This document shows positions 1 through 64,000 of a DNA stretch of 64,000 nucleotides, piece after piece (the stretch's first letter is position 1; each line of letters opens with the position of its first letter). The stretch is taken from contig NZ_SCNL01000001.1 of assembly GCF_005502745.1 (NCBI RefSeq), positions 248,001 to 312,000 of the forward strand, read 5' to 3'. The notes beneath the pieces are model-generated. The model did not search any database, was not told the origin of the DNA, and was given only the letters and a program-made list of their open reading frames with translations. A program made the translations under genes and the position numbers. The stretch comes from Sphingomonas sp. 3P27F8. GTDB lineage: Bacteria > Pseudomonadota > Alphaproteobacteria > Sphingomonadales > Sphingomonadaceae.

Positions 1-976
1 CGTCTCCGATCACGCCGAATGGATGGCGTTGAAGCCGATGAACTGCCCCGCGCATGTCCTGATCTTCCGTCAGGGGATCAAGTCGTATCGTGATCTGCCG
101 CTGCGCCTTTACGAAAACGGCTGCTGCCATCGCAACGAGCCGCATGGCGCGCTCCACGGGCTGATGCGCGTGCGCCAGTTCACGCAGGACGACGCGCATA
201 TCTTCTGCCGCGAGGATCAGATCGTCGATGAGGTGCAGGCGTTCTGCAACCTCGCCGATCGCATCTACAAGGATTTCGGCTTCACCTATTCGATCAAGCT
301 CGCGCTGCGCCCGGAGAAGCGTTTCGGCAGCGACGAGATGTGGGACAAGGCGGAGAACGAGCTGCGCGACGCGGTCGCCGCCGCCGGGCTCAACACGCCG
401 GAATATGGCTGGGAAGAACTGCCCGGCGAGGGCGCCTTCTACGCGCCGAAGCTCGAATGGCATCTGACCGACGCGATCGGGCGGACATGGCAGGTCGGCA
501 CGATCCAGTCGGATCGCGTACTGCCCGAGCGGCTCGATGCAAGCTACATCGCGGAGGACGGCCAGCGCCATCGCCCGGTGATGCTGCACCGCGCGATCTT
601 CGGCTCGTATGAGCGGTTCATCGGCATCCTCGTCGAGCATTTCGCGGGAAAGCTGCCACAATGGCTCGCCCCGGTGCAGGCGGTGGTGGCGACGATCGTG
701 TCCGACGCGGACGATTATGCGGTGCAGGTGGCCGCGGAACTGCGCAAGGCGGGGCTGCGCGTCGAGACCGATCTCCGCAACGAGAAGATCAACTACAAGG
801 TGCGCGAGCACAGCATGGCCAAGGTGCCCAACCTGCTCGTCGTCGGCAAGCGCGAGGCGGACGAGGGAAGCGTGGCGCTGCGCCCGCTCGGCGCGGATGC
901 AAAGCAGGAGGTGCTCGGGCTGGCGGCCGCCATCGAGCGGCTGCGCGATGCCGCGCGGGCGCCGGACCTCACCTGA
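1..976 (+). CDS. thrS: Threonyl-tRNA synthetase, C-terminal part (5' end outside window)
   Basis: Cytoplasmic enzyme that charges tRNA-Thr. The reading frame is open from base 2, so the gene begins upstream of the window; about 324 residues are present, roughly the C-terminal half of a family usually around 640-670 residues. Visible are the class II core segments [18 protein letters not shown] followed by [13 protein letters not shown] (motif 2 region), and [13 protein letters not shown] (motif 3 region), then the anticodon-binding domain over the last ~100 residues. The TGA stop lies inside a perfect inverted repeat described separately. Identification is firm. Confidence 0.97.
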
Positions 977-987
977 CGTTTACGTCA
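974..987. promoter_or_regulatory. Perfect inverted repeat TGACGT-TT-ACGTCA, possible operator
   Basis: A 6-bp inverted repeat with a 2-bp centre overlaps the thrS stop codon and lies about 150 bp upstream of the TonB-dependent receptor gene. The form resembles a dimeric regulator site. No -35/-10 pair was convincing nearby, so assignment to the receptor gene is inference from position only. Confidence 0.3.
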
Positions 988-1135
988 ACGTCGCTGTCGC
1001 TTTGTGGCGAAAAGGGCGCAGCGCGCGCAATAAACGTGAAACCGGCATGACCGCGCCGTGACATGCGGCCCGGCTCGCGCATAACCTGCCGCCCGTGACC
1101 CCGTTCAAGAAGGGTCCGACCGGGAGATGGATTTT

Positions 1136-3916
1136 ATGCGCAGTGCTGTTCTGCCGCGCCTGTTGTCGTGCGCGGCGCTCGTGGCCTCAACCCCCGCCGT
1201 TGCCCAGCAGGCGGCACCCGCCGAAACCGCCGCCGAGCGTGCGCCGGACAGCGCCGGCGATGTGATCGTCACCGCAACGCGCCGCGCCGAATCGCTGTCG
1301 AGCGTGCCGATCGCGATCTCGGCGGTGTCCGGCGATACGCTCCAGAACACCGGCGCGACCGATGTGCGCGCGCTCAACCAGGTCGCCCCCTCGCTGCTCG
1401 TTTCCGGCGCGACGAGCGAGGTGAATTTCACCGCGCGCATCCGCGGCATCGGCACGGTGGGCGAGAATGCCGGCCTCGAAAGCTCGGTCGGCCTGTTCAT
1501 CGACGGCGTCTATCGCAGCCGCACCGGCGTCGGCCTCTCCGAACTCGGCGATATCGAGCGGATCGAGGTGCTGCGCGGGCCGCAGGGCACGTTGTTCGGC
1601 CGCAATTCCACCGCCGGCCTCATCAATATCGTCACCAAGGGGCCGGAGCTCGATGGCTTTCATGCCAAGGGCGCGATCACCTACGGCAATTACGATTACT
1701 GGCGGCTCGACGGCGGGCTGAACGCGCCGCTGTCGGAAACCGCCGGGATCCGGCTCGATGGCGTGTGGCAGCGGCGTGATGGCTATATCAAGGCGCTCAC
1801 TCCCGGCCAGCCGGATATCAACGATCGCAACCGCTGGCTGGCGCGCGGCCAGTTCCTGTTCGAGCCGTCGAGCGATCTCAAGGTGCGCCTGATCGCTGAT
1901 TATTCGAAGCGCGATGAGAATTGCTGCGGCGGCGTGCTGCTCGGCCCGACGCGCAGCCTGACGCGCCAGGCGGGCGGCGGGGTGGCGATCTCGCCGAACA
2001 CGCTGCTGCCGCTGCTTCAGGCGCTCGGTGCCAATTATCCGACGATTCCGAACGGCGAGCGCTTCGTCTATGGCGTGCCCAACACGCCGGGGGTGCCCTA
2101 TACGTCCAAAAGCGAGGATTGGGGCGTTTCCGGCGAGATCAACTACAAGCTCGGCAGTGCCAATCTCACCTCGATCACCGCCTATCGCGATTACAAGAAC
2201 CGGCAGGGGCAGGATGGCGATTTCAACGCGCTCGATATTCTCGACCGGCAGAACCTCAACCGCCGCTTCCGCCTGTTCAGCCAGGAACTGCGCCTGCAGG
2301 GCGAGGCGCTGGACGGCCGGCTCGACTGGCTGATCGGCGGCTATTACTCCACCGAACGCCTAACCACCTCCGACGACATAAAATATGGCAAGGATTACGA
2401 GCGTTTTGCCAACTGTTTGCTAATGGCCAATGTACTACCGGGGGCAGTTCTCCCGTCGAATCAATATTGCATAAACGTGCCCGTGGTGCAGGGGACGATT
2501 GCAGCGCTGCCGCCGGGCACCGCGCGCTCTACGTTGCAGGCGCTTATCGCCAATCCGGCCCGCCCCGGCTTCGGCAGCCTGGCCGCAGCGCTAGGCCAAC
2601 CCGCCATTTCGATCAATGGCACCGGAGCGAATGGGTCGAACTTCCGGCAGGACAGCTCGAACATTGCGGTGTTTACGCACAATACTTTCGACATCATACG
2701 CGACAAGCTGATGCTGACGATCGGCGCGCGCTACACGCACGAGCGCAAGAACCTGCAAGGCAACGCCAATTCTAACAACGCGCTCTGCCCGCTGATCGTG
2801 AATTCACCATTCCAGTCGCTGGCGTCGCTGGCGTGCGTCATCAACGGGACTGCCGTCAGCATCCCGGCCGGGTCGACCGGCTCGCGCTTCAGCGATGGCG
2901 AGTGGACGGGAACGGCGGTTCTGTCTTTCAAGCCGATCGAGCGGCTGATGATCTACGCCTCCGCATCCAAGGGTTACAAGGCGGGCGGTTTCAACCTCGA
3001 CTATTCCGCGCTCGATCGACCGTGCTACACGGCTTATGATGCGACCTGCGCCGCGCGGCTCGCGCTTCCGGCGAACTCGCCGGGTAACGGCCGGCCTGAG
3101 GCTGCCGATCTCGCCTTCGCCAGCGAAAAGGTCAACGCTTATGAAGTCGGGCTGAAATGGAACGGGCCGGGCGTGGATATCAACCTTGCCGGCTTCTACC
3201 AGGAATATAGCGATTATCAGCTCAACACGTACAATGGCGTGAATTTTGAGGTCACGAACATTCAAGCCTGTAAGGATAATCTGAACGGCGGGGATCGGGA
3301 TGCCTCGACCGTTACCGGATCGTGCGCGCCCAATCGCCTGCGGCCGGGCGTTATCTCCAAGGGCTTCGAGATTGAAGCGTTCATACGGCCAATCCGGCAG
3401 GTGTCGGTCAACATGGCGCTCACTTACACCGACGCCCAATATCGCAACAATCTGGTAGGGACCGGCGGGCGTCCGCTGTCGCCAGTGTTGTTCCAGCTTC
3501 CCGGTAACGAGGTATCCAACGCGCCGCGCTATACGGTCACCACAGGGGTGAGCTGGTCGCCGCAGCTCAGTGACAAGCTTTCGGCGCTATTCTATGTCGA
3601 CGCGCGCCTGCAAAGCGATACCAACACCGGCTCCGATCTCGATCTGGAAAAGGTGCAGGATGCGTTTGTCGTCGTAAACGGCCGCGTCGGGATTTATGGC
3701 CCGGCAAAGAAATGGGGCGTTGAATTCTGGGCACAGAACATTTTCAACCAGCGCTACTTCCAGATCGGCGCGGATATGCCCCTTCAGGGCAGTGGCACTT
3801 ATCGTTCAGTCGCGGCTCCGGCATCGTCCGGATTTGCGGGCTCGGCCAACCAACTGTTCGTCGGCTTCCCCGGTGAACCGCGCATGTACGGTGTCACGCT
3901 GCGCGGCAGCTTCTGA
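1136..3916 (+). CDS. TonB-dependent outer membrane receptor
   Basis: Outer membrane beta-barrel that imports a ligand using TonB/proton-motive energy. An upstream in-frame ATG at 1127 directly abuts the GGGAG ribosome site, so the ATG at 1136, about 9 bases downstream of it, is the better start and gives a clean signal peptide ending near AVAQQA. The plug domain follows (IVTATRRAE, IRGIGTVGEN, VEVLRGPQGTLFGRNSTAG-like segment at ~130-155), then a barrel of ~750 residues ending in a terminal Phe (TLRGSF). Length (926 aa) is normal for the sphingomonad family. Ligand unknown; no dedicated siderophore or sugar genes are adjacent. Base composition changes noticeably from ~2350 onward (see findings). 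Confidence 0.93.
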   Translation: MRSAVLPRLLSCAALVASTPAVAQQAAPAETAAERAPDSAGDVIVTATRRAESLSSVPIAISAVSGDTLQNTGATDVRALNQVAPSLLVSGATSEVNFTARIRGIGTVGENAGLESSVGLFIDGVYRSRTGVGLSELGDIERIEVLRGPQGTLFGRNSTAGLINIVTKGPELDGFHAKGAITYGNYDYWRLDGGLNAPLSETAGIRLDGVWQRRDGYIKALTPGQPDINDRNRWLARGQFLFEPSSDLKVRLIADYSKRDENCCGGVLLGPTRSLTRQAGGGVAISPNTLLPLLQALGANYPTIPNGERFVYGVPNTPGVPYTSKSEDWGVSGEINYKLGSANLTSITAYRDYKNRQGQDGDFNALDILDRQNLNRRFRLFSQELRLQGEALDGRLDWLIGGYYSTERLTTSDDIKYGKDYERFANCLLMANVLPGAVLPSNQYCINVPVVQGTIAALPPGTARSTLQALIANPARPGFGSLAAALGQPAISINGTGANGSNFRQDSSNIAVFTHNTFDIIRDKLMLTIGARYTHERKNLQGNANSNNALCPLIVNSPFQSLASLACVINGTAVSIPAGSTGSRFSDGEWTGTAVLSFKPIERLMIYASASKGYKAGGFNLDYSALDRPCYTAYDATCAARLALPANSPGNGRPEAADLAFASEKVNAYEVGLKWNGPGVDINLAGFYQEYSDYQLNTYNGVNFEVTNIQACKDNLNGGDRDASTVTGSCAPNRLRPGVISKGFEIEAFIRPIRQVSVNMALTYTDAQYRNNLVGTGGRPLSPVLFQLPGNEVSNAPRYTVTTGVSWSPQLSDKLSALFYVDARLQSDTNTGSDLDLEKVQDAFVVVNGRVGIYGPAKKWGVEFWAQNIFNQRYFQIGADMPLQGSGTYRSVAAPASSGFAGSANQLFVGFPGEPRMYGVTLRGSF

Positions 3917-4034
3917 ACAAGTGTGACTTCAGAGCACGGCCGTCGCTCCATTCGGGGCGTCGGCCGTTTCATATCTTCCGATTCCGCGCAGGAAGCCCTA
4001 TATCGAGCGCAGTGAGTCAGCAGGAGAAGTACCT

Positions 4035-4580
4035 ATCCGTCCGCCCATGATGCGCCGCCCGATGCAGGCGCCGCCAATGAATGGCCCCCGTTTCAACGAA
4101 TGGATTCAGAGCCCCAAGGTCCGCGTGATCGATCATGAGGGCGAGAATCTTGGCGTGATGTACACGCGTGAGGCCATGGAGCAGGCGCGCGATGTTGGCC
4201 TCGATCTGGTCGAGGTGTCGCCCAATGCCGACCCGCCCGTCGCCAAATTTCTCGATGTAGGCAAATACAAGTACGAGGCGCAGAAGAAGGCGAACCTCGC
4301 CCGCAAGTCGCAAAAGACGCAGGAGATCAAAGAGATCAAAATGCGTCCGAACATCGATGATCACGATTACGATACCAAGATGAAGAAGGTGGTCGAGTTC
4401 ATCGAAGAGGGCGATAAGGTTAAGGTGACGATGCGCTTCCGCGGCCGAGAGCTCTCTCACGGTCAGATCGGTATGGCGGTGCTGCAGCGCGTTGCGGAGC
4501 AGGTGGCGGAAGTGGCCAAGGTTGAAGCCTATCCACGAATGGAAGGCCGCCAGATGCTGATGGTCCTCGCACCGAAGTAG
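4035..4580 (+). CDS. infC: Translation initiation factor IF-3, probable ATC start
   Basis: IF-3 binds the 30S subunit and checks start-codon pairing. The N-domain ([15 protein letters not shown]), the lysine-rich linker ([18 protein letters not shown]) and the C-domain ([17 protein letters not shown]) are all visible. The first ATG in frame is 4047, but a strong ribosome site (GGAGAAG, 4023-4029) is spaced for an ATC codon at 4035, giving I/M-R-P-P-M-M-R-R. infC is known to use non-AUG starts for autoregulation in E. coli (AUU), so I place the start at 4035; ATG 4047 is the alternative. About 181 aa. rpmI/rplT are not immediately downstream. Confidence 0.93.
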
Positions 4581-4588
4581 TTTTGGGT

Positions 4589-4615
4589 ACGCCCCTCTCC
4601 GCTGGAGGGGGGCGT
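4589..4615. terminator. GC-rich hairpin between convergent infC and glnD
   Basis: Arms CGCCCCTC and GAGGGG(GG)CG form a strong hairpin in the 40-bp gap between the convergent infC and glnD genes. A TTTT lies before it on the plus strand and no U-run follows it, so this is a plausible shared transcription end without full intrinsic-terminator form. Confidence 0.4.
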
Positions 4616-4620
4616 GTGCC

Positions 4621-7368
4621 TCACGCCGCCAATTCGCTTGGCATGCCGGCTGCCGCATCCAGCAGCCGCCGCTCCAAAGCCTTTACACGCCCGGAAGCAG
4701 CGATCTTGTCCCCGGTAAGATCGGTCAGATAGAAAGTATCCACCGCGCGCTCGCCGTATGTGGCGACATGTGCCGAATGGATCGTCACTTTCGATTGGAA
4801 CAGCGCGTGGGCGAGTTGACTGAGCAGTGCCGGCCGATCGCGTGCGTTCACTTCCACGACCGTGAAGCGGTTGGAAGCGTGATTGTCGACCAGCACGTTT
4901 GGCTCGATCGGAAAGGCATCGGCGCGCACCCGCGGCAAGGGCTTCGCCTTCAGCCGGTCGATCAGCCGGCTTCGGTTGGCGAGCGCATCCTCGATCGCGG
5001 TGCGCAATCGGTTGAGCTGCCCGGCTTCGTCGAAGGGGCGACCGATCGGATCCTGCACGAGAAAATTGTCCAATGCCATGCCATCGCGCGTCGTGTGGAT
5101 GCGCGCATCGATGATATTGCCGCCGGCGAGATGGATCGCACCGGCTATGCGATAGAAGATGCCCGGATGATCGGCGGCATAGACGGTCACCAATGTCGCG
5201 CCGCGATCGGGATAGACCTGAGCGTCGATCGCGAGCTGCTCATCACCGGTGGCGGCGATGAAACGCGCGTTATGCGCGAGTACATCCTCTGGTTCCGCGA
5301 TCCAATACGGCTCCGGCATCTGCCGCACGAATTTCGCCAGCGCCGTTTCATCCCAGCCCAGTGAGCGCGCAAGATTGGCCTGCTTTCCCGCGATCCGCTC
5401 GGCGCGCCCGCGTTGCTTGTGGCCGAGCCGCAGCACTTCCTCCGCCGCTTCGAAAAGATCGCTAAGCAACTGCCGCTTCCAGCCGTTCCATGTCGCCGGA
5501 CCGACCGCGCGGATATCCACGACCGTAAGCGCCAACAGCATACGCAGCCGCTCGGGCGACTGAACGACTGCCGCGAAATCCAGGATCGTCTTGAAATCTG
5601 CTAGGTCGCGCTTGAAGGCTGTTGCCGACATCAACAGATGGTTTCGTACCAGCCACGCCACAGTTTCCGTCTCAGCAGGGCCAAGTCCGAAACGCGGGCA
5701 CAAGCGCTCCGCCACTGCTGCGCCCAGAATTGAGTGATCGCCGCCGCGGCCTTTCGCGATATCGTGCAGCAGCACGGCCACGTAAAGCGCGCGGCGCGAT
5801 ACGATTTGCTTGAAGATTGCAGTTGAGAGCGGATGCTCGCCGGCGAACTCGCCGCGCTCGATCCGGCTCAGCAGTCCGATCGCGCGTATTGTATGCTCGT
5901 CGACCGTATAATGGTGATACATGTCGAACTGCATCTGCGCGACGACGCGGCCGAAATCGGGCACAAAACGACCGAAAACCCCCGCCTCGTTCATCCAGCG
6001 CAGCACTAGCTCGGGATCATTCCGGCTCGCGACGAGATCGAGGAACAGCGCATTTGCGCGCGGATCATCCCTGATCTCATCAACCAGCTTGGCATCACGC
6101 GCGGCGATACGCATCGCCATCGGATGGATCTCCAGCCGGTGCACGTCGGCAAGCTGGAATATCTCGATCAGCCGCACGGGATCCTCGGCGAAGAAATCGT
6201 CGCGCGGCAGCGCCAGCCGTCCGCGATCGAGGACGAAACCACTCAGCTTGCGCGGCCGCCTGCGGATGGTCGGAAGCCCGAAGCGACGCCCGCGCGCAGC
6301 AAACTGTTCATCAAGATGGGCGAGGAACACCCCCGTCAGCGATCCCACCGCCTTCGCCTGCAAGAAGTAATATTGCATGAAGCGCTCGACGCCAGGTTTA
6401 CCCGGCCGATCCGAAAACCGCATCCGTTCGGCGATCTCACGCTGCACGTCGAAGGTCAGGCGGTCCTCTGCGCGTCCGGTGATCAGGTGGAGGTGGCAGC
6501 GCACTGCGCAAAGGAAATTATCCGCGCGATGAAACAGGCGATATTCGGCCGGGGTGAACAGCCCCTTTTCGACCAGATCGGCGGCGCGATCCACGTCATA
6601 GACATATTTGCCAATCCAGAAGAGCGCGTGGAGATCACGCATCCCGCCCTTGCCCTCTTTCACATTGGGTTCGACGACATAGCGGCTGTCACCCATTTTG
6701 AGGTGGCGCTGATCACGCTCCGCCAGCTTGTCCGCAACAAACTGTCGCTCGGTATCGCGCTGTACCTCGGCCTTGAAGCGGCGCGAGGCTTCATCCGCCA
6801 ACGCTTCATCGCCCCAGACATAGCGCGCCTCCAGCAACGCTGTACGGATCGTCACATCCCCTTTCGCCTGCCGCACCATCTCATCGAGCGATCGGCTGGA
6901 ATGCCCGACCTTCAGCCCCAGATCCCACAGGACATAGAGCATCGATTCTATCACCTGCTCCGCCCATGGCGGCTGCTTCCACGGCGTGAGAAAGGCGATG
7001 TCCACATCCGAGAAGGGTGCCATCTCGCCGCGCCCGTACCCGCCGACTGCCAGTAGCGCGAGCCGTTCAGCCGCCGTCGGATTGCTCAGCGGATAAAGTC
7101 GCTGGGTGACGAGATCAAACAGCACACGCAGAATCTGATCGATAAGGAACGCCTGCCCATTGGCTGCTTCCAGCCCGCGCGAGGGATGCTCGGTAAGCCG
7201 CCGTGCGATCTCGACGCGGCCTGCGTCGAGCGCGCTCTTGAGTTCTACGGTGACCGCGCGGCGCAGCGTGGCCTGGTCAGCGATATCGAGCGCGGCGAGA
7301 CGATCTGAAAGCTCGCGACGATCAATGATCGCGCGACGGTTCGGCAGGTTATCGAAGCGGCTCGGCAT
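4621..7368 (-). CDS. glnD: Bifunctional uridylyltransferase / uridylyl-removing enzyme (PII)
   Basis: Glutamine sensor that adds or removes UMP on PII proteins, controlling nitrogen assimilation. The nucleotidyltransferase motif GGYGRGEMAPFSDVD is at about residues 109-123. A PII-UR HD domain follows (HHYTVDEHTIRAI and LLHDIAKGRGGDHS, ~490-545), and two ACT domains fill the C-terminus (~705-780 and ~830-905; LVTVYAADHPGIF, VVEVNARDRPALL). Length 915 aa matches the family. It is transcribed toward infC and separated by ~115 bp from phaB upstream. All catalytic motifs are intact. Confidence 0.97.
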   Translation of the reverse strand: MPSRFDNLPNRRAIIDRRELSDRLAALDIADQATLRRAVTVELKSALDAGRVEIARRLTEHPSRGLEAANGQAFLIDQILRVLFDLVTQRLYPLSNPTAAERLALLAVGGYGRGEMAPFSDVDIAFLTPWKQPPWAEQVIESMLYVLWDLGLKVGHSSRSLDEMVRQAKGDVTIRTALLEARYVWGDEALADEASRRFKAEVQRDTERQFVADKLAERDQRHLKMGDSRYVVEPNVKEGKGGMRDLHALFWIGKYVYDVDRAADLVEKGLFTPAEYRLFHRADNFLCAVRCHLHLITGRAEDRLTFDVQREIAERMRFSDRPGKPGVERFMQYYFLQAKAVGSLTGVFLAHLDEQFAARGRRFGLPTIRRRPRKLSGFVLDRGRLALPRDDFFAEDPVRLIEIFQLADVHRLEIHPMAMRIAARDAKLVDEIRDDPRANALFLDLVASRNDPELVLRWMNEAGVFGRFVPDFGRVVAQMQFDMYHHYTVDEHTIRAIGLLSRIERGEFAGEHPLSTAIFKQIVSRRALYVAVLLHDIAKGRGGDHSILGAAVAERLCPRFGLGPAETETVAWLVRNHLLMSATAFKRDLADFKTILDFAAVVQSPERLRMLLALTVVDIRAVGPATWNGWKRQLLSDLFEAAEEVLRLGHKQRGRAERIAGKQANLARSLGWDETALAKFVRQMPEPYWIAEPEDVLAHNARFIAATGDEQLAIDAQVYPDRGATLVTVYAADHPGIFYRIAGAIHLAGGNIIDARIHTTRDGMALDNFLVQDPIGRPFDEAGQLNRLRTAIEDALANRSRLIDRLKAKPLPRVRADAFPIEPNVLVDNHASNRFTVVEVNARDRPALLSQLAHALFQSKVTIHSAHVATYGERAVDTFYLTDLTGDKIAASGRVKALERRLLDAAAGMPSELAA

Positions 7369-7484
7369 CTTTCTACGCGGTTACAGGAAACCGGCCGGGC
7401 GGTCGATGCGCGTGAACGCCTTTTCGCGGCGGCAGCGGCGCGGGAGCCAGGCCCGCGTCGCTGGAAGACACGCCGCGCACTACG

Positions 7485-8207
7485 TCAGTACATGTGCTGC
7501 CCGCCGTTGATGCTCAGCGTCGACCCAGTTACAAACCCCGCCTCTTCCGAGCACAGGAAGGCTACGCCGCGCGCAATCTCTTCCGCCTGCCCCAGCCGAC
7601 CGACCGGAATCTTGGCAACGATTTTCTCCAGCACATCGGGCGGCACCGCCGCGACCATATCGGTATCGATATAGCCTGGCGCGATCGCGTTCACCGTCAC
7701 GCCGGTCCGCGCGCCTTCCTGTGCAAGCGCCTTTGTAAAGCCGTGGATGCCTGATTTGGCGGCGGCATAGTTCACCTGGCCATATTGGCCCGCCTGCCCG
7801 TTGATCGAGCCGATGTTCACGATCCGCCCCCATTTGCGCTCGCGCATGCCGGGGAACACCGCCTTGGCCATGTTGAAACAGCCGCCAAGGTTGGTGTCCA
7901 TGACCTCCTTCCACATCTGGTAGGTCATTTTCAGGATCGTGCCATCGCGGGTGATGCCGGCATTGTTGACGACGATGTCGATCGGGCCGAGTTGCTGGGC
8001 AACTTCCGCACAACCCTGCTGGCAGGCATCGTAGTCGGCAACATCCCACTTGTAGGCGACGATCCCGGTGCGTGCGGTGAATTCCCGGGCGCGATCGTCG
8101 TTGCCGGCATAATTAGCCGCCACCGCGATCCCCTTGTCCCGTAGCGCGACACTGATCGCTTCGCCGATACCCCGGGTTCCACCCGTCACGACTGCAACTC
8201 GCGCCAT
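7485..8207 (-). CDS. phaB: Acetoacetyl-CoA reductase (PhaB-type SDR)
   Basis: NADPH-dependent reduction of acetoacetyl-CoA to 3-hydroxybutyryl-CoA for polyhydroxybutyrate synthesis. A short-chain dehydrogenase with the Rossmann motif GGTRGIGEAI near the N-terminus, NNAGITRDGTILKM at ~90, the catalytic Ser in GSINGQ and the YAAAK motif around residue 150, and a C-terminal GGQHMY typical of PhaB. The ATG at 8207 is preceded by AGGAG at 5-base spacing; the longer upstream extension is therefore not used. 240 aa. No phaC or phaA is adjacent in the window. Confidence 0.92.
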   Translation of the reverse strand: MARVAVVTGGTRGIGEAISVALRDKGIAVAANYAGNDDRAREFTARTGIVAYKWDVADYDACQQGCAEVAQQLGPIDIVVNNAGITRDGTILKMTYQMWKEVMDTNLGGCFNMAKAVFPGMRERKWGRIVNIGSINGQAGQYGQVNYAAAKSGIHGFTKALAQEGARTGVTVNAIAPGYIDTDMVAAVPPDVLEKIVAKIPVGRLGQAEEIARGVAFLCSEEAGFVTGSTLSINGGQHMY

Positions 8208-8240
8208 TAGGACTCTCCTCTCCATGAAGTGGACTTGAAA

Positions 8241-9245
8241 CTACGAGTGGGCGACCCATCCTTCAAGTTCTCGCGAAAGGATTTTCCGAAGCATTTCCAA
8301 ACCTGTCGGGGTGTCGTTAAGGCATGGGAGATAGGCGAAATCCGTTCCCCCGGCGGCGGCGAACGTCTCACGCCCGCGAATCGCCAGCTCTTCCAGCGTC
8401 TCGATACAGTCGGCGGAAAAGCCCGGCGCCACGATCGCGATGCGCTTGACGCCCCTGCCAGGCAATGCGGCCAGAACCGTATCGGTCGCCGGCTCAAGCC
8501 ATTTTGCGCGCCCGAACCGGGACTGAAACGTGATCGTCACCTCCCGTCCCAAAGCCTCGCCCAGCAGCCGCGCCGTTTTCTGGCAGTGGCAGTGATAAGG
8601 ATCGCCCAGCGACAGGGTGCGCGCAGGCATGCCGTGGAAGCTGACGAGGAGCGCATCGGGCACGAAATCCAGCCCGGCCAACGCGGCCTCCACCGATTGC
8701 TTCAACGCATCGATGTGCGCGGGATCGTCGTAATAAGGCGGCAGCGTGCGGATTGCCGGCTGCCACCGCATCGCCGCCAGCGTGGCGAACGCGCTGTCGT
8801 TGGCGGTCGCGGTGGTGGCGGCGCAATATTGCGGGTAGAGCGGCGCGAGCAGTATCCGCTCACATCCGGCCGCCTTCAGCACCTCCAGCCTCTCCCCGAT
8901 CGCGGGCGTGCCATAACGCATCGCCCAGTCGACGATCACGCCCGGGCCGAAAGCGTCGCGCAAGCCCGCCGCCTGCGCCCGCGTGATAGCGGCGAGCGGG
9001 GAGCCATCGGCACGCCACACCTGCGCATATGCATGGGCGGATTTCTTCGGCCGTGTCATCAGGATCGGGCCGCGCAGGATCGGCTGCCACAGCAACTTGG
9101 GCAATTCCACCACACGTTGATCGGATAGGAACTCTGCCAGATAGCGCCGCACAGATTTGGTGTCGGGCGAGTCGGGCGTACCAAGATTGATGAGCAGCAC
9201 GCCGACGCGCGGCGCTGCTAGCGCTGGATGATCTGCCGGCCTCAC
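8241..9245 (-). CDS. hemH: Ferrochelatase
   Basis: Last step of haem synthesis: inserts Fe2+ into protoporphyrin IX. The N-terminal VLLINLGTPDSPD signature, KLLWQPILRGPIL, the catalytic His region SFHGMP, a DPYHCHCQKTA segment and TFQSRFGRAKWL are present; 334 aa fits the family. Its start overlaps by 4 bases the stop of the upstream molybdenum hydroxylase gene, so the two are probably cotranscribed. Haem supply fits with the cytochrome oxidase genes elsewhere in the window, but no direct link is shown. Confidence 0.96.
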   Translation of the reverse strand: MRPADHPALAAPRVGVLLINLGTPDSPDTKSVRRYLAEFLSDQRVVELPKLLWQPILRGPILMTRPKKSAHAYAQVWRADGSPLAAITRAQAAGLRDAFGPGVIVDWAMRYGTPAIGERLEVLKAAGCERILLAPLYPQYCAATTATANDSAFATLAAMRWQPAIRTLPPYYDDPAHIDALKQSVEAALAGLDFVPDALLVSFHGMPARTLSLGDPYHCHCQKTARLLGEALGREVTITFQSRFGRAKWLEPATDTVLAALPGRGVKRIAIVAPGFSADCIETLEELAIRGRETFAAAGGTDFAYLPCLNDTPTGLEMLRKILSRELEGWVAHS

Positions 9246-11455
9246 GCAGCATGCCCGAGCGGCAGTGCGCGCAGGCGCTTGCCGGTTGCGGAATAGAGCG
9301 CGTTGGCGATCGCGGGGGCGACCGCGACCATGCCTAGATCGCCGATTCCGCCCGGTTCCGCGTTGCTCGCGATAAGCTCAACAGTGATGTCCGGCGTATC
9401 GGCGAGCCGGGGGAGCGCGAGTTCGCCAAAGCGATGGGCGGTGACGAGGTTGCGGTCGATATGCACGCCAGCGGACGTGGCCGCAGCCAGACCGAATATC
9501 AACCCGCCTTCGATCTGCTGGCGAATGATATCCGGGTTTACCTGCCGTCCGCAATCGACCGCGGCGACCAGTCGGTTCACGCGCGGGCGACCTGCCTGAT
9601 CCATCTCGGCCTCGGCGAGCACCGCGATACAGCTTCCTGCCATTGTGTGACAGGCGATGCCCTGCCCGCTGCCATCTCCCCCGCCATCCCATCCGCCAAG
9701 CGCAGCGGCGGTGGATAAGCATCTGGCGAGCCGCGCATCTCCGCCAAGCATGCCGATGCGGAAGGACATCGGCTCCATACCCGCTTGGCGCGCCAGTTCG
9801 TCAAGGAAGCTCTCCGTAAAGAAACAGGTGTAGCCGTGTGCGCCGCCTTTCAGGTGACCGCCGGGCAGCCCGATTTTCGCTGGATGATGCTCCACGATGC
9901 AACCAGGCAAGCGATAAGGCGGCAATGAGCCGGCGACCGCATAGCCGTCCGCTCCCGCGGGAAGCGCCAGCGCCGCCGCAACCAGCGCGTCGCTTGGCAT
10001 CAGTCTTGCGGCAAGTTCGCGTCCGGTGGACGGGGCGGCGATTTGTGTGCGCCAAGCGATAATAGCGCCGTTCGAGGCGAGCCGCGCGGTCATTCGAGCT
10101 TTCGCTGGCGCGCGGAAGCGGTCCCGCGCCAGCGCCTCGCGTTGAGACCACACCAGTTGCACCGGGCGCCTGGCCTCCGCTGCCAGGATCGCCGCCTGTG
10201 CTGCCACATCCACCTCGAGCGCTGCGCCGAATGAGCCGCCGATCAGTGTAGGGTGAAGGATCACTGCGTCTGGAGATATGCCGATCGCGCGTGCCGCCGC
10301 CTCGCGCGCGAGGCCCGGTGCTTGCGTGCCGATCCACATTTCCAGCCGGTCGCCGTGGAACCACGCGGTGGCGCATGGCGGCTCGAGCGCGGCGTGAAAG
10401 GCAGGCGTGACCAGATAATCCGCCACGATCAACCCGGGACCGCCCATTACCGGCGCAATATCGCCGCTCGTCGCGAAGCGATGACCGGGTGTTTTCAACG
10501 CGGCGTCGAGCACTCCAGCAATGCTCGCGTCGTTCACCACCGGGCCGCGGGTTGCGAAACGCGGCGCGAGCGCGGCGATGGCGCGATCAGCCGCCCACCA
10601 ATCGGTCGCGAGTGCGGCCACCCAGCGTTCGTTCTGCACGACGGCGACCACGCCCCGCACCCGCTCGGCCGCCGCGCGATTGACCCCGATCAGCCGGGAA
10701 TCCCCGAGCGGCCCCTGCATGATGCTGGCGAACACCATGTCCGGTAGGCGCACGTCGGCGGCGAAATTGGCCGATCCATCCACCTTCGACGGCACATCAA
10801 GGCGGGGCACGTCCTTGCCGGTCAGCCGCCCGTCCTCGTCCACGCGTAGCGGCAGATCCGCCGGCAGGTCGAAGCTGATCGCCTCGGCGGCAAGCTCGGC
10901 GAAGCGGATGCGTCGTTTGTCGGCCACGACAAAGCCTTCCGCCGTTTCGCACGCCGTCCAGTCAATCCCCCAGCGCTTCGCCGCCGCCTTGCAAAGAAGC
11001 ACGCGCGCCGCCGCGCCCGCCTCCCGCATGGCAGATTCGAACCTCCGGATCGACGTGGAGCCACCCGTCAGCATCAGCGCACCGCGCACCGCGCGTTCAC
11101 GGCGCAACGCGGCCGGAATCCGGTCGAACGCGCCGGCGAACAGCGTGTCGGCAGCGAGCGGATTGGCGTAAAGCGGGTTGAGCGGCGCGGCCTCGACGCC
11201 GATGGTGCGCCAGTCCGCGCCCAATTCGTCGGCGACAATCTGCGCCAGCGCGGTCCAGACGCCCTGCCCATGCTCCGCCTGCGGCACCGCGACGATCACT
11301 TGGCCGTCCGTCCCGATCTTCAGCCACGCGCCATAGATTGTCTCGCCCGGCGCTGCGGTAAGATTCGGCCGATAGCTGCGCGGCCACGCAGCCCAGGCAA
11401 CGATCAGCCCCAGTCCCGCCCCCCCGGAGACGAGCAAATTGCGTCTAGTGACCAT
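9242..11455 (-). CDS. Molybdopterin-binding aldehyde/isoquinoline oxidoreductase large subunit-like protein, Tat signal
   Basis: Xanthine oxidase family large subunit of the IorB type (isoquinoline 1-oxidoreductase beta). The N-terminus has a twin-arginine signal (TRRNLLVSGGAGLGL), indicating folded export to the periplasm. Recognisable segments are GETIYGAWLKIGTDGQ, PQAEHGQGVWTALAQI, the cofactor-binding GGSFGAALEVDVAAQA and the C-terminal APAIANALYSATGKRLR. The partner [2Fe-2S] subunit and an XdhC-like maturation factor are not adjacent. At the end, where the family normally has the catalytic Glu in a GxGEPG context, this protein reads GIGDLG. A GTG at 11467 is an alternative start. 737 aa; substrate unknown. 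Confidence 0.85.
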   Translation of the reverse strand: MVTRRNLLVSGGAGLGLIVAWAAWPRSYRPNLTAAPGETIYGAWLKIGTDGQVIVAVPQAEHGQGVWTALAQIVADELGADWRTIGVEAAPLNPLYANPLAADTLFAGAFDRIPAALRRERAVRGALMLTGGSTSIRRFESAMREAGAAARVLLCKAAAKRWGIDWTACETAEGFVVADKRRIRFAELAAEAISFDLPADLPLRVDEDGRLTGKDVPRLDVPSKVDGSANFAADVRLPDMVFASIMQGPLGDSRLIGVNRAAAERVRGVVAVVQNERWVAALATDWWAADRAIAALAPRFATRGPVVNDASIAGVLDAALKTPGHRFATSGDIAPVMGGPGLIVADYLVTPAFHAALEPPCATAWFHGDRLEMWIGTQAPGLAREAAARAIGISPDAVILHPTLIGGSFGAALEVDVAAQAAILAAEARRPVQLVWSQREALARDRFRAPAKARMTARLASNGAIIAWRTQIAAPSTGRELAARLMPSDALVAAALALPAGADGYAVAGSLPPYRLPGCIVEHHPAKIGLPGGHLKGGAHGYTCFFTESFLDELARQAGMEPMSFRIGMLGGDARLARCLSTAAALGGWDGGGDGSGQGIACHTMAGSCIAVLAEAEMDQAGRPRVNRLVAAVDCGRQVNPDIIRQQIEGGLIFGLAAATSAGVHIDRNLVTAHRFGELALPRLADTPDITVELIASNAEPGGIGDLGMVAVAPAIANALYSATGKRLRALPLGHAA

Positions 11456-11501
11456 CGGGGAAGCCACTAGGCGGGATCACCCTTCGACGGAAGCGACGGG
11501 A

Positions 11502-13199
11502 TCAGGCCGCCTCCGCTTCAAATTGTGCGCCATAAGTTGCGCGTAGCGCCACCTTGTCGATTTTCTCCGTGCCAAGCCGGGGGAGCGGTTCCGATACGAT
11601 CCAGATCCGCGCCGGCACCTTGAACGCGGCGATATGCTCGAGGAGGAAATCGGTCAGTTCCCCGGCCGTCAGCGAAGCACCATCCGCCGGATGGACCACC
11701 GCGCCCGGCACCTCGCCATACTTCTCGTCAGGCAAGCCAAACACGGTCGCCTCCGCAACTTGCGGATGCTGATAGAATGCCGCCTCCACCTCCTGACAGG
11801 AGATGTTCTCGCCGCCACGGATAATGATGTCTTTCTTGCGATCGACGATGAACAGATAACCGTCCTCGTCGAGATACCCTATGTCGCCGGTGCGGAGATA
11901 GCCGTCGGCGGTAAAGGCGTCGGCGGTCGCGCGCTCGTTGTTCCAGTAGCGCTCGAAATTGGCGACCGAGCGGATGCAGACCTCGCCACGCTCACCCGGC
12001 GCGACCGGCTTGCCCGCATCGTCGAGGATCGCGAGATCGACCAGCGGCGGCGAGGGGCGGCCGGCCGAATTGGGCTTTGCGATGTAATTCCCGCGCCAGT
12101 TGCCGGTGCCGATGCCATTTGTTTCGGTGAGACCATAGCCGATCAGCGGCGCGCCCTGCATCTCGTCATGGATGCGGCGGACATGCTCCACCGGACGCGG
12201 CGCGCCACCGGACGCGATATCGCTCACCGTCGAGAGATCGTATTTGTGCCGGTTGGGATGCGTGAGCATCTCGAAACTCATCAGCGGCACGCCGACGAAA
12301 TACGTGATCCTTTCCTTTTCGATCAGCCGCATCGCCTCTTCCGCGTCCCATTTCGGCATCAGCACCAGCTTGCGCCCGATCGCCAGCGACTGGAGCATCA
12401 CCGGCACTTCGGCAGTGACGTGGAACAGCGGCACGTTGAGCAACGTCGCAGGCTGCAACGCGCTCACCTCGCCTTCCTGCGTCGCGATCGCAAGCATCAT
12501 CAACGCCGAGGCGAGAAAGTTGAACACGCCCTGCACCACCTGCCGGTGCGTGGACAGCGCGCCCTTGGAGCGGCCGGTCGACCCGGAGGTGAACAGGATC
12601 GTGGCATGATCGTCCGGGGCGATTTCCGGCAGGGGCGTCTCATCCGCGCGCGCGGCGATGTCGGCGAGCGCCTGCGGTAGCGGCAGCCGATCATCGAAGG
12701 TGACAATGGTTGCACCCAGCCCCGTGATCGCGGCCAGCCGCGCGGCGCGCGGCGCATCGGCGAAAACCAGCCCGCAATCGACATCCTCGATCCCGTCGCG
12801 CAATTCGTCGGATTGCCACCAGCCGTTGAGCAGCGTCGCGACCCCGCCGGCCATCAGGATGCCGAAATAAAGCGTGATCCATGAGGGCGAGTTGCGCGCC
12901 GCGATGCCGACGCGATCGCCCTTCTTCACGCCAAAGCCGCCCACCAGTGCGCGCGCGACCTTCTGCGCCTCGGCATGGACCTGCGCGAAGGTAAGCCGCT
13001 CGTCGCCCGAGATCACGAATTCTGCGGCGGCATGCTGCGCGCAGAAGTGCGAGAAATAGGCGGTGAGCGTGGGCGGGGCGGCAGCGATCAGCGGCAGCTC
13101 GCGCCCGAAACGCTCCACCGAGCCAAGCGCGAGCTGACCGCCCTCGCCCGTCATCGCGGCGATCACGGTGTCCATCTTCAGGTCAAGCTCGGTCTTCAT
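11502..13199 (-). CDS. AMP-dependent acyl-CoA synthetase/ligase
   Basis: ANL-superfamily enzyme activating a carboxylic acid to acyl-AMP and then acyl-CoA, cytoplasmic or membrane-associated. Motifs are ILFTSGSTGRSKGALSTH (P-loop, ~205), GYGLTETNGIG (~355), and GYLDEDGYLFIVDRKKDIIIRGGENIS split over ~450-475, with the C-terminal lysine in GTEKIDK. 565 aa is normal for medium/long-chain acyl-CoA ligases. It is the first gene of a minus-strand run, divergent from lgt across 65 bp. The substrate cannot be told from sequence alone. Confidence 0.92.
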   Translation of the reverse strand: MKTELDLKMDTVIAAMTGEGGQLALGSVERFGRELPLIAAAPPTLTAYFSHFCAQHAAAEFVISGDERLTFAQVHAEAQKVARALVGGFGVKKGDRVGIAARNSPSWITLYFGILMAGGVATLLNGWWQSDELRDGIEDVDCGLVFADAPRAARLAAITGLGATIVTFDDRLPLPQALADIAARADETPLPEIAPDDHATILFTSGSTGRSKGALSTHRQVVQGVFNFLASALMMLAIATQEGEVSALQPATLLNVPLFHVTAEVPVMLQSLAIGRKLVLMPKWDAEEAMRLIEKERITYFVGVPLMSFEMLTHPNRHKYDLSTVSDIASGGAPRPVEHVRRIHDEMQGAPLIGYGLTETNGIGTGNWRGNYIAKPNSAGRPSPPLVDLAILDDAGKPVAPGERGEVCIRSVANFERYWNNERATADAFTADGYLRTGDIGYLDEDGYLFIVDRKKDIIIRGGENISCQEVEAAFYQHPQVAEATVFGLPDEKYGEVPGAVVHPADGASLTAGELTDFLLEHIAAFKVPARIWIVSEPLPRLGTEKIDKVALRATYGAQFEAEAA

Positions 13200-13264
13200 G
13201 CGCCTCTCCGCTTGGTCTTGTCATTTGACGCTACTATGCAGGGGCGAAGCACGAGGGAAAAGCC

Positions 13265-14146
13265 TTGATCCTGTCTTTGTTCGCCGCATCCGCCGGCCAT
13301 ATCCGTTTCACCGACCTGGGATTGCACCCGGACGTCTTCTCGATCGGCTTCTTCACGCTGCGCTGGTACAGCCTCGCCTATATCGCCGGGATCGTCGTCG
13401 GCTGGTGGTATCTGCTGAAGCTGCTCGCCGAGCCGGCCGCACCGATGGCGCGGCGCCACGCGGACGATCTGGTGTTCTACGCAACGCTCGGCATCATCCT
13501 GGGCGGGCGGATCGGCTATGTCCTGTTCTACGCGCCCGACATGATCCTGCATCCGATCCGCATCCTGCGGCTGTGGGACGGCGGCATGTCGTTCCACGGC
13601 GGCGTGATCGGCACGACGATCGCGATCATCCTGTTCGCGCGCAAGAACGGGCTGAACTGGCTGCGCATCCACGATTATGTCGCCTGCGTCGCGCCGTTCG
13701 GGCTGTTCTTCGGCCGGCTGGCCAATTTCGTGAACGGCGAATTGTGGGGCAAGCCGACCGACGTGCCCTGGGCGATCGTCTTCCCCCACACCGTGCCGAT
13801 CGGCATGATCGAGCCGGCACGGCACCCGAGCCAGCTTTACGAGGCGGGGCTCGAGGGGCTGCTGCTGTTCGCGGTGCTCGCCTTCTTCTTCTGGCGGACG
13901 AAGGCGCGATACGAGCCGGGCAAGCTCGTCGGCATCTTCGTGCTCGGCTATGGCCTGTGCCGGTTCTTCGTCGAATTCTTCCGCGAGCCGGATTCCCAGT
14001 TCGCGGGCACCTTCTTCGCGACGACGATCCACATGGGGCAGATCCTGTGCCTGCCGATGATCGCCGGCGGGATCTGGCTGATCGCCACCGCGCGCGGGCG
14101 GCGCGAGCGCGTCGAGCCGATCGCCGGGAGCGACAGCGTCGCGTGA
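13265..14146 (+). CDS. lgt: Prolipoprotein diacylglyceryl transferase
   Basis: Inner membrane enzyme that transfers diacylglycerol from phosphatidylglycerol to the lipobox Cys of prolipoproteins. Family signatures are [31 protein letters not shown] (the Lgt signature, ~155) and [13 protein letters not shown]; about seven membrane segments are visible. No ATG exists at the N-terminus; the reading frame begins with TTG at 13265 just after GGGAAAAG, so a TTG start is likely. Its stop overlaps the GTG of the next gene (GTGA). 293 aa. All key Arg/His/Asn residues appear intact. Confidence 0.95.
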
Positions 14147-15183
14147 GCCGGATTGTGGAAGAGGGCCCGCTGCCAGAACGGCTGGCGCGAGCGATCACTC
14201 TCGGCGGGCCGATCCCGGTCAGCCAGTTCATGGCGGCCGCCAACGCGCATTACTACGGCACACGTGATCCGCTCGGCGCCGGAGGTGATTTCACCACCGC
14301 GCCGGAGATCAGCCAGATGTTCGGCGAGCTTATCGGCCTGTGGTGCGCGGACCTGTGGGATCGCGCCGGGCGGCCAGATGTGGCGTGGGTGGAGCTGGGG
14401 CCGGGGCGCGGAACGCTCGCCGCCGATGCGCTGCGCGCGATGGCGACGGCAGGGCTTACCCCGCCCGTGCATTTCGTCGAGACCAGCCCCGTACTGCGCG
14501 ACGAGCAAGCCAGGCGCGTGCCCCACGCCACATGGCATGATGACGTGGAGGAGCTGCCGACTGACCGGCCGCTGCTGGTCGTCGCCAACGAATTCTTCGA
14601 TGCGTTGCCGATCCGCCAGCTCGTGCGGCGCGGCGCGACGTGGCATGAGCGGCTGGTGGCGTGTCAGGACACGTTGTTTCTGCCTGTCGCCGGCAAGCAG
14701 GTGCCCGACGACGTGATCCCACCGCATCTTCGCGACGCGCCCGCCGGCTCGATCATCGAAACATCGCCCGCCTCGGTCGGCATCATGCGCGTGCTGGCCG
14801 CGCGCATCGTGGCGCAGGGCGGCGCGCTGCTCGCGATCGATTATGGCTATGAGGGGCCGGCGGTGGGCGACACGCTCCAGGCGGTGCGCGCCCACACCTA
14901 TGCCAATCCGTTCGAGGAGCCGGGCGAACGCGATCTGACCGCGCATGTCGATTTCGCGACGCTGGCGCTGGTCGGCCATGCCAGCGGGGCGATCGCGAGC
15001 GGCCCGGTCGGGCAGGGCGCGTTTCTCCGCGCGCTGGGTGTTGATGCCCGAGCGACGGCGCTGGCGCAGAGCAACGCCGATGTTCTTGTCGATCGCGACC
15101 GGCTGGTGGAGGACATGGGCGAACTGTTCAACGTAATCGGCCTGCGCCACGCGGACTGGCCCGAACCCGCAGGATTCGCATGA
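14143..15183 (+). CDS. SAM-dependent methyltransferase, MidA/NDUFAF7 family
   Basis: Family related to mitochondrial NDUFAF7 (arginine methylation during complex I assembly). The segments [18 protein letters not shown] (~45), [15 protein letters not shown] (SAM-binding, ~80), FVETSP and [13 protein letters not shown] are diagnostic. The GTG at 14143 overlaps the lgt stop as GTGA and is chosen as start (346 aa); the open frame extends further upstream but only inside lgt. It is followed by a 4-base overlap with the acetyltransferase gene, so the set lgt-midA-GNAT-pgeF behaves as one operon. Methylation target in this organism is inferred only. Confidence 0.9.
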
Positions 15184-15695
15184 TCGATTATCGCACCCCT
15201 ACCCTCGCCGACGGCACCGAGATCGACGCGATGGCGAGGAAGGTGTGGCTGGAGACGTTCGAGCCGTTCACCAGCCCGCAGAATATCGCCGCCTATTTCG
15301 CCGAGGCCTATGGCCCGAACGGCAAACTGATCCGCGATCTTTCGAATCCGGACGTATCCTGGCGCGTCGCGTGCGCCGGGGACGAGATCGTCGGCTATGC
15401 CAAGCTCACCCCGCCATTTCTGCCCGATCCCGCGATGACCGCTGGCGCGCTGCAACTGAGCCAGCTCTACATCGCCGGCACGCATCACGGCGCCGGCATC
15501 GCACAGGCGCTGATGGCGTGGACGATCGATACCGCGCGCGCGCGCGGCGCGAAGGCACTGCTGCTCACCGTCTATGAGGCGAACCCGCGCGCGATCCGTT
15601 TTTACGAGAAGCATGGGTTCGCGCATATCGGCGATTATGCTTTCCCGGTCGGCGATCAGGTCGATCGCGATCTCATCATGCGGCTGGCATTATGA
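15180..15695 (+). CDS. GNAT family N-acetyltransferase
   Basis: GCN5-related acetyltransferase of 171 residues. The acetyl-CoA binding region is around residues 95-125 (LYIAGTHHGAGIAQALM, a variant of the usual R/Q-x-x-G-x-G/A loop), followed by the beta5/alpha4 segment VYEANPRAIRFYEKHGF typical of amino-group acetyltransferases. It overlaps both neighbours by 4 bases in the lgt-pgeF operon. The acetyl acceptor is unknown; a protein or small amine is equally possible. Confidence 0.85.
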   Translation: MIDYRTPTLADGTEIDAMARKVWLETFEPFTSPQNIAAYFAEAYGPNGKLIRDLSNPDVSWRVACAGDEIVGYAKLTPPFLPDPAMTAGALQLSQLYIAGTHHGAGIAQALMAWTIDTARARGAKALLLTVYEANPRAIRFYEKHGFAHIGDYAFPVGDQVDRDLIMRLAL

Positions 15696-16456
15696 GCGCG
15701 GTGGAGGTCAATCGCGCCGCCGCGCTGTCGGGCGTGGCACACGGCTTTCTGGGCCGGCGCGGCGGCGTTTCGACCGGGCTGCACGGCGGGCTCAACGTCG
15801 GCGCCGGATCGGCCGACGACGCGGATGCGATCGCGGAGAACCGTCGCCGTGCGGGCGACGCCGTACTGCCAGGCGCGGCGCTGGTGACGGTCTATCAGGT
15901 TCATTCGGCCGAGTGCGTGACGGTTCGCGCGCCGTTCGATCCCGCGCTGCGCCCTCGTGCCGATGCGCTGGTGACGGATCGACCCGGCCTGGCGATCGGC
16001 GTGCTGACGGCGGATTGCGCGCCGGTGCTGCTTGCGGATGCCGAAGCCGGCGTCGTCGGCGCGGCCCATGCCGGGTGGAAGGGCGCGCTAGCCGGGGTGA
16101 CGGATACGACGATCATCGCGATGGAAGCGTTGGGCGCGCGTCGCGACCGGATCGCCGCCGCTGTCGGCCCGTGCATCGCGCGCGCCAGCTATGAGGTTGA
16201 TCTCGCGTTTCGCCGTCGCTTCGAGGAGGCGGATGCGGCGAACGAACGCTTTTTCGCGGACGGGCGGGCATGCCACGCGCAGTTCGATCTGGAAGCCTAT
16301 GTCGCGCATCGCCTGGCCGATGCGGGCGTCACCCGCATCGAAACGCTGGGGCTGGATACCTACGCCGACCCCACGCGCTTCTTCAGCTTCCGCCGCGCCA
16401 CGCATCGCGGCGAGCCGGATTACGGGCGGCAGATCTCGATCATTGGCCTCAGATGA
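15692..16456 (+). CDS. pgeF: Peptidoglycan editing factor PgeF (laccase-domain / YfiH family)
   Basis: YfiH/PgeF protein of 254 residues. Family members remove mis-incorporated L-Ser from the muropeptide precursor, and some show purine nucleoside phosphorylase activity. The zinc-ligand segments TADCAPVLL and AAHAGWKGALAGV (~100-135) and GPCIARASYEV (~165) are intact, with the N-terminal HGFLGRRGGVS. It is the last gene of the lgt operon, convergent with hslU after 30 bp. Presence beside lgt gives the operon an envelope theme. Confidence 0.92.
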   Translation: MSAVEVNRAAALSGVAHGFLGRRGGVSTGLHGGLNVGAGSADDADAIAENRRRAGDAVLPGAALVTVYQVHSAECVTVRAPFDPALRPRADALVTDRPGLAIGVLTADCAPVLLADAEAGVVGAAHAGWKGALAGVTDTTIIAMEALGARRDRIAAAVGPCIARASYEVDLAFRRRFEEADAANERFFADGRACHAQFDLEAYVAHRLADAGVTRIETLGLDTYADPTRFFSFRRATHRGEPDYGRQISIIGLR

Positions 16457-16488
16457 GGGCGGCCCCGGCCGAAGCCGGGGTTTGAAGG

Positions 16489-17787
16489 TTACAGCACGAA
16501 CCGGCTGAGATCGGTATTCCGCGCAACGCTGGAGAGTTGCTTTTCCACATAGGCTGCGTCGATCGTCAGCGTGCCGCCGCCGCGATCCTCCGCGTCGAAG
16601 CTCACTTCCTCCAGCAGTTTTTCCATGACCGTCTGGAGCCGCCGCGCACCGATATTCTCGATCTCGCCGTTCACTTCGGCGGCAATCTTCGCCACCGCGC
16701 GAATACCGTCCGGCGTGAAGTCGATCGTGACCCCTTCGGTGCCGAGCAAGGCGCGATACTGCGCCGGCAGCGATGCCTTGGTGTCGGAAAGGATCGCCAC
16801 GAAATCCTCCTCGGTCAGCCCCTTGAGCTCCACGCGAATCGGCAGCCGCCCCTGAAGCTCGGGCAGCAGATCGCTCGGCTTGGCGACGTGAAACGCGCCG
16901 GAGGCGATGAAGAGGATATGGTCCGTCTTCATGGGGCCGTATTTGGTGGACACGGTGGTCCCCTCGATCAGCGGCAACAGATCGCGCTGCACGCCCTCCC
17001 GGCTGACACTCCCGCCCCGCACGTCGCTCACCGCGATCTTGTCGATCTCGTCAAGGAAGACGATGCCGTTCGCCTCCGCATCCGCCAGCGCGACGCGGCT
17101 CACCTCGTCCTGATCGAGCCGCTTGTCCGCCTCTTCCTCGACCAGCTTTTCCCACGCCGCCGGCACCAGCAGCTTGCGGCGCTTCGCCTGCCCGCCGCCG
17201 AACGCTTTACCCATCATCTCGGACAGATTGATCATGCCGACCGATCCGCCGCCGGGCAGCTCGAACGGCATCTGCGGCGCCTGTTGCAGTTCCAGCTCGA
17301 TCTCGGTGCTCTCGAGGTGTCCGTCGCGGAAGCGCTGACGGAAGCTTTCGCGCGTCGCCTGGCTCGCATCCTTGCCGACCAGCGCGTCGAGCAGACGCGC
17401 CATCGCGGCTTCCTCCGCCTTGTCCTTGACAGCGTTGCGGCGGCGCTCCTTTTCCAGCCGGACCGCTTCCTCGACGAGATCGCGCGCGATCTGTTCCACA
17501 TCGCGCCCGACATAGCCGACCTCGGTGAACTTGGTCGCCTCGACCTTCACGAACGGGGCATCCGCGAGCTTCGCGAGGCGGCGGCTGATCTCGGTCTTGC
17601 CGCAGCCGGTGGGGCCGATCATCAGGATGTTCTTGGGCGTCACCTCGTCGCGCAGGTCCGGGCTCAGCTTCTGCCGACGCCAGCGGTTGCGCAGCGCGAC
17701 GGCCACCGCGCGCTTCGCATCGCGCTGGCCGATAATATGCGCGTCAAGCGCGGCGACGATCGCCTTCGGGGTGAGATTGTCGTTCAT
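16489..17787 (-). CDS. hslU: ATP-dependent protease ATPase subunit HslU
   Basis: AAA+ unfoldase that feeds substrates to HslV. Visible are the N-terminal [17 protein letters not shown], Walker A GPTGCGKT (~60), the Tyr-pore loop [11 protein letters not shown], an inserted I-domain (~110-230), Walker [13 protein letters not shown], sensor II region and a C-terminal Leu (SRFVL) that would insert into HslV. ATG 17787 gives 432 aa, the family length; ATG 17793 adds two residues. It follows hslV after ~26 bp, the standard hslVU operon order. Confidence 0.96.
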
Positions 17788-17813
17788 GGTCATCTTTCGT
17801 GAATCGGGAGAAA

Positions 17814-18377
17814 TCAGGCGGCGCTGCCGAGCGTTTCGACGACCAGCCGATCGTTGGTGAACACGCACAGCTCGGCGGCGATCTTCATCGCCTTGCGCGC
17901 GGCGGTTTCCGCGTCCTGCTCATATTCCACCAGAGCGCGCGCCGCGGCCAGCGCATAGTTGCCGCCAGATCCGATCGCAGCAATGCCTTCCTCAGGCTCC
18001 AGCACGTCGCCGTTTCCGGTCAGGATCAGCGTCGCATCCTTGTCGGCGACGATCATCATCGCTTCGAGATTTCGAAGGTATTTGTCGGTGCGCCAGTCCT
18101 TCGCCAGTTCCACGGCGGCACGCATCAGATGGCCCTGATGCCGTTCCAGCTTGGCCTCCAGCCGCTCGAACAGAGTGAAGGCATCCGCGGTGGCGCCGGC
18201 GAACCCCGCGATCACCTTGCCGTCCGCGCCCAAGGTGCGAACCTTGCGCGCGTTTGGCTTCATCACCGTATTGCCCATCGATACCTGGCCGTCCCCGGCC
18301 ACCACCACCTTGCCGCCGCGTCGGATCGACAGGATCGTCGTGCCATGCCACACGGGCATGCTGCTTTCGTTGCTCAT
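17814..18377 (-). CDS. hslV: ATP-dependent protease peptidase subunit HslV
   Basis: Proteasome-like threonine peptidase, cytoplasmic dodecamer partner of HslU. The mature N-terminal threonine is in [13 protein letters not shown] after a ~10-residue propeptide; [14 protein letters not shown] and [14 protein letters not shown] are family signatures. ATG 18377 is chosen (187 aa); ATG 18359 would give a shorter propeptide and has a GAAAG ribosome site, so the start is uncertain. Located directly upstream of hslU. Confidence 0.95.
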
Positions 18378-18487
18378 GGGCCCGCATATGGTGCGGCGGC
18401 CGGAAGGCTGCAATCTCCTCGCCGGTCAGGCGTGGTCGATGGGGAGGCTAACGCCCGCGAACCACACGCGATCACGGCCGCGAATGC

Positions 18488-18895
18488 TCAGCGCCCCTTT
18501 GCCTTCCCCCATTCGCGCGCCACCGTATAGCCCAGATACCCGGTGCCGAACAAAGCATAGAGCGGTTCGGGTATGCCGCTGAGATAGGCATTCATCCCCT
18601 GCCCGATCGCGGTCGCCCAGCTCGGCCGGATCGCTGCGATCAATCCCATCGGGATCGACCACAGCAGCAGCGCGTACATCACATAGAGGAAGCTGGGGCG
18701 AGCGCGGCTGGTCCACGGATCGGCGGAATTCGCCTCTGCCAGCACCGCGGTCATCTGTGTCTTGATCCGTTCCAGCTCCTGTGTTCCGTCGAGCCGCAGC
18801 AGTTCCAGCTTGGCCGCTTCGCGCATTTTCGGATCCGGGATCAGCCGGTCGAGCAGGCCAGCCACCGGCGCGATAATCCCATCGAGCAATGCCAT
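18488..18895 (-). CDS. Holin-like protein of the GTA 3-TM type
   Basis: 135-residue protein with a short N-terminal amphipathic part (ALLDGIIAPVAGLLDRLIPDPKM), a charged helix and hydrophobic stretches at ~70-88 (LYVMYALLLWSIPMGLIA) and ~105-125, ending with basic residues. It resembles the holin that works with the GTA endolysin in Rhodobacter (GTA_holin_3TM family). It starts 18 bp after the endolysin gene. ATG 18895 has GGGAG at 8-base spacing. Such holins permeabilise the inner membrane and release the endolysin; here this would serve GTA release, by inference from the nearby structural cluster. Confidence 0.82.
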   Translation of the reverse strand: MALLDGIIAPVAGLLDRLIPDPKMREAAKLELLRLDGTQELERIKTQMTAVLAEANSADPWTSRARPSFLYVMYALLLWSIPMGLIAAIRPSWATAIGQGMNAYLSGIPEPLYALFGTGYLGYTVAREWGKAKGR

Positions 18896-18912
18896 AATGT
18901 CTCTCCCGAACC

Positions 18913-19452
18913 TCAACCGAGCCGATTGGCGAGCCAGCCGTAAAGGAACGCTTCATTGGCCGGGCGGCTTTCCGCCAGCGCCATGTAGCGCGCGCCCTGC
19001 AGCGCCTCGAGCGCCTTCATGAGCACCTTTTCCCCCGCCGCGCCGCGCCGCGTGACGAACCCATCCAGCGCCGCCAGCGTGCGTGGGCCGATCACCCCGT
19101 CGACCGCGATATCCGGATAGTCGCTTGCGCCACGATTGAGCGCATTGAGCGCCCGCTGCAGAAAGCCAGTGGCCACCTTGGTCCCCATGTTGACCCCGGT
19201 GTCGAACATTTCGGCCGCAACCTGCGGCATTCGGCGTGCCACGCGATCATAACCCGGGTGTTGCCAGTAAAGCCGCCGGTAGATGGCCGCGGCCACAGAT
19301 CGCGATAGCGCGCGCATGTCGCCGGAATAGCCGTTCGCGCGCGCGACCCGCTCGGTGATGCCCCAGCGGGTGGCGCCGCCACGATCCGCCGGATGATTCG
19401 CATAGCCGCCCTCGCGACCGATCACCTCATCGATCAGTTCGTCGATATCCAT
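18913..19452 (-). CDS. GTA-type endolysin: glycoside hydrolase family 108 muramidase with peptidoglycan-binding domain
   Basis: 179-residue lytic enzyme. The catalytic GH108 domain is N-terminal: EVIGREGGYANHPADRGG contains the family's Glu in an EGGY context and is followed by TRWGIT; a C-terminal PG-binding-3 domain starts near residue 90 (MGTKVATGFLQRALN, VDGVIGPRTLAAL). It lacks a signal peptide, consistent with holin-dependent release. It forms a two-gene lysis cassette with the holin and is preceded by a hairpin at its start codon. The equivalent pair in Rhodobacter releases RcGTA particles. Confidence 0.9.
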   Translation of the reverse strand: MDIDELIDEVIGREGGYANHPADRGGATRWGITERVARANGYSGDMRALSRSVAAAIYRRLYWQHPGYDRVARRMPQVAAEMFDTGVNMGTKVATGFLQRALNALNRGASDYPDIAVDGVIGPRTLAALDGFVTRRGAAGEKVLMKALEALQGARYMALAESRPANEAFLYGWLANRLG

Positions 19453-19481
19453 TTGCCGTCCCTCATATCGGAAAACGGCAA
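19453..19481 (-). promoter_or_regulatory. Stem-loop directly before the endolysin start codon
   Basis: Perfect 7-bp arms TTGCCGT and ACGGCAA enclose a 15-base loop that carries the purine-rich ribosome site (GAGGG on the minus strand). The second arm ends immediately before the ATG at 19452. In RNA this would place the ribosome site in a loop and the start codon at the stem base, a candidate translational control element. Confidence 0.4.
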
Positions 19482-19519
19482 GCCATTTAACCCAATTGGT
19501 TCATGTAGGACAGAATGAC

Positions 19520-20845
19520 TTAGCTGAAATCGACCGACTCAAAGCGGATCGGCGTGCCTTGCGGGCCTTCCCCGAGGCTGTCTTCCCACATCGCCACCGT
19601 CCCGCGGATGATCGTGCCGATCGCCTTGCCGGTAAGCTGCATCCCGGTGAACGGCGACCAGCCGCAGCGTGAGGCCAACCAGTTCTCCTCAACCGACCAG
19701 CGCTTTTTCAGATCGACGATGGTGAAATCGGCGTCATAGCCGGCCGCGATTCGCCCCTTGCCCTCGATGCCGAAGATACGCTGCGCGCCCGCGCTGGTCA
19801 GCTCGATCACACGCTGTAGGGTTAGCCGTCCGTGCACTGCATGATCGAGGAGCAGCGGCAACAACGTCTGCACGCCCGGCATGCCGCTGGGCGATCCGGG
19901 GTAGGGCGTGGATTTTTCCTCCAGTGTGTGCGGGGCGTGATCCGAACCGATCACATCCGGGACGCCCTGGTTCAGCCAGTGCCACAACCCGTCGCGATGC
20001 GCGCCCGATCGGATCGGCGGGTTCATCTGCGCCAGCGTGCCGAGGCGCGGATAGGCCTCCTCCCCCGCGAGCGTGAGATGCTGGGGCGTCACCTCGCACG
20101 AGGCGATATCCTTGTGCTGCGAAAGCAGCTCAAGCTCGGCGGGCGTCGTGACGTGGAGCACATGGATGCGCCGCCGCGCCGCCCGCGCCAGCTTCAGGAT
20201 GCGGCGCGTGGCAAGGATCGCGCTTTCGTCATCACGCCATACCGGATGGCTGGAAGGATCGCCCGCGATGCGCTCATCGGCGCGCGCGTTCATGCGGTCT
20301 TCGTCCTCGGCGTGGATCGCGACGCGGCGATGGCCGGACGCCAGCACTTCCGCGAGCCGCGCGTCCTCACTCACCAGCAGATCGCCGGTCGAGGCGCCCA
20401 TGAAGATCTTCACGCCCGCGGTCCCCGGCAGCCGTTCGAGTTCCGCCAGGTCTCGCGCGTTATGGTTGGTCGCGCCGACATAGAAAGCGTGGTCGCACCA
20501 CATCCGCCCCTTGGCGCGGGCGAGCTTGTCCGCGATCGCTGCGGCGCTGTCGGTATTGGGCTTGGTGTTGGGCATCTCGAACACGCCGGTCACGCCGCCC
20601 ATCACCGCCGCGACGCTGCCGCTGGCGAGGTCTTCCTTGTGCTCCAGCCCCGGCTCGCGGAAATGCACCTGTGTGTCTATGACGCCGGGCAGGATATCGA
20701 GCCCGGTGCAGTCGATCGTTCGGCCGGCATCGCCGCTCGCGCCGATCGCGGCGATCTTCCCGTCCCGCACGCCGACATTCGCCGCGATCGGGCCGCCGGG
20801 CGTATGAACGATCCCGTTCGCCAGCAGGAGATCAAAGGTTGCCAT
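19520..20845 (-). CDS. pyrC: Dihydroorotase
   Basis: Amidohydrolase that cyclises carbamoyl aspartate in pyrimidine synthesis. Zinc-binding QVHFREPGLEHKED (~60), the carbamylated Lys in GVKIFMGASTG (~155), His residues in AIHAEDED and VLHVTTP, and the catalytic Asp in GSDHAPHT (~305) are visible. 441 aa fits class I DHOases (PyrC/AllB-like branch). Allantoinase is a less likely alternative because no purine-degradation genes are near. The gene stands alone, divergent from ygfZ. Confidence 0.92.
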   Translation of the reverse strand: MATFDLLLANGIVHTPGGPIAANVGVRDGKIAAIGASGDAGRTIDCTGLDILPGVIDTQVHFREPGLEHKEDLASGSVAAVMGGVTGVFEMPNTKPNTDSAAAIADKLARAKGRMWCDHAFYVGATNHNARDLAELERLPGTAGVKIFMGASTGDLLVSEDARLAEVLASGHRRVAIHAEDEDRMNARADERIAGDPSSHPVWRDDESAILATRRILKLARAARRRIHVLHVTTPAELELLSQHKDIASCEVTPQHLTLAGEEAYPRLGTLAQMNPPIRSGAHRDGLWHWLNQGVPDVIGSDHAPHTLEEKSTPYPGSPSGMPGVQTLLPLLLDHAVHGRLTLQRVIELTSAGAQRIFGIEGKGRIAAGYDADFTIVDLKKRWSVEENWLASRCGWSPFTGMQLTGKAIGTIIRGTVAMWEDSLGEGPQGTPIRFESVDFS

Positions 20846-20890
20846 CGTTCAGCCCTTTCGTCGCGTGTCGCGCATCCCTAACTGGGCGGC

Positions 20891-21604
20891 ATGAGCGATA
20901 CCACCCCGACGATGCTGCCAGACCGCGCCGTGATCCGCATTTCCGGCGAGAATGCGCGTGATTTCCTGCAAGGGCTGGTGACGAATGACGTGTCGGGCGC
21001 GCTCCCCGTCTGGGCGGCGCTGCTGACCCCGCAGGGAAAGGCGTTGTTCGATTTCATCATCTGGGAGGACGGCGCCGATCTGCTGATCGATTGCGAGGCG
21101 ACGCAGGCGGACGCGTTGGCACGCCGGCTGACGGTCTATCGCCTGCGCCGGGCGATCTCGATCACCCGCGATGAGACACTTGCGGTGCATTGGAGCGCGT
21201 CCAGCAATGAAGGCACGGCCGATCCCCGCCTGGCTGCGCTGGGCAATCGCTGGATTGCCGCGCCGGGCGCGCCGGCGGAGGGCTGGCTCGCGCACCGCCT
21301 TTCCTGCGGCGTGACGGAAGGCGTTGCCGAATTAGGCGACGGTACGACACTATGGCTGGAATGCAACGCGCGCGAGTTGAACGGCGTCAGCTTTGCCAAG
21401 GGATGCTATGTCGGGCAGGAAAACACGGCGCGCATGCATCATCGCGCCAAGGTCAACCGCCGCCTGATCGTCGCCCCGCTCGGCGACGCAAGCGAGCGGA
21501 CGCGGATCCGCTATCCCGCGCTCGGGCTGATGGTCGAGCATCGCCGCGTCGAGGCACTGGGCGACGCGCTGGTTCCCGAGTGGCTGTCATCCGCGATCGC
21601 TTGA
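20891..21604 (+). CDS. ygfZ: Folate-binding YgfZ/IBA57-type protein
   Basis: Tetrahydrofolate-dependent protein that supports [4Fe-4S] enzyme maturation. The diagnostic KGCYVGQE motif with its essential Cys lies at ~175, followed by NTARMHHRAKVNRRL; the N-terminal GCV-T fold begins RAVIRISGENARDFLQGL. 237 aa is in the family range. Its 3' end overlaps the convergent VOC gene by 18 bp. Confidence 0.92.
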   Translation: MSDTTPTMLPDRAVIRISGENARDFLQGLVTNDVSGALPVWAALLTPQGKALFDFIIWEDGADLLIDCEATQADALARRLTVYRLRRAISITRDETLAVHWSASSNEGTADPRLAALGNRWIAAPGAPAEGWLAHRLSCGVTEGVAELGDGTTLWLECNARELNGVSFAKGCYVGQENTARMHHRAKVNRRLIVAPLGDASERTRIRYPALGLMVEHRRVEALGDALVPEWLSSAIA

Positions 21605-22030
21605 CCGCCGATCCTCGTCATTAGGCCACAGCCCGGGCGTCGCCAGCTCGAGCACGTGACCATCCGGGTCTTCAAAATAGACGCTGGTGCCGCCACGTGG
21701 CCAGCGCATCTCGCCACGCATTACAACGCGATGATCCGAAAGATGCGCCCTCCACCGATCGAGTGCATCGGCCGGAATCGCAAACGCCATATGCAGTGGC
21801 CCATCGCCGTCATGGCCGGGAATCGTGCCGCTTTCGGTTGTGACGTCGCGCGTCGCGCCGCCGCGCGGGAACAGCAGCAGCACCCCGCCGCGCCCAGCAT
21901 CGAACGCCGTTAGCCGCGCGCTCTCGATCATGATACGCAGCCCGAGCGTATCCCGGAAGAACGCTGCCGATCGCACCATATCGGAAACATAGAGCGACGT
22001 TTCCAATAATCCCGCGATCGGCGGCGCCAT
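21587..22030 (-). CDS. VOC (glyoxalase/bleomycin resistance) family protein
   Basis: 147-residue paired beta-alpha-beta-beta-beta protein. Elements seen are ETSLYVSDMVRSAAFFRDTLGLR at the N-terminus, a metal-ligand-like His in PLHMAFAI, and YFEDPDGHVLELATPG at the end. The metal-site pattern supports a dioxygenase/isomerase-like fold but not a specific reaction. It begins 2 bp after the ugd stop and may be cotranscribed with ugd. Confidence 0.85.
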   Translation of the reverse strand: MAPPIAGLLETSLYVSDMVRSAAFFRDTLGLRIMIESARLTAFDAGRGGVLLLFPRGGATRDVTTESGTIPGHDGDGPLHMAFAIPADALDRWRAHLSDHRVVMRGEMRWPRGGTSVYFEDPDGHVLELATPGLWPNDEDRRSSDRG

Positions 22031-22032
22031 TG

Positions 22033-23334
22033 CTATCGTCCGACCGCCGTATAAGCGAAGCCCGCCCGCTCGGCCTCGTCGCGATCATAGATATTGCGCA
22101 GATCGACAAGCGCCGCGCCCGCCATCATTGTGGCAAGCCGCTTGAGATCAAGCGCGCGGAATACATCCCATTCGGTAACGATTGCCACCGCATCCGCGCC
22201 CTCGGCCGCGTCATATGCATCTCTGCAATAGGTGATGTTCGGCATCACTGCCTTCGCGGTTTCTTCGCCCTCCGGGTCGAACGCACGGACATTGACGCCG
22301 GCATCAATGAGGCTTTGCACGATCGCGATCGACGGCGCGTCCCGCATATCATCGGTATTCGGTTTGAATGTCAGGCCGAGCACCGCGACCGTTTTGCCGC
22401 GCGGTTCCCCGCCAAGCGCCGCTAGCACCTTGCGCCCCATTGCGCGCTTGCGCGTGTCATTCACCTGAACGACTGCCTCGACGATCCGCACCGGGCTTTC
22501 GAAATCTTCCGCTGTCTTGAGCAGCGCCAGCGTATCTTTCGGGAAGCAAGAGCCGCCATAACCTGGGCCGGCGTGAAGGAACTTGCGCCCGATCCGGTTG
22601 TCCAGCCCAATCCCGCGCGCCACGTCCTGCACGTTCGCGCCGACTGCTTCGCACAGGTCGGCCATTTCGTTGATGAAGGTGATCTTCGTGGCGAGAAACG
22701 CGTTGGCGGCGTATTTGGTGAGTTCGGCTGTTCGCCGCCCGGTGAAGAGTATCGGGCTTTCACCCAGATACAGCGGGCGATACACTTCGCGCATCACCGC
22801 CTTGGCGCGTTCGTCATCGGTGCCTAGCACGATACGGTCCGGGCGTTTGAAATCACCGATCGCGGCGCCTTCACGCAGGAATTCCGGGTTTGAAACCACG
22901 GTGAAATCGCCGTCCGGGCGCGTTTCACGCAGGATATGCTCGACCCGGTCACCCGTGCCCACCGGCACGGTTGACTTGTTTACCACCACCAACGGCCCGG
23001 TCGCCGCGCGGGCAATCTCCTCGGCCGCGGCATAGACGTAGCTCAGATCCGCATGGCCATCACCGCGACGCGATGGCGTGCCGACCGCGATGAAGACAGC
23101 ATCAGCTCCCGCGACCCCTGCCGCAAGGTCGGTCGTGAAAGCGAGCCGGCCGGCCGCGACGTTGGCCGCCACGAGTTGGTCGAGCCCGGGCTCGTAGATA
23201 GGCATCCGGCCCGCGAGCAGGGATTCGATCTTCTCCGCAGCCTTGTCGACACAGGTGACGCTGTGGCCGAAATCGGCGAAGCAGGCGCCGGATACCAATC
23301 CGACATAGCCTGAGCCGATCATCGTGATACGCAT
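22033..23334 (-). CDS. ugd: UDP-glucose 6-dehydrogenase
   Basis: Oxidises UDP-glucose to UDP-glucuronate, a precursor of exopolysaccharide and glycosphingolipid sugars. N-terminal NAD site MIGSGYVGLVSGACFADFG, the catalytic Cys in GPGYGGSCFPKDT (~260), and the C-terminal UDP-binding half with GLTFKPNTDDMRDAPS. ATG 23334 follows GGGAG at 5-base spacing; upstream in-frame extension has no support. 433 aa. UDP-glucuronate would be needed for the glucuronosyl sphingolipid typical of sphingomonads, which lack standard LPS; that use is inferred. Confidence 0.96.
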   Translation of the reverse strand: MRITMIGSGYVGLVSGACFADFGHSVTCVDKAAEKIESLLAGRMPIYEPGLDQLVAANVAAGRLAFTTDLAAGVAGADAVFIAVGTPSRRGDGHADLSYVYAAAEEIARAATGPLVVVNKSTVPVGTGDRVEHILRETRPDGDFTVVSNPEFLREGAAIGDFKRPDRIVLGTDDERAKAVMREVYRPLYLGESPILFTGRRTAELTKYAANAFLATKITFINEMADLCEAVGANVQDVARGIGLDNRIGRKFLHAGPGYGGSCFPKDTLALLKTAEDFESPVRIVEAVVQVNDTRKRAMGRKVLAALGGEPRGKTVAVLGLTFKPNTDDMRDAPSIAIVQSLIDAGVNVRAFDPEGEETAKAVMPNITYCRDAYDAAEGADAVAIVTEWDVFRALDLKRLATMMAGAALVDLRNIYDRDEAERAGFAYTAVGR

Positions 23335-23607
23335 CTGAACTCCCTTCATCAGGCGTGTTGCCGACGCGGCTCTAAAGTCTTCACCGGCAAACACCACCTC
23401 TAACCGCACATCATCAGCCCGGTTGGCAACGTCGTCCGCTTGGCAGCCGATTGCCGCGATACGATGAAACGATGCGGTCAAAGCAGATCATGGCGACAGC
23501 TTGGCGTTGGCGGCAATACCCCCGCAAGCGCGTGATCCCGGTCGCGCCTGTGCAATCAACTGTAAACGGCTAGATCCCGCCGGCCGTGTTCCTGTCCAGC
23601 CGCACAC

Positions 23608-23639
23608 AAAAAAAGGGAGGCCGGCAATGCCGACCTCCC
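23608..23639 (-). terminator. Intrinsic terminator of the OmpA-family gene
   Basis: On the minus strand the arms GGGAGGTCGGC and GCCGGCCTCCC form a long stem with a small loop and are followed by seven T residues. It sits about 25 bp after the stop of the OmpA-family gene. Classic rho-independent form. Confidence 0.9.
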
Positions 23640-23664
23640 GATTTTCTCTGTCTTGTGAAAGACC

Positions 23665-24786
<1,122 letters not shown>

Positions 24787-24872
24787 AATCCCCTTCTCAA
24801 TGGTGTCACTACGGACAACGCAAACTCACTACCCAAGAGAAGGTTTCCACGCAAGCGCGCAAAAACCGGGCG

Positions 24873-24892
24873 TTGTTGCATAAAGGCAACAA
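24873..24892 (-). promoter_or_regulatory. Inverted repeat TTGTTGC-N6-GCAACAA between GTA end and ompA
   Basis: Perfect 7-bp arms with a 6-base loop begin right after the last GTA gene (DUF2793, stop at 24893). On the minus strand a TATAAT box (24892-24897) lies just before it, with no clear -35. It may be an operator at the ompA transcription start, or an RNA hairpin ending the GTA transcript; only a weak T-stretch follows ~7 bases later. Confidence 0.35.
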
Positions 24893-25399
24893 TTATACCT
24901 CGATTATCCCGTGTTCCCTGAGAGTTGCCAGAATCGTGTTCAGCGCGTCGCGCGCCTGTGCATCGATCACCACGCCGCCCGTCGGATCGGGAATGGCGGC
25001 CGCCTGCGGCCCGATCACCTGCTTGCCTTCGATCATCAGCCGCGCGCCGCGAATATCCCCGCTGCGCCAGCCGCCCGCCTCGTATCGGACGGGCAGACTG
25101 TCCGGTACGCTCCACACCGTCATTCCCGGCTGCGGTGTAAGGAACCGCCATCCGCCGCTCGTCCACGCCGCCAGTGCAGCGGCGTGTTCTGCCCACGCTC
25201 CCACCGGAGAGGGGCCGACGATCCAGCAGTCGCCCGGCACCGGATCGGCCGGCGGCGCGTTCACCGCCACCGCAAGCACAGACGCCTGCGTTGCGATGTC
25301 GAGCAGCGCCAGAGCCTCGTTGTGATCGTTTTCCTTCTGCGCCTGGCCCGGCTGCAACAATGGCAGCGCGAGACGTGGCGATCGTTCGTCGCTCATCAT
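24893..25399 (-). CDS. DUF2793 protein, GTA tail-associated
   Basis: 168-residue protein that ends the GTA cluster. DUF2793 features are the N-terminal LALPLLQPGQAQKENDHNEALALLD and a central PPADPVPGDCWIVG followed by GAWAEHAAALAAW and GGWRFLTPQPG. Such proteins are found at the end of RcGTA-like clusters and in prophages as fibre or adhesin-like proteins. Starts ATG 25399 or 25396 follow GGAGAG. It begins ~10 bp after the gp15 3' fragment. A role in receptor binding is inference. Confidence 0.75.
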   Translation of the reverse strand: MMSDERSPRLALPLLQPGQAQKENDHNEALALLDIATQASVLAVAVNAPPADPVPGDCWIVGPSPVGAWAEHAAALAAWTSGGWRFLTPQPGMTVWSVPDSLPVRYEAGGWRSGDIRGARLMIEGKQVIGPQAAAIPDPTGGVVIDAQARDALNTILATLREHGIIEV

Positions 25400-25408
25400 T
25401 CTCTCCGT

Positions 25409-26419
25409 TTAGAAACTGAAGATCGCCGCGGGGGAGATGCCATTCGTGCCGATCTGCGCGACAGAGATCGACACCGGCCCGGCCGCGCGCTCGGCGGCGG
25501 ACACCAAAGCCGCGGCGACCTCTACCGTCATCGTCCGGGTCGGCAGCGTCGCCGGCGCGATCGTGACGCGATATTGTTCGCGCTCCTCGCCCAGCGGCGT
25601 TTCCGCGCCGTCACGCCAGCGCCAGCCGCTGCGCCCGCGCCGCCGCCATCGCACCAGCGCGCTGCCGTCCACCTGCGAGACGGCCTCGATGCGCACCGGC
25701 GACGGCGGCAGGATCGAGGCCCCGGTAAGCAGCACCTCCGCCTCGGCCGAGTCCGCGACAGCATCGGCCGCAACGCGGAGCGTCCGCCCCACCGATGCGG
25801 CTACCGAAACGGCGGCGACGGCATCCTGCTCGATCAGCACGAAGCGCTCGCCCGGCGTATGTGCAACAGCGCCCGTTCCGCGGCGCCCGCGCCACAATCC
25901 GCGAAGCAGCCATCGTCGCGGCGCGATCTGTGTCGCCGCCGCGAACTGAATCAGTTCGTCGCCGATCAGCGCCAGATTCGCGCCAAGATCCAGCGCACCC
26001 GCGCCCGCATCGCCCAGCGACATATCCTCATGCGCCAGATCGACGATGATCTCGTTGCGCTGGTCGATCAGCGCCACTGGCCCGGCCGGCACCGCGCCAA
26101 CCGTCGTGCCAAGCGTCGCCGGCAACGCCGTGCCGCCGATCGCTATCCAGCTTGCCCCCGCGTCCAGGCTGTATCGCAATCCTGCCCGGCGCCACCCCGG
26201 GCCGGTTCCGGCCGCGGCGATCAGGATACGCGGTTCCGTCAGCAGCGCCTCGTCGAGCGCAGGCAATTCGAAAGCGTGCAGGATCGTAGCACCCGCCACC
26301 ATGTCCGGCGCGCCGACCGATCGCCCGGGCGACGCGCGCGCCGGAAGCGTCGCCGCGCGCTCCGCGACCAGTTCGAGCGTCGTCGCCATCCCCTCCAGCG
26401 ACGTGCCCGTCACCGCCAC
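25409..26419 (-). CDS. GTA gp15 hub protein, C-terminal fragment (frameshifted)
   Basis: Second part of the phage-tail/host-specificity hub gene. It opens with a GTG codon and overlaps the N-terminal fragment by 10 bp in another frame; TGTSLEGMATTLEL right after the junction continues the sequence that follows WRV in intact homologues. The fragment covers the C-terminal tail domains (LLRGLWRGRRGTGAV, RIEAVSQVDGSALVRWRRR), ending at ISPAAIFSF. On its own the GTG start has no ribosome site. One added G in the GG run near 26412 would join both parts to about 705 aa. Either a real mutation, an expressed two-part protein, or a sequencing error. Confidence 0.75.
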   Translation of the reverse strand: MAVTGTSLEGMATTLELVAERAATLPARASPGRSVGAPDMVAGATILHAFELPALDEALLTEPRILIAAAGTGPGWRRAGLRYSLDAGASWIAIGGTALPATLGTTVGAVPAGPVALIDQRNEIIVDLAHEDMSLGDAGAGALDLGANLALIGDELIQFAAATQIAPRRWLLRGLWRGRRGTGAVAHTPGERFVLIEQDAVAAVSVAASVGRTLRVAADAVADSAEAEVLLTGASILPPSPVRIEAVSQVDGSALVRWRRRGRSGWRWRDGAETPLGEEREQYRVTIAPATLPTRTMTVEVAAALVSAAERAAGPVSISVAQIGTNGISPAAIFSF

Positions 26420-27543
26420 CGCCCGCTCTCGCCCCGGATCGTCACGCGGTCGCCCGGCGCGATCCCGATCGCACAGGTGTCGGTCGAAACCGTGCGCCCC
26501 ACACGTTCCGTTTCAGCGCGGGCGAGTGTCGCCGTCGCAATCGCCTTCGCCGCCCCCGCGCCGATCGCGACGGGAGCATCGATGGTGTCGTGCCGGTTGC
26601 CCGCGCCGGGCCGCGTCGCGCGCTGGATCCCGGTCTGATAGTCGCGATCGGGATCATAATGCGCGACGGAAACCGATTGCGGCACCGCCTCGATCGGCCG
26701 GATCGAACGGGCGCGCGTCGATCGCTTCACGCCGTCATCGGCGATCATCAGCACCGGCCCGGAACCCGGCCCGCGCATCTCGGTCGCCGCGCCGACCTGC
26801 GCAAAGCGGCAGCCACCGATCCGCCCGAGCGTTTCCACCACTGCCCGCGCCGTATCGCCATAGCCGGAGAAGCCGTCGATAACGGTCGCGGCCCCCGCGT
26901 CCCGCACCACGCCATCGCTCATCGCCGCCGCGATTCCGCCGATCGTCACCGGCCCGGCATCCGCCTGCACCTCGAAGGTTAGCGAGGGGATGCGGTTCCC
27001 GAAATCCTCCAGCGCCATATCCTCGAACACCGCATAGGCGATGCCGCGATGCGCCGGAGTCAGCGCGCTCCCCTCCGCGCTCGCGATCAGCGGATCGGCC
27101 GGCTGGTCTTCCGCGCCGGGATGGAGCCGGAAGCGCGTCGCGGATTTCCAGTCCCCCGCCGCGCCGCGCAGCAGCTTGCCGTCAGCCCAGATTCGCCGCA
27201 CGCCCAGGATCTGCCGCGCCGACAGCGCCACCGCGAACGAGGCCGTGTAGCTATAGGTTGTAACGCTCGGCCGCCCCTTCCCCCCGCCGCTGGTGGCGCG
27301 ATGTTCCACCAGGTCAGTCGCCCAGATGACCGATCCCGCGACCCGCATCGTGCCGAACATCTTCGGAATCTGCGTGCCGTAGCTCGACGTCTGTACCGCC
27401 AGTTCGGTCAGCCGCGGGCCCTCGCGTCCCTTCGGCTTGAACAGGACGGTCCGATCGACCGTCTGCCCGATCAGCGCGCCTATCGCGCCGCCGATCGGCC
27501 CGCCGATCACTGTGCCCACCGCCGTCAGCACCAAAGTCGCCAT
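26410..27543 (-). CDS. GTA gp15 hub protein, N-terminal fragment (frameshifted)
   Basis: Starts MATLVLTAVGTVIGGPIGGAIG with a hydrophobic N-terminus, followed by GPRLTELAVQTSSYGTQIPKMFG and VIWATDLVEHR, the Rcc01698/phage-tail-3 type hub protein that forms the tail tip in RcGTA. The frame ends at a TGA just after GESGRWR, where homologues continue VTG. A purine-rich ribosome site (GGAAGGGGAAGAAG) precedes ATG 27543. No TIM-barrel domain of the kind found in RcGTA gp15 is present in this or the second fragment. Truncated at 377 aa it would probably not make a complete hub. Confidence 0.8.
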   Translation of the reverse strand: MATLVLTAVGTVIGGPIGGAIGALIGQTVDRTVLFKPKGREGPRLTELAVQTSSYGTQIPKMFGTMRVAGSVIWATDLVEHRATSGGGKGRPSVTTYSYTASFAVALSARQILGVRRIWADGKLLRGAAGDWKSATRFRLHPGAEDQPADPLIASAEGSALTPAHRGIAYAVFEDMALEDFGNRIPSLTFEVQADAGPVTIGGIAAAMSDGVVRDAGAATVIDGFSGYGDTARAVVETLGRIGGCRFAQVGAATEMRGPGSGPVLMIADDGVKRSTRARSIRPIEAVPQSVSVAHYDPDRDYQTGIQRATRPGAGNRHDTIDAPVAIGAGAAKAIATATLARAETERVGRTVSTDTCAIGIAPGDRVTIRGESGRWR

Positions 27544-27937
27544 CTTCTTCCCCTTCCAATCGCCACGCGCCGATCACCGGCCACGGCGGTGCACCCGGTC
27601 GCTCGACCACACGGCGCAGGCCCGCATCAGCGTGAACAAGGCCCGCGTCGGTGACGATGGCGAGATGCAGCCCGCCATCGGCGCAACACAGCAGCAGATC
27701 GCCCGGCGCATCGCCCGGGCAGGTCGCCAGCCCGGCAAGCATCGCGTCTTCCAGAGCCGCCGGGCCGGATCGCAACGCATAGCCGGCCGGCACCTGCCCT
27801 CGGTAGCCGCCGGCCCGCAGCGCCCAGCCCGCCACGCCGACGCAATCCAGCCCCAGCGCCGGATCGCGCCCGTGCGGCCGGAACCGCGCGCCGACCGTCG
27901 CTCGCGCCGCCGCGACGACGCGGTCCGCGCGCGTCAT
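27314..27937 (-). CDS. GTA gp14 NlpC/P60 cell wall peptidase, no stop at usual end
   Basis: Tail-tip peptidase thought to open peptidoglycan during GTA entry. The catalytic Cys is in GLDCVGVAGWAL (~30) and the His in LHLAIVTDAGLVHAD (~90); GLRRVVERPGAPPWPVIGAWR marks the normal C-terminus near residue 125. The reading frame then does not stop: it runs about 76 codons through the start of gp15, giving Arg/Asp-rich sequence that looks like out-of-frame translation. Start ATG 27937 overlaps the gp13 stop (ATGA). The intended end is probably near 27543. Function call is sound; the 3' end is abnormal. Confidence 0.8.
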   Translation of the reverse strand: MTRADRVVAAARATVGARFRPHGRDPALGLDCVGVAGWALRAGGYRGQVPAGYALRSGPAALEDAMLAGLATCPGDAPGDLLLCCADGGLHLAIVTDAGLVHADAGLRRVVERPGAPPWPVIGAWRLEGEEDGDFGADGGGHSDRRADRRRDRRADRADGRSDRPVQAEGTRGPAADRTGGTDVELRHADSEDVRHDAGRGIGHLGD

Positions 27938-28731
27938 CCGCCCGGATAGCGCGTCAGCAGGTCGATCCCCGGCAGATACGGCTCGCCGCGAAAGTTCACC
28001 GCGTTGCCGAACCGCCCCGCGCAGGTGGCGAGCGTCTTGTCGCATCCCTCGCTCACCTCGATCAGCGCCCCCGCTTCCACCGCGAACGGCGGCAGGCTGC
28101 GCAGCGTCACCGTCGAGCCCGACGAGGCGGTCACAGCGCTTTCGAACCCGCTGTTCGCCCCGCCGAACCAGCGCAGCAGCCCCCCGCCATAGGCATCGGC
28201 CACCGGCTCCGCCCGATCGAGCGTCAGCATTTCGTCGCTCGCGGCGGTCACCCGTGCGAACCGCCGCCGCCCCGCCATCGCCACGCGGCAGCGCCGGTCG
28301 CCCAGCGCGGCGCGGCAATCGGGCGAGGTCGCCTCCGTCGCGGGGCGATCGAGCGCCGCGGCTGCCCCGCGCAACTCGGCGGTGAACGCCTCGCCACCCA
28401 GCTCCACCGCCCCGATCGTCCCTTCGCCGAGCGGCACCGCATCGCCTCGTGCCACCCGATCGACCGCGAAGATCGCCACGCGCGCGCCGTCCCAGCGGCC
28501 CGCGATCAGGTCACGCTCGGTGATCGCCGCGCTGGAAAGCGAACCCTTCGCGTCCATCGTCGCGGGATCGAGGCCGTCTCCGCGCACGATCGCCGACGGG
28601 GTCATGCCCGGCGCCGCGCGATAGGCCATGCCGTCGATCTCCAGGTCGCGATCGTGATCGGTCAGCCCGATCGCCACGCCGTCGCGCCGCTCGATCCGCC
28701 AGCAGATCGCAAGATGCGTCACCCGGTCCAT
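27934..28731 (-). CDS. GTA gp13, DUF2163 baseplate hub protein
   Basis: 265-residue tail hub protein (DUF2163 with BR0599-type C-terminal domain). N-terminal THLAICWRIERRDGVAIGLTDHD and C-terminal GNAVNFRGEPYLPG are diagnostic. Four cysteines (CRAALGDRRC and CDKTLATC) form the cluster that in related tail-tip proteins such as lambda gpL binds an Fe-S centre; the same role here is inferred. It starts 2 bp after the gp12 stop and overlaps gp14 by 4 bp. Confidence 0.88.
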   Translation of the reverse strand: MDRVTHLAICWRIERRDGVAIGLTDHDRDLEIDGMAYRAAPGMTPSAIVRGDGLDPATMDAKGSLSSAAITERDLIAGRWDGARVAIFAVDRVARGDAVPLGEGTIGAVELGGEAFTAELRGAAAALDRPATEATSPDCRAALGDRRCRVAMAGRRRFARVTAASDEMLTLDRAEPVADAYGGGLLRWFGGANSGFESAVTASSGSTVTLRSLPPFAVEAGALIEVSEGCDKTLATCAGRFGNAVNFRGEPYLPGIDLLTRYPGG

Positions 28732-28732
28732 C

Positions 28733-30985
28733 TCACGCCTCCCGGATCTCGATCAGCGGCACCGACGGCGCGGCGCCCGCAAGAAACGTCGAGCGCGTCA
28801 CGCTCAGCCGGTCCTCCGCGAAACGCACCGGCACGTCGAACGCGAAGGAGGCGGTGATCGCAACGCCCTCGGCCGGCGCCGCATCCAGCACGATATCCCC
28901 GCCCTCCAGCGCGAACGCCGCCGTCGCCACCCCACCGACCCTGACCGATACGCTCCCCGCGACCGGCCGCGTTATCCGTCGCACCGTGGCGCCATAATGC
29001 TTCACCAGCGCGAACCGCCGCGTAACGCCGTCCCCGGTCCCGATCGCCTCGTCGCCCGCCGCCGCGTCGAACGGATCGCGCAGGCGGAAGCCGCGCGCCG
29101 ATCCGCCGCGTGCGCGGAAGAAATCGAGCAGCACGCGAATGTCCGCCTCGCTTCTCACCCCCGGCCCGACATCGTAGCGCGTGCGCGCCTGCTCCCACGC
29201 CACGTTGCGGGTCTCGCTACCGCCCGCGCTCGTCACGATCGTGGTGGAGAATTCCGGCGCCACTTCCGCCTCGCGGCCCAGCGCGAGCGGGAACAGCACG
29301 TCATCGAACGCGGTCACATCATCCTCCTCATCCCAGTGCACCAGGCCGTCGCGCATCACCTGCGGCAGCGCCCAGAGATACGCGCGCCGCGCGCCGCGCC
29401 GCAGCGCCGCATCGGCGGCCGCGTCGATCAGCCGCCATTGCGCGGCATCCTCCGTCTTCAGCACGAAGCCAGCGAGATATTCCTGCCGTTCGGGCGGATA
29501 GCCCAGCCGCGTGAGCGCCGCTTGCGCGCCTTCCCGCGAGGCCGCGGTATCGCCCGCCGTCACCCAGTCGTAATCCTCAAGCTGGAGCACGTCGAAGGCC
29601 GGCGCGGCCCAGCCCGTTGGCAGGTTCGCGCGCTTCGCATGGGGCGCGGCGGCATCCAGCACCGTCGGCAGATAGGCGAGCAGATATGTCTCGCACCCCG
29701 CGGCCACTTCCCGCGCCGCCGCGCACAGCGCCGCCGTGGACGTCGCCAGCGCCGCCCCGGCAGCGTCCAGCGTCGCGATCTCCGCCGCGCTCTTTGCGCC
29801 CCGGATCGATGCGATCGGCACCGGCGCGAACGCCGCAACGGCGCTGGCATCGTAGAGGCATGGCCGCCCGTCCGGCATCGTCCACCACCACGGCTCGCCG
29901 ACCTGGAATTTCGCCGCCAGCCCTGCCGCCGTGCCGATCGCCACGAACGCCGCCGCCACCGCGCGCAGATAGGCCATCGCCCCCTCATGCGTGGGCGACA
30001 GGAGGGTGGACGGCGGCGACCATCCGGTCAGCGCGGGCGCGCCATCCGCCGCGCGCTGCTTCCACGCCTCCGGGCAATGCGCGTCGAACAGTTCGTAGCT
30101 CAACGACCAGATCAGGTCGTAGCCAAGCTCCTTCGCCCGCCGCGCGAAATCGCGGTGCCACGCGGCGCACGCCACGTTGAGCGCCCCGCCGCCAAGGCTC
30201 GCCACGCCGCCCGAGAGCCGGAAATAATGGCTCATCCCGACGTAATGAACGATCGCTCCGCGATACCCGAGATACAGCGCGTTTCGCAGCAGCCGCGCGG
30301 GCGTCAGATTATAGCTGTCGTCATAGCCGCTCGCGATGCCGAGCCGGTGCTCGGGTACGACCGCCTCGCCGATCGCGATCACCGCGCCGGCGCCGTCGCA
30401 GCGGATCTCGCTGATCTCGGCCCAGCCCTCGGCCGGTGCGGCGAGCGGCGCATCCGCCTCGGTATAGCCCGGCGGCACGAGCGAGAAGAACATCCGGTCC
30501 ACGTCGCCCGCCCACACCGGATCCGCCTCTGCAGGCAGCATGAAGCCGCCTTTCAGATCGGCGAAGTCGATCGTGACGCGCGCGTCCTCGGGCGCGCCCT
30601 GCGCGTAGTTCCACAGTCGCACGTACCAGGAACGCGCCTGCCCCGCCGCGTCGCGCCCCTCGATCGTCAGCACCGGGCCGTTGATCGCGTCGAGCGCGCG
30701 GACGCCGCCGGATCGCCAGCGGAACGACAGCCGGCAGGCGCGGAAATCGCGCGCCGTCTCATATTTCAGCAATGGGTGATCGTGGCGGTCCTCCGCGTCC
30801 CAGATCAGCCCGGCGAGATCGTTCTGGCGATAGAAGGCGCAATCGACGCGCAGCGCATCCGGCGCGATGGTCGTCACCGCCGCCATCATCGGGCGCGGGA
30901 AGTTCACCGTCCAGAAACGCGGATCGAAGCGCGATATCGTGCCCGTCGTCTGATGCCGCCGTTCGCGGCAGAGCCAGTGCGCCAT
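28733..30985 (-). CDS. GTA gp12: DUF2460 distal tail protein with large N-terminal sheath/TIM-barrel-like extension
   Basis: 750-residue protein. Only the last ~205 residues (from EVAPEFSTTIVTSAGGSETRN to SVPLIEIREA) match the ~210-residue DUF2460 distal tail protein of RcGTA. The first ~540 residues are an extension: a beta-rich part (~1-215, e.g. ARSWYVRLWNYAQG) and a TIM-barrel/glycosidase-like part (~215-540) with GAIVHYVGMSHYF, GYDLIWSLSYELFDAHCPEAW and KFQVGEPWWWTMPDG, similar to non-contractile tail-sheath type proteins. ATG 30985 overlaps the gp11 stop; upstream in-frame sequence lies within gp11 and is not used. Likely forms the distal tail plus an outward domain touching the cell surface. 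Confidence 0.83.
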   Translation of the reverse strand: MAHWLCRERRHQTTGTISRFDPRFWTVNFPRPMMAAVTTIAPDALRVDCAFYRQNDLAGLIWDAEDRHDHPLLKYETARDFRACRLSFRWRSGGVRALDAINGPVLTIEGRDAAGQARSWYVRLWNYAQGAPEDARVTIDFADLKGGFMLPAEADPVWAGDVDRMFFSLVPPGYTEADAPLAAPAEGWAEISEIRCDGAGAVIAIGEAVVPEHRLGIASGYDDSYNLTPARLLRNALYLGYRGAIVHYVGMSHYFRLSGGVASLGGGALNVACAAWHRDFARRAKELGYDLIWSLSYELFDAHCPEAWKQRAADGAPALTGWSPPSTLLSPTHEGAMAYLRAVAAAFVAIGTAAGLAAKFQVGEPWWWTMPDGRPCLYDASAVAAFAPVPIASIRGAKSAAEIATLDAAGAALATSTAALCAAAREVAAGCETYLLAYLPTVLDAAAPHAKRANLPTGWAAPAFDVLQLEDYDWVTAGDTAASREGAQAALTRLGYPPERQEYLAGFVLKTEDAAQWRLIDAAADAALRRGARRAYLWALPQVMRDGLVHWDEEDDVTAFDDVLFPLALGREAEVAPEFSTTIVTSAGGSETRNVAWEQARTRYDVGPGVRSEADIRVLLDFFRARGGSARGFRLRDPFDAAAGDEAIGTGDGVTRRFALVKHYGATVRRITRPVAGSVSVRVGGVATAAFALEGGDIVLDAAPAEGVAITASFAFDVPVRFAEDRLSVTRSTFLAGAAPSVPLIEIREA

Positions 30986-31539
30986 CAGTCCCCCGCCCCC
31001 TCGAGCGCGGCGCGCACCGCGCGCGCCACCTGCCGGCTGGACCGCGCGAGCACGCCCGGCGCGGTATCGGCGGCGGCGTTGATCGTGATCGCCACCCGCA
31101 CGTCGCGCCCGCCGCCGCCCGTTGCCGCTGGCGCGATCGATCCGCTCGCCGTCGGCACGAACAGTTCCGGCCCGCGCTCGCCCACCCAATAGGCGCGCGC
31201 GGGCGATACCGGCCCGCCGGTCGCGCGGCCGGGCAATCCCAGCAGGCTCGTCAGGCCGCCGAGCAGCCCCGCCCCGCCGGTGATCTGCCCGATGCCCGCG
31301 CGCAGCGCCGAAGACGCGATCTCGGTCATCGCGGACATCGCCACCGTCTTGAGATCATCGAAACCCAGCTTGCCGCTGCGCACCGCGCGCAGCAGCGTGT
31401 TCTCGATCGCGCGCCCGGCGCGATCGGCGCCGCTCGCCAGCGGCCCTTCCAGTTCGCCCCGCATCGCGCCCACGTCGCGCGCGAAGCCGGCGGTGTCGGC
31501 GCGCACGCTCACCACCAGCCGTTCGATTTCCTCATCCAT
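30985..31539 (-). CDS. GTA gp11, short tail tape measure protein
   Basis: 184 residues. The N-terminal half is helical (IERLVVSVRADTAGFARDVGAMRGELEG) and the middle has glycine-rich hydrophobic segments (GAGLLGGLTSLLGLPGRATGGPVSPARAYWVGE-type region at ~85-120, with GERGPELFVP). The GPELFVP box is typical of tape measure proteins. Tape measure length sets tail length; a short tape fits the short GTA tail. It overlaps gp10.1 by 8 bp. Confidence 0.82.
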   Translation of the reverse strand: MDEEIERLVVSVRADTAGFARDVGAMRGELEGPLASGADRAGRAIENTLLRAVRSGKLGFDDLKTVAMSAMTEIASSALRAGIGQITGGAGLLGGLTSLLGLPGRATGGPVSPARAYWVGERGPELFVPTASGSIAPAATGGGGRDVRVAITINAAADTAPGVLARSSRQVARAVRAALEGAGD

Positions 31540-31729
31540 CGGGAAACATCTCCCTCAATCGTGCGATCGCGCCGGCATCGGGCGGATCGCCGCCCGCCGC
31601 CTCGCCGGTCATCGCGCCAACCAGCACGCCCAGCTCCGCCGGGGTTGCGCGCCAGAATGTATCCGGGGACCAGCCGAACGCCGCCCCCGCCAGCCCGGCG
31701 AGCCGGGCGGCGCTGTCGCGGAACGTCAT
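31532..31729 (-). CDS. GTA phage tail assembly chaperone (Rcc01693-like)
   Basis: 65 residues with the family pattern AFGWSPDTFWRATPAELGVLVGAM. In GTAs and lambda-like phages the pair of genes between the major tail protein and the tape measure encodes assembly chaperones, sometimes made by frameshifting. Here it is a separate gene overlapping gp10 by 4 bp (ATGA). Confidence 0.8.
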   Translation of the reverse strand: MTFRDSAARLAGLAGAAFGWSPDTFWRATPAELGVLVGAMTGEAAGGDPPDAGAIARLREMFPDG

Positions 31730-32040
31730 TTTCCCGCCAGGATCTGGCCGAGCAGCAGCTTCAGCACCGGCGTCGCCGCTGCCAGCCCGCCCGCCGTCAC
31801 CGCCTCGCCCAGCCGCTCGCGGGTCAGCCCCTCGGGCCGCTCGCGCAGGCAGTGCCAGAACAGCGCGACGATCTCTCCCAGCGTCAGCCTGCCCGCCACG
31901 GCGCGCTCCACCAGCGCGAACAGCGGCCCCAGTTCCTGCTCCGCCGCCACCAGCGCCGCGAAGCTCGGGCGCAGCGCCAGCATCTCGCCCGCCACACGGA
32001 TCGCCGCCTCGCCGCGCGCGGGATTTGCCGGCGCGCTCAT
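31726..32040 (-). CDS. GTA gp10 tail assembly protein (GTA-gp10 family)
   Basis: 104 residues. N-terminal GEAAIRVAGEMLALRPSFAALVAAEQE followed by LTLGEIVALFWHCL is the GTA-gp10 family pattern, the first tail assembly chaperone. ATG 32040 overlaps the gp9 stop by 4 bp. Acts in the cytoplasm during tail assembly. Confidence 0.82.
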   Translation of the reverse strand: MSAPANPARGEAAIRVAGEMLALRPSFAALVAAEQELGPLFALVERAVAGRLTLGEIVALFWHCLRERPEGLTRERLGEAVTAGGLAAATPVLKLLLGQILAGK

Positions 32041-32444
32041 GCCGCCACCACCGCGCCGGAGCTTTCCAGATTCAGCGTGTACGATCGCTCGCCGTTGAAA
32101 TCGCCGGCATAGTCCAGCCGCGTCACGAGGAACCGGCCGGTCATCGTCTCCCCGCCCTCGAACGTCAGGCGATAATCGTCGATCAGCCCGGCCAGCGCAT
32201 TGGCCTTTACCCGCGCCTCCGCCGCCGATCCGGTGAACACCCCCGCCGCCGACACGCTGACGCTGCGCACCCCCGCGCCGGACAGCAGCTCGCGCCACCC
32301 GCCCGAGCCCTTGTTGGTAACGACCACCGCGTCGCCGTTGATGTTCATCTGCGTCGTGCGCATCCCCGCGACCGTCTGCCACGCGACCGGGCTGCCCCCG
32401 TCGCCGACCTTGAGCAGGAACGCGCTCCCTTTCTCCACCGCCAT
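32037..32444 (-). CDS. GTA gp9 major tail protein
   Basis: 135 residues. VEKGSAFLLKVGDGGSP at the start and NINGDAVVVTNKGSGGWRE, TGRFLVTRLDYAGDFNGE later are typical of TP901-1-like/GTA major tail tube proteins. ATG 32444 overlaps the gp8 stop; longer upstream reading frame lies in gp8. Hexamer rings of this protein would form the tail tube. Confidence 0.88.
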   Translation of the reverse strand: MAVEKGSAFLLKVGDGGSPVAWQTVAGMRTTQMNINGDAVVVTNKGSGGWRELLSGAGVRSVSVSAAGVFTGSAAEARVKANALAGLIDDYRLTFEGGETMTGRFLVTRLDYAGDFNGERSYTLNLESSGAVVAA

Positions 32445-32836
32445 CACACACTCTCCCGATAGATCCGTACCGTGAACTCGCTCGTCGCGGCCCAGCGATC
32501 GTCGCCCGCCCGCGCGATCCGGCTCCGCACCAGGCGCGCCGAAACGCAGCGCCAGCCATCGCCCATGTCTGGCGGCATCGCCTCCACCGCTTCCTCGATC
32601 GTGCCCGCCACTTCGCGCAGCCACGCCGGCCGCTCGCCGCGATCGAATGCCGAGACGACCAGCCGCCCCTCGCGTCCGCGCCAGTCCTTCGTGCTCCAGT
32701 CGATCAGCAGCGGCGGATCGACCACCACGTAGCGCGGCGCCGCGCGCACCGGCGGCGCATCGAACACCGCCACCGCGCCCAGCGCCGTGCGCAGCGCCGT
32801 CACCGCCGCCGCCTGCACCGCCTGTTGCCCGCTCAT
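32444..32836 (-). CDS. GTA gp8, DUF3168 tail terminator-like protein
   Basis: 130 residues of the DUF3168 family (HK97 gp10/tail completion type). Seen: AAAVTALRTALGAVAVFDAPP, YVVVDPPLLIDWSTKD and a C-terminal TSEFTVRIYRESV. Placed between the gp7-position gene and the tail tube gene, as expected. ATGA overlaps on both sides. Confidence 0.85.
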   Translation of the reverse strand: MSGQQAVQAAAVTALRTALGAVAVFDAPPVRAAPRYVVVDPPLLIDWSTKDWRGREGRLVVSAFDRGERPAWLREVAGTIEEAVEAMPPDMGDGWRCVSARLVRSRIARAGDDRWAATSEFTVRIYRESV

Positions 32837-33021
32837 CGCCCCAGCCCTCCCGGCCAGCGCAGGCGGGAGAGCACGCCGCGCCCGGTGATCGTCACGGTCG
32901 CGCCCTCGCGCGCCACCCGCACGCCCGGCAGCGCCGCGCCCGCCGCCGCCGCCACCCGCGCCGCGACCACCAGCGCGCGCGCCTTGCCGATGCGCGCCGC
33001 GATCTCGCCGGCGCGCGTCAT
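32833..33021 (-). CDS. Small protein at GTA gp7 position (head-tail closure)
   Basis: 62 residues (MTRAGEIAARIGKARALVV...), ending LSRLRWPGGLGR. ATG 33021 overlaps the gp6 stop. It is much shorter than the usual ~110-residue head-tail joining protein and shows only a helical N-terminus and VTITGRGVLSRL. Function is assigned from its position between gp6 and gp8. Conserved ATGA spacing supports it as a real gene. Confidence 0.65.
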   Translation of the reverse strand: MTRAGEIAARIGKARALVVAARVAAAAGAALPGVRVAREGATVTITGRGVLSRLRWPGGLGR

Positions 33022-33569
33022 GCCCGTCGCTCCGTCGTCAGCCGCAGCCGCCGGTACGGCCGCCACAGCGCCGCCACCGCCGCCGGCGGCTGGGTGGCGC
33101 GCCCGCGATCCTCGAACAGGTGCGCGATCAGCGCGACCACGCCCTGCGCGATCGGCGCGGGCAAGGCCGCCCAGTCCGTCGCCACCCCGGCGGTGTAGTT
33201 CACCGCGATCCGCCGCGCATTGCCCGGCGCGCTCACGCGTATCCAGCCACGGCCGTCGCCATCGATATCGATCGCATGGCCCGCCGTCGGCAGCGCGAAC
33301 GGCGCGCCTTCCTCCGGCAGGCCGGTGATCTGCGCGATCGCGTTCACCGGCGCTTCCGCCAGCATCCGCCAGTCCGCCGACACCGGCAGCACCTCGTCCA
33401 CCGCGCGGCGGATCAGCAACGTGCCGGTGAATGCCTCGCCGAGCAGGATGGCGCTCGCCGCCAGTTGTTCCAGCAAGGCCTGTTCGCCCACGCCGGAATC
33501 GCGCAGGAATTCGCGCGCCGCCGCCACCGCCGCCTGCGCCGCGGCGGCCGGAACCGGGGCGGCGCTCAT
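33018..33569 (-). CDS. GTA gp6 head-tail connector protein
   Basis: 183 residues, phage gp6-like connector (HK97 gp6 type). The pattern AREFLRDSGVGEQALLEQLAASAILLGEAFTG and VNAIAQITGLPEEG, GVVALIAHLFEDR is characteristic. It would form a ring on the portal where the tail docks. A 15-codon mini-ORF with a good ribosome site ends on its start codon. Confidence 0.85.
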   Translation of the reverse strand: MSAAPVPAAAAQAAVAAAREFLRDSGVGEQALLEQLAASAILLGEAFTGTLLIRRAVDEVLPVSADWRMLAEAPVNAIAQITGLPEEGAPFALPTAGHAIDIDGDGRGWIRVSAPGNARRIAVNYTAGVATDWAALPAPIAQGVVALIAHLFEDRGRATQPPAAVAALWRPYRRLRLTTERRA

Positions 33570-33613
33570 CGGCCGGCCCGGCGCATCGCGCCGGTCGTTC
33601 TTGTCGTCACCAT
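33566..33613 (-). CDS. 15-codon mini-ORF coupled to gp6
   Basis: ATG 33613 is preceded by AGGGAG at 6-base spacing and the reading frame (MVTTRTTGAMRRAGR) ends in TGA overlapping the gp6 ATG. gp6 itself has no comparable ribosome site directly before its start, so this mini-ORF may deliver ribosomes by coupling. No protein function is suggested. Confidence 0.35.
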   Translation of the reverse strand: MVTTRTTGAMRRAGR

Positions 33614-33643
33614 GTCATTCTCCCTGATCCGACGCCGCTTGCC

Positions 33644-33665
33644 GGGCGACGCATGCGCGTCACCC
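33644..33665 (-). terminator. Stem-loop after the capsid gene
   Basis: A 9-bp stem (GGGTGACGC / GCGTCGCCC on the minus strand, one G-U) with a four-base loop lies 15 bp after the capsid gene stop. No T-run follows, so it looks like a partial terminator or RNA-stabilising end rather than an intrinsic terminator. Confidence 0.45.
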
Positions 33666-33679
33666 GGCCCGTCCCCGGC

Positions 33680-34687
33680 TCAGGCGGCGGCGAACTTCAT
33701 CAGCTTGATCGCCTCGCTGTTCGACACGCATCCGCCGATCCGCTTCGTCGCGTAGAAGCTGACGAACGGCTTGTTGCTGTACGGATCGCGCAGGATCGCC
33801 GTTTCGCTGCGTTCCGCGATCAGATAGCCCGCCTTGAAATTGCCGAACGCGATGGACAGCGAATTGGCGGCGATATCGGGCATGTCCTCCGCCTCGATCA
33901 CCGGATAGCCGAGCAGCGTCGCCGGCTGGCCCTGCGCCAGGCTCGGCTGCCACACGAACGCGCCGTCGCTCGTCTTGAACTTGCGGATGCGCGCCAGCGT
34001 GGCGGCATTCATCACGAACACCGCGCCCTGCCGATATGGCGCGCGCAGGCTCTGGACGAGATCGACGAGCCGCTCCTGCGGATTCGCGGAGAAATCCCCC
34101 GCCGCGCCCGCCGGCAGATATTGCAGCGTGCCGAACGCCCGCGCGCCGTCGCCGGTCGCGGCCGTCGGGGACTGGAGGAAGCCCTTGGGCCGATTCGTGC
34201 CGTTGCCGCTGACGAAGGCCGCGCCCTCCGCCTTCGCGAATTCGGTCGCGATCTCTCCGGCGAGCCATTCCTCCACGTCGAACTGCGCATCGTCGAGCAT
34301 CGCCTGCGTCGCGGTGGGGTTGGCATAAAGCTCGCCCATCGGCGGCGCGATCTCCACGAAGTTCGGGCTGGCGGTTTCGGGCCGCGCGCCATTCTCCGCC
34401 GACCAGCCCGAAGGCGTGCCGCCGGTCGTCACCAGCTTGCGATACCCGGCCGATCCCACCGCCACCACGTTCGCGATCGCGCGGATCGGCGAGGCGGCCT
34501 TCAGCGTCGCGTCGATCACCACGTCGATCTCACGCGGCACGGCATAGCCGCCGCTATCGCCGGAAACGCCGCTGAACGCCTTCATCTCCATCGTCGCGCC
34601 GCTGCGCACATAGCCTGCGAACACGCGGCTTCCCGCTTTCGCCGCCGCACCTTCCAGCACCGGCCGCGCCATCACCATCTCACCCAT
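33680..34687 (-). CDS. GTA gp5 major capsid protein (HK97 fold, no delta domain)
   Basis: 335-residue shell protein. From about residue 47 it is a clear HK97-type capsid: GGYAVPREIDVVIDATLKAASPIRAIANVV, WSAENGARPETASPNF, GELYANPTATQAMLDD, SGNGTNRPKGFL. The start ATG 34687 has GGAGG 5 bases upstream. HK97-family precursors, including RcGTA gp5 (~400 aa), carry a ~100-residue N-terminal scaffold (delta) domain that the protease removes; here the protein starts roughly at the mature end. Upstream in-frame sequence is only the shadow of the protease gene. A terminator-like hairpin lies before it and another after it. Confidence 0.92.
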   Translation of the reverse strand: MGEMVMARPVLEGAAAKAGSRVFAGYVRSGATMEMKAFSGVSGDSGGYAVPREIDVVIDATLKAASPIRAIANVVAVGSAGYRKLVTTGGTPSGWSAENGARPETASPNFVEIAPPMGELYANPTATQAMLDDAQFDVEEWLAGEIATEFAKAEGAAFVSGNGTNRPKGFLQSPTAATGDGARAFGTLQYLPAGAAGDFSANPQERLVDLVQSLRAPYRQGAVFVMNAATLARIRKFKTSDGAFVWQPSLAQGQPATLLGYPVIEAEDMPDIAANSLSIAFGNFKAGYLIAERSETAILRDPYSNKPFVSFYATKRIGGCVSNSEAIKLMKFAAA

Positions 34688-34723
34688 GCACACCTCCGCA
34701 AAGCCCGCCACGCATGGCCGGCG

Positions 34724-34745
34724 AAAAGAACGGGGACCGTCCCCG
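34724..34745 (-). terminator. Terminator-like hairpin between protease and capsid genes
   Basis: On the minus strand, arms CGGGGA and TCCCCG with a 3-base loop are followed by TTCTTTT. It lies between the protease stop (34771) and the capsid start (34687). The stem is short but GC-only with a U-tract. It could attenuate transcription before the capsid gene. Confidence 0.5.
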
Positions 34746-34770
34746 CCCGATCTGTTGAAAATCCGCCCGG

Positions 34771-35151
34771 TCAGTCGCCGGGGATCAGCTCCACGCGCGC
34801 CGCCGGTTGCGCCGGCCGCGCGACGAGGCTCACCTCGAAGAGCTGCGCCGCCAGTATCTCGCGCCACGCCCCCTGCCGCGTCGCGGTCGCGCGATAGCCG
34901 ACCGACAGGCCCGGCAGCGCGCCGGCGCGCACCAGCCGTGCGGCATCCTCCCGCGCCACCGCCGCCTCGATCCACAGGCCGCGCGCATCTTCGGCGATGG
35001 TCGCGATCGTGCCCACCGGGGCCCCGCGATGCTGCATCAGCAGCGGCACCACCGCGGGCGCGCCGAATGCGCCGCGCCGGATCACGTCACCCGCGCGGTC
35101 CACCCGGTCATAGACGGCGGCATAGCCCCGGATGCGCGTCACTTCACCCAT
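34771..35151 (-). CDS. GTA gp4 prohead protease (HK97 family)
   Basis: 126-residue serine protease of the HK97 prohead family. The catalytic His is in LLMQHRGAPVG (~45) and the Ser in LPGLSVGYRA (~85); the N-terminus IRGYAAVYDRVDRAGDVIRRGAF is typical. ATG 35151 overlaps the DUF6127 gene by 13 bp. In RcGTA this enzyme trims the capsid precursor, yet the capsid here appears to lack the trimmed part, so its target is open. Confidence 0.88.
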   Translation of the reverse strand: MGEVTRIRGYAAVYDRVDRAGDVIRRGAFGAPAVVPLLMQHRGAPVGTIATIAEDARGLWIEAAVAREDAARLVRAGALPGLSVGYRATATRQGAWREILAAQLFEVSLVARPAQPAARVELIPGD

Positions 35152-35432
35152 TGGCCGAACCCCAGCTTCACCGCGAGCACCGCCAGCAGCAGCGCCGCCA
35201 CCCAGCCCGCGAACGCCTTCCACGCGCTCTGCTTGGCATCGCGCCATGCCGTCAGCAGCGCGCGCAGCTCCGCCACGTCGCGCGTCGCCTCGTCGTCGGC
35301 GAGGCCGAGCCGGGTCAGCGCGCGCGTCGCGCCCAGCTCGCCCGCTTCCTCCGCGATCGCGCGCAGCGTGGCGAGGTCCGCGCCGGTGGCGGTGCCCTGC
35401 GCGATCAGTTGCGCCAGGATGCCCGCGCTCAT
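35139..35432 (-). CDS. DUF6127-type small protein with C-terminal membrane segment
   Basis: 97 residues: a helical N-terminal part (LAQLIAQGTATGADLATLRAIAEEAGELGATRAL) and one hydrophobic segment near the end (AFAGWVAALLLAVLAVKLGFG). ATG 35432 overlaps the portal stop by 4 bp. Sphingomonad GTA clusters carry such a gene between portal and protease; Rhodobacter has an unrelated small ORF there. Role unknown; a membrane-anchored assembly factor is possible. Confidence 0.7.
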   Translation of the reverse strand: MSAGILAQLIAQGTATGADLATLRAIAEEAGELGATRALTRLGLADDEATRDVAELRALLTAWRDAKQSAWKAFAGWVAALLLAVLAVKLGFGQWVK

Positions 35433-36523
35433 TGCGACCACCCGACCATCTGGCGCTTCTCGTCGTTCGTGATGAAATCGGCCGCGGTAATCATCCGCCA
35501 CAGCCGCTCGCGATCCTCCACCAGCGCCGGCACGCGATCGAGGTCGATCTCGAGCCGGCCGTCGGGAAACCAGCGCTCGATTCCCGCCAGCAGCGCGCCG
35601 ATCACCGCGTCCGCCAGCGGCAGCACGGTGAGCCGCCACAGCGCGCGATTCGCTTCCTTGTAATTGGCGTAGGTCGCGTCGCCCGGCAGCCCGAGCAGCA
35701 TCGGCGGCACGCCGAACGCCAGCGCGATCTCGCGCGCCGCGGCCGCCTTCAGCCCCACGAAATCCATGTCTGCGGGGGACAGGCTCAGCGCCTGCCACTT
35801 CAGCCCGCCCTCCAGCAACATCGGTCGCCCGGCATTGCCGGCGCCGGCGAACCCGGCCTCCATTTCCTCCTTCAGGCGGCGGAACTGCTCCGCGCTCATC
35901 GCCGATCCGTCGCCGGGATCATAGACGAGCGCGCCGGAAGGCCGCGCGGCATTGTCCAGCAGCGCCTTGTTCCAGCTCGCCGCCGCATTGTGGATCGCGA
36001 TCGCGGAGGATGCCGCGCCCAGGCATCCCAGCCCGTAATGATCGTCGACGGGGTTGAAGCTGCGGATATGGATCACCTCCTCATCCGAAAGATGCGTCGC
36101 CCGCCCGCCGACGCGATAGACATAGCCCGCCGGCCAGCCCCCCGCATCCAGCTCCACCGTCACGCGCTCGGGCCGCAGCGGATAGAGTTCCGCCACCGCG
36201 CCTTGGGCATCGCGCAGCACCTGCACGAAGCCGTTGCCGTGGAGCAGCATCTGCGCCGCGAGCACGCCGAGCAGCCGCTCGCCCCCGATGCGCGCGCTCA
36301 CCAGCCTCGCCAGTGCCGGAGCCGAGCCGTCGAGCGGCGCGCCGCCCACGCTCTCCGCCACCAGTCGCACCGCGCGCTGCGCCACGGCGTTGCCGCAATA
36401 GCCCGCGCGCACCTGCGCCTCATATCCCTGCGGCCAGCGCGCCGCCTCGTCGAAATACGTGCCGCCACGCGACAACGCCGGGCGCGACCCCTCGCGCCCG
36501 GGCTTCCAGCCGAACAACTTCAT
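35429..36523 (-). CDS. GTA gp3 portal protein (HK97 family)
   Basis: 364-residue portal subunit. Key segments are GNAVAQRAVRLVAESVG (~45), LLHGNGFVQVLRD (~105), ARPSGALVYDPGDG (~205), EIALAFGVPPMLLGLPGDATYANYKEANRALWR (in two parts, ~270-300) and LEIDLDRVPALVEDRE. Dodecameric portal at the DNA-entry vertex; binds terminase. The ribosome site AGGAG lies 8 bases before ATG 36523. Length is near the usual ~390. Confidence 0.93.
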   Translation of the reverse strand: MKLFGWKPGREGSRPALSRGGTYFDEAARWPQGYEAQVRAGYCGNAVAQRAVRLVAESVGGAPLDGSAPALARLVSARIGGERLLGVLAAQMLLHGNGFVQVLRDAQGAVAELYPLRPERVTVELDAGGWPAGYVYRVGGRATHLSDEEVIHIRSFNPVDDHYGLGCLGAASSAIAIHNAAASWNKALLDNAARPSGALVYDPGDGSAMSAEQFRRLKEEMEAGFAGAGNAGRPMLLEGGLKWQALSLSPADMDFVGLKAAAAREIALAFGVPPMLLGLPGDATYANYKEANRALWRLTVLPLADAVIGALLAGIERWFPDGRLEIDLDRVPALVEDRERLWRMITAADFITNDEKRQMVGWSQ

Positions 36524-36548
36524 GTCAGTCTCCTATGGGAGCTTGGTC

Positions 36549-37877
36549 CTACAGTTCCCGCACGGCCACCGCGCCGCGCCGGCCCAGCATCAGTTCGGTC
36601 AGCGCCCACACCAGCGCGTCGGCGCGATCCGGCGAGCGGCCCGGCCCCTCATATCCGCCACCGGCGGAAAGCCCGCACAGCTCGTCCTCCAGCGCCGGAA
36701 ACGCGCCGACGTGCCATACCCGGCCCGCCTCGTAGAGCGCGGCGACCGGCTCCGCCCGCGCCGCCTTGCCGCGGCTGGCGTGCACCAGCGTCACCGGCAA
36801 TGCCGCATCGGCGGCGAGCAATGTCGCGCGCACCATCTCGCCGCCCTGGTTCTTCTCCGCCACCACGCGATCGGCCCCGCGCCGCGCCGCGCATGCCGCC
36901 ACCGCGCGCGCCCAGCGCTCCGGCGTCGCGCCCGTGACGCTCGCGTCTTCCAGCACATAGCCGCGCCCGTCCGCGCCGAGCGCCACCGCGACGATGCCGC
37001 AGGCGTCGCCGCCCACCCCTGCCGGCGGATCGACGCCCACCACCACGCGCACGGCATCGGGCATCGGCGCCGCGCGCCGCGCCTCGATCAGCCCGCGCGT
37101 CCACAGCGCACCGGCCACCTCGTCGATCAGTTCGCCTTCAAGCTCCTGCCGCCCCAGCATTGTCCCGGCATAGCTGTCCGCCATCGCCGCGACGAAGCTG
37201 GCGGGCAGGTGCGGGTTGTCCGCCGTGCGCCCGCGCGTCTCCACCACGCCGGGCAGCGCCATCACGCGCCGCATCAGCCGCGTCGGGCGCGGCGTGGTCG
37301 TCACCAGCACGCGCGGGCGCTCCCCCAGCCGCATCGTCAGCATCAGATTGTCCCACGCCGCCTCGCCGCCGCGGCCCCATTTGCCCAGTTCGTCGCACCA
37401 GGCGAGATGATGTTCCGGCCCGCGCAGTCTTTCCGGCGCGCTTGCGGCATAGACGCTGGCGGTCGCGCCATTGGGCCAGCGCACCACGCCCGCCGTCGCG
37501 CGCCACTCGATCGGCTCATGCTCGCGTGCCAGCGCGATCAGGCCGCTCGGCCCTTCGATCATCACCTGCCGCACATCGTCTGGCGTGGCGCCGACGAGCG
37601 CGACCCGCGCCTCGGGCGTCGAGCGGGCCAGCGCGCCGATCCACTCCGCGCCCGCGCGCGTCTTGCCGAAGCCGCGCCCGGCCCGGATCAGCCACACCCG
37701 CCAATCTCCCGGCGGGGCGCGCTGGCCGTCATGCGCCCATGCCGCCCAGCGATCGCGAAATTCGCGTCGCTGCGCCGGCGTCATCGCCAGGATCGCGGTG
37801 CGCCGCTCGCGTGGCGGCAGCGCAAGCAGCCGGTCGATGATCTCGGCGGTGGGATCGCTGCCCGTGCCGCGCCTCAC
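36549..37877 (-). CDS. GTA gp2 terminase large subunit
   Basis: 442-residue DNA-packaging motor. ATPase domain: Walker A in IRAGRGFGKTRAGAEW (~55), Walker B in HHLAWCDELGKW (~140), motif III VTTTPRPT. Nuclease domain: VVGVDPPAGVGGD (~265) and the late Asp in RSPDRADALVWALTEL. GTG 37877 overlaps the small terminase stop (GTGA) and is taken as start. GTA terminases cut host DNA without site preference, packaging random chromosomal pieces; the same is inferred here. Motifs are intact. Confidence 0.93.
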   Translation of the reverse strand: MRRGTGSDPTAEIIDRLLALPPRERRTAILAMTPAQRREFRDRWAAWAHDGQRAPPGDWRVWLIRAGRGFGKTRAGAEWIGALARSTPEARVALVGATPDDVRQVMIEGPSGLIALAREHEPIEWRATAGVVRWPNGATASVYAASAPERLRGPEHHLAWCDELGKWGRGGEAAWDNLMLTMRLGERPRVLVTTTPRPTRLMRRVMALPGVVETRGRTADNPHLPASFVAAMADSYAGTMLGRQELEGELIDEVAGALWTRGLIEARRAAPMPDAVRVVVGVDPPAGVGGDACGIVAVALGADGRGYVLEDASVTGATPERWARAVAACAARRGADRVVAEKNQGGEMVRATLLAADAALPVTLVHASRGKAARAEPVAALYEAGRVWHVGAFPALEDELCGLSAGGGYEGPGRSPDRADALVWALTELMLGRRGAVAVREL

Positions 37878-38353
37878 TTTCCATCGCCCGCGGGCGGAGT
37901 GGCCCGCCGCGCCTCGATCTGCGCCAGCTTGGCCAGGATCGCGCGATCGCTGTCGTCCTGATCGGCATAGCGGCGCGTGGGGCCGGTCGCGCGGCGCGGC
38001 CTGCCCGTCGCCTCGCGGTGCCGGCTCAGCAATTTGATCGACAGGTCCACCGAAATCGCGGGCAACGGATCGGCGCCGGCGATCATGTCGCCCGGCTCGC
38101 CGCCCAGCGCGTGGCCCAGCAGCCGGGTTTCGAGCATCTCGTAACCCAGCGCCAGCGCCTCGCCCCATGCCTGCGCGAAGGCGGGGTCCTGGCGCCGCCA
38201 GCGATGGACGGTCGCGACATGCACGCCGCCCGCCACCGCCGCCGCCTTGACGTTGCAGCTTGCCGACAGGCAATCGAGAAACGCCTCGCGCTGCGCCGCC
38301 GGCCATTTCGGATAGCCGCCATTCCCCGGCGCGGTCTTCACCTGCGTGGCCAT
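37874..38353 (-). CDS. GTA gp1 terminase small subunit
   Basis: 159 residues with a helix-turn-helix (CNVKAAAVAGGVHVATVHRWRRQDPAFAQAW, ~25-55), a helical oligomerisation part, and a charged C-terminus (TRRYADQDDSDRAILAKL) resembling the segment RcGTA gp1 uses to contact the large subunit. ATG 38353 follows GGGGGA by 7 bases; ATG 38368 would add MGDIG but has a poor ribosome site. First gene of the GTA operon, ~130 bases after a predicted promoter. Confidence 0.82.
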   Translation of the reverse strand: MATQVKTAPGNGGYPKWPAAQREAFLDCLSASCNVKAAAVAGGVHVATVHRWRRQDPAFAQAWGEALALGYEMLETRLLGHALGGEPGDMIAGADPLPAISVDLSIKLLSRHREATGRPRRATGPTRRYADQDDSDRAILAKLAQIEARRATPPAGDGK

Positions 38354-38382
38354 GCCAATATCCCCCATCCGAGCCCACGAAA

Positions 38383-38436
38383 CGGAAACGGGCCGGCCGC
38401 AGCAGGATATGATCCGCGCGCACCAGCCCGTTTCCG
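38383..38436 (-). promoter_or_regulatory. Long stem-loop in the GTA operon leader
   Basis: Perfect 11-bp arms CGGAAACGGGC and GCCCGTTTCCG are separated by 32 bases and lie between the predicted transcription start (~38496) and the first GTA gene. An RNA stem this long in a leader could control transcription continuation or translation. Confidence 0.5.
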
Positions 38437-38502
38437 CGCCGACGCGCGCCTCGCGAGCCGCCCGCTCGGCCCCCGCAAGTCACAATTCGTCAGCGTTCCT
38501 GT

Positions 38503-38531
38503 TATGTACCCAAACAGCGTGACGCTGTCAA
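38503..38531 (-). promoter_or_regulatory. Sigma-70-type promoter of the GTA operon with internal palindrome
   Basis: On the minus strand TTGACA (38526-38531) is followed after exactly 17 bases by TACATA (38503-38508). A perfect inverted repeat ACAGCG-tga-CGCTGT (38514-38528) overlaps the -35 edge and spacer, a position suited to repression. The surrounding ~90 bp is the least GC-rich part of the 400-bp gap between the GTA operon and the cyclophilin gene. Confidence 0.6.
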
Positions 38532-38767
38532 GCACTTTGTTCCCGTTTGGTTCTCGCTTTCTTCCGAAGTGCCCGTTCTAGGCGCGACGCGGCGGGTTGC
38601 TGCGCACGTGCGTCAGGGATGCGCGCACATGCTCGCATCTGATCGGGGGTAGCGCGGCATGAACGGCTGCGCGACGTTTCAGCGGCGGCGGGATCTCGTC
38701 GATCTTCTCGCGCGCATCGCCCCGTGCGCCTTGCGGGTCATCGGCGGGGCGCATAGGCGCGACACGC

Positions 38768-39412
38768 ATGCGCGCCCTCGTCCTGCTCCTCGCCCTGCTG
38801 CTGTCCGCCCCCGCCGCCGCGCAACGCGCGGACCGCGCGACGCCGGGTTTCGTCCGCGTGCGGCTGGAAACCGCGCTCGGCAACATCGTGCTCGCGCTGA
38901 ACGCGAAGCGCGCGCCGATCTCCACGGCGAATTTCATGCGCTATGTCGACGACGGGCGGTTCGACGGGATCAGCTTCTATCGCGTGGCGCGCAATCGGAA
39001 GGCGCCGCAATTCGGCTTCGTCCAGTCCGGCATCCGCACCGATGCGCGCCGGTTCCTCGATACGATCGCGCACGAGCCGACCAGCACGACCGGCATCCGC
39101 CACCTCGACATGACGATCTCGATGGCGCGGCGCGGGGAGCCGGGATCGGCGAACGGCAACTGGTTCATCACCGTCGGCGCCATGCCGTCGATGGATGCGG
39201 GTGCGGCGCAGCCGGGCTATGCCGCGTTCGGGCGTGTCGTGGGCGGGCAGGAGGTGGTGCGCCATATCCTCGCGCAGCCGACCGGCGGGGGCATGGGCGG
39301 TACGATGCTGATGAAGCCGGTCTACGTCCGCCGCGCGGTGCGGCTCGACGGGGTCGCCAGGCCGACGGGCCGGCCGCGCCCGTGGATCATCGAGCGGCGC
39401 ACGGACGGCTGA
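38768..39412 (+). CDS. Periplasmic cyclophilin-type peptidyl-prolyl isomerase
   Basis: 214 residues. A signal peptide (RALVLLLALLLSAPAAAQ) precedes a cyclophilin domain: VRLETALGNIVLALNAKRAP, ANFMRYVDDGRFDGISFYRV, QFGFVQSG, SMARRGEPGSANGNWFI and AFGRVVGGQEVV. It catalyses proline cis/trans isomerisation in folding of exported proteins. Divergent from the GTA operon. Some active-site residues of eukaryotic-type cyclophilins are replaced, as is common in this bacterial branch. Confidence 0.88.
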   Translation: MRALVLLLALLLSAPAAAQRADRATPGFVRVRLETALGNIVLALNAKRAPISTANFMRYVDDGRFDGISFYRVARNRKAPQFGFVQSGIRTDARRFLDTIAHEPTSTTGIRHLDMTISMARRGEPGSANGNWFITVGAMPSMDAGAAQPGYAAFGRVVGGQEVVRHILAQPTGGGMGGTMLMKPVYVRRAVRLDGVARPTGRPRPWIIERRTDG

Positions 39413-39473
39413 TCCGCACACGCCGCTCCTTCGTCACCACGCCGGTCGCGGCCGACGGTGCGGGCCGCGCCGT

Positions 39474-39914
39474 TCAGCCCTTGGGCGTCACGATCTCGAT
39501 CGCCGGGCCGTGCGGCGGCACCGCCATGTTCGCCTGATAGGCGATCACCAGCGCCCATCCGGCGAGAATCGCGGTGACGGTCCAGGTGGCCAGCGCGCCC
39601 CCGGCGCGGAATCCGTTGGGGCTGGCCCGCAACATCCCGATCGGATGGGCCACCCGCGCCAGCACGAACACCGCCGTCAGCACCCAGAGCGGCAACGACG
39701 GGCCGCGCGCCAGCTCGATCAGGCCGGTGAGGATCAGCACGAACGGCGCATTCTCCACGAAATTGGCGTGCGCGCGCATCCCCGCCAGCATCTCCGGCCT
39801 GCCGCCGTCGCCGATCATCACGCCCTGCATGCGCCCGCGCACCAGCCGCAGGCCAAGCCACAGGTTTATCAGTCCGCACGCGGCGGCGAGCACCAATGTT
39901 ACCGGAAGCAGCAT
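39474..39914 (-). CDS. MAPEG family membrane protein
   Basis: 146 residues with four hydrophobic helices: LPVTLVLAAACGLINLWLGL, a second near NFVENAPFVLILTGLIEL, LPLWVLTAVFVLARVAHPIGM and VTAILAGWALVIAYQ. RAHANFVENAPF and ARVAHPIGM are MAPEG signatures (membrane-associated eicosanoid/glutathione metabolism proteins). Substrate in bacteria is not known. Convergent with the cyclophilin gene. Confidence 0.88.
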   Translation of the reverse strand: MLLPVTLVLAAACGLINLWLGLRLVRGRMQGVMIGDGGRPEMLAGMRAHANFVENAPFVLILTGLIELARGPSLPLWVLTAVFVLARVAHPIGMLRASPNGFRAGGALATWTVTAILAGWALVIAYQANMAVPPHGPAIEIVTPKG

Positions 39915-39967
39915 CCTCTTTCCCCCTTATGTTATCCGGTTGTGAGACTGCCACTTGCCCGCACCGC

Positions 39968-39995
39968 TTGCAACGCGGCGATATTCGGGTATAGG
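39968..39995 (+). promoter_or_regulatory. Possible promoter of rpmF operon
   Basis: TTGCAA (39968-39973), 16-base spacer, TATAGG (39990-39995), about 110 bases before rpmF. Moderate match to sigma-70 consensus; predicted from sequence only. Confidence 0.4.
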
Positions 39996-40111
39996 CGCGT
40001 CACTTCGCGATGCGTCCGGCCGCCCGGCGCGGCTGACGTTTTGTCGGCGGCGTCACAGTCGTTTCGGATGGATCGTCTCCTGCTGAACTGAATACGGATT
40101 AAGGTGCCGCG

Positions 40112-40291
40112 ATGGCCGTCCCCAAGCGAAAGACTTCCCCCTCCCGCCGTGGCATGCGCCGCGCGCATGATGCCCTGTCGGTGGAGGCGTTCCAGGAATG
40201 CCCGAACTGTGGCGAGCTGAAGCGCCCGCACAATCTGTGCCCGTCGTGCGGTCACTATAACGGACGCGAAGTCGTTTCCGTCGAGGGCTGA
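40112..40291 (+). CDS. rpmF: 50S ribosomal protein L32
   Basis: 59 residues: [21 protein letters not shown] at the start, then a zinc-ribbon of two CxxC pairs (CPNCGELK and CPSCGHYN). The ATG at 40112 and TGA at 40289-40291 bound a typical L32. rpmF directly upstream of plsX is the common arrangement linking ribosome and lipid synthesis; the gap to plsX is 32 bp. Confidence 0.96.
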
Positions 40292-40323
40292 TAGCCCGGC
40301 CAGTCAAGGGGGGACGCCGCTTC

Positions 40324-41355
40324 ATGTCCGACAGTTCCTGGATCGCCGTCGATGCGATGGGCGGTGACGAGGGGCTCGCGGTCATGCTGGCCGGCGTCGC
40401 GCGTGCGCGTCGCAACTTCGAGGGGATGAAATTTCTCCTCGTGGGCGACGAGGCGGCGATTCGCGACGGGCTGAAGGCCCATCCCAACCTCAGCAACAAT
40501 GCCGAGATCGTCCACGCGCCCGATATCGTCGGGTCCAGCGAGACGGCGGGCAAGGCGTTGCGCCGGGCGCGGACGACCTCGATGGGCGTCGCGATCGACT
40601 GCGTGAAGCAGGGTCGCGCCGGCGCTGCCGTGTCGGCCGGAAACACCGGCGCCCTGATGGCGATGGCGAAGCTTTCGCTGCGCACCATGCCGGGCATCGA
40701 TCGTCCCGCGCTCGCCGCGATGCTGCCGTCGCTCGGCGCGAACGACGTGGTGATGCTCGATCTCGGCGCGAATACCGAGTGCGATGCGCGCAACCTGATG
40801 CAGTTCGCGGTGATGGGCGCGGCCTATGCCCGCACCACGCTTGATCTCGAAAGCCCGCGCGTCGCGCTGCTCAACATCGGCAGCGAGGATCAGAAGGGCA
40901 CCGAGGAGATTCGCGATGCCGCGCAGGGGCTGCGCGCTGCGACTCACCTGCCGATGAACTTCACCGGCTTCATCGAGGGCGATCGGATCGCGCGCGGGCA
41001 TGTCGACGTGATCGTGTGCGATGGCTTCTCCGGCAATATCGCGCTCAAGACGGCGGAGGGCACCGCCCGCTTCGTCGGCGATCTGCTGAAGCGCGCCTTC
41101 ACCTCATCGATACGCTCGAAGATCGGCTTCCTGATCTCCCGCCCCGCGACGCAGCTGCTGCGCGATCATCTCGATCCGAACAATCATAACGGCGCGGTTT
41201 TCCTGGGCCTCAACGGCCTGGTGCTGAAGAGCCACGGCAGCGCCAACGAACTTGGCGTCGCCACCGCGATCGGCAATGCGGCGAAGATGGTGAAGGCGGA
41301 TCTCGCACGGCGCATCGCCGAAGATTTGGGCAATTTCGAAAAGCAGGCGGCATGA
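40324..41355 (+). CDS. plsX: Phosphate acyltransferase PlsX
   Basis: Makes acyl-phosphate from acyl-ACP for phospholipid synthesis; peripheral membrane protein. Signatures: [12 protein letters not shown] at the N-terminus, [53 protein letters not shown] and [17 protein letters not shown]. 343 aa, complete. Stop overlaps fabH by 4 bp (ATGA), so the two are coupled. Confidence 0.96.
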
Positions 41356-42320
41356 TACGTAGCGTCATCACCGGAACCGGCTCGGCATTGCCGGCGCGGC
41401 GCGTATCGAATGCGGACCTTGCCGAGATGGTCGACACCACCGACGACTGGATCGTCGAGCGCACCGGCATCCGCTTCCGCCATATCGCCGCCCCGGATGA
41501 GACCACGGCGACGCTGGCGACCGATGCGGCGAAAGCGGCGCTGGCCGCCGCTGGCGTTGAAGCGCGCGATATCGATCTGATCGTGCTCGCCACCGCCACG
41601 CCGGATCAGACCTTCCCCGCCACCGCCACCAAGGTGCAGGCGGCGCTCGGCATCGACGATTGCACCGCGTTCGATGTCGCGGCGGTGTGTTCGGGCTTCC
41701 TTTATGCGGTGCAGGTGGCGGACAGCATGATCCGCGCCTCCGCGCATCGCAAGGCGCTGGTGATCGGCGCGGAAACGTTCAGCCGCATCCTCGATTGGGA
41801 GGATCGCACCACCTGCGTCTTGTTCGGCGATGGCGCGGGCGCGATCGTGCTGGAGGCGCAGGAAAGCGCGGATCTGGACGGGCGCGGCATCCTCGCGACC
41901 CGGCTGCACGCCGATGGCCGGCACAACGAACTGCTCTATGTCGATGGCGGTCCGTCGACCACCGGCACCGTCGGCAAGGTCCGCATGAAGGGGCGGGAAG
42001 TGTTCCGCCACGCGGTCGTCAATCTCGCGACGGTGATGGGCGAATCGCTCGTCGCGGCGGGGCTTTCCTCCGATCAGGTCGATTGGGTCGTCCCGCATCA
42101 GGCCAACGCGCGCATTCTCGATGCCACCGCGCGCAAGCTCGGCCTGCCTGCGGAAAAGGTGGTGGTGACGGTCGATCGCCATGCCAACACCTCCGCCGCG
42201 TCCGTTCCGCTCGCGCTGGATACCGCCGTTCGCGACGGGCGGATCGTTCCGGGGCAGATCGTGGTGCTCGAGGCGATGGGCGGCGGCTTCACCTGGGGCG
42301 CGTCGGTCGTCCGCTTTTGA
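41352..42320 (+). CDS. fabH: 3-oxoacyl-ACP synthase III (KAS III)
   Basis: Starts fatty acid synthesis by condensing acetyl-CoA with malonyl-ACP. The Cys-His-Asn triad is visible: Cys in [14 protein letters not shown] (~115), His in [11 protein letters not shown] (~250), Asn in [13 protein letters not shown] (~280). The N-terminus [15 protein letters not shown] and C-terminus [13 protein letters not shown] are typical. 322 aa; coupled to plsX. Confidence 0.96.
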
Positions 42321-42431
42321 AACACGGCGTTGCCGGGGCGCGTCAAAGGTCCGTAACAAAACCCTTTCTGCGCGGGCTGCGCGGTGATAAACTTACAATA
42401 GTGCAACCATTCCGGGGGGAGTGAGGCTGGT

Positions 42432-42731
42432 ATGAGCGAAGCGGGTACCTTGACGCGTGCGGACCTGTCGGAGGCGCTGCATCGGCAGGTCGGGCTTTCG
42501 CGCGCCGATTCATCGCGTCTCGTCGAACAGGTGCTCGATCTGTTGTGCGACGCGCTGGCCAGGGGCGATAACGTCAAGATCTCGGGCTTCGGCACGTTCG
42601 TTCTGCGCGACAAGGGCCAGCGGGTTGGCCGCAATCCCAAGACCGGGGTTGAAGTGCCGATCGCGCCGCGCCGCGTTCTCACCTTCCGCGCCAGCCAGAT
42701 GATGCGTGAGCGCATCGTCTCCGCCGGGTAG
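42432..42731 (+). CDS. ihfA: Integration host factor subunit alpha
   Basis: 99-residue DNA-bending protein of the HU/IHF family. [46 protein letters not shown] (with the beta-arm) and a C-terminal helix [15 protein letters not shown]. Acts as heterodimer with IhfB. Known alphaproteobacterial order fabH-ihfA-merR is conserved. IHF could also act on GTA regulation but no site is shown. Confidence 0.95.
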
Positions 42732-42732
42732 C

Positions 42733-43089
42733 GTGGCCGGGCCGGATGTAAAGGCGGCGGGGGCGTTTCGAACGATCGGGGAAGTCGCGGCGGCCACGGG
42801 TTTGGCGCCGCATGTGCTGCGCTATTGGGAAACCCGCTTTCCCCAGCTCCGCCCCATCACCCGCGCCGGCAACCGCCGCTATTACCGCACCGAAGACATA
42901 GCCCTCATCACCCAGATCAATATCATGCTTAACCGCGACGGCTACACCGTCAAAGGCGTACAAAAATTGCTAGCCGGCGAGCGGAAGCCCATTTTAACGC
43001 CGGTGACCGTAGCGCCTGCAAGTGACGCCGCCGCAATACGCTTGATACGGTCGACTCTGCGGAGCGCATTGGACGACGACGCGGCCTGA
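42733..43089 (+). CDS. MerR family transcriptional regulator
   Basis: About 118 residues. The winged HTH is complete: RTIGEVAAATGLAPHVLRYWETRFPQLRP, RRYYRTEDIALITQINIML and GYTVKGVQKLL. GTG 42733 starts 2 bp after ihfA; GTG 42706 inside ihfA is an alternative. No C-terminal metal or drug-binding cysteines are present. This orphan MerR next to ihfA is conserved in alphaproteobacteria; its targets are unknown. Confidence 0.88.
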   Translation: MAGPDVKAAGAFRTIGEVAAATGLAPHVLRYWETRFPQLRPITRAGNRRYYRTEDIALITQINIMLNRDGYTVKGVQKLLAGERKPILTPVTVAPASDAAAIRLIRSTLRSALDDDAA

Positions 43090-43142
43090 GGCTCAGTCAA
43101 TAGCAATGCTGCCAAGCAGCGCCCAAATACTGCGACCGCCGG

Positions 43143-44102
43143 TCAAGGCAGCCCGGACACTGAGCCAGCACTCGTCTCGGCTACCATCGCCCAAGCCGCG
43201 ATCTCTTCGTTGAAGTGGTGCGCGATAGTCAAATCGCCGGCGATGCCTGTCGCGAGATCAACGTGCAACGCGCCCTCCCACTCCCACGTCGCGTTGCCGC
43301 TCAACGCCACCATGCCATTGCCTGCCGCACAGGCCATCACTAATCCCCCCTTGTTGCGCACCGTCACCTCGCGATCGAAAGAAGTGCGCCCCGTCAACGC
43401 CGCGACGAAGGCCGAGGCGGCCATCGCGCTGCCGCAGCTGTCGGTAAGTCCCACGCCCCGCTCGAACGTGCGGACGTAGATCGTGTCCGGCCCAAGCGCG
43501 CGTACGAACGACACGTTGGCACGGTTCGGCAGCCAATCCGGCGCTGCCTCGCACGATGACCCGATCCTTACCAGCGCCGCCTCGTCGATGGTTTCCACGA
43601 AAGCCACCAGATGGGGGTTGGGCATGGCGACCGCGGTGAAGGCAATCATGGGATCAAGCCGCACGATCGGCCGCTCCACGATTTCGTGCGCCTCGCCGTG
43701 AAACGGCCAGGTGCTTACGTCCAGCGTCGCCGGTCCAGCCACTTCGCGGACGGTGTAAACGCCCGGCGCGAGATCCAGTTCGCGGACCACATCCACAGTC
43801 GAGTTCATTAGATGAAGCGTGGCGCGGTCCACTCCGGTGCGCTCGAACGCCATCCGCGCCACGCAACGCACGCCGTTGAGACAGGTCTCTGCTTCCGATC
43901 CATCCGCGTTGAACATTCGAAATCCAATACCGCCCCGATAGTCGGTAAGCAGCAACAGCCCATCACCGCCGACTGCCCCCCGCCGGTCCGCGAGCGCACG
44001 CGCAACGACTGGCCACTCCGTCTCATCCAGCGTGACCCCACGCGCATCAATCAGCGGAAAATCATTCCCCGATCCGTGGCATTTGACGATCTCGAACCGC
44101 AT
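43143..44102 (-). CDS. dapF: Divergent diaminopimelate epimerase-like protein
   Basis: 319-residue DapF-fold protein. KCHGSGNDFPLID and FNADGSEAETC-LNGVRC carry the first catalytic Cys, but the usual CGNGxRC reads CLNGVRC; the second site reads GVGLTDSCGSAMAAS, where canonical DapF has GxGETxxCGSG (the Glu contacting substrate is Leu). Both catalytic Cys are retained. It may be an ordinary but divergent DapF, or a second epimerase for another substrate; neighbours are a DUF6456 protein and an XRE regulator, not lysine or cell wall genes. Confidence 0.75.
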   Translation of the reverse strand: MRFEIVKCHGSGNDFPLIDARGVTLDETEWPVVARALADRRGAVGGDGLLLLTDYRGGIGFRMFNADGSEAETCLNGVRCVARMAFERTGVDRATLHLMNSTVDVVRELDLAPGVYTVREVAGPATLDVSTWPFHGEAHEIVERPIVRLDPMIAFTAVAMPNPHLVAFVETIDEAALVRIGSSCEAAPDWLPNRANVSFVRALGPDTIYVRTFERGVGLTDSCGSAMAASAFVAALTGRTSFDREVTVRNKGGLVMACAAGNGMVALSGNATWEWEGALHVDLATGIAGDLTIAHHFNEEIAAWAMVAETSAGSVSGLP

Positions 44103-44121
44103 GACATGCCTTTATCAGTCC

Positions 44122-44583
44122 TCAGCCCAATTGGTAGTGATCCGCGAGCCGGTCGAGCGCCATTGTCAGCACAAGTCGCCCGGATCGCGTCGGCCATCCA
44201 AGCGCTCGCTCGGCCTCAGGTAGCCGCTCGCCGGCGCAGATGACGCGCCACAGGATATCCGCAAGGCCGCGACCTACGCCCGCGATCGCCGCGTCGAACC
44301 GGCGCTTGGCGGCGATATGCGAGTTCGTCGGATCCGCGAACTCGCCGCCTCCATCGACCCGCTGGACCCCCCAACGCATCGTCGTCGCACTCGCGATCGA
44401 GGCGCGCTCGTAATCGCTGCGGAGTCGTTCCCCAGCTTCGCACTGGCGCCCATCGACAAGCCCGCGCGACGCTAACCACGACAGCGGCGATTCCGCCAGA
44501 TTGACCGTTACGAAGCATCCACCGCGTCTCCGCACCCCGAGCACGCCTCGATTATCGATCGCTTTCTCAACCAGTTCGCGCAT
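44122..44583 (-). CDS. DUF6456-type protein
   Basis: 153 residues. The C-terminal half has FDAAIAGVGRGLADILWRVICAGERLPEAERALGWPTRSGRLVLTMAL-type sequence (positions ~95-145), the DUF6456 pattern, resembling an HTH-like region for replication or regulation proteins. ATG 44583 has GGAGG at 5-base spacing; the longer frame up to 44646 is not needed. Divergent from the XRE gene by ~84 bp and 19 bp upstream of the dapF-like gene, so probably cotranscribed with it. Function unknown. Confidence 0.7.
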   Translation of the reverse strand: MRELVEKAIDNRGVLGVRRRGGCFVTVNLAESPLSWLASRGLVDGRQCEAGERLRSDYERASIASATTMRWGVQRVDGGGEFADPTNSHIAAKRRFDAAIAGVGRGLADILWRVICAGERLPEAERALGWPTRSGRLVLTMALDRLADHYQLG

Positions 44584-44667
44584 CTCATCCTCCGACTGAC
44601 GAATCGGAACTTGCCACAATGGCGCGATTGTAGGACAGACATTCAACCTATCTGGTTAGGCTTTATT

Positions 44668-45231
44668 ATGATAACAGCTATCCGCGAAGTACGCATTGCT
44701 AAGGGGCTGACTTTAGAGGAAGTCGCAAAACGCTGCTACCCGCCTACAACGGCGCAGACGATCGGGCGGCTGGAGACGGGCACGCGCACCGTGTCGGTCG
44801 GGTGGCTCAATCGCATCGCCGGCGCGCTGGAGGTGGAAGCTGGCGATCTCGTTTCTTTGTCAGAGCGCGACAATCTCGCCGTGGCCGCGACGCTCGGCCC
44901 GGATGGCGCGCAAGCATTACGCCGCCCCGCCCGGGTAGTTCCGCCGAAACCAACCCCGGGCGCGGTGGCGGTCTCCGTCAGCGCGGCAACCGGAGATTAC
45001 CATTCTGGCGATGCGATCTGGTGTGACATGCTCACGCCGGAACAGTTCGCGAGCGCGCTTCACTATGATGTTCTCGCGCCGAAGCCAGCGGGCAGGTTCC
45101 TATTCGGCCGGTTGCTAGCGGTCGATGGCGCCGATGTGACAATTCTGCCCCTCGCACCCGGCGCCAAGCCTCTTACGGTAGAGGACGCGCCGTGGCTTGC
45201 CCGAGCGGCGCGGCTTGTACGCACCCTTTAG
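44668..45231 (+). CDS. XRE family transcriptional regulator
   Basis: 187 residues. An N-terminal HTH_3 (ITAIREVRIAKGLTLEEVAKRCYPPTTAQTIGRLETGTRTVSVGWLNRIAGAL across ~1-55) is followed by a C-terminal domain (~85-187) with AVSVSAATGDYHSGDAIWCDML and HYDVLAPKPAGRFLFGRLL, possibly a ligand or peptidase-like fold. Divergent from DUF6456; an imperfect palindrome AACC-N5-GGTT (44645-44657) lies just before the ATG and could be its own operator. Ends before the AT-rich region. Confidence 0.82.
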   Translation: MITAIREVRIAKGLTLEEVAKRCYPPTTAQTIGRLETGTRTVSVGWLNRIAGALEVEAGDLVSLSERDNLAVAATLGPDGAQALRRPARVVPPKPTPGAVAVSVSAATGDYHSGDAIWCDMLTPEQFASALHYDVLAPKPAGRFLFGRLLAVDGADVTILPLAPGAKPLTVEDAPWLARAARLVRTL

Positions 45232-45707
45232 CGCTTGGGGCCCCGGCTATACGATCACCACAACGAGCCGATCGGATAGCCTCAGATTGGCGAATATGCA
45301 GCCCACACGCCTCTCATCGGGGGTACGTGCCCGTCGGCTATTGGCCTGCGCGAATATCGCACTTGATTTATCTAAATGACTGGATCGAAAGGCTATTTCT
45401 TTCCGGGCCGCCAGATCTGCTTGAGATACTATTGTATCAAAACAATATGAGTTGGTCGTGATACTATATAAAGTGGTAATACCGAATTCACAAACTTCCG
45501 ACAGATATATTGCTGCAAATTGGTTCAAAATAAAAATATCTATGCCAATATACATATTCTTAGATTGATGCAAAATACTTAGATCTAATAATTTTTGCAC
45601 CATATTTTGATATACGATCTTCCTGTCGCGCAGGTCTATTTTCTTTTATCGTGCTTCAATCGTATTTTTACCAAGATCATTATTATATTCTCTTTTCATC
45701 GCATATT
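45232..45707. other. AT-rich non-coding region
   Basis: About 480 bp whose composition falls sharply below the rest of the window, with many TA steps and T-runs, especially from ~45400. Possible ORFs on both strands are compositionally driven and have no ribosome sites or family likeness. Such stretches are typical targets of MucR or H-NS-like proteins; the next gene is MucR-like. Confidence 0.6.
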
Positions 45708-45752
45708 TTGTTATTTTTTCTTTTATGTTGGTATATTGACGGACGTGACGTC
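45708..45752 (+). promoter_or_regulatory. Candidate promoter and palindrome of the mucR-like gene
   Basis: TTGTTA (45708-45713), 18-base spacer, TATATT (45732-45737), and a palindrome GACGT-g-ACGTC (45742-45752) at the predicted start of transcription. Fits an autoregulated promoter; ribosome site AAAAGGAG follows before ATG 45793. Confidence 0.4.
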
Positions 45753-45792
45753 GCTGCTATTGACAGACGAACTAAGTTAAAAGGAGCGTCGC

Positions 45793-46293
45793 ATGTCCGA
45801 AGATTCCGTCGATACCAATGCGGTCGAGCTCGCTACCGAGTTGACCATTGCATGGCTGTCGAACCCGAACACGCGCGCGTCTAGCGAAGATGTGCCGGCG
45901 TTTCTGAAGCAGATGCACGATGCAGTTACGACCCTGTCCGGCGAAATAGAGACTAATGTCGTTGCAGATACGACTGTGGAGTTCGTCCCCGCTGTCTCTG
46001 TGCGCAAGTCGCTCGCATCGAAAGACTTCATCATTTCGATGATTGACGGAAAGCCTTACAAGACTTTGCGCCGCCATCTCGCTGGGCAGGGGTTGACGCC
46101 GGCGGAATACCGTCAACGTTATGGGCTGAAGCCGGATTATCCGATGGTCGCCGAAACCTATTCGGAAGCCCGTCGTGCGATGGCGAAGAAGATCGGCCTT
46201 GGCCGCAAGCCGGGCATGAAGCGGAAGGCCGAAAGCGAAAGCCCGACTGCGCCCACGCGCAGCCGCCGCAAGAGCGCGCAGACCGACGGCTGA
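45793..46293 (+). CDS. MucR/Ros family transcriptional regulator lacking zinc ligands
   Basis: 166 residues. The N-terminal half is acidic and helical (NAVELATELTIAWLSNPNTR, oligomerisation region). The Ros/MucR DNA-binding domain spans ~75-140: VPAVSVRKSL, DFIISMIDGKPYKTLRRHL, LTPAEYRQRYGLKPDYPMVAETYSEARR, IGLGRKPG. At the classic Cys-x2-Cys/Asp...His-x-His positions, Cys is Ser, Asp remains, the first His remains, and the second is Gln. Some Mesorhizobium Ros homologues fold without zinc, so it may still bind DNA. A basic tail (RSRRKSAQTDG) ends it. MucR proteins control exopolysaccharide and motility genes. Confidence 0.85.
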   Translation: MSEDSVDTNAVELATELTIAWLSNPNTRASSEDVPAFLKQMHDAVTTLSGEIETNVVADTTVEFVPAVSVRKSLASKDFIISMIDGKPYKTLRRHLAGQGLTPAEYRQRYGLKPDYPMVAETYSEARRAMAKKIGLGRKPGMKRKAESESPTAPTRSRRKSAQTDG

Positions 46294-46306
46294 TTGTCGT
46301 AGAGGC

Positions 46307-46341
46307 GCCCGCTTTCCTGCTAAAACGCTGCGGAAGCGGGC
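46307..46341. terminator. Hairpin between convergent mucR-like and hydrolase genes
   Basis: Arms GCCCGCTTTCC and GGAAGCGGGC (one bulged T) form a ~10-bp stem in the 106-bp gap. No U-run follows, so it is a probable but not classical transcription end. Confidence 0.4.
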
Positions 46342-46399
46342 AAGGCGTCTGTGCCAACGGCTAGGTTTAAGCACGATCAGTCTGCGATCGCTCCACGCG

Positions 46400-47362
46400 T
46401 CAGATTCGCGTCAGCCAATCGAGCAACAGGTTATTCACCTCCACTGGGCGCTCTTGCTGCGTCCAGTGGCCGCAACCCTCTAAAATATATCCTTCCAAGC
46501 GCGGCACCAGTGGCTGCATCAGCGCCACCGGATCGGTGACCGCGCCGAAAAGGGTCGTAGCCGGATCTTTGCTGCCACCGATGAACAGAGCAGGCTGCTC
46601 TATCAGGCGCTCGCGATAGGGCTGGAGCCATGCAAAATCGCGTTCGTGGTTGCGGTAACGATTGATCGGCCCGCGAAAGCCGGACGCCTCAAATTCGGCG
46701 ACATAATAGTCCAGATCATCGGGCGTCAGCCACGCCGGAAACGGCTGAGGATCGACCATCTGCTCCAGCAATGTCGCGCCGGCAGCCTTGTCCGGCCAGG
46801 TGCCGACCGGCGCATCGCCGGATATAGCATAGTAGAATTTGCGTAAAAAATCGCGCACGTCGCGTTCTGCTTCGATCTCGGGCGGGCCCTCGGCCTGAAA
46901 CCATTCCTGATAGAAGAAGCGCCCCTTCGCCGTGAATGCCGCGCGGAACACCTCGGTGAACGGGCGAGACGGTACTCCAGCGTATGGCACTGAGAGCGCC
47001 GCCACCGCGCGAAAGCGCTCGGGATGAACGAGGGCACTGTTCCACACCATCGGAGCGCCCCAGTCATGACCGACCAGAATGACCGGGCCAGACGGTTGCA
47101 ACGCAGCAGCAGCCGCCACGATGTCCGCCACCATGTGCTCCATCGCGTAGCTACCTACCGAACCTGGCTTTTCCGATCCGCCATAACCGCGCACATCGAT
47201 CGCTGCGGCCGTGAATCCCGCGCGCGCGATCGGCCCGATCTGATGCCGCCACGAATACCAGCTTTCGGGAAACCCGTGAACCATGAGGACGAGCGGGCCC
47301 GTACCCTCGACCGCGACACGCAGCCGTACCGCCCCCGTATCAATAAGCTGGAAATCCGGCAC
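46400..47362 (-). CDS. Alpha/beta hydrolase, epoxide hydrolase-like
   Basis: 320 residues. Oxyanion segment LMVHGFPESWYSWRHQI (~35), nucleophile elbow VGHDWGAPMVWN with Asp (~105), acid in FIGGSKDPAT (~265) and His in EGCGHWTQQE (~300) form the soluble epoxide hydrolase pattern; two Tyr candidates sit in the cap. No ATG is available at the right place; the GTG at 47362 is 7 bases after AAGGAG and gives VPDFQLIDTGAVRLR. A dehalogenase or other hydrolase is possible. Convergent with mucR. Confidence 0.85.
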   Translation of the reverse strand: MPDFQLIDTGAVRLRVAVEGTGPLVLMVHGFPESWYSWRHQIGPIARAGFTAAAIDVRGYGGSEKPGSVGSYAMEHMVADIVAAAAALQPSGPVILVGHDWGAPMVWNSALVHPERFRAVAALSVPYAGVPSRPFTEVFRAAFTAKGRFFYQEWFQAEGPPEIEAERDVRDFLRKFYYAISGDAPVGTWPDKAAGATLLEQMVDPQPFPAWLTPDDLDYYVAEFEASGFRGPINRYRNHERDFAWLQPYRERLIEQPALFIGGSKDPATTLFGAVTDPVALMQPLVPRLEGYILEGCGHWTQQERPVEVNNLLLDWLTRI

Positions 47363-47442
47363 CCACACTCTCCTTGACGTTTTGTTGCTGAAGAATACCC
47401 GGATCATGACAGAAAGATGGGTGCGCGATAGGCCCCGCGCGT

Positions 47443-48129
47443 ATGCACAAAATTGCCTTTGCCATCGCCCTTGCGTCCTCCCTATTCCCCTCAGCCAGCT
47501 TTGCCGAGACCCGACAGGACGAAGCGATCTGGGTCAACGCCACTGTTATGGGGCGGATCGACGGGGGGCTGGTTTTTTTCGCGGAAGTGCAGCCGCGCAT
47601 CGTTGAAGGCGCGTCGCGACTCGGACAGGTGATCTACCGCCCAGCGATCGGCTGGCAATTCTCGAACGCCGTCACTGCCTATCAGGGCTATGCCCGCGTC
47701 GTCGAACCCCACAAGGACGGAGGGGAAGCTCGGATTGAGGATCGGCTGTTCCAGCAGATCACCTGGAACGTCGGCAAAATCGGGTCGCTGGAGGTGCAAT
47801 CGCGTACCCGGCTAGAACAGCGATGGCGGTCGGATGCCGAAGGCATGTCGCTGCGCGTACGGGAGATGTTGCGCTTCGAATATCCACTGGCTGACGCCGA
47901 ACGGCGGGTAGCCGCGCTGGGCTGGGTTGAGGGGTTCGCCGGGCTAAAATCGGCCCGCTGGGGCGGGGTGTCCGGTTTCGACCAACTCCGTACCTTCGCC
48001 GGGCTCGAAATTCCGCTACCCGGCAAATCGACGATCGAGGCCGGCTACCTCAATCAGACACGCCACGTACGTGGCGGGCAGAGCGATATGTCGCACATCG
48101 CATCGCTCACGCTGTTCGTCCGACCCTGA
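47443..48129 (+). CDS. DUF2490 outer-membrane-type protein
   Basis: 228 residues with signal peptide (HKIAFAIALASSLFPSASFA). The rest is alternating beta-strand sequence with RPAIGWQFSNAVTAYQGYARV, RIEDRLFQQITW and RTRLEQRWRSDAEG, matching the DUF2490 family of predicted outer membrane barrels. Divergent from the hydrolase gene and followed by a strong bidirectional terminator. Function unknown. Confidence 0.82.
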   Translation: MHKIAFAIALASSLFPSASFAETRQDEAIWVNATVMGRIDGGLVFFAEVQPRIVEGASRLGQVIYRPAIGWQFSNAVTAYQGYARVVEPHKDGGEARIEDRLFQQITWNVGKIGSLEVQSRTRLEQRWRSDAEGMSLRVREMLRFEYPLADAERRVAALGWVEGFAGLKSARWGGVSGFDQLRTFAGLEIPLPGKSTIEAGYLNQTRHVRGGQSDMSHIASLTLFVRP

Positions 48130-48151
48130 AACCGCGTGGAAGCATTAATAG

Positions 48152-48184
48152 AAAGCGCCCGGGAATTGCTTCCCAGGCGCTTTT
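48152..48184. terminator. Bidirectional intrinsic terminator
   Basis: AAAGCGCC-c-GGGAA / TTCCC-a-GGCGCTTTT with a TTGC loop: 13 paired bases around one mismatch, T-run on both strands. Serves DUF2490 (plus) and ctaD (minus). Confidence 0.85.
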
Positions 48185-48210
48185 GTCGCTTCTTCGATCA
48201 CACCGACTGA

Positions 48211-49890
48211 TCAATGATGACCGTCGTCATCGATCACTGGCAGCGTCTCAAATTGATGGTACGGCGGCGGCGAGGAAAGCGTCCATTCCAGCGTCGTCGC
48301 CCCTTCGCCCCAAGGATTGTCTCCGGCCTTCTTACCCGCGATCAGCGAGATGATCACGTTAACGAAGAACACCGCCATGCCCGCCGCCATTATCATATAG
48401 CCGATCGTAGCAATCTGGTTCCAGTGCGCGAAGCCATCAGGATAATCCGGGTAACGACGCGGCATACCCTGGAGCCCCAGGAAATGCATCGGGAAGAACA
48501 TCACGTTCACGCCGATGAAGAATACCCAGAAATGCAGGTGTCCCAGCGCCTCGTTGAGCATCTTCCCCGACATCTTCGGGAACCAGTAATAAAAACCGGC
48601 GAACAGCGAGAATACCGCGCCGAGCGACAGCACGTAGTGAAAATGCGCCACGACGTAATAGGTGTCCTGCATGTAATCATCTACACCACCATTGGCGAGC
48701 ACGACGCCCGTCACGCCGCCGACGGTAAACATGAAGATGAAGCCGATCGCCCATACCATCGGGGTGCGGAACGTGAGACTGCCGCCCCACATCGTTGCGA
48801 TCCACGAAAAGATTTTGATGCCGGTCGGCACCGCGATCACCATGGTCGCGGCGGTGAAATACATCTTGGTGTTTACGGAAAGGCCGGTGGTGAACATGTG
48901 GTGCGCCCACACGACGAAACCGACCACGCCGATCGCGACCATGGCATAAGCCATGCCGAGATAGCCGAACACTGGTTTGCGGCTGAAAGTGGAGATGATC
49001 TGACTGACGATGCCGAAGCCCGGCAGGATCATGATGTACACTTCGGGATGGCCGAAAAACCAGAACAGATGCTGGTACAGGATCGGGTCACCGCCACCGG
49101 CCGGATCGAAGAAGGTGGTGCCGAAGTTTCGATCGGTAAGCAGCATGGTGATCGCTGCGGCAAGCACCGGAAGCGCAAGCAGAAGCAAGAACGCGGTCAC
49201 CAGCACCGACCATACGAACAGCGGCATTTTATGCAGCGTCATCCCCGGCGCGCGCATATTGAAGATCGTCGTAATGAAGTTGATCGCGCCCAGGATCGAC
49301 GACGCACCTGCGAGGTGAAGCGACAGGATCGCCATATCGGTGGACGGCCCCGGCTCGCCATAGGTGGAAAGTGGCGCATAGAGGGTCCAGCCGTTGCCGG
49401 CGCCGCCGAAAAACGGAGAGGCAAGCAGCAAAGAGAAACTGGGGATCAGCAGCCAGAACGAGATGTTATTCATGCGTGGGAACGCCATGTCAGGCGCGCC
49501 GATCATCAGTGGTACGAACCAGTTGCCGAACGCACCAATCATCGCCGGCATCACCATGAAGAACACCATGATGAGGCCGTGCGCGGTCACGAGGACGTTC
49601 CATAAGTGCAGCGACTCGTCGAGACTTGCCTCGCCGCCATGCAGCATACTGGCCCAGCCCTGGAGATACTGGATGCCCGGATGCATCAGTTCTGCACGCA
49701 TCAGACCTGAAACCGCGCCGCCAATGATCCCTGCGCAGATTGCAAAGATCAGATAGAGGGTGCCGATGTCCTTGTGGTTGGTCGACATGAACCACCGGGC
49801 GAAGAAGCCCGGCTTGTGATCGGCGTCATGATGATGATCGTGCGCGTGATGCGCCTCGAATGCCGAAGGATGAATTGCGGTGTCGGTCAT
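48211..49890 (-). CDS. ctaD: Cytochrome c oxidase subunit I (aa3 type)
   Basis: 559-residue haem-copper oxidase core with twelve membrane helices. Haem/Cu ligands: [16 protein letters not shown] (haem a His), [18 protein letters not shown] (CuB His-Tyr), WAHHMFTTG and [13 protein letters not shown] (haem a3/a His). The K-channel Lys and D-channel Asp regions look normal. A histidine-rich N-terminus ([13 protein letters not shown]) precedes helix 1. It follows ctaC by 2 bp; a terminator lies right behind, so ctaB/ctaG/ctaE are elsewhere. Confidence 0.97.
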
Positions 49891-49892
49891 AG

Positions 49893-50987
49893 TCAGCGTC
49901 CCGTCGCGCCAGCGGCAGCCGCGTTCGCGGGCGTCGCCTGGGCGGTGTTGACAGAGGTAGCGGCATTCGCGGCCGGGGCTGCGGAGTTGGCGGCGGGATC
50001 AGCCGGGGCTGCGATGGCGGCAGGTGCCGCAGCGGGCTTGGAAGCGCCCGGCATCGTGCCGCCCTTGGCCTTCACCCATGCCGCAAATTCCGCCGGTGAA
50101 ACGGCTTCCACCGCGATCGGCATGAGCGCGTGGCGGGCGCCGCACAGCTCGGAGCATTGACCGAAATACAGGCCGGGCTTTTCAATTGTGAAGCTGGTCT
50201 CGTTTAGGCGACCGGGCACTGCGTCCAGCTTGATCCAGAAAGCGGGGACCGCCCAGCTGTGGATCACGTCATTGGCGGTGGTGATGAGGCGAATCGGCAC
50301 GCCAACGGGCAACACAATACGGTTGTCGACGGCAAGCAATCGCGGCCCGTCCGCATCGGTGCGGAAACGCTCACCGGCTGCGACCTGACTTTTTTCCTTC
50401 AACATGTTTGCGGTGATCTCGATCCCGCCATTGTCGGGATATTGGTAGCTCCAATACCATTGATTGCCGATCGCTTTCAGCGTGATCGCATTGGCGGGCG
50501 CCGGCTTGTACTGCGCCGACAAAAGCCCGATCGAGGGCACCGCCACTGCGACCAGGATCAGCACCGGCACGAGCGTCCACACGATTTCAATCGCTGTGTT
50601 GTGGCTGGTTTTCGTCGGCACCGGATTCGCCGCCCGGCGATAACGAATTCCAACCCAGATCAACAACCCGAGAACGAAAAGCGAAATAACGGTGATGAGC
50701 GGAAACAGGATGTAATCGTGAAAGTTGTGAGCGCGCTGCCCCACCTTGGTGACCTGCGGCTGGATACGCATCAGCCCGTCGGTCGGCTGGCCAATCATCG
50801 GCTTCACCGTCATGGCGGGTGCACCGTCCATCGCCAGTTCTGGCGAGGTCGGCGCGGCTGCAGCGGGCACCGCTGCGGTGGTGGCCGCAGCCTTATCCTG
50901 CGCTGCGGGCGCCTGTGCCGATACGGGCGTTAACCCGGCCAGCGCGAGGCCGGCCGCGAGAGCCAGTCCTTTGAACGCGATCTTCAT
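49893..50987 (-). CDS. ctaC: Cytochrome c oxidase subunit II
   Basis: 364 residues. Signal peptide ([22 protein letters not shown]), an Ala-rich segment, two membrane helices ([21 protein letters not shown] and [17 protein letters not shown]), and the periplasmic CuA domain with [21 protein letters not shown] and [16 protein letters not shown] ~55-residue Ala/Pro-rich tail extends beyond the usual end. Located upstream of ctaD with a 2-bp gap. Accepts electrons from cytochrome c. Confidence 0.96.
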
Positions 50988-51180
50988 CGTCTTGTTGTCA
51001 CCCCTGCCTGTCCCGGCTTCATATCACCGCCAGCGCGGCGCAGATTCCGTCCATTCGGCCTGCGCTATACGCAGCCGCTCCCCTCGCCTCAAGCGCATAA
51101 GGCCATTTTTGCCGCGCAACATTGCGTGCGTCTCCGTGGGACCGTATCTGCGCTGGGCTGCGAGACGTGAAAGGACGGGC

Positions 51181-51765
51181 ATGAACGAAGACGAGGTGCT
51201 GGCCGAGTTTCGCGCGGCGGACGCGTTGCTCGAAGGGCATTTCATCCTGTCGTCCGGTCTGCGTAGCCCGCGTTACCTGCAATGCGCGCGTGTGCTGATG
51301 GACCCGCAACGCGCCGCGCGGCTGGCCAAGGCGCTCACTGATCGCCTCCCGGCGGCGTTACGTGCCCGCATCACCGCAGTCGTGTCACCCGCGATGGGCG
51401 GCGTGATCGCCGGGCATGAAATCGCGCGCGCGCTGGGAGTCGAGGCGATGTTTGTCGAGCGGCCAAGCGGCACGTTCGAGTTGCGGCGCGGCTTCCGTCT
51501 TGCGCCCGGTCAGGAAGTGCTAATGATGGAGGATGTCGTCACCACCGGCCTATCCAGCCGCGAGGCGATAAGGGCGATCGAGGCGGCAGGCGGGCAGGTG
51601 ATTGCTGGGGCAGCGCTGGTCGATCGCTCGAACGGCACAGCGGATCTCGGCGTGCCCTTCTTTCCGCTGATCCGGCTCGATGTGCCAACGTATGAGGTCG
51701 ACGCGGTTCCGCCCGAACTCGCCGCGATTCCAGCGATCAAGCCCGGCAGCAGGGCAACGGCGTGA
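51181..51765 (+). CDS. pyrE: Orotate phosphoribosyltransferase
   Basis: Joins orotate and PRPP to OMP in pyrimidine synthesis. [19 protein letters not shown] at the N-terminus and the PRPP motif [14 protein letters not shown] (~120) are clear. ATG 51181 has AAGGA 7 bases upstream; 194 aa, normal. First of a tightly coupled run pyrE-pdxJ-acpS-lepB-AI2E-maiA in which most neighbours overlap by 4 bp. Confidence 0.95.
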
Positions 51766-52490
51766 GCAATATTCTGCGCCTGGGTGTCAACATCGATCAT
51801 GTCGCGACCGTCCGCAACGCCCGAGGCGGGGCGACGCCCGACCCGGTGCGCGCCGCACTGCTCGCGGCGGCAGCGGGCGCAGACGGGATTACCGCGCATC
51901 TTCGGGAGGATCGTCGACACATCACCGACGGCGATATCGCCAAGCTTTCCAAAGAGCTGACGATCCCGCTCAATCTGGAGATGGCGGCGACGGAGGAAAT
52001 GCTCGACATCGCGCTGAAGCATCGCCCACACGCTGCCTGCATCGTACCGGAAAAGCGCGCTGAAAGAACCACTGAGGGCGGTCTGGACGCCGCTGGTCAG
52101 TTCGATCATCTTGCGCCGATGATGCGCACACTGAGCGCGGCAGGGATCCGAGTGTCGCTGTTCATCGAACCCGATGCGGGCCAGATCGATGCGGCGGTCC
52201 GGCTGGGGGCACCGGTGGTTGAGCTGCACACCGGGCGCTATGCCGAACTCGTCGGAGAAAGCCGGACGGCAGAGTTGCGTCGTCTGTCGGACGCGGCGGC
52301 GCTGGCGGCCAAGAACGGGATCGAGGTACACGCCGGGCACGGCCTCACTTTCGACAATGTCGCCCCCATCGCCGCCATCCCGCAAGTACGCGAACTCAAT
52401 ATCGGGCACTTTCTGATCGGCGAGGCGATCTTCGTCAGCCTCACCGAAAGCGTACGCCGGATGCGCGCGCTGATGGACGAAGCGCGGTGA
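51762..52490 (+). CDS. pdxJ: Pyridoxine 5'-phosphate synthase
   Basis: Closes the pyridine ring of vitamin B6. [17 protein letters not shown] with active-site residues, [18 protein letters not shown], catalytic His/Glu in ELHTGRYAE and [10 protein letters not shown]. 242 aa; GTG start overlapping pyrE by GTGA. pdxJ-acpS-lepB is a widespread gene order. Confidence 0.96.
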
Positions 52491-52891
52491 TCGTCGGCCT
52501 CGGCTCCGATCTGTGCAATATCGAGCGGATTCAGTCTTCGCTCGATCGTTTCGGCGCGCGGTTCGAGCAGCGCGTCTTCACCGATGTCGAGCGCGCGAAA
52601 GCGGCGAAGCGCCCACTTACCCGCGCAGGCACCTTTGCCAAGCGTTTCGCCGCCAAAGAGGCTTTCTCCAAAGCGGTTGGAACCGGATTCAAGCGCGGCG
52701 TGTTCATGCGCGACATCGGCGTAGTCAACGCCCCCTCCGGCGCGCCGACCCTGGCGCTGACTGGCGGTGCAAAGGCTAGGCTTGACGCGATGATCCCGGA
52801 AGGCCACGTCGCCCGCATTCACCTGACCCTTACCGACGATCACCCCTGGGCGCAGGCGTTTGTGATCATCGAGGCGGTCGCAACCGAGTAA
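52487..52891 (+). CDS. acpS: Holo-[acyl carrier protein] synthase
   Basis: Transfers 4'-phosphopantetheine to [17 protein letters not shown] with the Mg-binding Asp, and [16 protein letters not shown] with the conserved Glu/Lys (~45-60). 134 aa; GTG start overlapping pdxJ by 4 bp. Adds to the fatty-acid genes in this window (plsX, fabH). Confidence 0.94.
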
Positions 52892-52895
52892 TATC

Positions 52896-53840
52896 ATGGC
52901 CGAGGAGCTGGCATTGACGAGCGAACCGCCGGCCGCGCCGGAAACCGCCACGCGTCGCGGGATCGACTGGCGTGGCGAAGTGCGCGGCATGTTCTGGCTG
53001 ATCCTCGCGGTGCTGGGCTTCCACAGCTTCATTGCGAAGCCATTCTATATTCCAAGCGAATCGATGCTGCCGGGCCTTGAGGTGGGCGACCGGCTGGTTG
53101 TCTCCAAATATGCTTACGGCTGGTCGTTCGTTTCGCCGACGATCCCCAATCCGGTCGCGATCTTCGAAAGCGTCGTGCTGCGCCAGTCGGAGGATAGTTG
53201 GTCGGTCCAGCTTCCCTTCATCAAGGGGCGGCTGTGGGGCAAGATGCCGGAGCGCGGCGATGTCGTGATCGTCACTCCGCCGGGTCAGTCGAGCGACTAC
53301 ATCAAGCGCGTCATCGGCCTGCCCGGCGATACGCTGGAGGTTCGTGGCGGAGTGGTGATCCTCAATGGCCGGCCAATCCCGCGCAGCGCGATACATTATC
53401 GCGACCTTCCGGTGGATGCCAACGCTACCTGCGATCCTGCGCAATATCCCGGCGCGCGCCTCACTCTCGCGAACGGCACCACCGTTTGTCGCCTCCCGCT
53501 TGTTACCGAAACCTTGCCCAATGGCCGCCGCTACGAGACGGTCGATCTTGAGCCGGACAGCCCCGGTGATTTTTATCACGCGGGCAATCCGATCACGATC
53601 CCCGCGGGCCATGTATTCCTGATGGGCGATAACCGCGATCGTTCTGCCGACAGCCGTTTCGCGCTCGGCGGGCTGGAGCGTGGGCTTGGCGGCCCTGTGC
53701 CGTGGGAGAATTTGGGTGGCCGCGCCGAATTCATCACCTTCTCGGTGGATGGTTCGGCGACCCTCAATCCGCTTTCGTGGTGGTATTCGCTGCGCGCTGG
53801 ACGCGCCGGCACTTCGCTTCATCCGGAGCAGGCCAAGTGA
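52896..53840 (+). CDS. lepB: Signal peptidase I
   Basis: 314-residue inner membrane peptidase cleaving signal peptides in the periplasm. One N-terminal membrane segment (GMFWLILAVLGFHSFIAKPFYI), catalytic Ser in IPSESMLPGLEVGD (~55), Lys in SDYIKRVIGLPGD (~135), and box E GDNRDRSADSR (~245). A ~50-residue insert between Lys and box E (VDANATCDPAQYPGARL) is typical of this branch. Confidence 0.96.
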   Translation: MAEELALTSEPPAAPETATRRGIDWRGEVRGMFWLILAVLGFHSFIAKPFYIPSESMLPGLEVGDRLVVSKYAYGWSFVSPTIPNPVAIFESVVLRQSEDSWSVQLPFIKGRLWGKMPERGDVVIVTPPGQSSDYIKRVIGLPGDTLEVRGGVVILNGRPIPRSAIHYRDLPVDANATCDPAQYPGARLTLANGTTVCRLPLVTETLPNGRRYETVDLEPDSPGDFYHAGNPITIPAGHVFLMGDNRDRSADSRFALGGLERGLGGPVPWENLGGRAEFITFSVDGSATLNPLSWWYSLRAGRAGTSLHPEQAK

Positions 53841-54919
53841 GCCGCGGCAACCGCATGGAGGTCGTCGAGGGCGCCAGCCCGCACGAGGTCCGCAATCCGG
53901 AAACACGCCGCGAAATCCGCCGTGCCGCCGTCTGGTTCGGCATGGCATCCGCGATCGCACTCGTCGTGCTGCTGATCCAGCCGCTCCTCATCATCTTCGC
54001 CGGCTTGGTGTTTGCCGCGCTGCTCGATGGCGGAGTTCGCCTGCTCGGGCGCGTGCTGCCGATCGGGCGCGGCTGGCGGTTGCTGATTGTCTGCCTGCTG
54101 ACAATCGCCTTCCTCATCGGCACTTTCTACATCGCCGGGGTGCAGATCACCGATCAGGTGACCCAGCTCCGGTCCACCGTCGAGGCGCAGGCGACGCGCG
54201 TGCTCGGGTGGCTTTCTGCGCAGGGCTTGCTGCCGGGTGCCAAGGACATTTCAGGCATAGCGCGCGAGGCGTTGTCCTCGGTCGGTCGACTCACCTCATG
54301 GGTCGGCACCGCGTTCGGCGCGCTGACCACGATGTTCATGATAATGGTGATCGGCCTGTTCGTGGCGATGGACCCAAAGGTCTACGATCGCGGTCTGCAA
54401 TGGATGGTCCCGGAGGATAACCGGCGCGAATTCGCGGTAACCGTGCGCGAGATGGGAAAGACGCTACGTCGGCTGCTCGCGGGACGCCTCGTCGGCATGG
54501 CCGCGGAAGGCGTGCTGGTCGGCGTCGCGTTGGCAATCGCGGGTGTGCCAATGGCCCTGATTCTAGGCATCCTGACAGGGATGCTCGCCTTCATTCCCAA
54601 TATTGGCGCCTTCATCTCCGGGGCGCTAACGATCGCAGTCGGTTTTTCGGCCGGGATGAACACTGGCTATGCGGCCATCGCCGTTTATGTCGCGGTCCAG
54701 TTGTTCGACGGCTATGTCGTGATCCCGATGGTAGCCAAGCGGGCGGTGGACCTCCCCCCTGCGTTAACGCTGGGTACGCAGATTCTGGCGAGCGCGTTAT
54801 TTGGCATCATGGGCCTTGCGCTTGCGGATCCCATGACAGCGCTTATCAAGACGGCGATGGAGCGCCGTTCCGAGCATGTGGAGGATCAGGACGCCATCGC
54901 CGTCGACGCCACGCCGTGA
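53837..54919 (+). CDS. AI-2E family transporter/permease
   Basis: About 360 residues with seven or eight membrane helices: ASAIALVVLLIQPLLIIFAGLVFAALL, LLIVCLLTIAFLIGTFYIAGVQI, then LILGILTGMLAFIPNIGAFISG and a late FDGYVVIPMVAKRAVDLPPAL typical of the family (former UPF0118). Members export autoinducer-2 or act as Na/H antiporters. The GTG 53837 (GTGA with lepB) or ATG 53855 are possible starts. Substrate unknown here. Confidence 0.88.
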   Translation: MSRGNRMEVVEGASPHEVRNPETRREIRRAAVWFGMASAIALVVLLIQPLLIIFAGLVFAALLDGGVRLLGRVLPIGRGWRLLIVCLLTIAFLIGTFYIAGVQITDQVTQLRSTVEAQATRVLGWLSAQGLLPGAKDISGIAREALSSVGRLTSWVGTAFGALTTMFMIMVIGLFVAMDPKVYDRGLQWMVPEDNRREFAVTVREMGKTLRRLLAGRLVGMAAEGVLVGVALAIAGVPMALILGILTGMLAFIPNIGAFISGALTIAVGFSAGMNTGYAAIAVYVAVQLFDGYVVIPMVAKRAVDLPPALTLGTQILASALFGIMGLALADPMTALIKTAMERRSEHVEDQDAIAVDATP

Positions 54920-55545
54920 GGATCGTGCTTCACGATTACTGGCGCTCTTCCGCAGCCTATCGTGTGCGGATTTGCCTCAATCTCAAGGGAATACGCTACG
55001 AGCGCGTGGCAGTGAATCTGCTGGAGGGTGAGCAGCGTACTCCGGCGAATGTCGCGATCAATCCGCAGGCGCTGGTTCCCACGTTGGTTGTGGACGGCCG
55101 TCCATTGACGCAAAGCCTGGCGATCATCGACTTCCTCGACGCCGAATTCCCCAATCCCCCGATGGTGTCACGCGATCCCTTCACGCGCGCGGATCAGCTC
55201 GCCCGCGCGCTCGTGATAGCCGCAGACATCCACCCGATCGACAACCTGCGGGTACTGAGGCGACTAGAAACGCAGTTCCGCGCGGATCAGTCCGCGCGCG
55301 ACGAATGGTATAGGCACTGGATCGTCGAGGGGTTGAACGCTCTGGAAGCGATGGTCGGTGACGAGCCTTTCCTGGGCGGCGAGGCACCGGACATTTCCGA
55401 CTTATGCCTCGTGCCGCAGCTTGCCAATGCGCGGCGCTTCAAGGTGCCGCTGGACCAGTGGCCGCGACTTCTGTCGGCGGAAGCGGCGTGTCTGGCACTG
55501 CCCGCCTTCCAAGCCGCCGCGCCGGAGAATGTGCGCCCGACATAA
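54916..55545 (+). CDS. maiA: Maleylacetoacetate isomerase (zeta GST)
   Basis: 209 residues. The zeta-class glutathione signature SSAAYRVRICLNLKG (~11-25) with SS..C, then INPQALVPTLVVDG and LTQSLAIIDFLD, and C-terminal helical domain. It converts maleylacetoacetate to fumarylacetoacetate in tyrosine breakdown; maleylpyruvate isomerase is an alternative. GTG start overlapping the AI-2E gene. Its 3' end overlaps the convergent glycosyltransferase by ~107 bp, which is unusual. Confidence 0.9.
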   Translation: MRIVLHDYWRSSAAYRVRICLNLKGIRYERVAVNLLEGEQRTPANVAINPQALVPTLVVDGRPLTQSLAIIDFLDAEFPNPPMVSRDPFTRADQLARALVIAADIHPIDNLRVLRRLETQFRADQSARDEWYRHWIVEGLNALEAMVGDEPFLGGEAPDISDLCLVPQLANARRFKVPLDQWPRLLSAEAACLALPAFQAAAPENVRPT

Positions 55546-56605
55546 GCGAATCGAACAACTCAAGATAACGCAGCGGCGAATCTGCGCCCGGCGGCAATAC
55601 CGGCTTCGGTCGAATCGCATCGGGCCGAAGCCATGCGTTAAGCGCGCGCACGAGCGCATCGCCATCATATGTCTCCACGATCGTGCCGAACCGCGCCGAC
55701 GATACGATCTCGCGCACCGCCGGTGACGAGTCGGTCGTGACGACCGGCGTACCGACCGACAGGGCCTCGCGCAGAACGCCCGGCACGCCCTCGTAATCCG
55801 ACGTCAGCACCAGCAACTCGGCCGATCGCATTGCCAGCAGCGGATCGGGCGCATGACCGAGAAGCCGCAGATCTACGCCCAGCGAGCGAGCACGCGCTTC
55901 CATCGCCGCGCGCTCCTCGCCCTCACCCAGAATGACAAGTGGCAGCGGCTCGGCGATTCGCGGCATCGCATCAAGCAGGCGATCCCATCTTTTTTGCCGC
56001 ACCAGCCGACCGACCCCCAAAATATATCGCTCCGGAAGCCCCTCGATAGTTGATCCGGGCAGCGGCATCGCTGGTGGATTGGCGATGATGCGCACCCGCG
56101 ACGAATCGATTCGCGTCGTTTCGAACACATCGCGGGCGCTCGCCTCGGTCATCGCAATAATGTGGTCGATGAACCACGGATGGGTACGCAGCCATGCCGA
56201 ATGCCCGAGTGCGAACAGCGGCGGATGGTCTCCGCGGCGCATCGCATTGGATACCTTGCTGATGATCGGCGGGCATGAACTGCCCAGCCGCAGGCGGGTC
56301 CAAAGCGCGATGCTGGTATAGTAAGAGCCCGGACAGAAGATGATATCCGGCTTTATTTTCCGTATGATAGCCGGAACCGCAAACAGCGAGCGGAATGTCC
56401 TGCCGCCCAGCGGAATGACCTCCAGCCCCACTGGAATCTCGGCTGCCAGCGGCCCGCCCGTACAGCCCACCGCCAGCGTGACGCGACGCCCCGCCTCGAT
56501 CCAGCCGCGCGCGAGCCGCAGTTGCGCTCGTTCGACGCCGCCGCCATCCAGCGTTTCGGCATAGGTGAAGATGTGTTTAGCTCGATCCATCTTGCGCACT
56601 GCCAT
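55439..56605 (-). CDS. Glycosyltransferase family 4
   Basis: About 388 residues, GT-B fold retaining enzyme. N-terminal HIFTYAETLDGGGVERAQLRLARGWIEAG (acceptor-binding glycine loop, in pieces), C-terminal donor site YILGVGRLVRQKRWDRLL and the EX7E-like region ELLVLTSDYEGVPGVLREALSVGTPVV. ATG 56605 or 56590 start, no strong ribosome site. The last ~35 codons overlap the maiA 3' end. Faces a membrane protein gene across a 109-bp divergent region with large inverted repeats. Sugar and acceptor are unknown. Confidence 0.88.
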   Translation of the reverse strand: MAVRKMDRAKHIFTYAETLDGGGVERAQLRLARGWIEAGRRVTLAVGCTGGPLAAEIPVGLEVIPLGGRTFRSLFAVPAIIRKIKPDIIFCPGSYYTSIALWTRLRLGSSCPPIISKVSNAMRRGDHPPLFALGHSAWLRTHPWFIDHIIAMTEASARDVFETTRIDSSRVRIIANPPAMPLPGSTIEGLPERYILGVGRLVRQKRWDRLLDAMPRIAEPLPLVILGEGEERAAMEARARSLGVDLRLLGHAPDPLLAMRSAELLVLTSDYEGVPGVLREALSVGTPVVTTDSSPAVREIVSSARFGTIVETYDGDALVRALNAWLRPDAIRPKPVLPPGADSPLRYLELFDSLMSGAHSPARRLGRRAVPDTPLPPTEVAATGPAAP

Positions 56606-56616
56606 GCAACAGCCCA

Positions 56617-56678
56617 GATTCGCCCACAAGAATCCACAATCTGCCGCGAGAGGGTTAATTGCCCGAAATCGGGCGAAT
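56617..56678. promoter_or_regulatory. Nested inverted repeats in the divergent glycan gene promoter region
   Basis: A perfect 9-bp repeat GATTCGCCC (56617-56625) / GGGCGAATC (56670-56678) encloses an inner palindrome GCCCGA-aa-TCGGGC (56660-56673). The region lies between the divergent GT4 and membrane protein genes and is a good candidate operator for both. Confidence 0.45.
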
Positions 56679-56714
56679 CGAGAGATTGTTTTGCCCGCCG
56701 GAGCTCCACCCGAA

Positions 56715-57650
56715 ATGCCCGCAGCGATTCTAACGCCCGATCCGGTTGCCGACCTGGCCGGTTTGGAGCCGGTAGAGACGATCAAGCGCCGCTGGCCGAT
56801 GATCCTGGGCGGGGTAGTGACGATCGCGATGATCGTGAGCCTTGGGCATGAATTGCTCAGCGCCGGCCTTGCCGGGCTAAACCGCACCGTGCCGTCTAGC
56901 CCGTGGTTCTATGTCTCCTTTGCACTGCTCTACGTGACCTTCCCGCTCGGCGACCTTCTGATCTTTCGTTATCTCTGGCGGATCCCGTGGCTCGGCGGCT
57001 TCATCGCGCTGAACAAGAAGCGAATCGCGAACGACGTCGTGCTCGGCTATTCGGGCGAGGCGTATTTCTATGCCTGGGCGCGCGCGCGGGCGCACATGGT
57101 TGCGGCCCCGTTTGGGGCGGTGAAAGATGTCAGCATCCTTTCCGGCATCGCCGGTAATGGCGCGACGATCCTGCTCTGCCTGATTGCGCTGCCGCTCGGC
57201 TATCAGCTCATCCCGCTGCCGATTCTGAAGACGGTCATGTGGTCGGCATGCATCACGCTGTTTATCTCGGTGGCGATCGTCGCCTTCTCCAAGCGCGTCT
57301 TTTCGCTGCCGCGCCGCGAACTGTGGACGATCTTCAACATTCACGCCGCGCGGATCGCGATCACATCGGTGTTGCTGGCGCTGTGCTGGCATTTTGCGAT
57401 GCCTGGCGTTTCTGTCGGCATGTGGCTCTTCTTGTCGGCCGGCCGTCTGCTAGTGTCGCGGCTGCCGTTTCTGCCGAACAAGGATCTGCTGTTCGCCAAT
57501 TTCGCGATCCTCATCGTCGGGCAGGACAAGGCCTTGTCGGAGATGATCGCCTTCACCGCTGCCCTCACTCTTCTGGTTCACGTCTTGCTCATCGCTGTTA
57601 TCAGCGCGGGCAGCGGCATAGCAAAGGCACGCGCATGGCACGCCGCCTGA
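56715..57650 (+). CDS. Multi-pass inner membrane protein of unknown function in glycan cluster
   Basis: About 311 residues with eight or so hydrophobic segments (MILGGVVTIAMIVSLGH, FYVSFALLYVTFPLGDLLI, ATILLCLIALPLGYQL, SACITLFISVAIVAF, ALTLLVHVLLIAVISAG). GYSGEAYFYAWARARAH is a distinctive inner motif. It loosely resembles flippase-like/UPF0104 proteins but lacks a clear family signature. ATG 56715 chosen; the frame is open to 56565 but overlaps the divergent promoter region. Followed by DUF2141 with 16-bp overlap. Confidence 0.75.
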   Translation: MPAAILTPDPVADLAGLEPVETIKRRWPMILGGVVTIAMIVSLGHELLSAGLAGLNRTVPSSPWFYVSFALLYVTFPLGDLLIFRYLWRIPWLGGFIALNKKRIANDVVLGYSGEAYFYAWARARAHMVAAPFGAVKDVSILSGIAGNGATILLCLIALPLGYQLIPLPILKTVMWSACITLFISVAIVAFSKRVFSLPRRELWTIFNIHAARIAITSVLLALCWHFAMPGVSVGMWLFLSAGRLLVSRLPFLPNKDLLFANFAILIVGQDKALSEMIAFTAALTLLVHVLLIAVISAGSGIAKARAWHAA

Positions 57651-58150
57651 TTTCCCTCGCAATTCTTGCGTTATTCGTGGCGCCGCCGGCCGCGGTCGCC
57701 CAGCCGATCGGCGAAACCGACGCATGCGTGAATGGGCCGGGCATCCGCGCCGACATTCTCGGTATGAAGGATCGCGCCGGCTCGTTGAAGCTTGAGCTCT
57801 ACCCCGCGACGCAGGACGATTTTCTGCGCGACGATCACGATCTGAAGGCGGAAGGGAAAGTGTTTCACCGGATCTGGCAGGCTACGCCGAAGAACGGGCC
57901 GGTGGTGATGTGCATGCGCGTGCCACGTCCCGGCACTTATGCGCTGCTATTCACTCACGATCGCGACGGGAAGAACAAGTTTAACTTCTGGACCGACGGC
58001 GTTGGCGTGCCCGGCAACCAAAAGCTCGGCCGCTCGCGACCCAAGGTCGGCTATGCGATGGTCAATGTCGGCGTCGGCGTCACCACGATCATGATCCGTG
58101 CGCAATATTTGCACGGGTTCCCGCCTGCCTTCGGCCCGCTGGGACGCTGA
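57635..58150 (+). CDS. DUF2141 secreted protein
   Basis: 171 residues with signal peptide (ARRLISLAILALFVAPPAAVAQ). DUF2141 segments: LKLELYPATQDDFLRDD, MCMRVPRPGTYALLFTHDRDGKNKFNFWTDGVG and YAMVNVGVGVTTIMIR. Periplasmic beta-sandwich protein of unknown role. ATG 57635 overlaps the previous gene by 16 bp; the next glycosyltransferase starts 2 bp later, so the three genes form an operon. Confidence 0.85.
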   Translation: MARRLISLAILALFVAPPAAVAQPIGETDACVNGPGIRADILGMKDRAGSLKLELYPATQDDFLRDDHDLKAEGKVFHRIWQATPKNGPVVMCMRVPRPGTYALLFTHDRDGKNKFNFWTDGVGVPGNQKLGRSRPKVGYAMVNVGVGVTTIMIRAQYLHGFPPAFGPLGR

Positions 58151-58152
58151 AT

Positions 58153-59343
58153 ATGCGCATCGTCGACGTCAACGAAATCTATTCCCCCACCGGCGGCGGG
58201 GTGCGCACCTATATCGACCGGAAGATTGGCATCATGGCCGATCTCGGACACGAACTGATAGTTCTCGCCTGCGGGAAGGAAGAGCGAATCGAGGATCGCC
58301 CCGGCGGCGGGCGCATCCATTTTGTGAAATCACCCCCGATCCCGTTTGACAAGAACTACGGTTTGTTCTGGGATCGCGCTGCGATCACTCGCCTGCTCGA
58401 TCATTACGACCCGGACGTGGTGGAGAATTGCAGTCCGTGGAAGCCGGCGTGGTTCGTGGGTGACTGGCAAGGCCGCGCGCTGAAATCCTATTTCATGCAT
58501 AACGACAATATGGCCGCTTACGCCCAGCGCTGGTTTGAAGGCGTGGCGAGCGCCGAGCGCGTCGAGCGCGCGTTCGCCTGGTACACGCGCTACATGGCGC
58601 GCTTCCTTAACAAATATGATTGCGTCGTCACAAACGGCCCCGCGCTTCAGAAGCGACTCACGGCGCGCGGTCTGCGCATCGACGCCTCGTTCCCGCTCGG
58701 TATCGAGCGCCAGCATTTCTCGCCTCGCTTCCGCGATGAAAAATTGCGGCGCGCGCTGCTGAAGCAATGCGAGCTGCCGGAGGATGGCTTGCTGCTTTTC
58801 GGCGTCGGGCGTCATCATCGGGAAAAGCGCTGGGACATGATTATCGACGCGGTTGAGCGCGCCGGAGCGCACCTGCCGGTTGGGCTGATCCTGATAGGGC
58901 ATGGCGGCCAGACGCCGGCGCTGGAGCGTCGCGCGGCGGGCAGTCCGCATATCCGGCTGTTCAAGCCAGTCTACGATCGCGAAAGACTCGCCAGCATCAT
59001 GGCAAGTGCGGACGCCTGCATTCACGGCTGCGAGATCGAGACGTTCGGGCTGGTCGTGTCCGAGGCGCTGGCCTCCGGGGCGCCGCTGATCGTGCCGAAC
59101 GAAGGCGGCGCGGGCGAAGTGGCGCGTCCGGAATTCGCGGAGACCTATGCCGCCGGAAATGCGCGCGCGTGCGCCGACGCGATCTTGCGGCTCGCCGCAC
59201 GAGATCGCCGTATCCTGCGCCGAGCCGCCGCCGTGGCGGCGGGGCAGGTGGTGGACGATCGCCAGCACGCTCAGGCACTGGTCGATTACTATGCCGACCG
59301 AATCGCGCTGCGCGACGGCGTTCAGCGCGCCAGATCGGCGTAG
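58153..59343 (+). CDS. Glycosyltransferase family 4 (mannosyltransferase-like)
   Basis: 396 residues. IVDVNEIYSPTGGGVRTYI at the N-terminus, LLFGVGRHHREKRWDMII (donor loop, ~215), and ADACIHGCEIETFGLVVSEALASGAPLI with the EX7E motif (~295). Fits GT4 enzymes that build exopolysaccharide or mannosylated lipids. Third gene of the operon with the membrane protein and DUF2141; its 3' end overlaps the convergent DUF2334 gene by 22 bp. Donor sugar not determined. Confidence 0.9.
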   Translation: MRIVDVNEIYSPTGGGVRTYIDRKIGIMADLGHELIVLACGKEERIEDRPGGGRIHFVKSPPIPFDKNYGLFWDRAAITRLLDHYDPDVVENCSPWKPAWFVGDWQGRALKSYFMHNDNMAAYAQRWFEGVASAERVERAFAWYTRYMARFLNKYDCVVTNGPALQKRLTARGLRIDASFPLGIERQHFSPRFRDEKLRRALLKQCELPEDGLLLFGVGRHHREKRWDMIIDAVERAGAHLPVGLILIGHGGQTPALERRAAGSPHIRLFKPVYDRERLASIMASADACIHGCEIETFGLVVSEALASGAPLIVPNEGGAGEVARPEFAETYAAGNARACADAILRLAARDRRILRRAAAVAAGQVVDDRQHAQALVDYYADRIALRDGVQRARSA

Positions 59344-60059
59344 CACGACGGCACGCGCCCGCCGCGCGTGAAGGCGCGAAAGGTGCGATCGATGCTGTCC
59401 AGCAGGCGCGGCACATGCGCGTCGCCGGGGTGCACCGCCACCCGGACGACCCGTGCCGGCTGAAGCAGCGAGCGCAGCACGGCAGCGGCGGCGAGCGAGC
59501 TTAGCTGTCGCCCATTCGTCCGGCTGGCCCAAGTGATGACGGGGCCGCGTGTCAGCACCTTGTCCGCGGCGCTCGGCACCCATACCCGTCCATGGTTTTC
59601 GGCCAGCGCAAAGCCCGCCTCTCCCAGCGCCCGCATCGCATCGGGCGAATAGAGCCACGCCGGTGCGATGAACCCCGCCGCCGGGCGGCCGATGATATCC
59701 TCCACCAGTGCCTTGCCGCGTTTCATCCGATCGAGCGCGGTTGCGTGATCGAGGCCGAGGAACTCGCCCTCGCTCGCGGTCATATGCTTGGCCTTGAGGG
59801 CCGCGATTCCCCGATGCTCGGTGGTGTCGCGGTGGAACCAGCCATGGACGAACATCTCGACACCCGAATCCGCCCAGCCGCGCAGCTTCGTCGCGAAGGG
59901 CGTGCCGGGCGCCAGCGGCGCTTCACCCCAATGATCCGGCACCACCAGCATCGCGAGGCGTGGGCCGCCCAAATGCCTGGACAGTCGCGCCAGCAGCGCC
60001 TCCACCTCGCACTCGAAACGCGGGCCGACATCGTGGATTGAGGCAAGCAGTCGCTTCAT
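59322..60059 (-). CDS. DUF2334 polysaccharide deacetylase-like protein
   Basis: 245 residues. SIHDVGPRFECEVEALL with the metal-binding HD at the N-terminus, MFVHGWFHRD (second metal His pair), and VVRVAVHPGDAHVP near the end form the NodB-homology/DUF2334 pattern. Likely removes acetyl groups from a glycan. Overlaps the upstream membrane glycosyltransferase by 4 bp (same strand) and the GT4 gene by 22 bp (opposite strand). Confidence 0.88.
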   Translation of the reverse strand: MKRLLASIHDVGPRFECEVEALLARLSRHLGGPRLAMLVVPDHWGEAPLAPGTPFATKLRGWADSGVEMFVHGWFHRDTTEHRGIAALKAKHMTASEGEFLGLDHATALDRMKRGKALVEDIIGRPAAGFIAPAWLYSPDAMRALGEAGFALAENHGRVWVPSAADKVLTRGPVITWASRTNGRQLSSLAAAAVLRSLLQPARVVRVAVHPGDAHVPRLLDSIDRTFRAFTRGGRVPSCYADLAR

Positions 60060-61471
60060 CGCTTCAACTCATAGACCGAAATGGTCTCGTCCCCCAGCGG
60101 CATGGCATGAACAAGGCGATACTCGCGCGTCATCGCGGCGGTCACGATTGCGCGGATATCCTGTCGCTCCCCGCGCGAGGCCGGCCGCATCACCACCGTC
60201 GTCGGCCGCAGCGACAGGATGCGTCGCACCTCCCGGGCCTGGTCCACGCCGACCGCGCGCTGTTCACGAAGACGATAGAGGTGGCTGGGGAACATGTAGC
60301 GGCTGGGATGGCAACGCGCCGTCGCGGCATAAAGCTTTGTGTCGCCGGAATAAACCCACAGGCAACCCGGCCCTGGCCCCACCGCCTGCGTCAGCGCCGC
60401 GAATTCCGCCGGGCCACCCCGCCCGATTCGCTGCATCACCACGTTGACAGTGCCGACCAGCGCGACGAGCACTAGGATCGTGAGGCCCGCGCCACGCCGC
60501 CGCCCCAGGAACCCCGCCGCGCAGATCGTGCCCGGCACCATCGCCGGCAGGGCGTAATGTTCGTACCAGCCGCCGAACAGCAGGATGCCCATCAGCGCCA
60601 CCGCGAACCAACAGCGGACGAAGCGCCGCGATGCCGCGTCGCCCGCTTCCGCCACCCCGTGCGAGCTGAACGCCATCGCTATCAACGGCGACAGGAACAG
60701 CACAAGCTGCGCCAGATTGCCCCAGCGTTCCATCGCCGGATCGTCCGCCCGCGAGAAAATCGACCATACGTTGGCGTACAAAAAAGCATCGAAAGCGCCG
60801 ATCGTAGCATAGAAGAGCGCGATCGCGGCGGTCGGGGCGAGCGCGAGCATCGCCAGCATCACCGCGCGCGACGCCACGCGCGCCATGCCGATCCTGCCGC
60901 GCCAGTCCCGTGCGACGATCCACAGCCCGAAGAACACCCCCTCGAACACTGCCGAGGTCTTGATCGTCAGCGCAATGCCCACCAGCAGCATCGCGGCCGC
61001 GTCGCGTCGCCATAGCCTCGCGCCATTGCTGGCGATCAGCAGCGCCGCCGCCGCCATCGGCAGGTTATAGAAAACCGGCGATTGCCCGCCCTGCCCCTGC
61101 GCGACATTCAACCACAGGATATAGGCAGCGCCCGCCAGCGTCGCGCCGTCCCGCCATCCTGCGCGGATCGCGAGCCGCGCGATGAACCCCGCCGTTGCCA
61201 CCACCGACGCCAGCGCCATCGCCTGATAGGTCCAGATGCCCCACCAGAATGGCAATGCGGCGGGCGGCATATAGAGCAGGAACAGCCCCGCCGGCTTCCT
61301 GTCCCAAATGTCGATATAAGGGATTGCGCCACGCCACATCGCCTGCGCGACGGTGAAATAGAAATCCTCGTCGACATGGACGACGGGGTTGCCGAACGTC
61401 GCCGCGCGCGCCGCGATCGCGACGATCAGCAGCACGAGCAGGCGGTGGCGATCGATCAGGCGCGAATGCAT
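60056..61471 (-). CDS. GT39-like polyprenyl-phosphate-dependent glycosyltransferase, membrane protein
   Basis: About 471 residues with ten or more hydrophobic segments. The first periplasmic loop carries VVHVDEDFYFTVAQAMWRG and YIDIWDRKPAGLFLLYM, the DE...D/KP acidic loop typical of ArnT/PMT-like (GT39/GT83) enzymes that transfer sugars from a lipid carrier. A soluble C-terminal part begins ~385. ATG 61471 is chosen; upstream frame shows no ribosome site. Cotranscribed with DUF2334. Confidence 0.83.
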   Translation of the reverse strand: MHSRLIDRHRLLVLLIVAIAARAATFGNPVVHVDEDFYFTVAQAMWRGAIPYIDIWDRKPAGLFLLYMPPAALPFWWGIWTYQAMALASVVATAGFIARLAIRAGWRDGATLAGAAYILWLNVAQGQGGQSPVFYNLPMAAAALLIASNGARLWRRDAAAMLLVGIALTIKTSAVFEGVFFGLWIVARDWRGRIGMARVASRAVMLAMLALAPTAAIALFYATIGAFDAFLYANVWSIFSRADDPAMERWGNLAQLVLFLSPLIAMAFSSHGVAEAGDAASRRFVRCWFAVALMGILLFGGWYEHYALPAMVPGTICAAGFLGRRRGAGLTILVLVALVGTVNVVMQRIGRGGPAEFAALTQAVGPGPGCLWVYSGDTKLYAATARCHPSRYMFPSHLYRLREQRAVGVDQAREVRRILSLRPTTVVMRPASRGERQDIRAIVTAAMTREYRLVHAMPLGDETISVYELKR

Positions 61472-61567
61472 CGCCACCGGCTCTATCCGAGATGACACGG
61501 ACCTGTCACGATCGCACGGCAGACGACGCGCAAGACGCCGCACGCTTTCAGGAAGGATGTCGCCACG

Positions 61568-63196
61568 ATGATCGACCTTTCACGCCGTTCCCTGCTGGCC
61601 ACCGGCACGCTGGGGCTCGGTGCGTTCGCCCTCCCCGGCTTCGCCGCTGCGGAGAGCGTGATGGCCGCACGGGGTTTCACCCACGCGGTCGCGTCCGGTG
61701 AGCCGGGGCCGGACGAGATGCTGCTGTGGACACGTTATATACCGGTTTCCGGCGATTCGGCCGAGTTGAAGGTCGAGCTTGCCGAAGCCGCTGATTTTGC
61801 GCGGGTCGTTGCGTCGGGCGCGCAGATCACCGGCCCATGGCGGGATTGGACGGCCAAGATCACCGTGACCGGGCTGAAGCCCGGCCGCACCTATCATTAT
61901 CGCTTCGTCGCCCCCGATGGCAGCTTCTCGCCGGTCGGCACGACTCGCACCCTGCCCGATGACGCCGCGCGCAGTTTCCGTGCCGCGATCTTCTCCTGCT
62001 CGAACATGGGATTTGGCTGGTTCAACGCTTATGGTCATGCCGCCGCGCGGAACGATCTGGACCTGTGGATTCACCTCGGCGACTATTTTTATGAATATGC
62101 GCTCGGCGAGTATCCCTATAGCACGCAGGCGGTGGCGGGCCGCGTGCCGCAACCTGCGGGTGAGCTCATCCATCTCGCCGATTATCGTCTTCGCTACGCG
62201 AGCTATCGCGCCGACCCCGATCTTCAGGCGCTTCACCTGCGGCTGCCGATGCTGGCGCAGTGGGACGATCACGAAAGCGCTAACGACAGTTGGGAGGGCG
62301 GCGCGGAAAACCACGATCCCGTCAAGGAGGGTGACTGGAATGATCGCCGTGCCGCCGCTATCCAGGCATACCGCGAATGGATGCCGGTGTCGGACGAGCC
62401 GTGGAAGGCGTATGACATCGGCACGCTTGCGACGCTCTATCGCACGGAATCGCGGCTGCTCGCCCGCACCCGCCAGCGCGAAATTGAGGAATTCCTGAAA
62501 ACGCCGGATGTCACGGTCGCGCTGAAGAATTTTCGTGACCGAGACTGGCAGGATCCCGCCGTCACCATGCTTGGCAGCCAGCAGGAGGCATGGCTGGCCC
62601 ACGGGCTCCGTACTTCTGTGAAAGCTGGCAAGCGCTGGCAGGTCGTAGGCTTCGGCACCGTCATGGGTGACCTCCACACGCCCGCAGACGCTCTCTCATG
62701 GCTCAGCACCAATGCGGGTGAGCGGGCGCAAGGCTATGTCAACGCCGGGATCGCGGCGGCAAAGCTCGGCATGCCAAACAATTACGATAGCTGGGGCGGC
62801 TATCCTGCCGCACGACGCCGCTTCCTCGAATCGGCCCGCGCTGCCGATGCGAACCTCGTCGTCATCACCGGCGACAGCCACAATGCCTGGGCGTTCGATC
62901 TGGCGCAGGGCGGCAACGCCACCGGCGTCGAGTTCGCCGGCCATTCGGTGACATCGCCGGGCTACGAGAATGCGCTGGCTGCCGACCCCGCACAGATCGC
63001 AAGATCGCTCGTCGCCGCCAATCCCGAACTGAAATGGTGCGACACCAGCCGCCGCGGCTACATGGCGATGACGATAACACCGGATCGCGTGGCCAACGAC
63101 TGGTTGTTCGTCGATAGCGTCCGTGTGCGTTCGGCAAAGGCGTCGGTCGGGCACAGCGTCGTCGTGCAACGCGGCCGGCGGGCGATGATGTCCTAG
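61568..63196 (+). CDS. phoD: Alkaline phosphatase D family protein, Tat-exported
   Basis: 542 residues. Tat signal LSRRSLLATGTLGLGAFALPG, a PhoD N-terminal domain (FTHAVASGEPGPDEMLLWTRY, TVTGLKPGRTYHYRF), and a metallophosphatase core: FSCSNMGFGWFNAYGHAA, WIHLGDYFYEYALGEYP, LAQWDDHESANDSW, VITGDSHNAWAFDL. Acts on phosphodiesters/phosphomonoesters in the periplasm with Ca/Fe. 60 bp downstream of an empty gap after the divergent GT39 gene; no Pho box recognised by eye. Confidence 0.93.
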   Translation: MIDLSRRSLLATGTLGLGAFALPGFAAAESVMAARGFTHAVASGEPGPDEMLLWTRYIPVSGDSAELKVELAEAADFARVVASGAQITGPWRDWTAKITVTGLKPGRTYHYRFVAPDGSFSPVGTTRTLPDDAARSFRAAIFSCSNMGFGWFNAYGHAAARNDLDLWIHLGDYFYEYALGEYPYSTQAVAGRVPQPAGELIHLADYRLRYASYRADPDLQALHLRLPMLAQWDDHESANDSWEGGAENHDPVKEGDWNDRRAAAIQAYREWMPVSDEPWKAYDIGTLATLYRTESRLLARTRQREIEEFLKTPDVTVALKNFRDRDWQDPAVTMLGSQQEAWLAHGLRTSVKAGKRWQVVGFGTVMGDLHTPADALSWLSTNAGERAQGYVNAGIAAAKLGMPNNYDSWGGYPAARRRFLESARAADANLVVITGDSHNAWAFDLAQGGNATGVEFAGHSVTSPGYENALAADPAQIARSLVAANPELKWCDTSRRGYMAMTITPDRVANDWLFVDSVRVRSAKASVGHSVVVQRGRRAMMS

Positions 63197-63205
63197 TATC
63201 GGGCG

Positions 63206-63400
63206 CTACTCTCCGCGTTCGATCGGCAGCGACAAGAGAATCTGCTCGCGCAGCATCGCCTCAAGCTCTTCGGCGCCCTGCCCGTGCGCGGTGGCGCGCT
63301 TGCGGAGCAGCGCACGGAGCACGCCCGCGCGCGTGACCGGCGGACGCGCGGCGCGACCTTTTTCGAGCGCGCGCGACAGCGTGAGTGAAAGCCTGGACAT
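63206..63400 (-). CDS. Small hypothetical protein
   Basis: 64 residues, basic and helical: SRLSLTLSRALEKGRAARPPVTRAGVLRALLRK, then AEELEAMLREQILLSLPIERGE. No family recognised; no clear ribosome site before ATG 63400. Kept because the frame fills the gap between phoD and the phytoene synthase gene and the heptad-like helical pattern looks protein-like. Confidence 0.45.
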   Translation of the reverse strand: MSRLSLTLSRALEKGRAARPPVTRAGVLRALLRKRATAHGQGAEELEAMLREQILLSLPIERGE

Positions 63401-63460
63401 ATCTGTATCTTAGGCGTCGGCGATTTGCGCGGTGGATAACGATCGTGGTTACCGACTGAT

Positions 63461-64000
63461 TTACCTTGGCCGCGTCCACAGCGATGCCGCGCGCGGCACA
63501 TCCGTGATCGGGCGCGATGCCGCCAGCCACGCGCCCATTACATGCCCGAGCTTGCCCGCCTTGCCGGTCGAAACACGATGATCCCAGGCATGAGCGCCGC
63601 GCCGGGCGACTTCACGCGCAATGTCGCCGTAGATTCCCGCAGCGGCCAGCACCGCCCAGCGCGAGCGCCGCGGCAGGCGCGCAGCACCGATCCGTGCACT
63701 CGCCTCATGCTGCGCCGCGCGATCGGTAAGGCGGCGCACAAGCACTACCAGCCGATCGCGGAACGGCGGCTTCATGTGCTGGCCCGGCGGAATATCCATT
63801 TCCGCGAGCCATTCCATCGGCAGATAGCAACGTCCGGCGCGATCATCCTCCGCCACGTCACGCGCGATATTGGCGAGCTGAAAGGCGAGGCCGAGGTCGC
63901 ACGCCCGGTCAAGCGTGTCGTCATCCCCGGGCGGCACGCCCATCACCGCCGCCATCATGCACCCCACGGCGCCCGCGACATGATAGCAATATTGGAAGAG
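63461..64000 (-). CDS. crtB: Phytoene/squalene synthase, C-terminal part (5' end outside window)
   Basis: Joins two geranylgeranyl diphosphates to phytoene in carotenoid synthesis. The frame is open to the window end: YCYHVAGAVGCMM is followed by the second aspartate-rich motif FQLANIARDVAEDDRAGRCYLP (in pieces, ~45-65 of the fragment). 179 residues present of ~310. Fits the yellow carotenoids of sphingomonads; a hopanoid-type squalene synthase (HpnC/D) is less likely but cannot be excluded. Confidence 0.88.
   Translation of the reverse strand, partial: LFQYCYHVAGAVGCMMAAVMGVPPGDDDTLDRACDLGLAFQLANIARDVAEDDRAGRCYLPMEWLAEMDIPPGQHMKPPFRDRLVVLVRRLTDRAAQHEASARIGAARLPRRSRWAVLAAAGIYGDIAREVARRGAHAWDHRVSTGKAGKLGHVMGAWLAASRPITDVPRAASLWTRPR

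Follow-up and report, generated by a model that had tools for sequence, protein, structure and literature searches.

The window examined here, the whole 64,000-nucleotide stretch of DNA that was analysed from Sphingomonas, a soil and water bacterium, carries a row of phage-like head and tail genes, and the question raised by this locus is whether they encode a domesticated gene transfer agent (GTA), how its particle would be built and controlled, and whether an endolysin-holin pair lying nearby belongs with it. Based on profile searches, an RcGTA-like head-tail cluster of 18 genes in 19 ORFs (24893-38368) is confirmed from sequence, so that the GTA order and the single strand claimed by the original prediction stand, with its count of seventeen genes revised. 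The ORFs, followed by a conserved neighbour, are:

37874..38353, minus strand: terminase small subunit (terS; start at 38353 or 38368); PHROG terminase small subunit, 1.7e-10
36549..37877, minus strand: terminase large subunit (PF03237, PF17289)
35429..36523, minus strand: portal (PF04860, 3e-73)
35139..35432, minus strand: DUF6127 protein (PF19622; position matches relatives)
34771..35151, minus strand: prohead protease (PF04586)
33680..34687, minus strand: major capsid protein (PF05065, 4e-84)
33018..33569, minus strand: head-tail connector g6 (TIGR02215, above cut-off)
32833..33021, minus strand: short ORF at the g7 position (assigned by position; 48% identity in 1/20 relatives' stretches)
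32444..32836, minus strand: g8, tail completion (PF11367)
32037..32444, minus strand: g9, tail tube (PF06199)
31726..32040, minus strand: g10, GTA-gp10 family (PF11836)
31532..31729, minus strand: g10.1, tail assembly chaperone (PF09550)
30985..31539, minus strand: g11, tape-measure-like (weak PHROG tape-measure matches)
28733..30985, minus strand: g12, NCTSP N-domain, TIM barrel and distal tail protein in a 750-aa chain (PF23844 1e-100, PF23845 9e-159, PF09343 3e-65; TIGR02217 above cut-off; AlphaFold/Foldseek)
27934..28731, minus strand: g13, baseplate hub (PF09931, PF09356)
27548..27937, minus strand, frame continuing to 27314: g14, tail peptidase-like by position (homology to relatives)
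26410..27543, minus strand: g15 megatron, piece 1 (iris, adhesin-like and central regions; NF048004 at 250 bits, cut-off 800; PF13550)
25409..26413, minus strand, different frame: g15 megatron, piece 2 (fibre-binding; PF23666; one ORF with piece 1 in relatives)
24893..25396, minus strand: DUF2793 tail-fibre domain protein (PF10983)
23665..24783, minus strand: OmpA-family outer membrane protein (PF00691)

The families represented (terminase, portal, protease, capsid, connectors, tail tube, chaperones, distal tail protein, hub, megatron and DUF2793) form, from terminase to megatron, a syntenic head-tail cluster homologous to that of RcGTA. The short ORF at the g7 position had no match in Pfam and PHROG searches, and g14 had no family match above cut-off in profile searches; the latter would have a peptidase role and a DCVG motif. 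The OmpA gene lies within 1.5 kb of DUF2793 in all 73 named loci with DUF2793.

The cluster had been called complete, a word too strong for it, since the megatron gene of the isolate is not intact in the present assembly: a frameshift between the central and the fibre-binding regions leaves 26410-27543 and 25409-26413 in different frames. Among the 73 relatives' loci with both halves, the megatron is one ORF in 72 and split by the same test in one, which would fit a decaying GTA, that is, a loss of function and a pseudo-GTA in this isolate. We hold this reading to be doubtful: the remaining ORFs of the cluster are open across their matched lengths, and piece 2 begins with a GTG overlapping the stop of piece 1, which would still allow two chains to be produced. 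The frameshift could also be an assembly error. With the megatron cut, particles may form but may fail to deliver DNA. The g14 frame extends 230 nt into g15, and this was considered as a second lesion and dropped, because overlaps above 20 nt occur in 7/78 relatives' loci and are by themselves no lesion.

That g12 is a three-domain fusion had been overlooked in the original prediction. Pfam profiles and AlphaFold/Foldseek comparison indicate that this chain joins a distal tail protein to a TIM-barrel module akin to the N4 tail sheath: both domains of the extension (NCTSP N-domain and TIM barrel) are matched as in N4-type sheaths, the fold search gave 30% identity to the gp64 chain of the N4 sheath, and the GEPWWW and EDYDW motifs of that sheath are kept. 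The domains are here fused to a distal tail protein and the searches match the domains only, so g12 is not classed as an N4 sheath. Conversely, the TIM-barrel peripheral domain of the megatron, which marks a Rhodobacter-type baseplate, was not found (PF13547 is absent from the isolate's own genome in a profile search); for the relatives' megatron, a profile match is reported for the central and fibre-binding parts only. In a class sample of 289 genomes, the g12 fusion and the megatron with TIM domain never occur together in one genome. Phage records matching g12 number 419, and in only one, an unverified and unannotated record of 5.4 kb, does the match extend over 80% or more of the fusion. 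The possibility that the NCTSP barrel is a relocated GTA_TIM was tried and set aside, the profile comparison being without similarity (probability 0.2), so that relocation and replacement by another barrel are equally probable. At the tail tip, the distal tail ring would carry the N4-sheath-like TIM-barrel module six times, and this module may stand in for the TIM domain at the periphery of the megatron in RcGTA. Such a fused tail-tip protein predicts another receptor, or a polysaccharide-degrading step, in DNA delivery.

Outside the cluster lie a lysis cassette and, about 6 kb upstream of terS and missed by the original prediction, a gafA homologue next to an XRE gene of opposite orientation, at 44-45 kb. 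These and the predicted control sites are:

18913..19452, minus strand: endolysin, GH108 (PF05838, PF09374)
18488..18895, minus strand: GTA holin with 3 TM (PF11351, 3e-29)
19489..19513, minus strand: predicted endolysin promoter, CTGTCCTACA and GAACCAATTGGGTT (sequence comparison)
38494..38553, minus strand: predicted terS promoter, with operator-like GAACCAAACGGGAAC (38539-38553), CTTGACAGCGTCACGCT (38516-38532) and TACATA-ACAGGAAC (core in 30/46 unique loci)
44122..44583, minus strand: gafA homologue, DUF6456 (PF20057, 9e-38)
44629..44658, minus strand: predicted gafA/xre gap operator, TAACCAGATAGGTT and CTGTCCTACA (sequence comparison)
44668..45231, plus strand: divergent XRE-HTH repressor candidate (PF13560, PF01381)

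All 25 genomes of the genus carry a gafA homologue, as expected in the GTA lineage. The divergent XRE gene, sought only beside gafA, was found there in 17/25 (this isolate and 16 others, of which 15 homologues were aligned) and in 8/10 other-family loci; in the four other-family genomes measured, gafA lies 1.0-1.6 kb from terL. The XRE protein contains an HTH; neither Pfam at E 1 nor the PDB profile search matched an S24 domain in it, and its family gave one marginal HTH match to solved structures.

Both the gafA and the endolysin promoter have a palindrome of the TAACC-N5-GGTTA type, terS has a related site, and one regulon is therefore likely: the comparison suggests that particle, lysis and activator genes probably share one DNA switch. 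The looser pattern AACC-N4-6-GGT lies within 120 nt before gafA in 16/17 genomes with XRE vs 0/8 without (background 3%), the exception with XRE (G012) having a half-site at best; in the gafA-xre gaps of other families the operator pattern is clear in 5/8 and weak or absent in 3/8. The terS site of the window is a poor palindrome, and the terS core is missing in 16/46 loci (50 of the 69 loci have at least 1.3 kb upstream, 46 once duplicates are removed). No regulon can be read from a search of the isolate's genome with this core, which at up to 3 mismatches gave 78 matches against 65 for a reversed control. By itself, CTGTCCTACA is not rare, occurring twice in the 1.66 Mb read, about as estimated from base composition; only its combination with the palindrome picked out the two sites. 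A promoter scanner returned no site in 38300-38800.

The palindrome might instead be the binding site of the activator GafA and not of an XRE repressor, given that gafA is present in every one of the 25 genomes and that GafA autoregulation is reported for Rhodobacter in the accessible sections of PMC6363796. This seems unlikely, as the eight genomes without XRE have gafA and no palindrome before it; a GafA or core-promoter site is better fitted by TCCTACA, conserved before gafA in 25/25 genomes and present as CTGTCCTA in 17/25.

Control of lysis appears to differ with the XRE gene. The GTTC-N7-GTTC form of the LexA box, confirmed in the genus before lexA (14/14) and recA (13/13), is absent from the endolysin promoter of the window and occurs exactly at 7/16 endolysin promoters, the strict palindrome being likewise found at 7/16. 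Among the 10 genomes with XRE, 8 have the endolysin palindrome (one, G010, scored by eye) and 1 the LexA box, vs 0/6 and 6/6 in those without; G003 has both XRE gene and LexA box, and G008 neither element at the endolysin. Fisher tests on these 10 and 6 genomes ignore relatedness, yet the genomes share ancestry, and a tree built from recA alone points to few independent changes. At terS, GAACCAAACGGGAAC fits GAAC-N7-GAAC exactly, yet a LexA box was rejected there because the palindrome emerges by comparison and the box occurs in only 4/69 loci (searched up to 1.6 kb upstream of terL per locus).

These boxes also bear on a reading somewhat on the improbable side, in which endolysin and holin form a Sphingomonas device for SOS lysis or for vesicles/eDNA that GTAs merely exploit. 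In its favour, the cassette is retained in a one-contig genome with no capsid match (G021) and in one whose only capsid match is at 25% identity (G016), and the holin is present in 44/74 family genomes without an NCTSP domain; the cassette may thus not serve the GTA alone. Nevertheless, both the CTGTCCTA element and the palindrome of the endolysin promoter recur before gafA, and holin and NCTSP co-occur (103/125, odds ratio 3.2). Endolysin distances track neither hslUV nor GTA distances.

Profile matches place the pair, as originally predicted, at 18488-19452, 5.4 kb past the distal end of the cluster. Of the genes named in between, Pfam bears out OmpA, a UDP-sugar dehydrogenase, a glyoxalase/VOC protein and a pyrC-like amidohydrolase; for the ygfZ product Pfam gave nothing at E 1e-5, the name ygfZ coming from the first reading. 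The further suggestion that both modules share one region for a reason did not survive comparison with relatives. That their closeness was selected, as a compact domesticated unit, might be argued from both lying inside 18488-38368 with gafA 6 kb past, but it is very unlikely: no endolysin or holin match was found in the 80 named GTA loci (61 containing at least 9.2 kb past g12, and 28 reaching pyrC and 0.15-2.6 kb further), the median distance between lysis and particle genes is 1.22 Mb in the 54 family genomes with both on one contig (the window being the minimum, 11.9 kb), and the cassette adjoins hslV in 13/15 same-genus lysis loci. The closeness looks like a local accident, the cassette having perhaps been brought near the cluster only by rearrangement.

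A temperate prophage or its remnant, though the parts are phage-derived, is extremely improbable, since gene order is conserved across Sphingomonadales, in a set of 50,697 phage records every match to terL, portal and capsid stays below 60% identity (top-ranked rows 36-49%), and, in agreement with the original prediction, no att-like repeat pair of at least 18 nt brackets the cluster (12 families, imperfect and GC-rich, were found). The same three proteins are 65-84% identical to those of same-genus clusters of equal gene order, which upholds the predicted domesticated GTA over an active prophage. Integrase and replication genes are absent among the families matched to cluster ORFs. Chromosomal inheritance is indicated, within a sample of relatives, by identical order in 20/20 stretches and by GTA protein distances that moderately follow hslUV (r=0.54, p=0.012, 8 genomes); GTA presence is patchy (125/199 family genomes).

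Taken as a whole, the sequence comparisons make it quite probable that this is a GTA of Sphingomonas, combining an RcGTA-lineage cluster, a gafA/XRE/operator regulon and an N4-sheath-like tail tip. In the mechanism we propose, the XRE protein would hold the gafA, terS and endolysin units off; once repression is lifted, GafA would activate, the cluster would be transcribed from the terS promoter, and the endolysin-holin pair would then release the particles. In species without XRE beside gafA, a LexA box would put lysis under SOS control. A broader proposal, which we consider plausible but just short of probable, is that Sphingomonadales GTAs are a distinct type: a dedicated XRE repressor and its TAACC-N5-GGTTA operator would govern the activator, the particle and lysis together in a single regulon, LexA would take over lysis where XRE is lost, tying release to DNA damage, and the distal tail ring would bear six N4-sheath-derived TIM-barrel enzymes, the barrel sitting on the distal tail protein here and on the megatron elsewhere.

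Detailed knowledge of how GTAs are built and controlled comes mostly from Rhodobacter, Caulobacter and a few others. The repressor, operator and activator candidates now named give a direct experimental handle on the Sphingomonadales GTA, and the switch from XRE to LexA operators, if true, would show how a domesticated virus is rewired to host stress. Sphingomonadales clusters and their g7 replacement, as well as gafA homologues in 196/208 genomes across GTA-bearing orders, have been reported (PMC9765227, PMC9836097); the accessible parts of these papers hold no mention of the g12 fusion, the XRE repressor or the operators. The clusters are widespread, and selection for efficient translation is described as strongest in them (PMC9765227). 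The literature searched, as far as its text was available, gave no account of a Sphingomonadales GTA repressor, operators or tail tip.

Among known systems, RcGTA of Rhodobacter capsulatus (Bardy 2020, PMC7296036, in the sections available) shares the head-tail gene order, the Rcc01695 distal tail family, hub, megatron, DUF2793 fibre domain, holin-endolysin release and the gafA activator family. It differs in that the megatron here is without the peripheral TIM domain and the distal tail protein is extended by 550 aa resembling the N4 sheath. The DUF2793 gene, placed elsewhere in Rhodobacter, here closes the main cluster. Predicted XRE/LexA-type operators contrast with the CtrA-GafA control described for RcGTA in the material available. 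The Caulobacter GTA (RogA, GafYZ; accessible sections of PMC9632790 and PMC11150451) resembles the control proposed here, with an HTH repressor and a GafA-type activator over the cluster and, within the cluster promoter, a palindrome between -35 and -10; it is stated there to be without a holin-endolysin homologue, the operator sequence here is unlike the GafY and GafZ elements reported, and, judged by domains, the XRE protein has no S24 Pfam match whereas RogA-type proteins join an HTH to an S24-like C-terminal domain. The baseplate of Dinoroseobacter phage R4C (PMC10276861, in part) has a related distal tail protein (8gtc_G), but R4C is a phage and its 214-aa chain is without the N4-sheath-like extension. 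The non-contractile tail sheath gp64/gp65 of phage N4 (PMC12633501, in part; PDB 9lc0, 9yf5) has the same NCTSP N-domain and TIM barrel, a module that the GTA described here joins to a distal tail protein of siphovirus type.

The elements of the window (G000:C11:248001-312000, from a genome of 4.06 Mb in 43 contigs) considered here are the following:

18488-19452, minus strand: lysis cassette (endolysin and GTA holin)
23665-24783: ompA gene
38368 down to 24893, minus strand: GTA cluster, 18 genes in 19 ORFs
42432-42731: HU/IHF-family gene (Bac_DNA_binding), between terS and gafA
44122-44583, minus strand: gafA homologue (DUF6456)
44629-44658: CTGTCCTA and palindrome, recurring before the DUF6456 gene
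44668-45231, plus strand: XRE gene, divergent from gafA, encoding a 187-aa HTH protein
58887-58980: tRNA-like gene with undefined anticodon (ARAGORN)

The cluster comprises, in order, terS, terL, portal, DUF6127, protease, capsid, connectors, tail tube, chaperones, a tape-measure-like gene, g12, hub, g14, megatron (in two ORFs) and DUF2793, and a repeat search found no att-like repeats around it. Among matched genes, this order is kept in 20/20 relatives' stretches, to the end of each stretch (terS, g6, g7, g8, g10, g10.1 or DUF6127 being without a match in some of them). The terL, portal and capsid proteins share 65-84% identity with same-genus clusters, whereas every phage record matching them (550, 205 and 1,120 records) lies below 60%; among the matches listed, identities are 40.6-48.0% for terL, 36.3-48.6% for portal and 46.2-49.1% for capsid. 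Distances averaged over the GTA proteins are correlated with the distances for hslU/hslV (Spearman 0.54, permutation p 0.012, 8 genomes) and for the linked pyrC/ygfZ (Spearman 0.62, p 0.002, 26 loci). Judged from its sequence, the cluster is a GTA rather than a prophage; on this point the original prediction agrees with the conserved order and the identity gap, and its one-strand, GTA-ordered arrangement lacking att-like repeats also stands, with its count of seventeen genes corrected to 18 (19 ORFs).

The named relatives are the best 80 of 560 confirmed stretches matching the g12 protein, and they belong mostly to Sphingomonas, with a few Stakelama, Hephaestia and Sphingomonadales MAGs and two records labelled Arthrobacter and Microvirga. 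A 5.4-kb unverified faecal 'Bacteriophage sp.' record (MT840053.1) has the g12 fusion (68% identity), and may be a bacterial GTA fragment. In one same-genus genome (G004), which has neither an NCTSP nor a holin match, the sole capsid trace (C60:5966-6100) is a 43-aa fragment, 63% identical and interrupted by a stop, that may be what is left of a GTA; this genome nevertheless retains gafA and XRE.

The g12 product is a 750-aa chain in which a profile search identified PF23844 (1e-100), PF23845 (9e-159) and DUF2460 (3e-65), its C-terminal part falling, over the cut-off, in the Rcc01695 distal tail family. Residues 7-91 match phage N4 gp65 (4e-19) and residues 271-551 match gp64 (1.3e-37); these two proteins are described as forming the dimers of the six-fold non-contractile N4 sheath, with gp65 as the receptor-binding protein (PMC12633501). 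The AlphaFold model (mean pLDDT 77) exceeds 90 across much of the barrel and falls below 50 at residues 150-152, 553-617, 623-636 and 719-750, and its top Foldseek hits are the N4 gp64 and gp65 chains, followed by the distal tail protein 8gtc_G and glycosidases. Glu364 (which the model puts where a barrel strand ends) and Glu470, both in motifs kept in N4 gp64, are invariant in alignments of 15 and 36 sequences and are putative catalytic residues. A MAG locus at 83% identity, one of the two closest relatives, has an in-frame stop inside its fusion gene (L102:2254-4518) and was excluded from the alignment.

The published RcGTA structure has a hexameric distal tail protein and a megatron with iris, adhesin-like, peripheral, central and fibre-binding domains (PMC7296036). 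The megatron here is 696-747 aa long where a named locus has both halves. Profile comparison matches its central and fibre-binding regions to the Rhodobacter type (probability 100), and its N-terminal end also matches (NF048004 positions 1-204), but, unlike RcGTA, it lacks PF13547. In a 289-genome class sample, PF13547 occurs in 29 genomes, PF23845 in 4 and both in none, and profile comparison of the NCTSP TIM barrel with the PF13547 barrel gave no similarity. Within the class sample, one genome from another family (G198, C3:57599-58654) likewise carries the NCTSP TIM barrel, within a reading frame of 919 aa. The two megatron pieces of the window have a GTGA-type overlap, yet lie in different frames. 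Both halves are best matched within one ORF in 18/18 further relatives' loci (one, L034, with a weaker extra piece in another frame near the C-terminus); among the 80 named loci, which probably share some genomes with these 18, both halves are present in 73 (within a single ORF in 72, split in L135) and seven are incomplete. The window's split is a frameshift as read in this assembly and may be real or an assembly error.

The original prediction had also placed particle and lysis genes in one region, which did not hold among relatives: endolysin or holin matched in 0/80 named GTA loci, 61 of which run on for 9.2 kb or more after g12 and 28 of which extend to pyrC and 0.15-2.6 kb further. The window reads GTA-ompA-ugd-VOC-ygfZ-pyrC-endolysin-holin-hslV-hslU. 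GTA loci of the genus continue into ompA, and in many cases also into ygfZ and pyrC, but lack the cassette, which adjoins hslV in 13/15 same-genus lysis loci, in stretches (10.5-13 kb) with no match to GTA genes. Of 199 family genomes, the NCTSP domain is present in 125, the GTA holin in 147 and the two together in 103; in the 54 with both on one contig the median separation is 1.22 Mb and the minimum, 11.9 kb, is that of the window. The closeness in the window therefore reads as a probable fusion of two blocks. Endolysin distances correlate neither with hslUV (0.19, p 0.22) nor with GTA distances (-0.05, p 0.53), which disfavours the two modules having evolved closely together. Two genomes rated 100% complete retain endolysin, holin and gafA, one on a single contig (G021, with an exact LexA box at the lysis promoter) with no GTA-like capsid match found, the other (G016) with a sole capsid match at 25% identity, so the lysis unit is able to exist without the particle. 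The ompA gene lies within 1.5 kb of DUF2793 in 73/73 named loci holding the latter, and five other-family stretches have an OmpA-family gene (33-48% identity) at a distance of 0.3-1.3 kb. The gene may encode a functional partner, for instance a receptor or a release factor.

The terS promoter consists of CTTGACA-N-CG, usually followed by CACGCT and a GGAAC-type block. Its core, CTTGACANCG, was found 350-1300 nt upstream of terL in 30/46 unique loci (expected 0.003 per region) and not in the other 16; a GGAAC-like block follows it in 29/30, and in 21/30 a palindrome of the form A[AT]CC-N4-6-GG lies ahead of it (against a background of 0.7% per 28-nt window). The reading of this region as a LexA box at terS was rejected, the pattern being a piece of this promoter. 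Endolysin promoters (window and 15 same-genus loci) share CTGTCCTA in 15/16, with a strict AACC-N4-6-GGTT palindrome 3' of it in 7/16, an exact GTTC-N7-GTTC in 7/16 and, by strict test, neither in 2/16 (one, L060, having a near match). In 1.66 Mb of the window's own genome (the window and 80 stretches, 24 kb counted twice), CTGTCCTA with the palindrome occurs only at the endolysin and DUF6456 sites. GTTC-N7-GTTC, the LexA box of the genus, precedes lexA in 14/14 and recA in 13/13 same-genus loci of sufficient length.

The XRE gene lies beside gafA in 17/25 same-genus genomes, and the 120 nt preceding gafA contain AACC-N4-6-GGT in 16/17 of these (G012 being the exception) and in 0/8 XRE-minus genomes (against 3% of background windows of 120 nt); they contain TCCTACA in 25/25. 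In other families, a divergent XRE homologue (32-39%) accompanies gafA in 8/10 loci, the palindrome is clear in 5/8 gafA-XRE gaps, and the distance between gafA and terL is 1.0-1.6 kb in 4/4 genomes measured; within the genus it is 3.8-13 kb in 5/12, and 199-763 kb or on another contig in 7/12. At the endolysin promoter, XRE-plus genomes (n=10) have the palindrome in eight (one by eye), the LexA box in one and neither in one, and XRE-minus genomes the LexA box in 6/6 (Fisher p 0.007 for the palindrome and 0.0009 for the LexA box, 16 same-genus genomes, uncorrected for relatedness). XRE-minus genomes fall in at least two groups of a recA tree (shown without support values).

The simplest reading of these sequence patterns is that one repressor-activator pair, XRE and gafA, would control the activator itself, the particle cluster and lysis, and that LexA would take over lysis where XRE has left its place beside gafA. 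Our search of the open-licence literature found no account of a repressor, of operators or of the tail tip in the GTAs of sphingomonads. DUF6456 is the family of GafA (PMC9638019, PMC9765227) and has been described from all GTA-containing alphaproteobacterial orders. As precedents, the D. shibae GTA cluster has predicted LexA sites (PMC6473078), LexA acts via cckA in R. capsulatus (PMC6363796), and the Caulobacter GTA is controlled by RogA and GafYZ, with a palindrome between -35 and -10, and co-activated by IHF.
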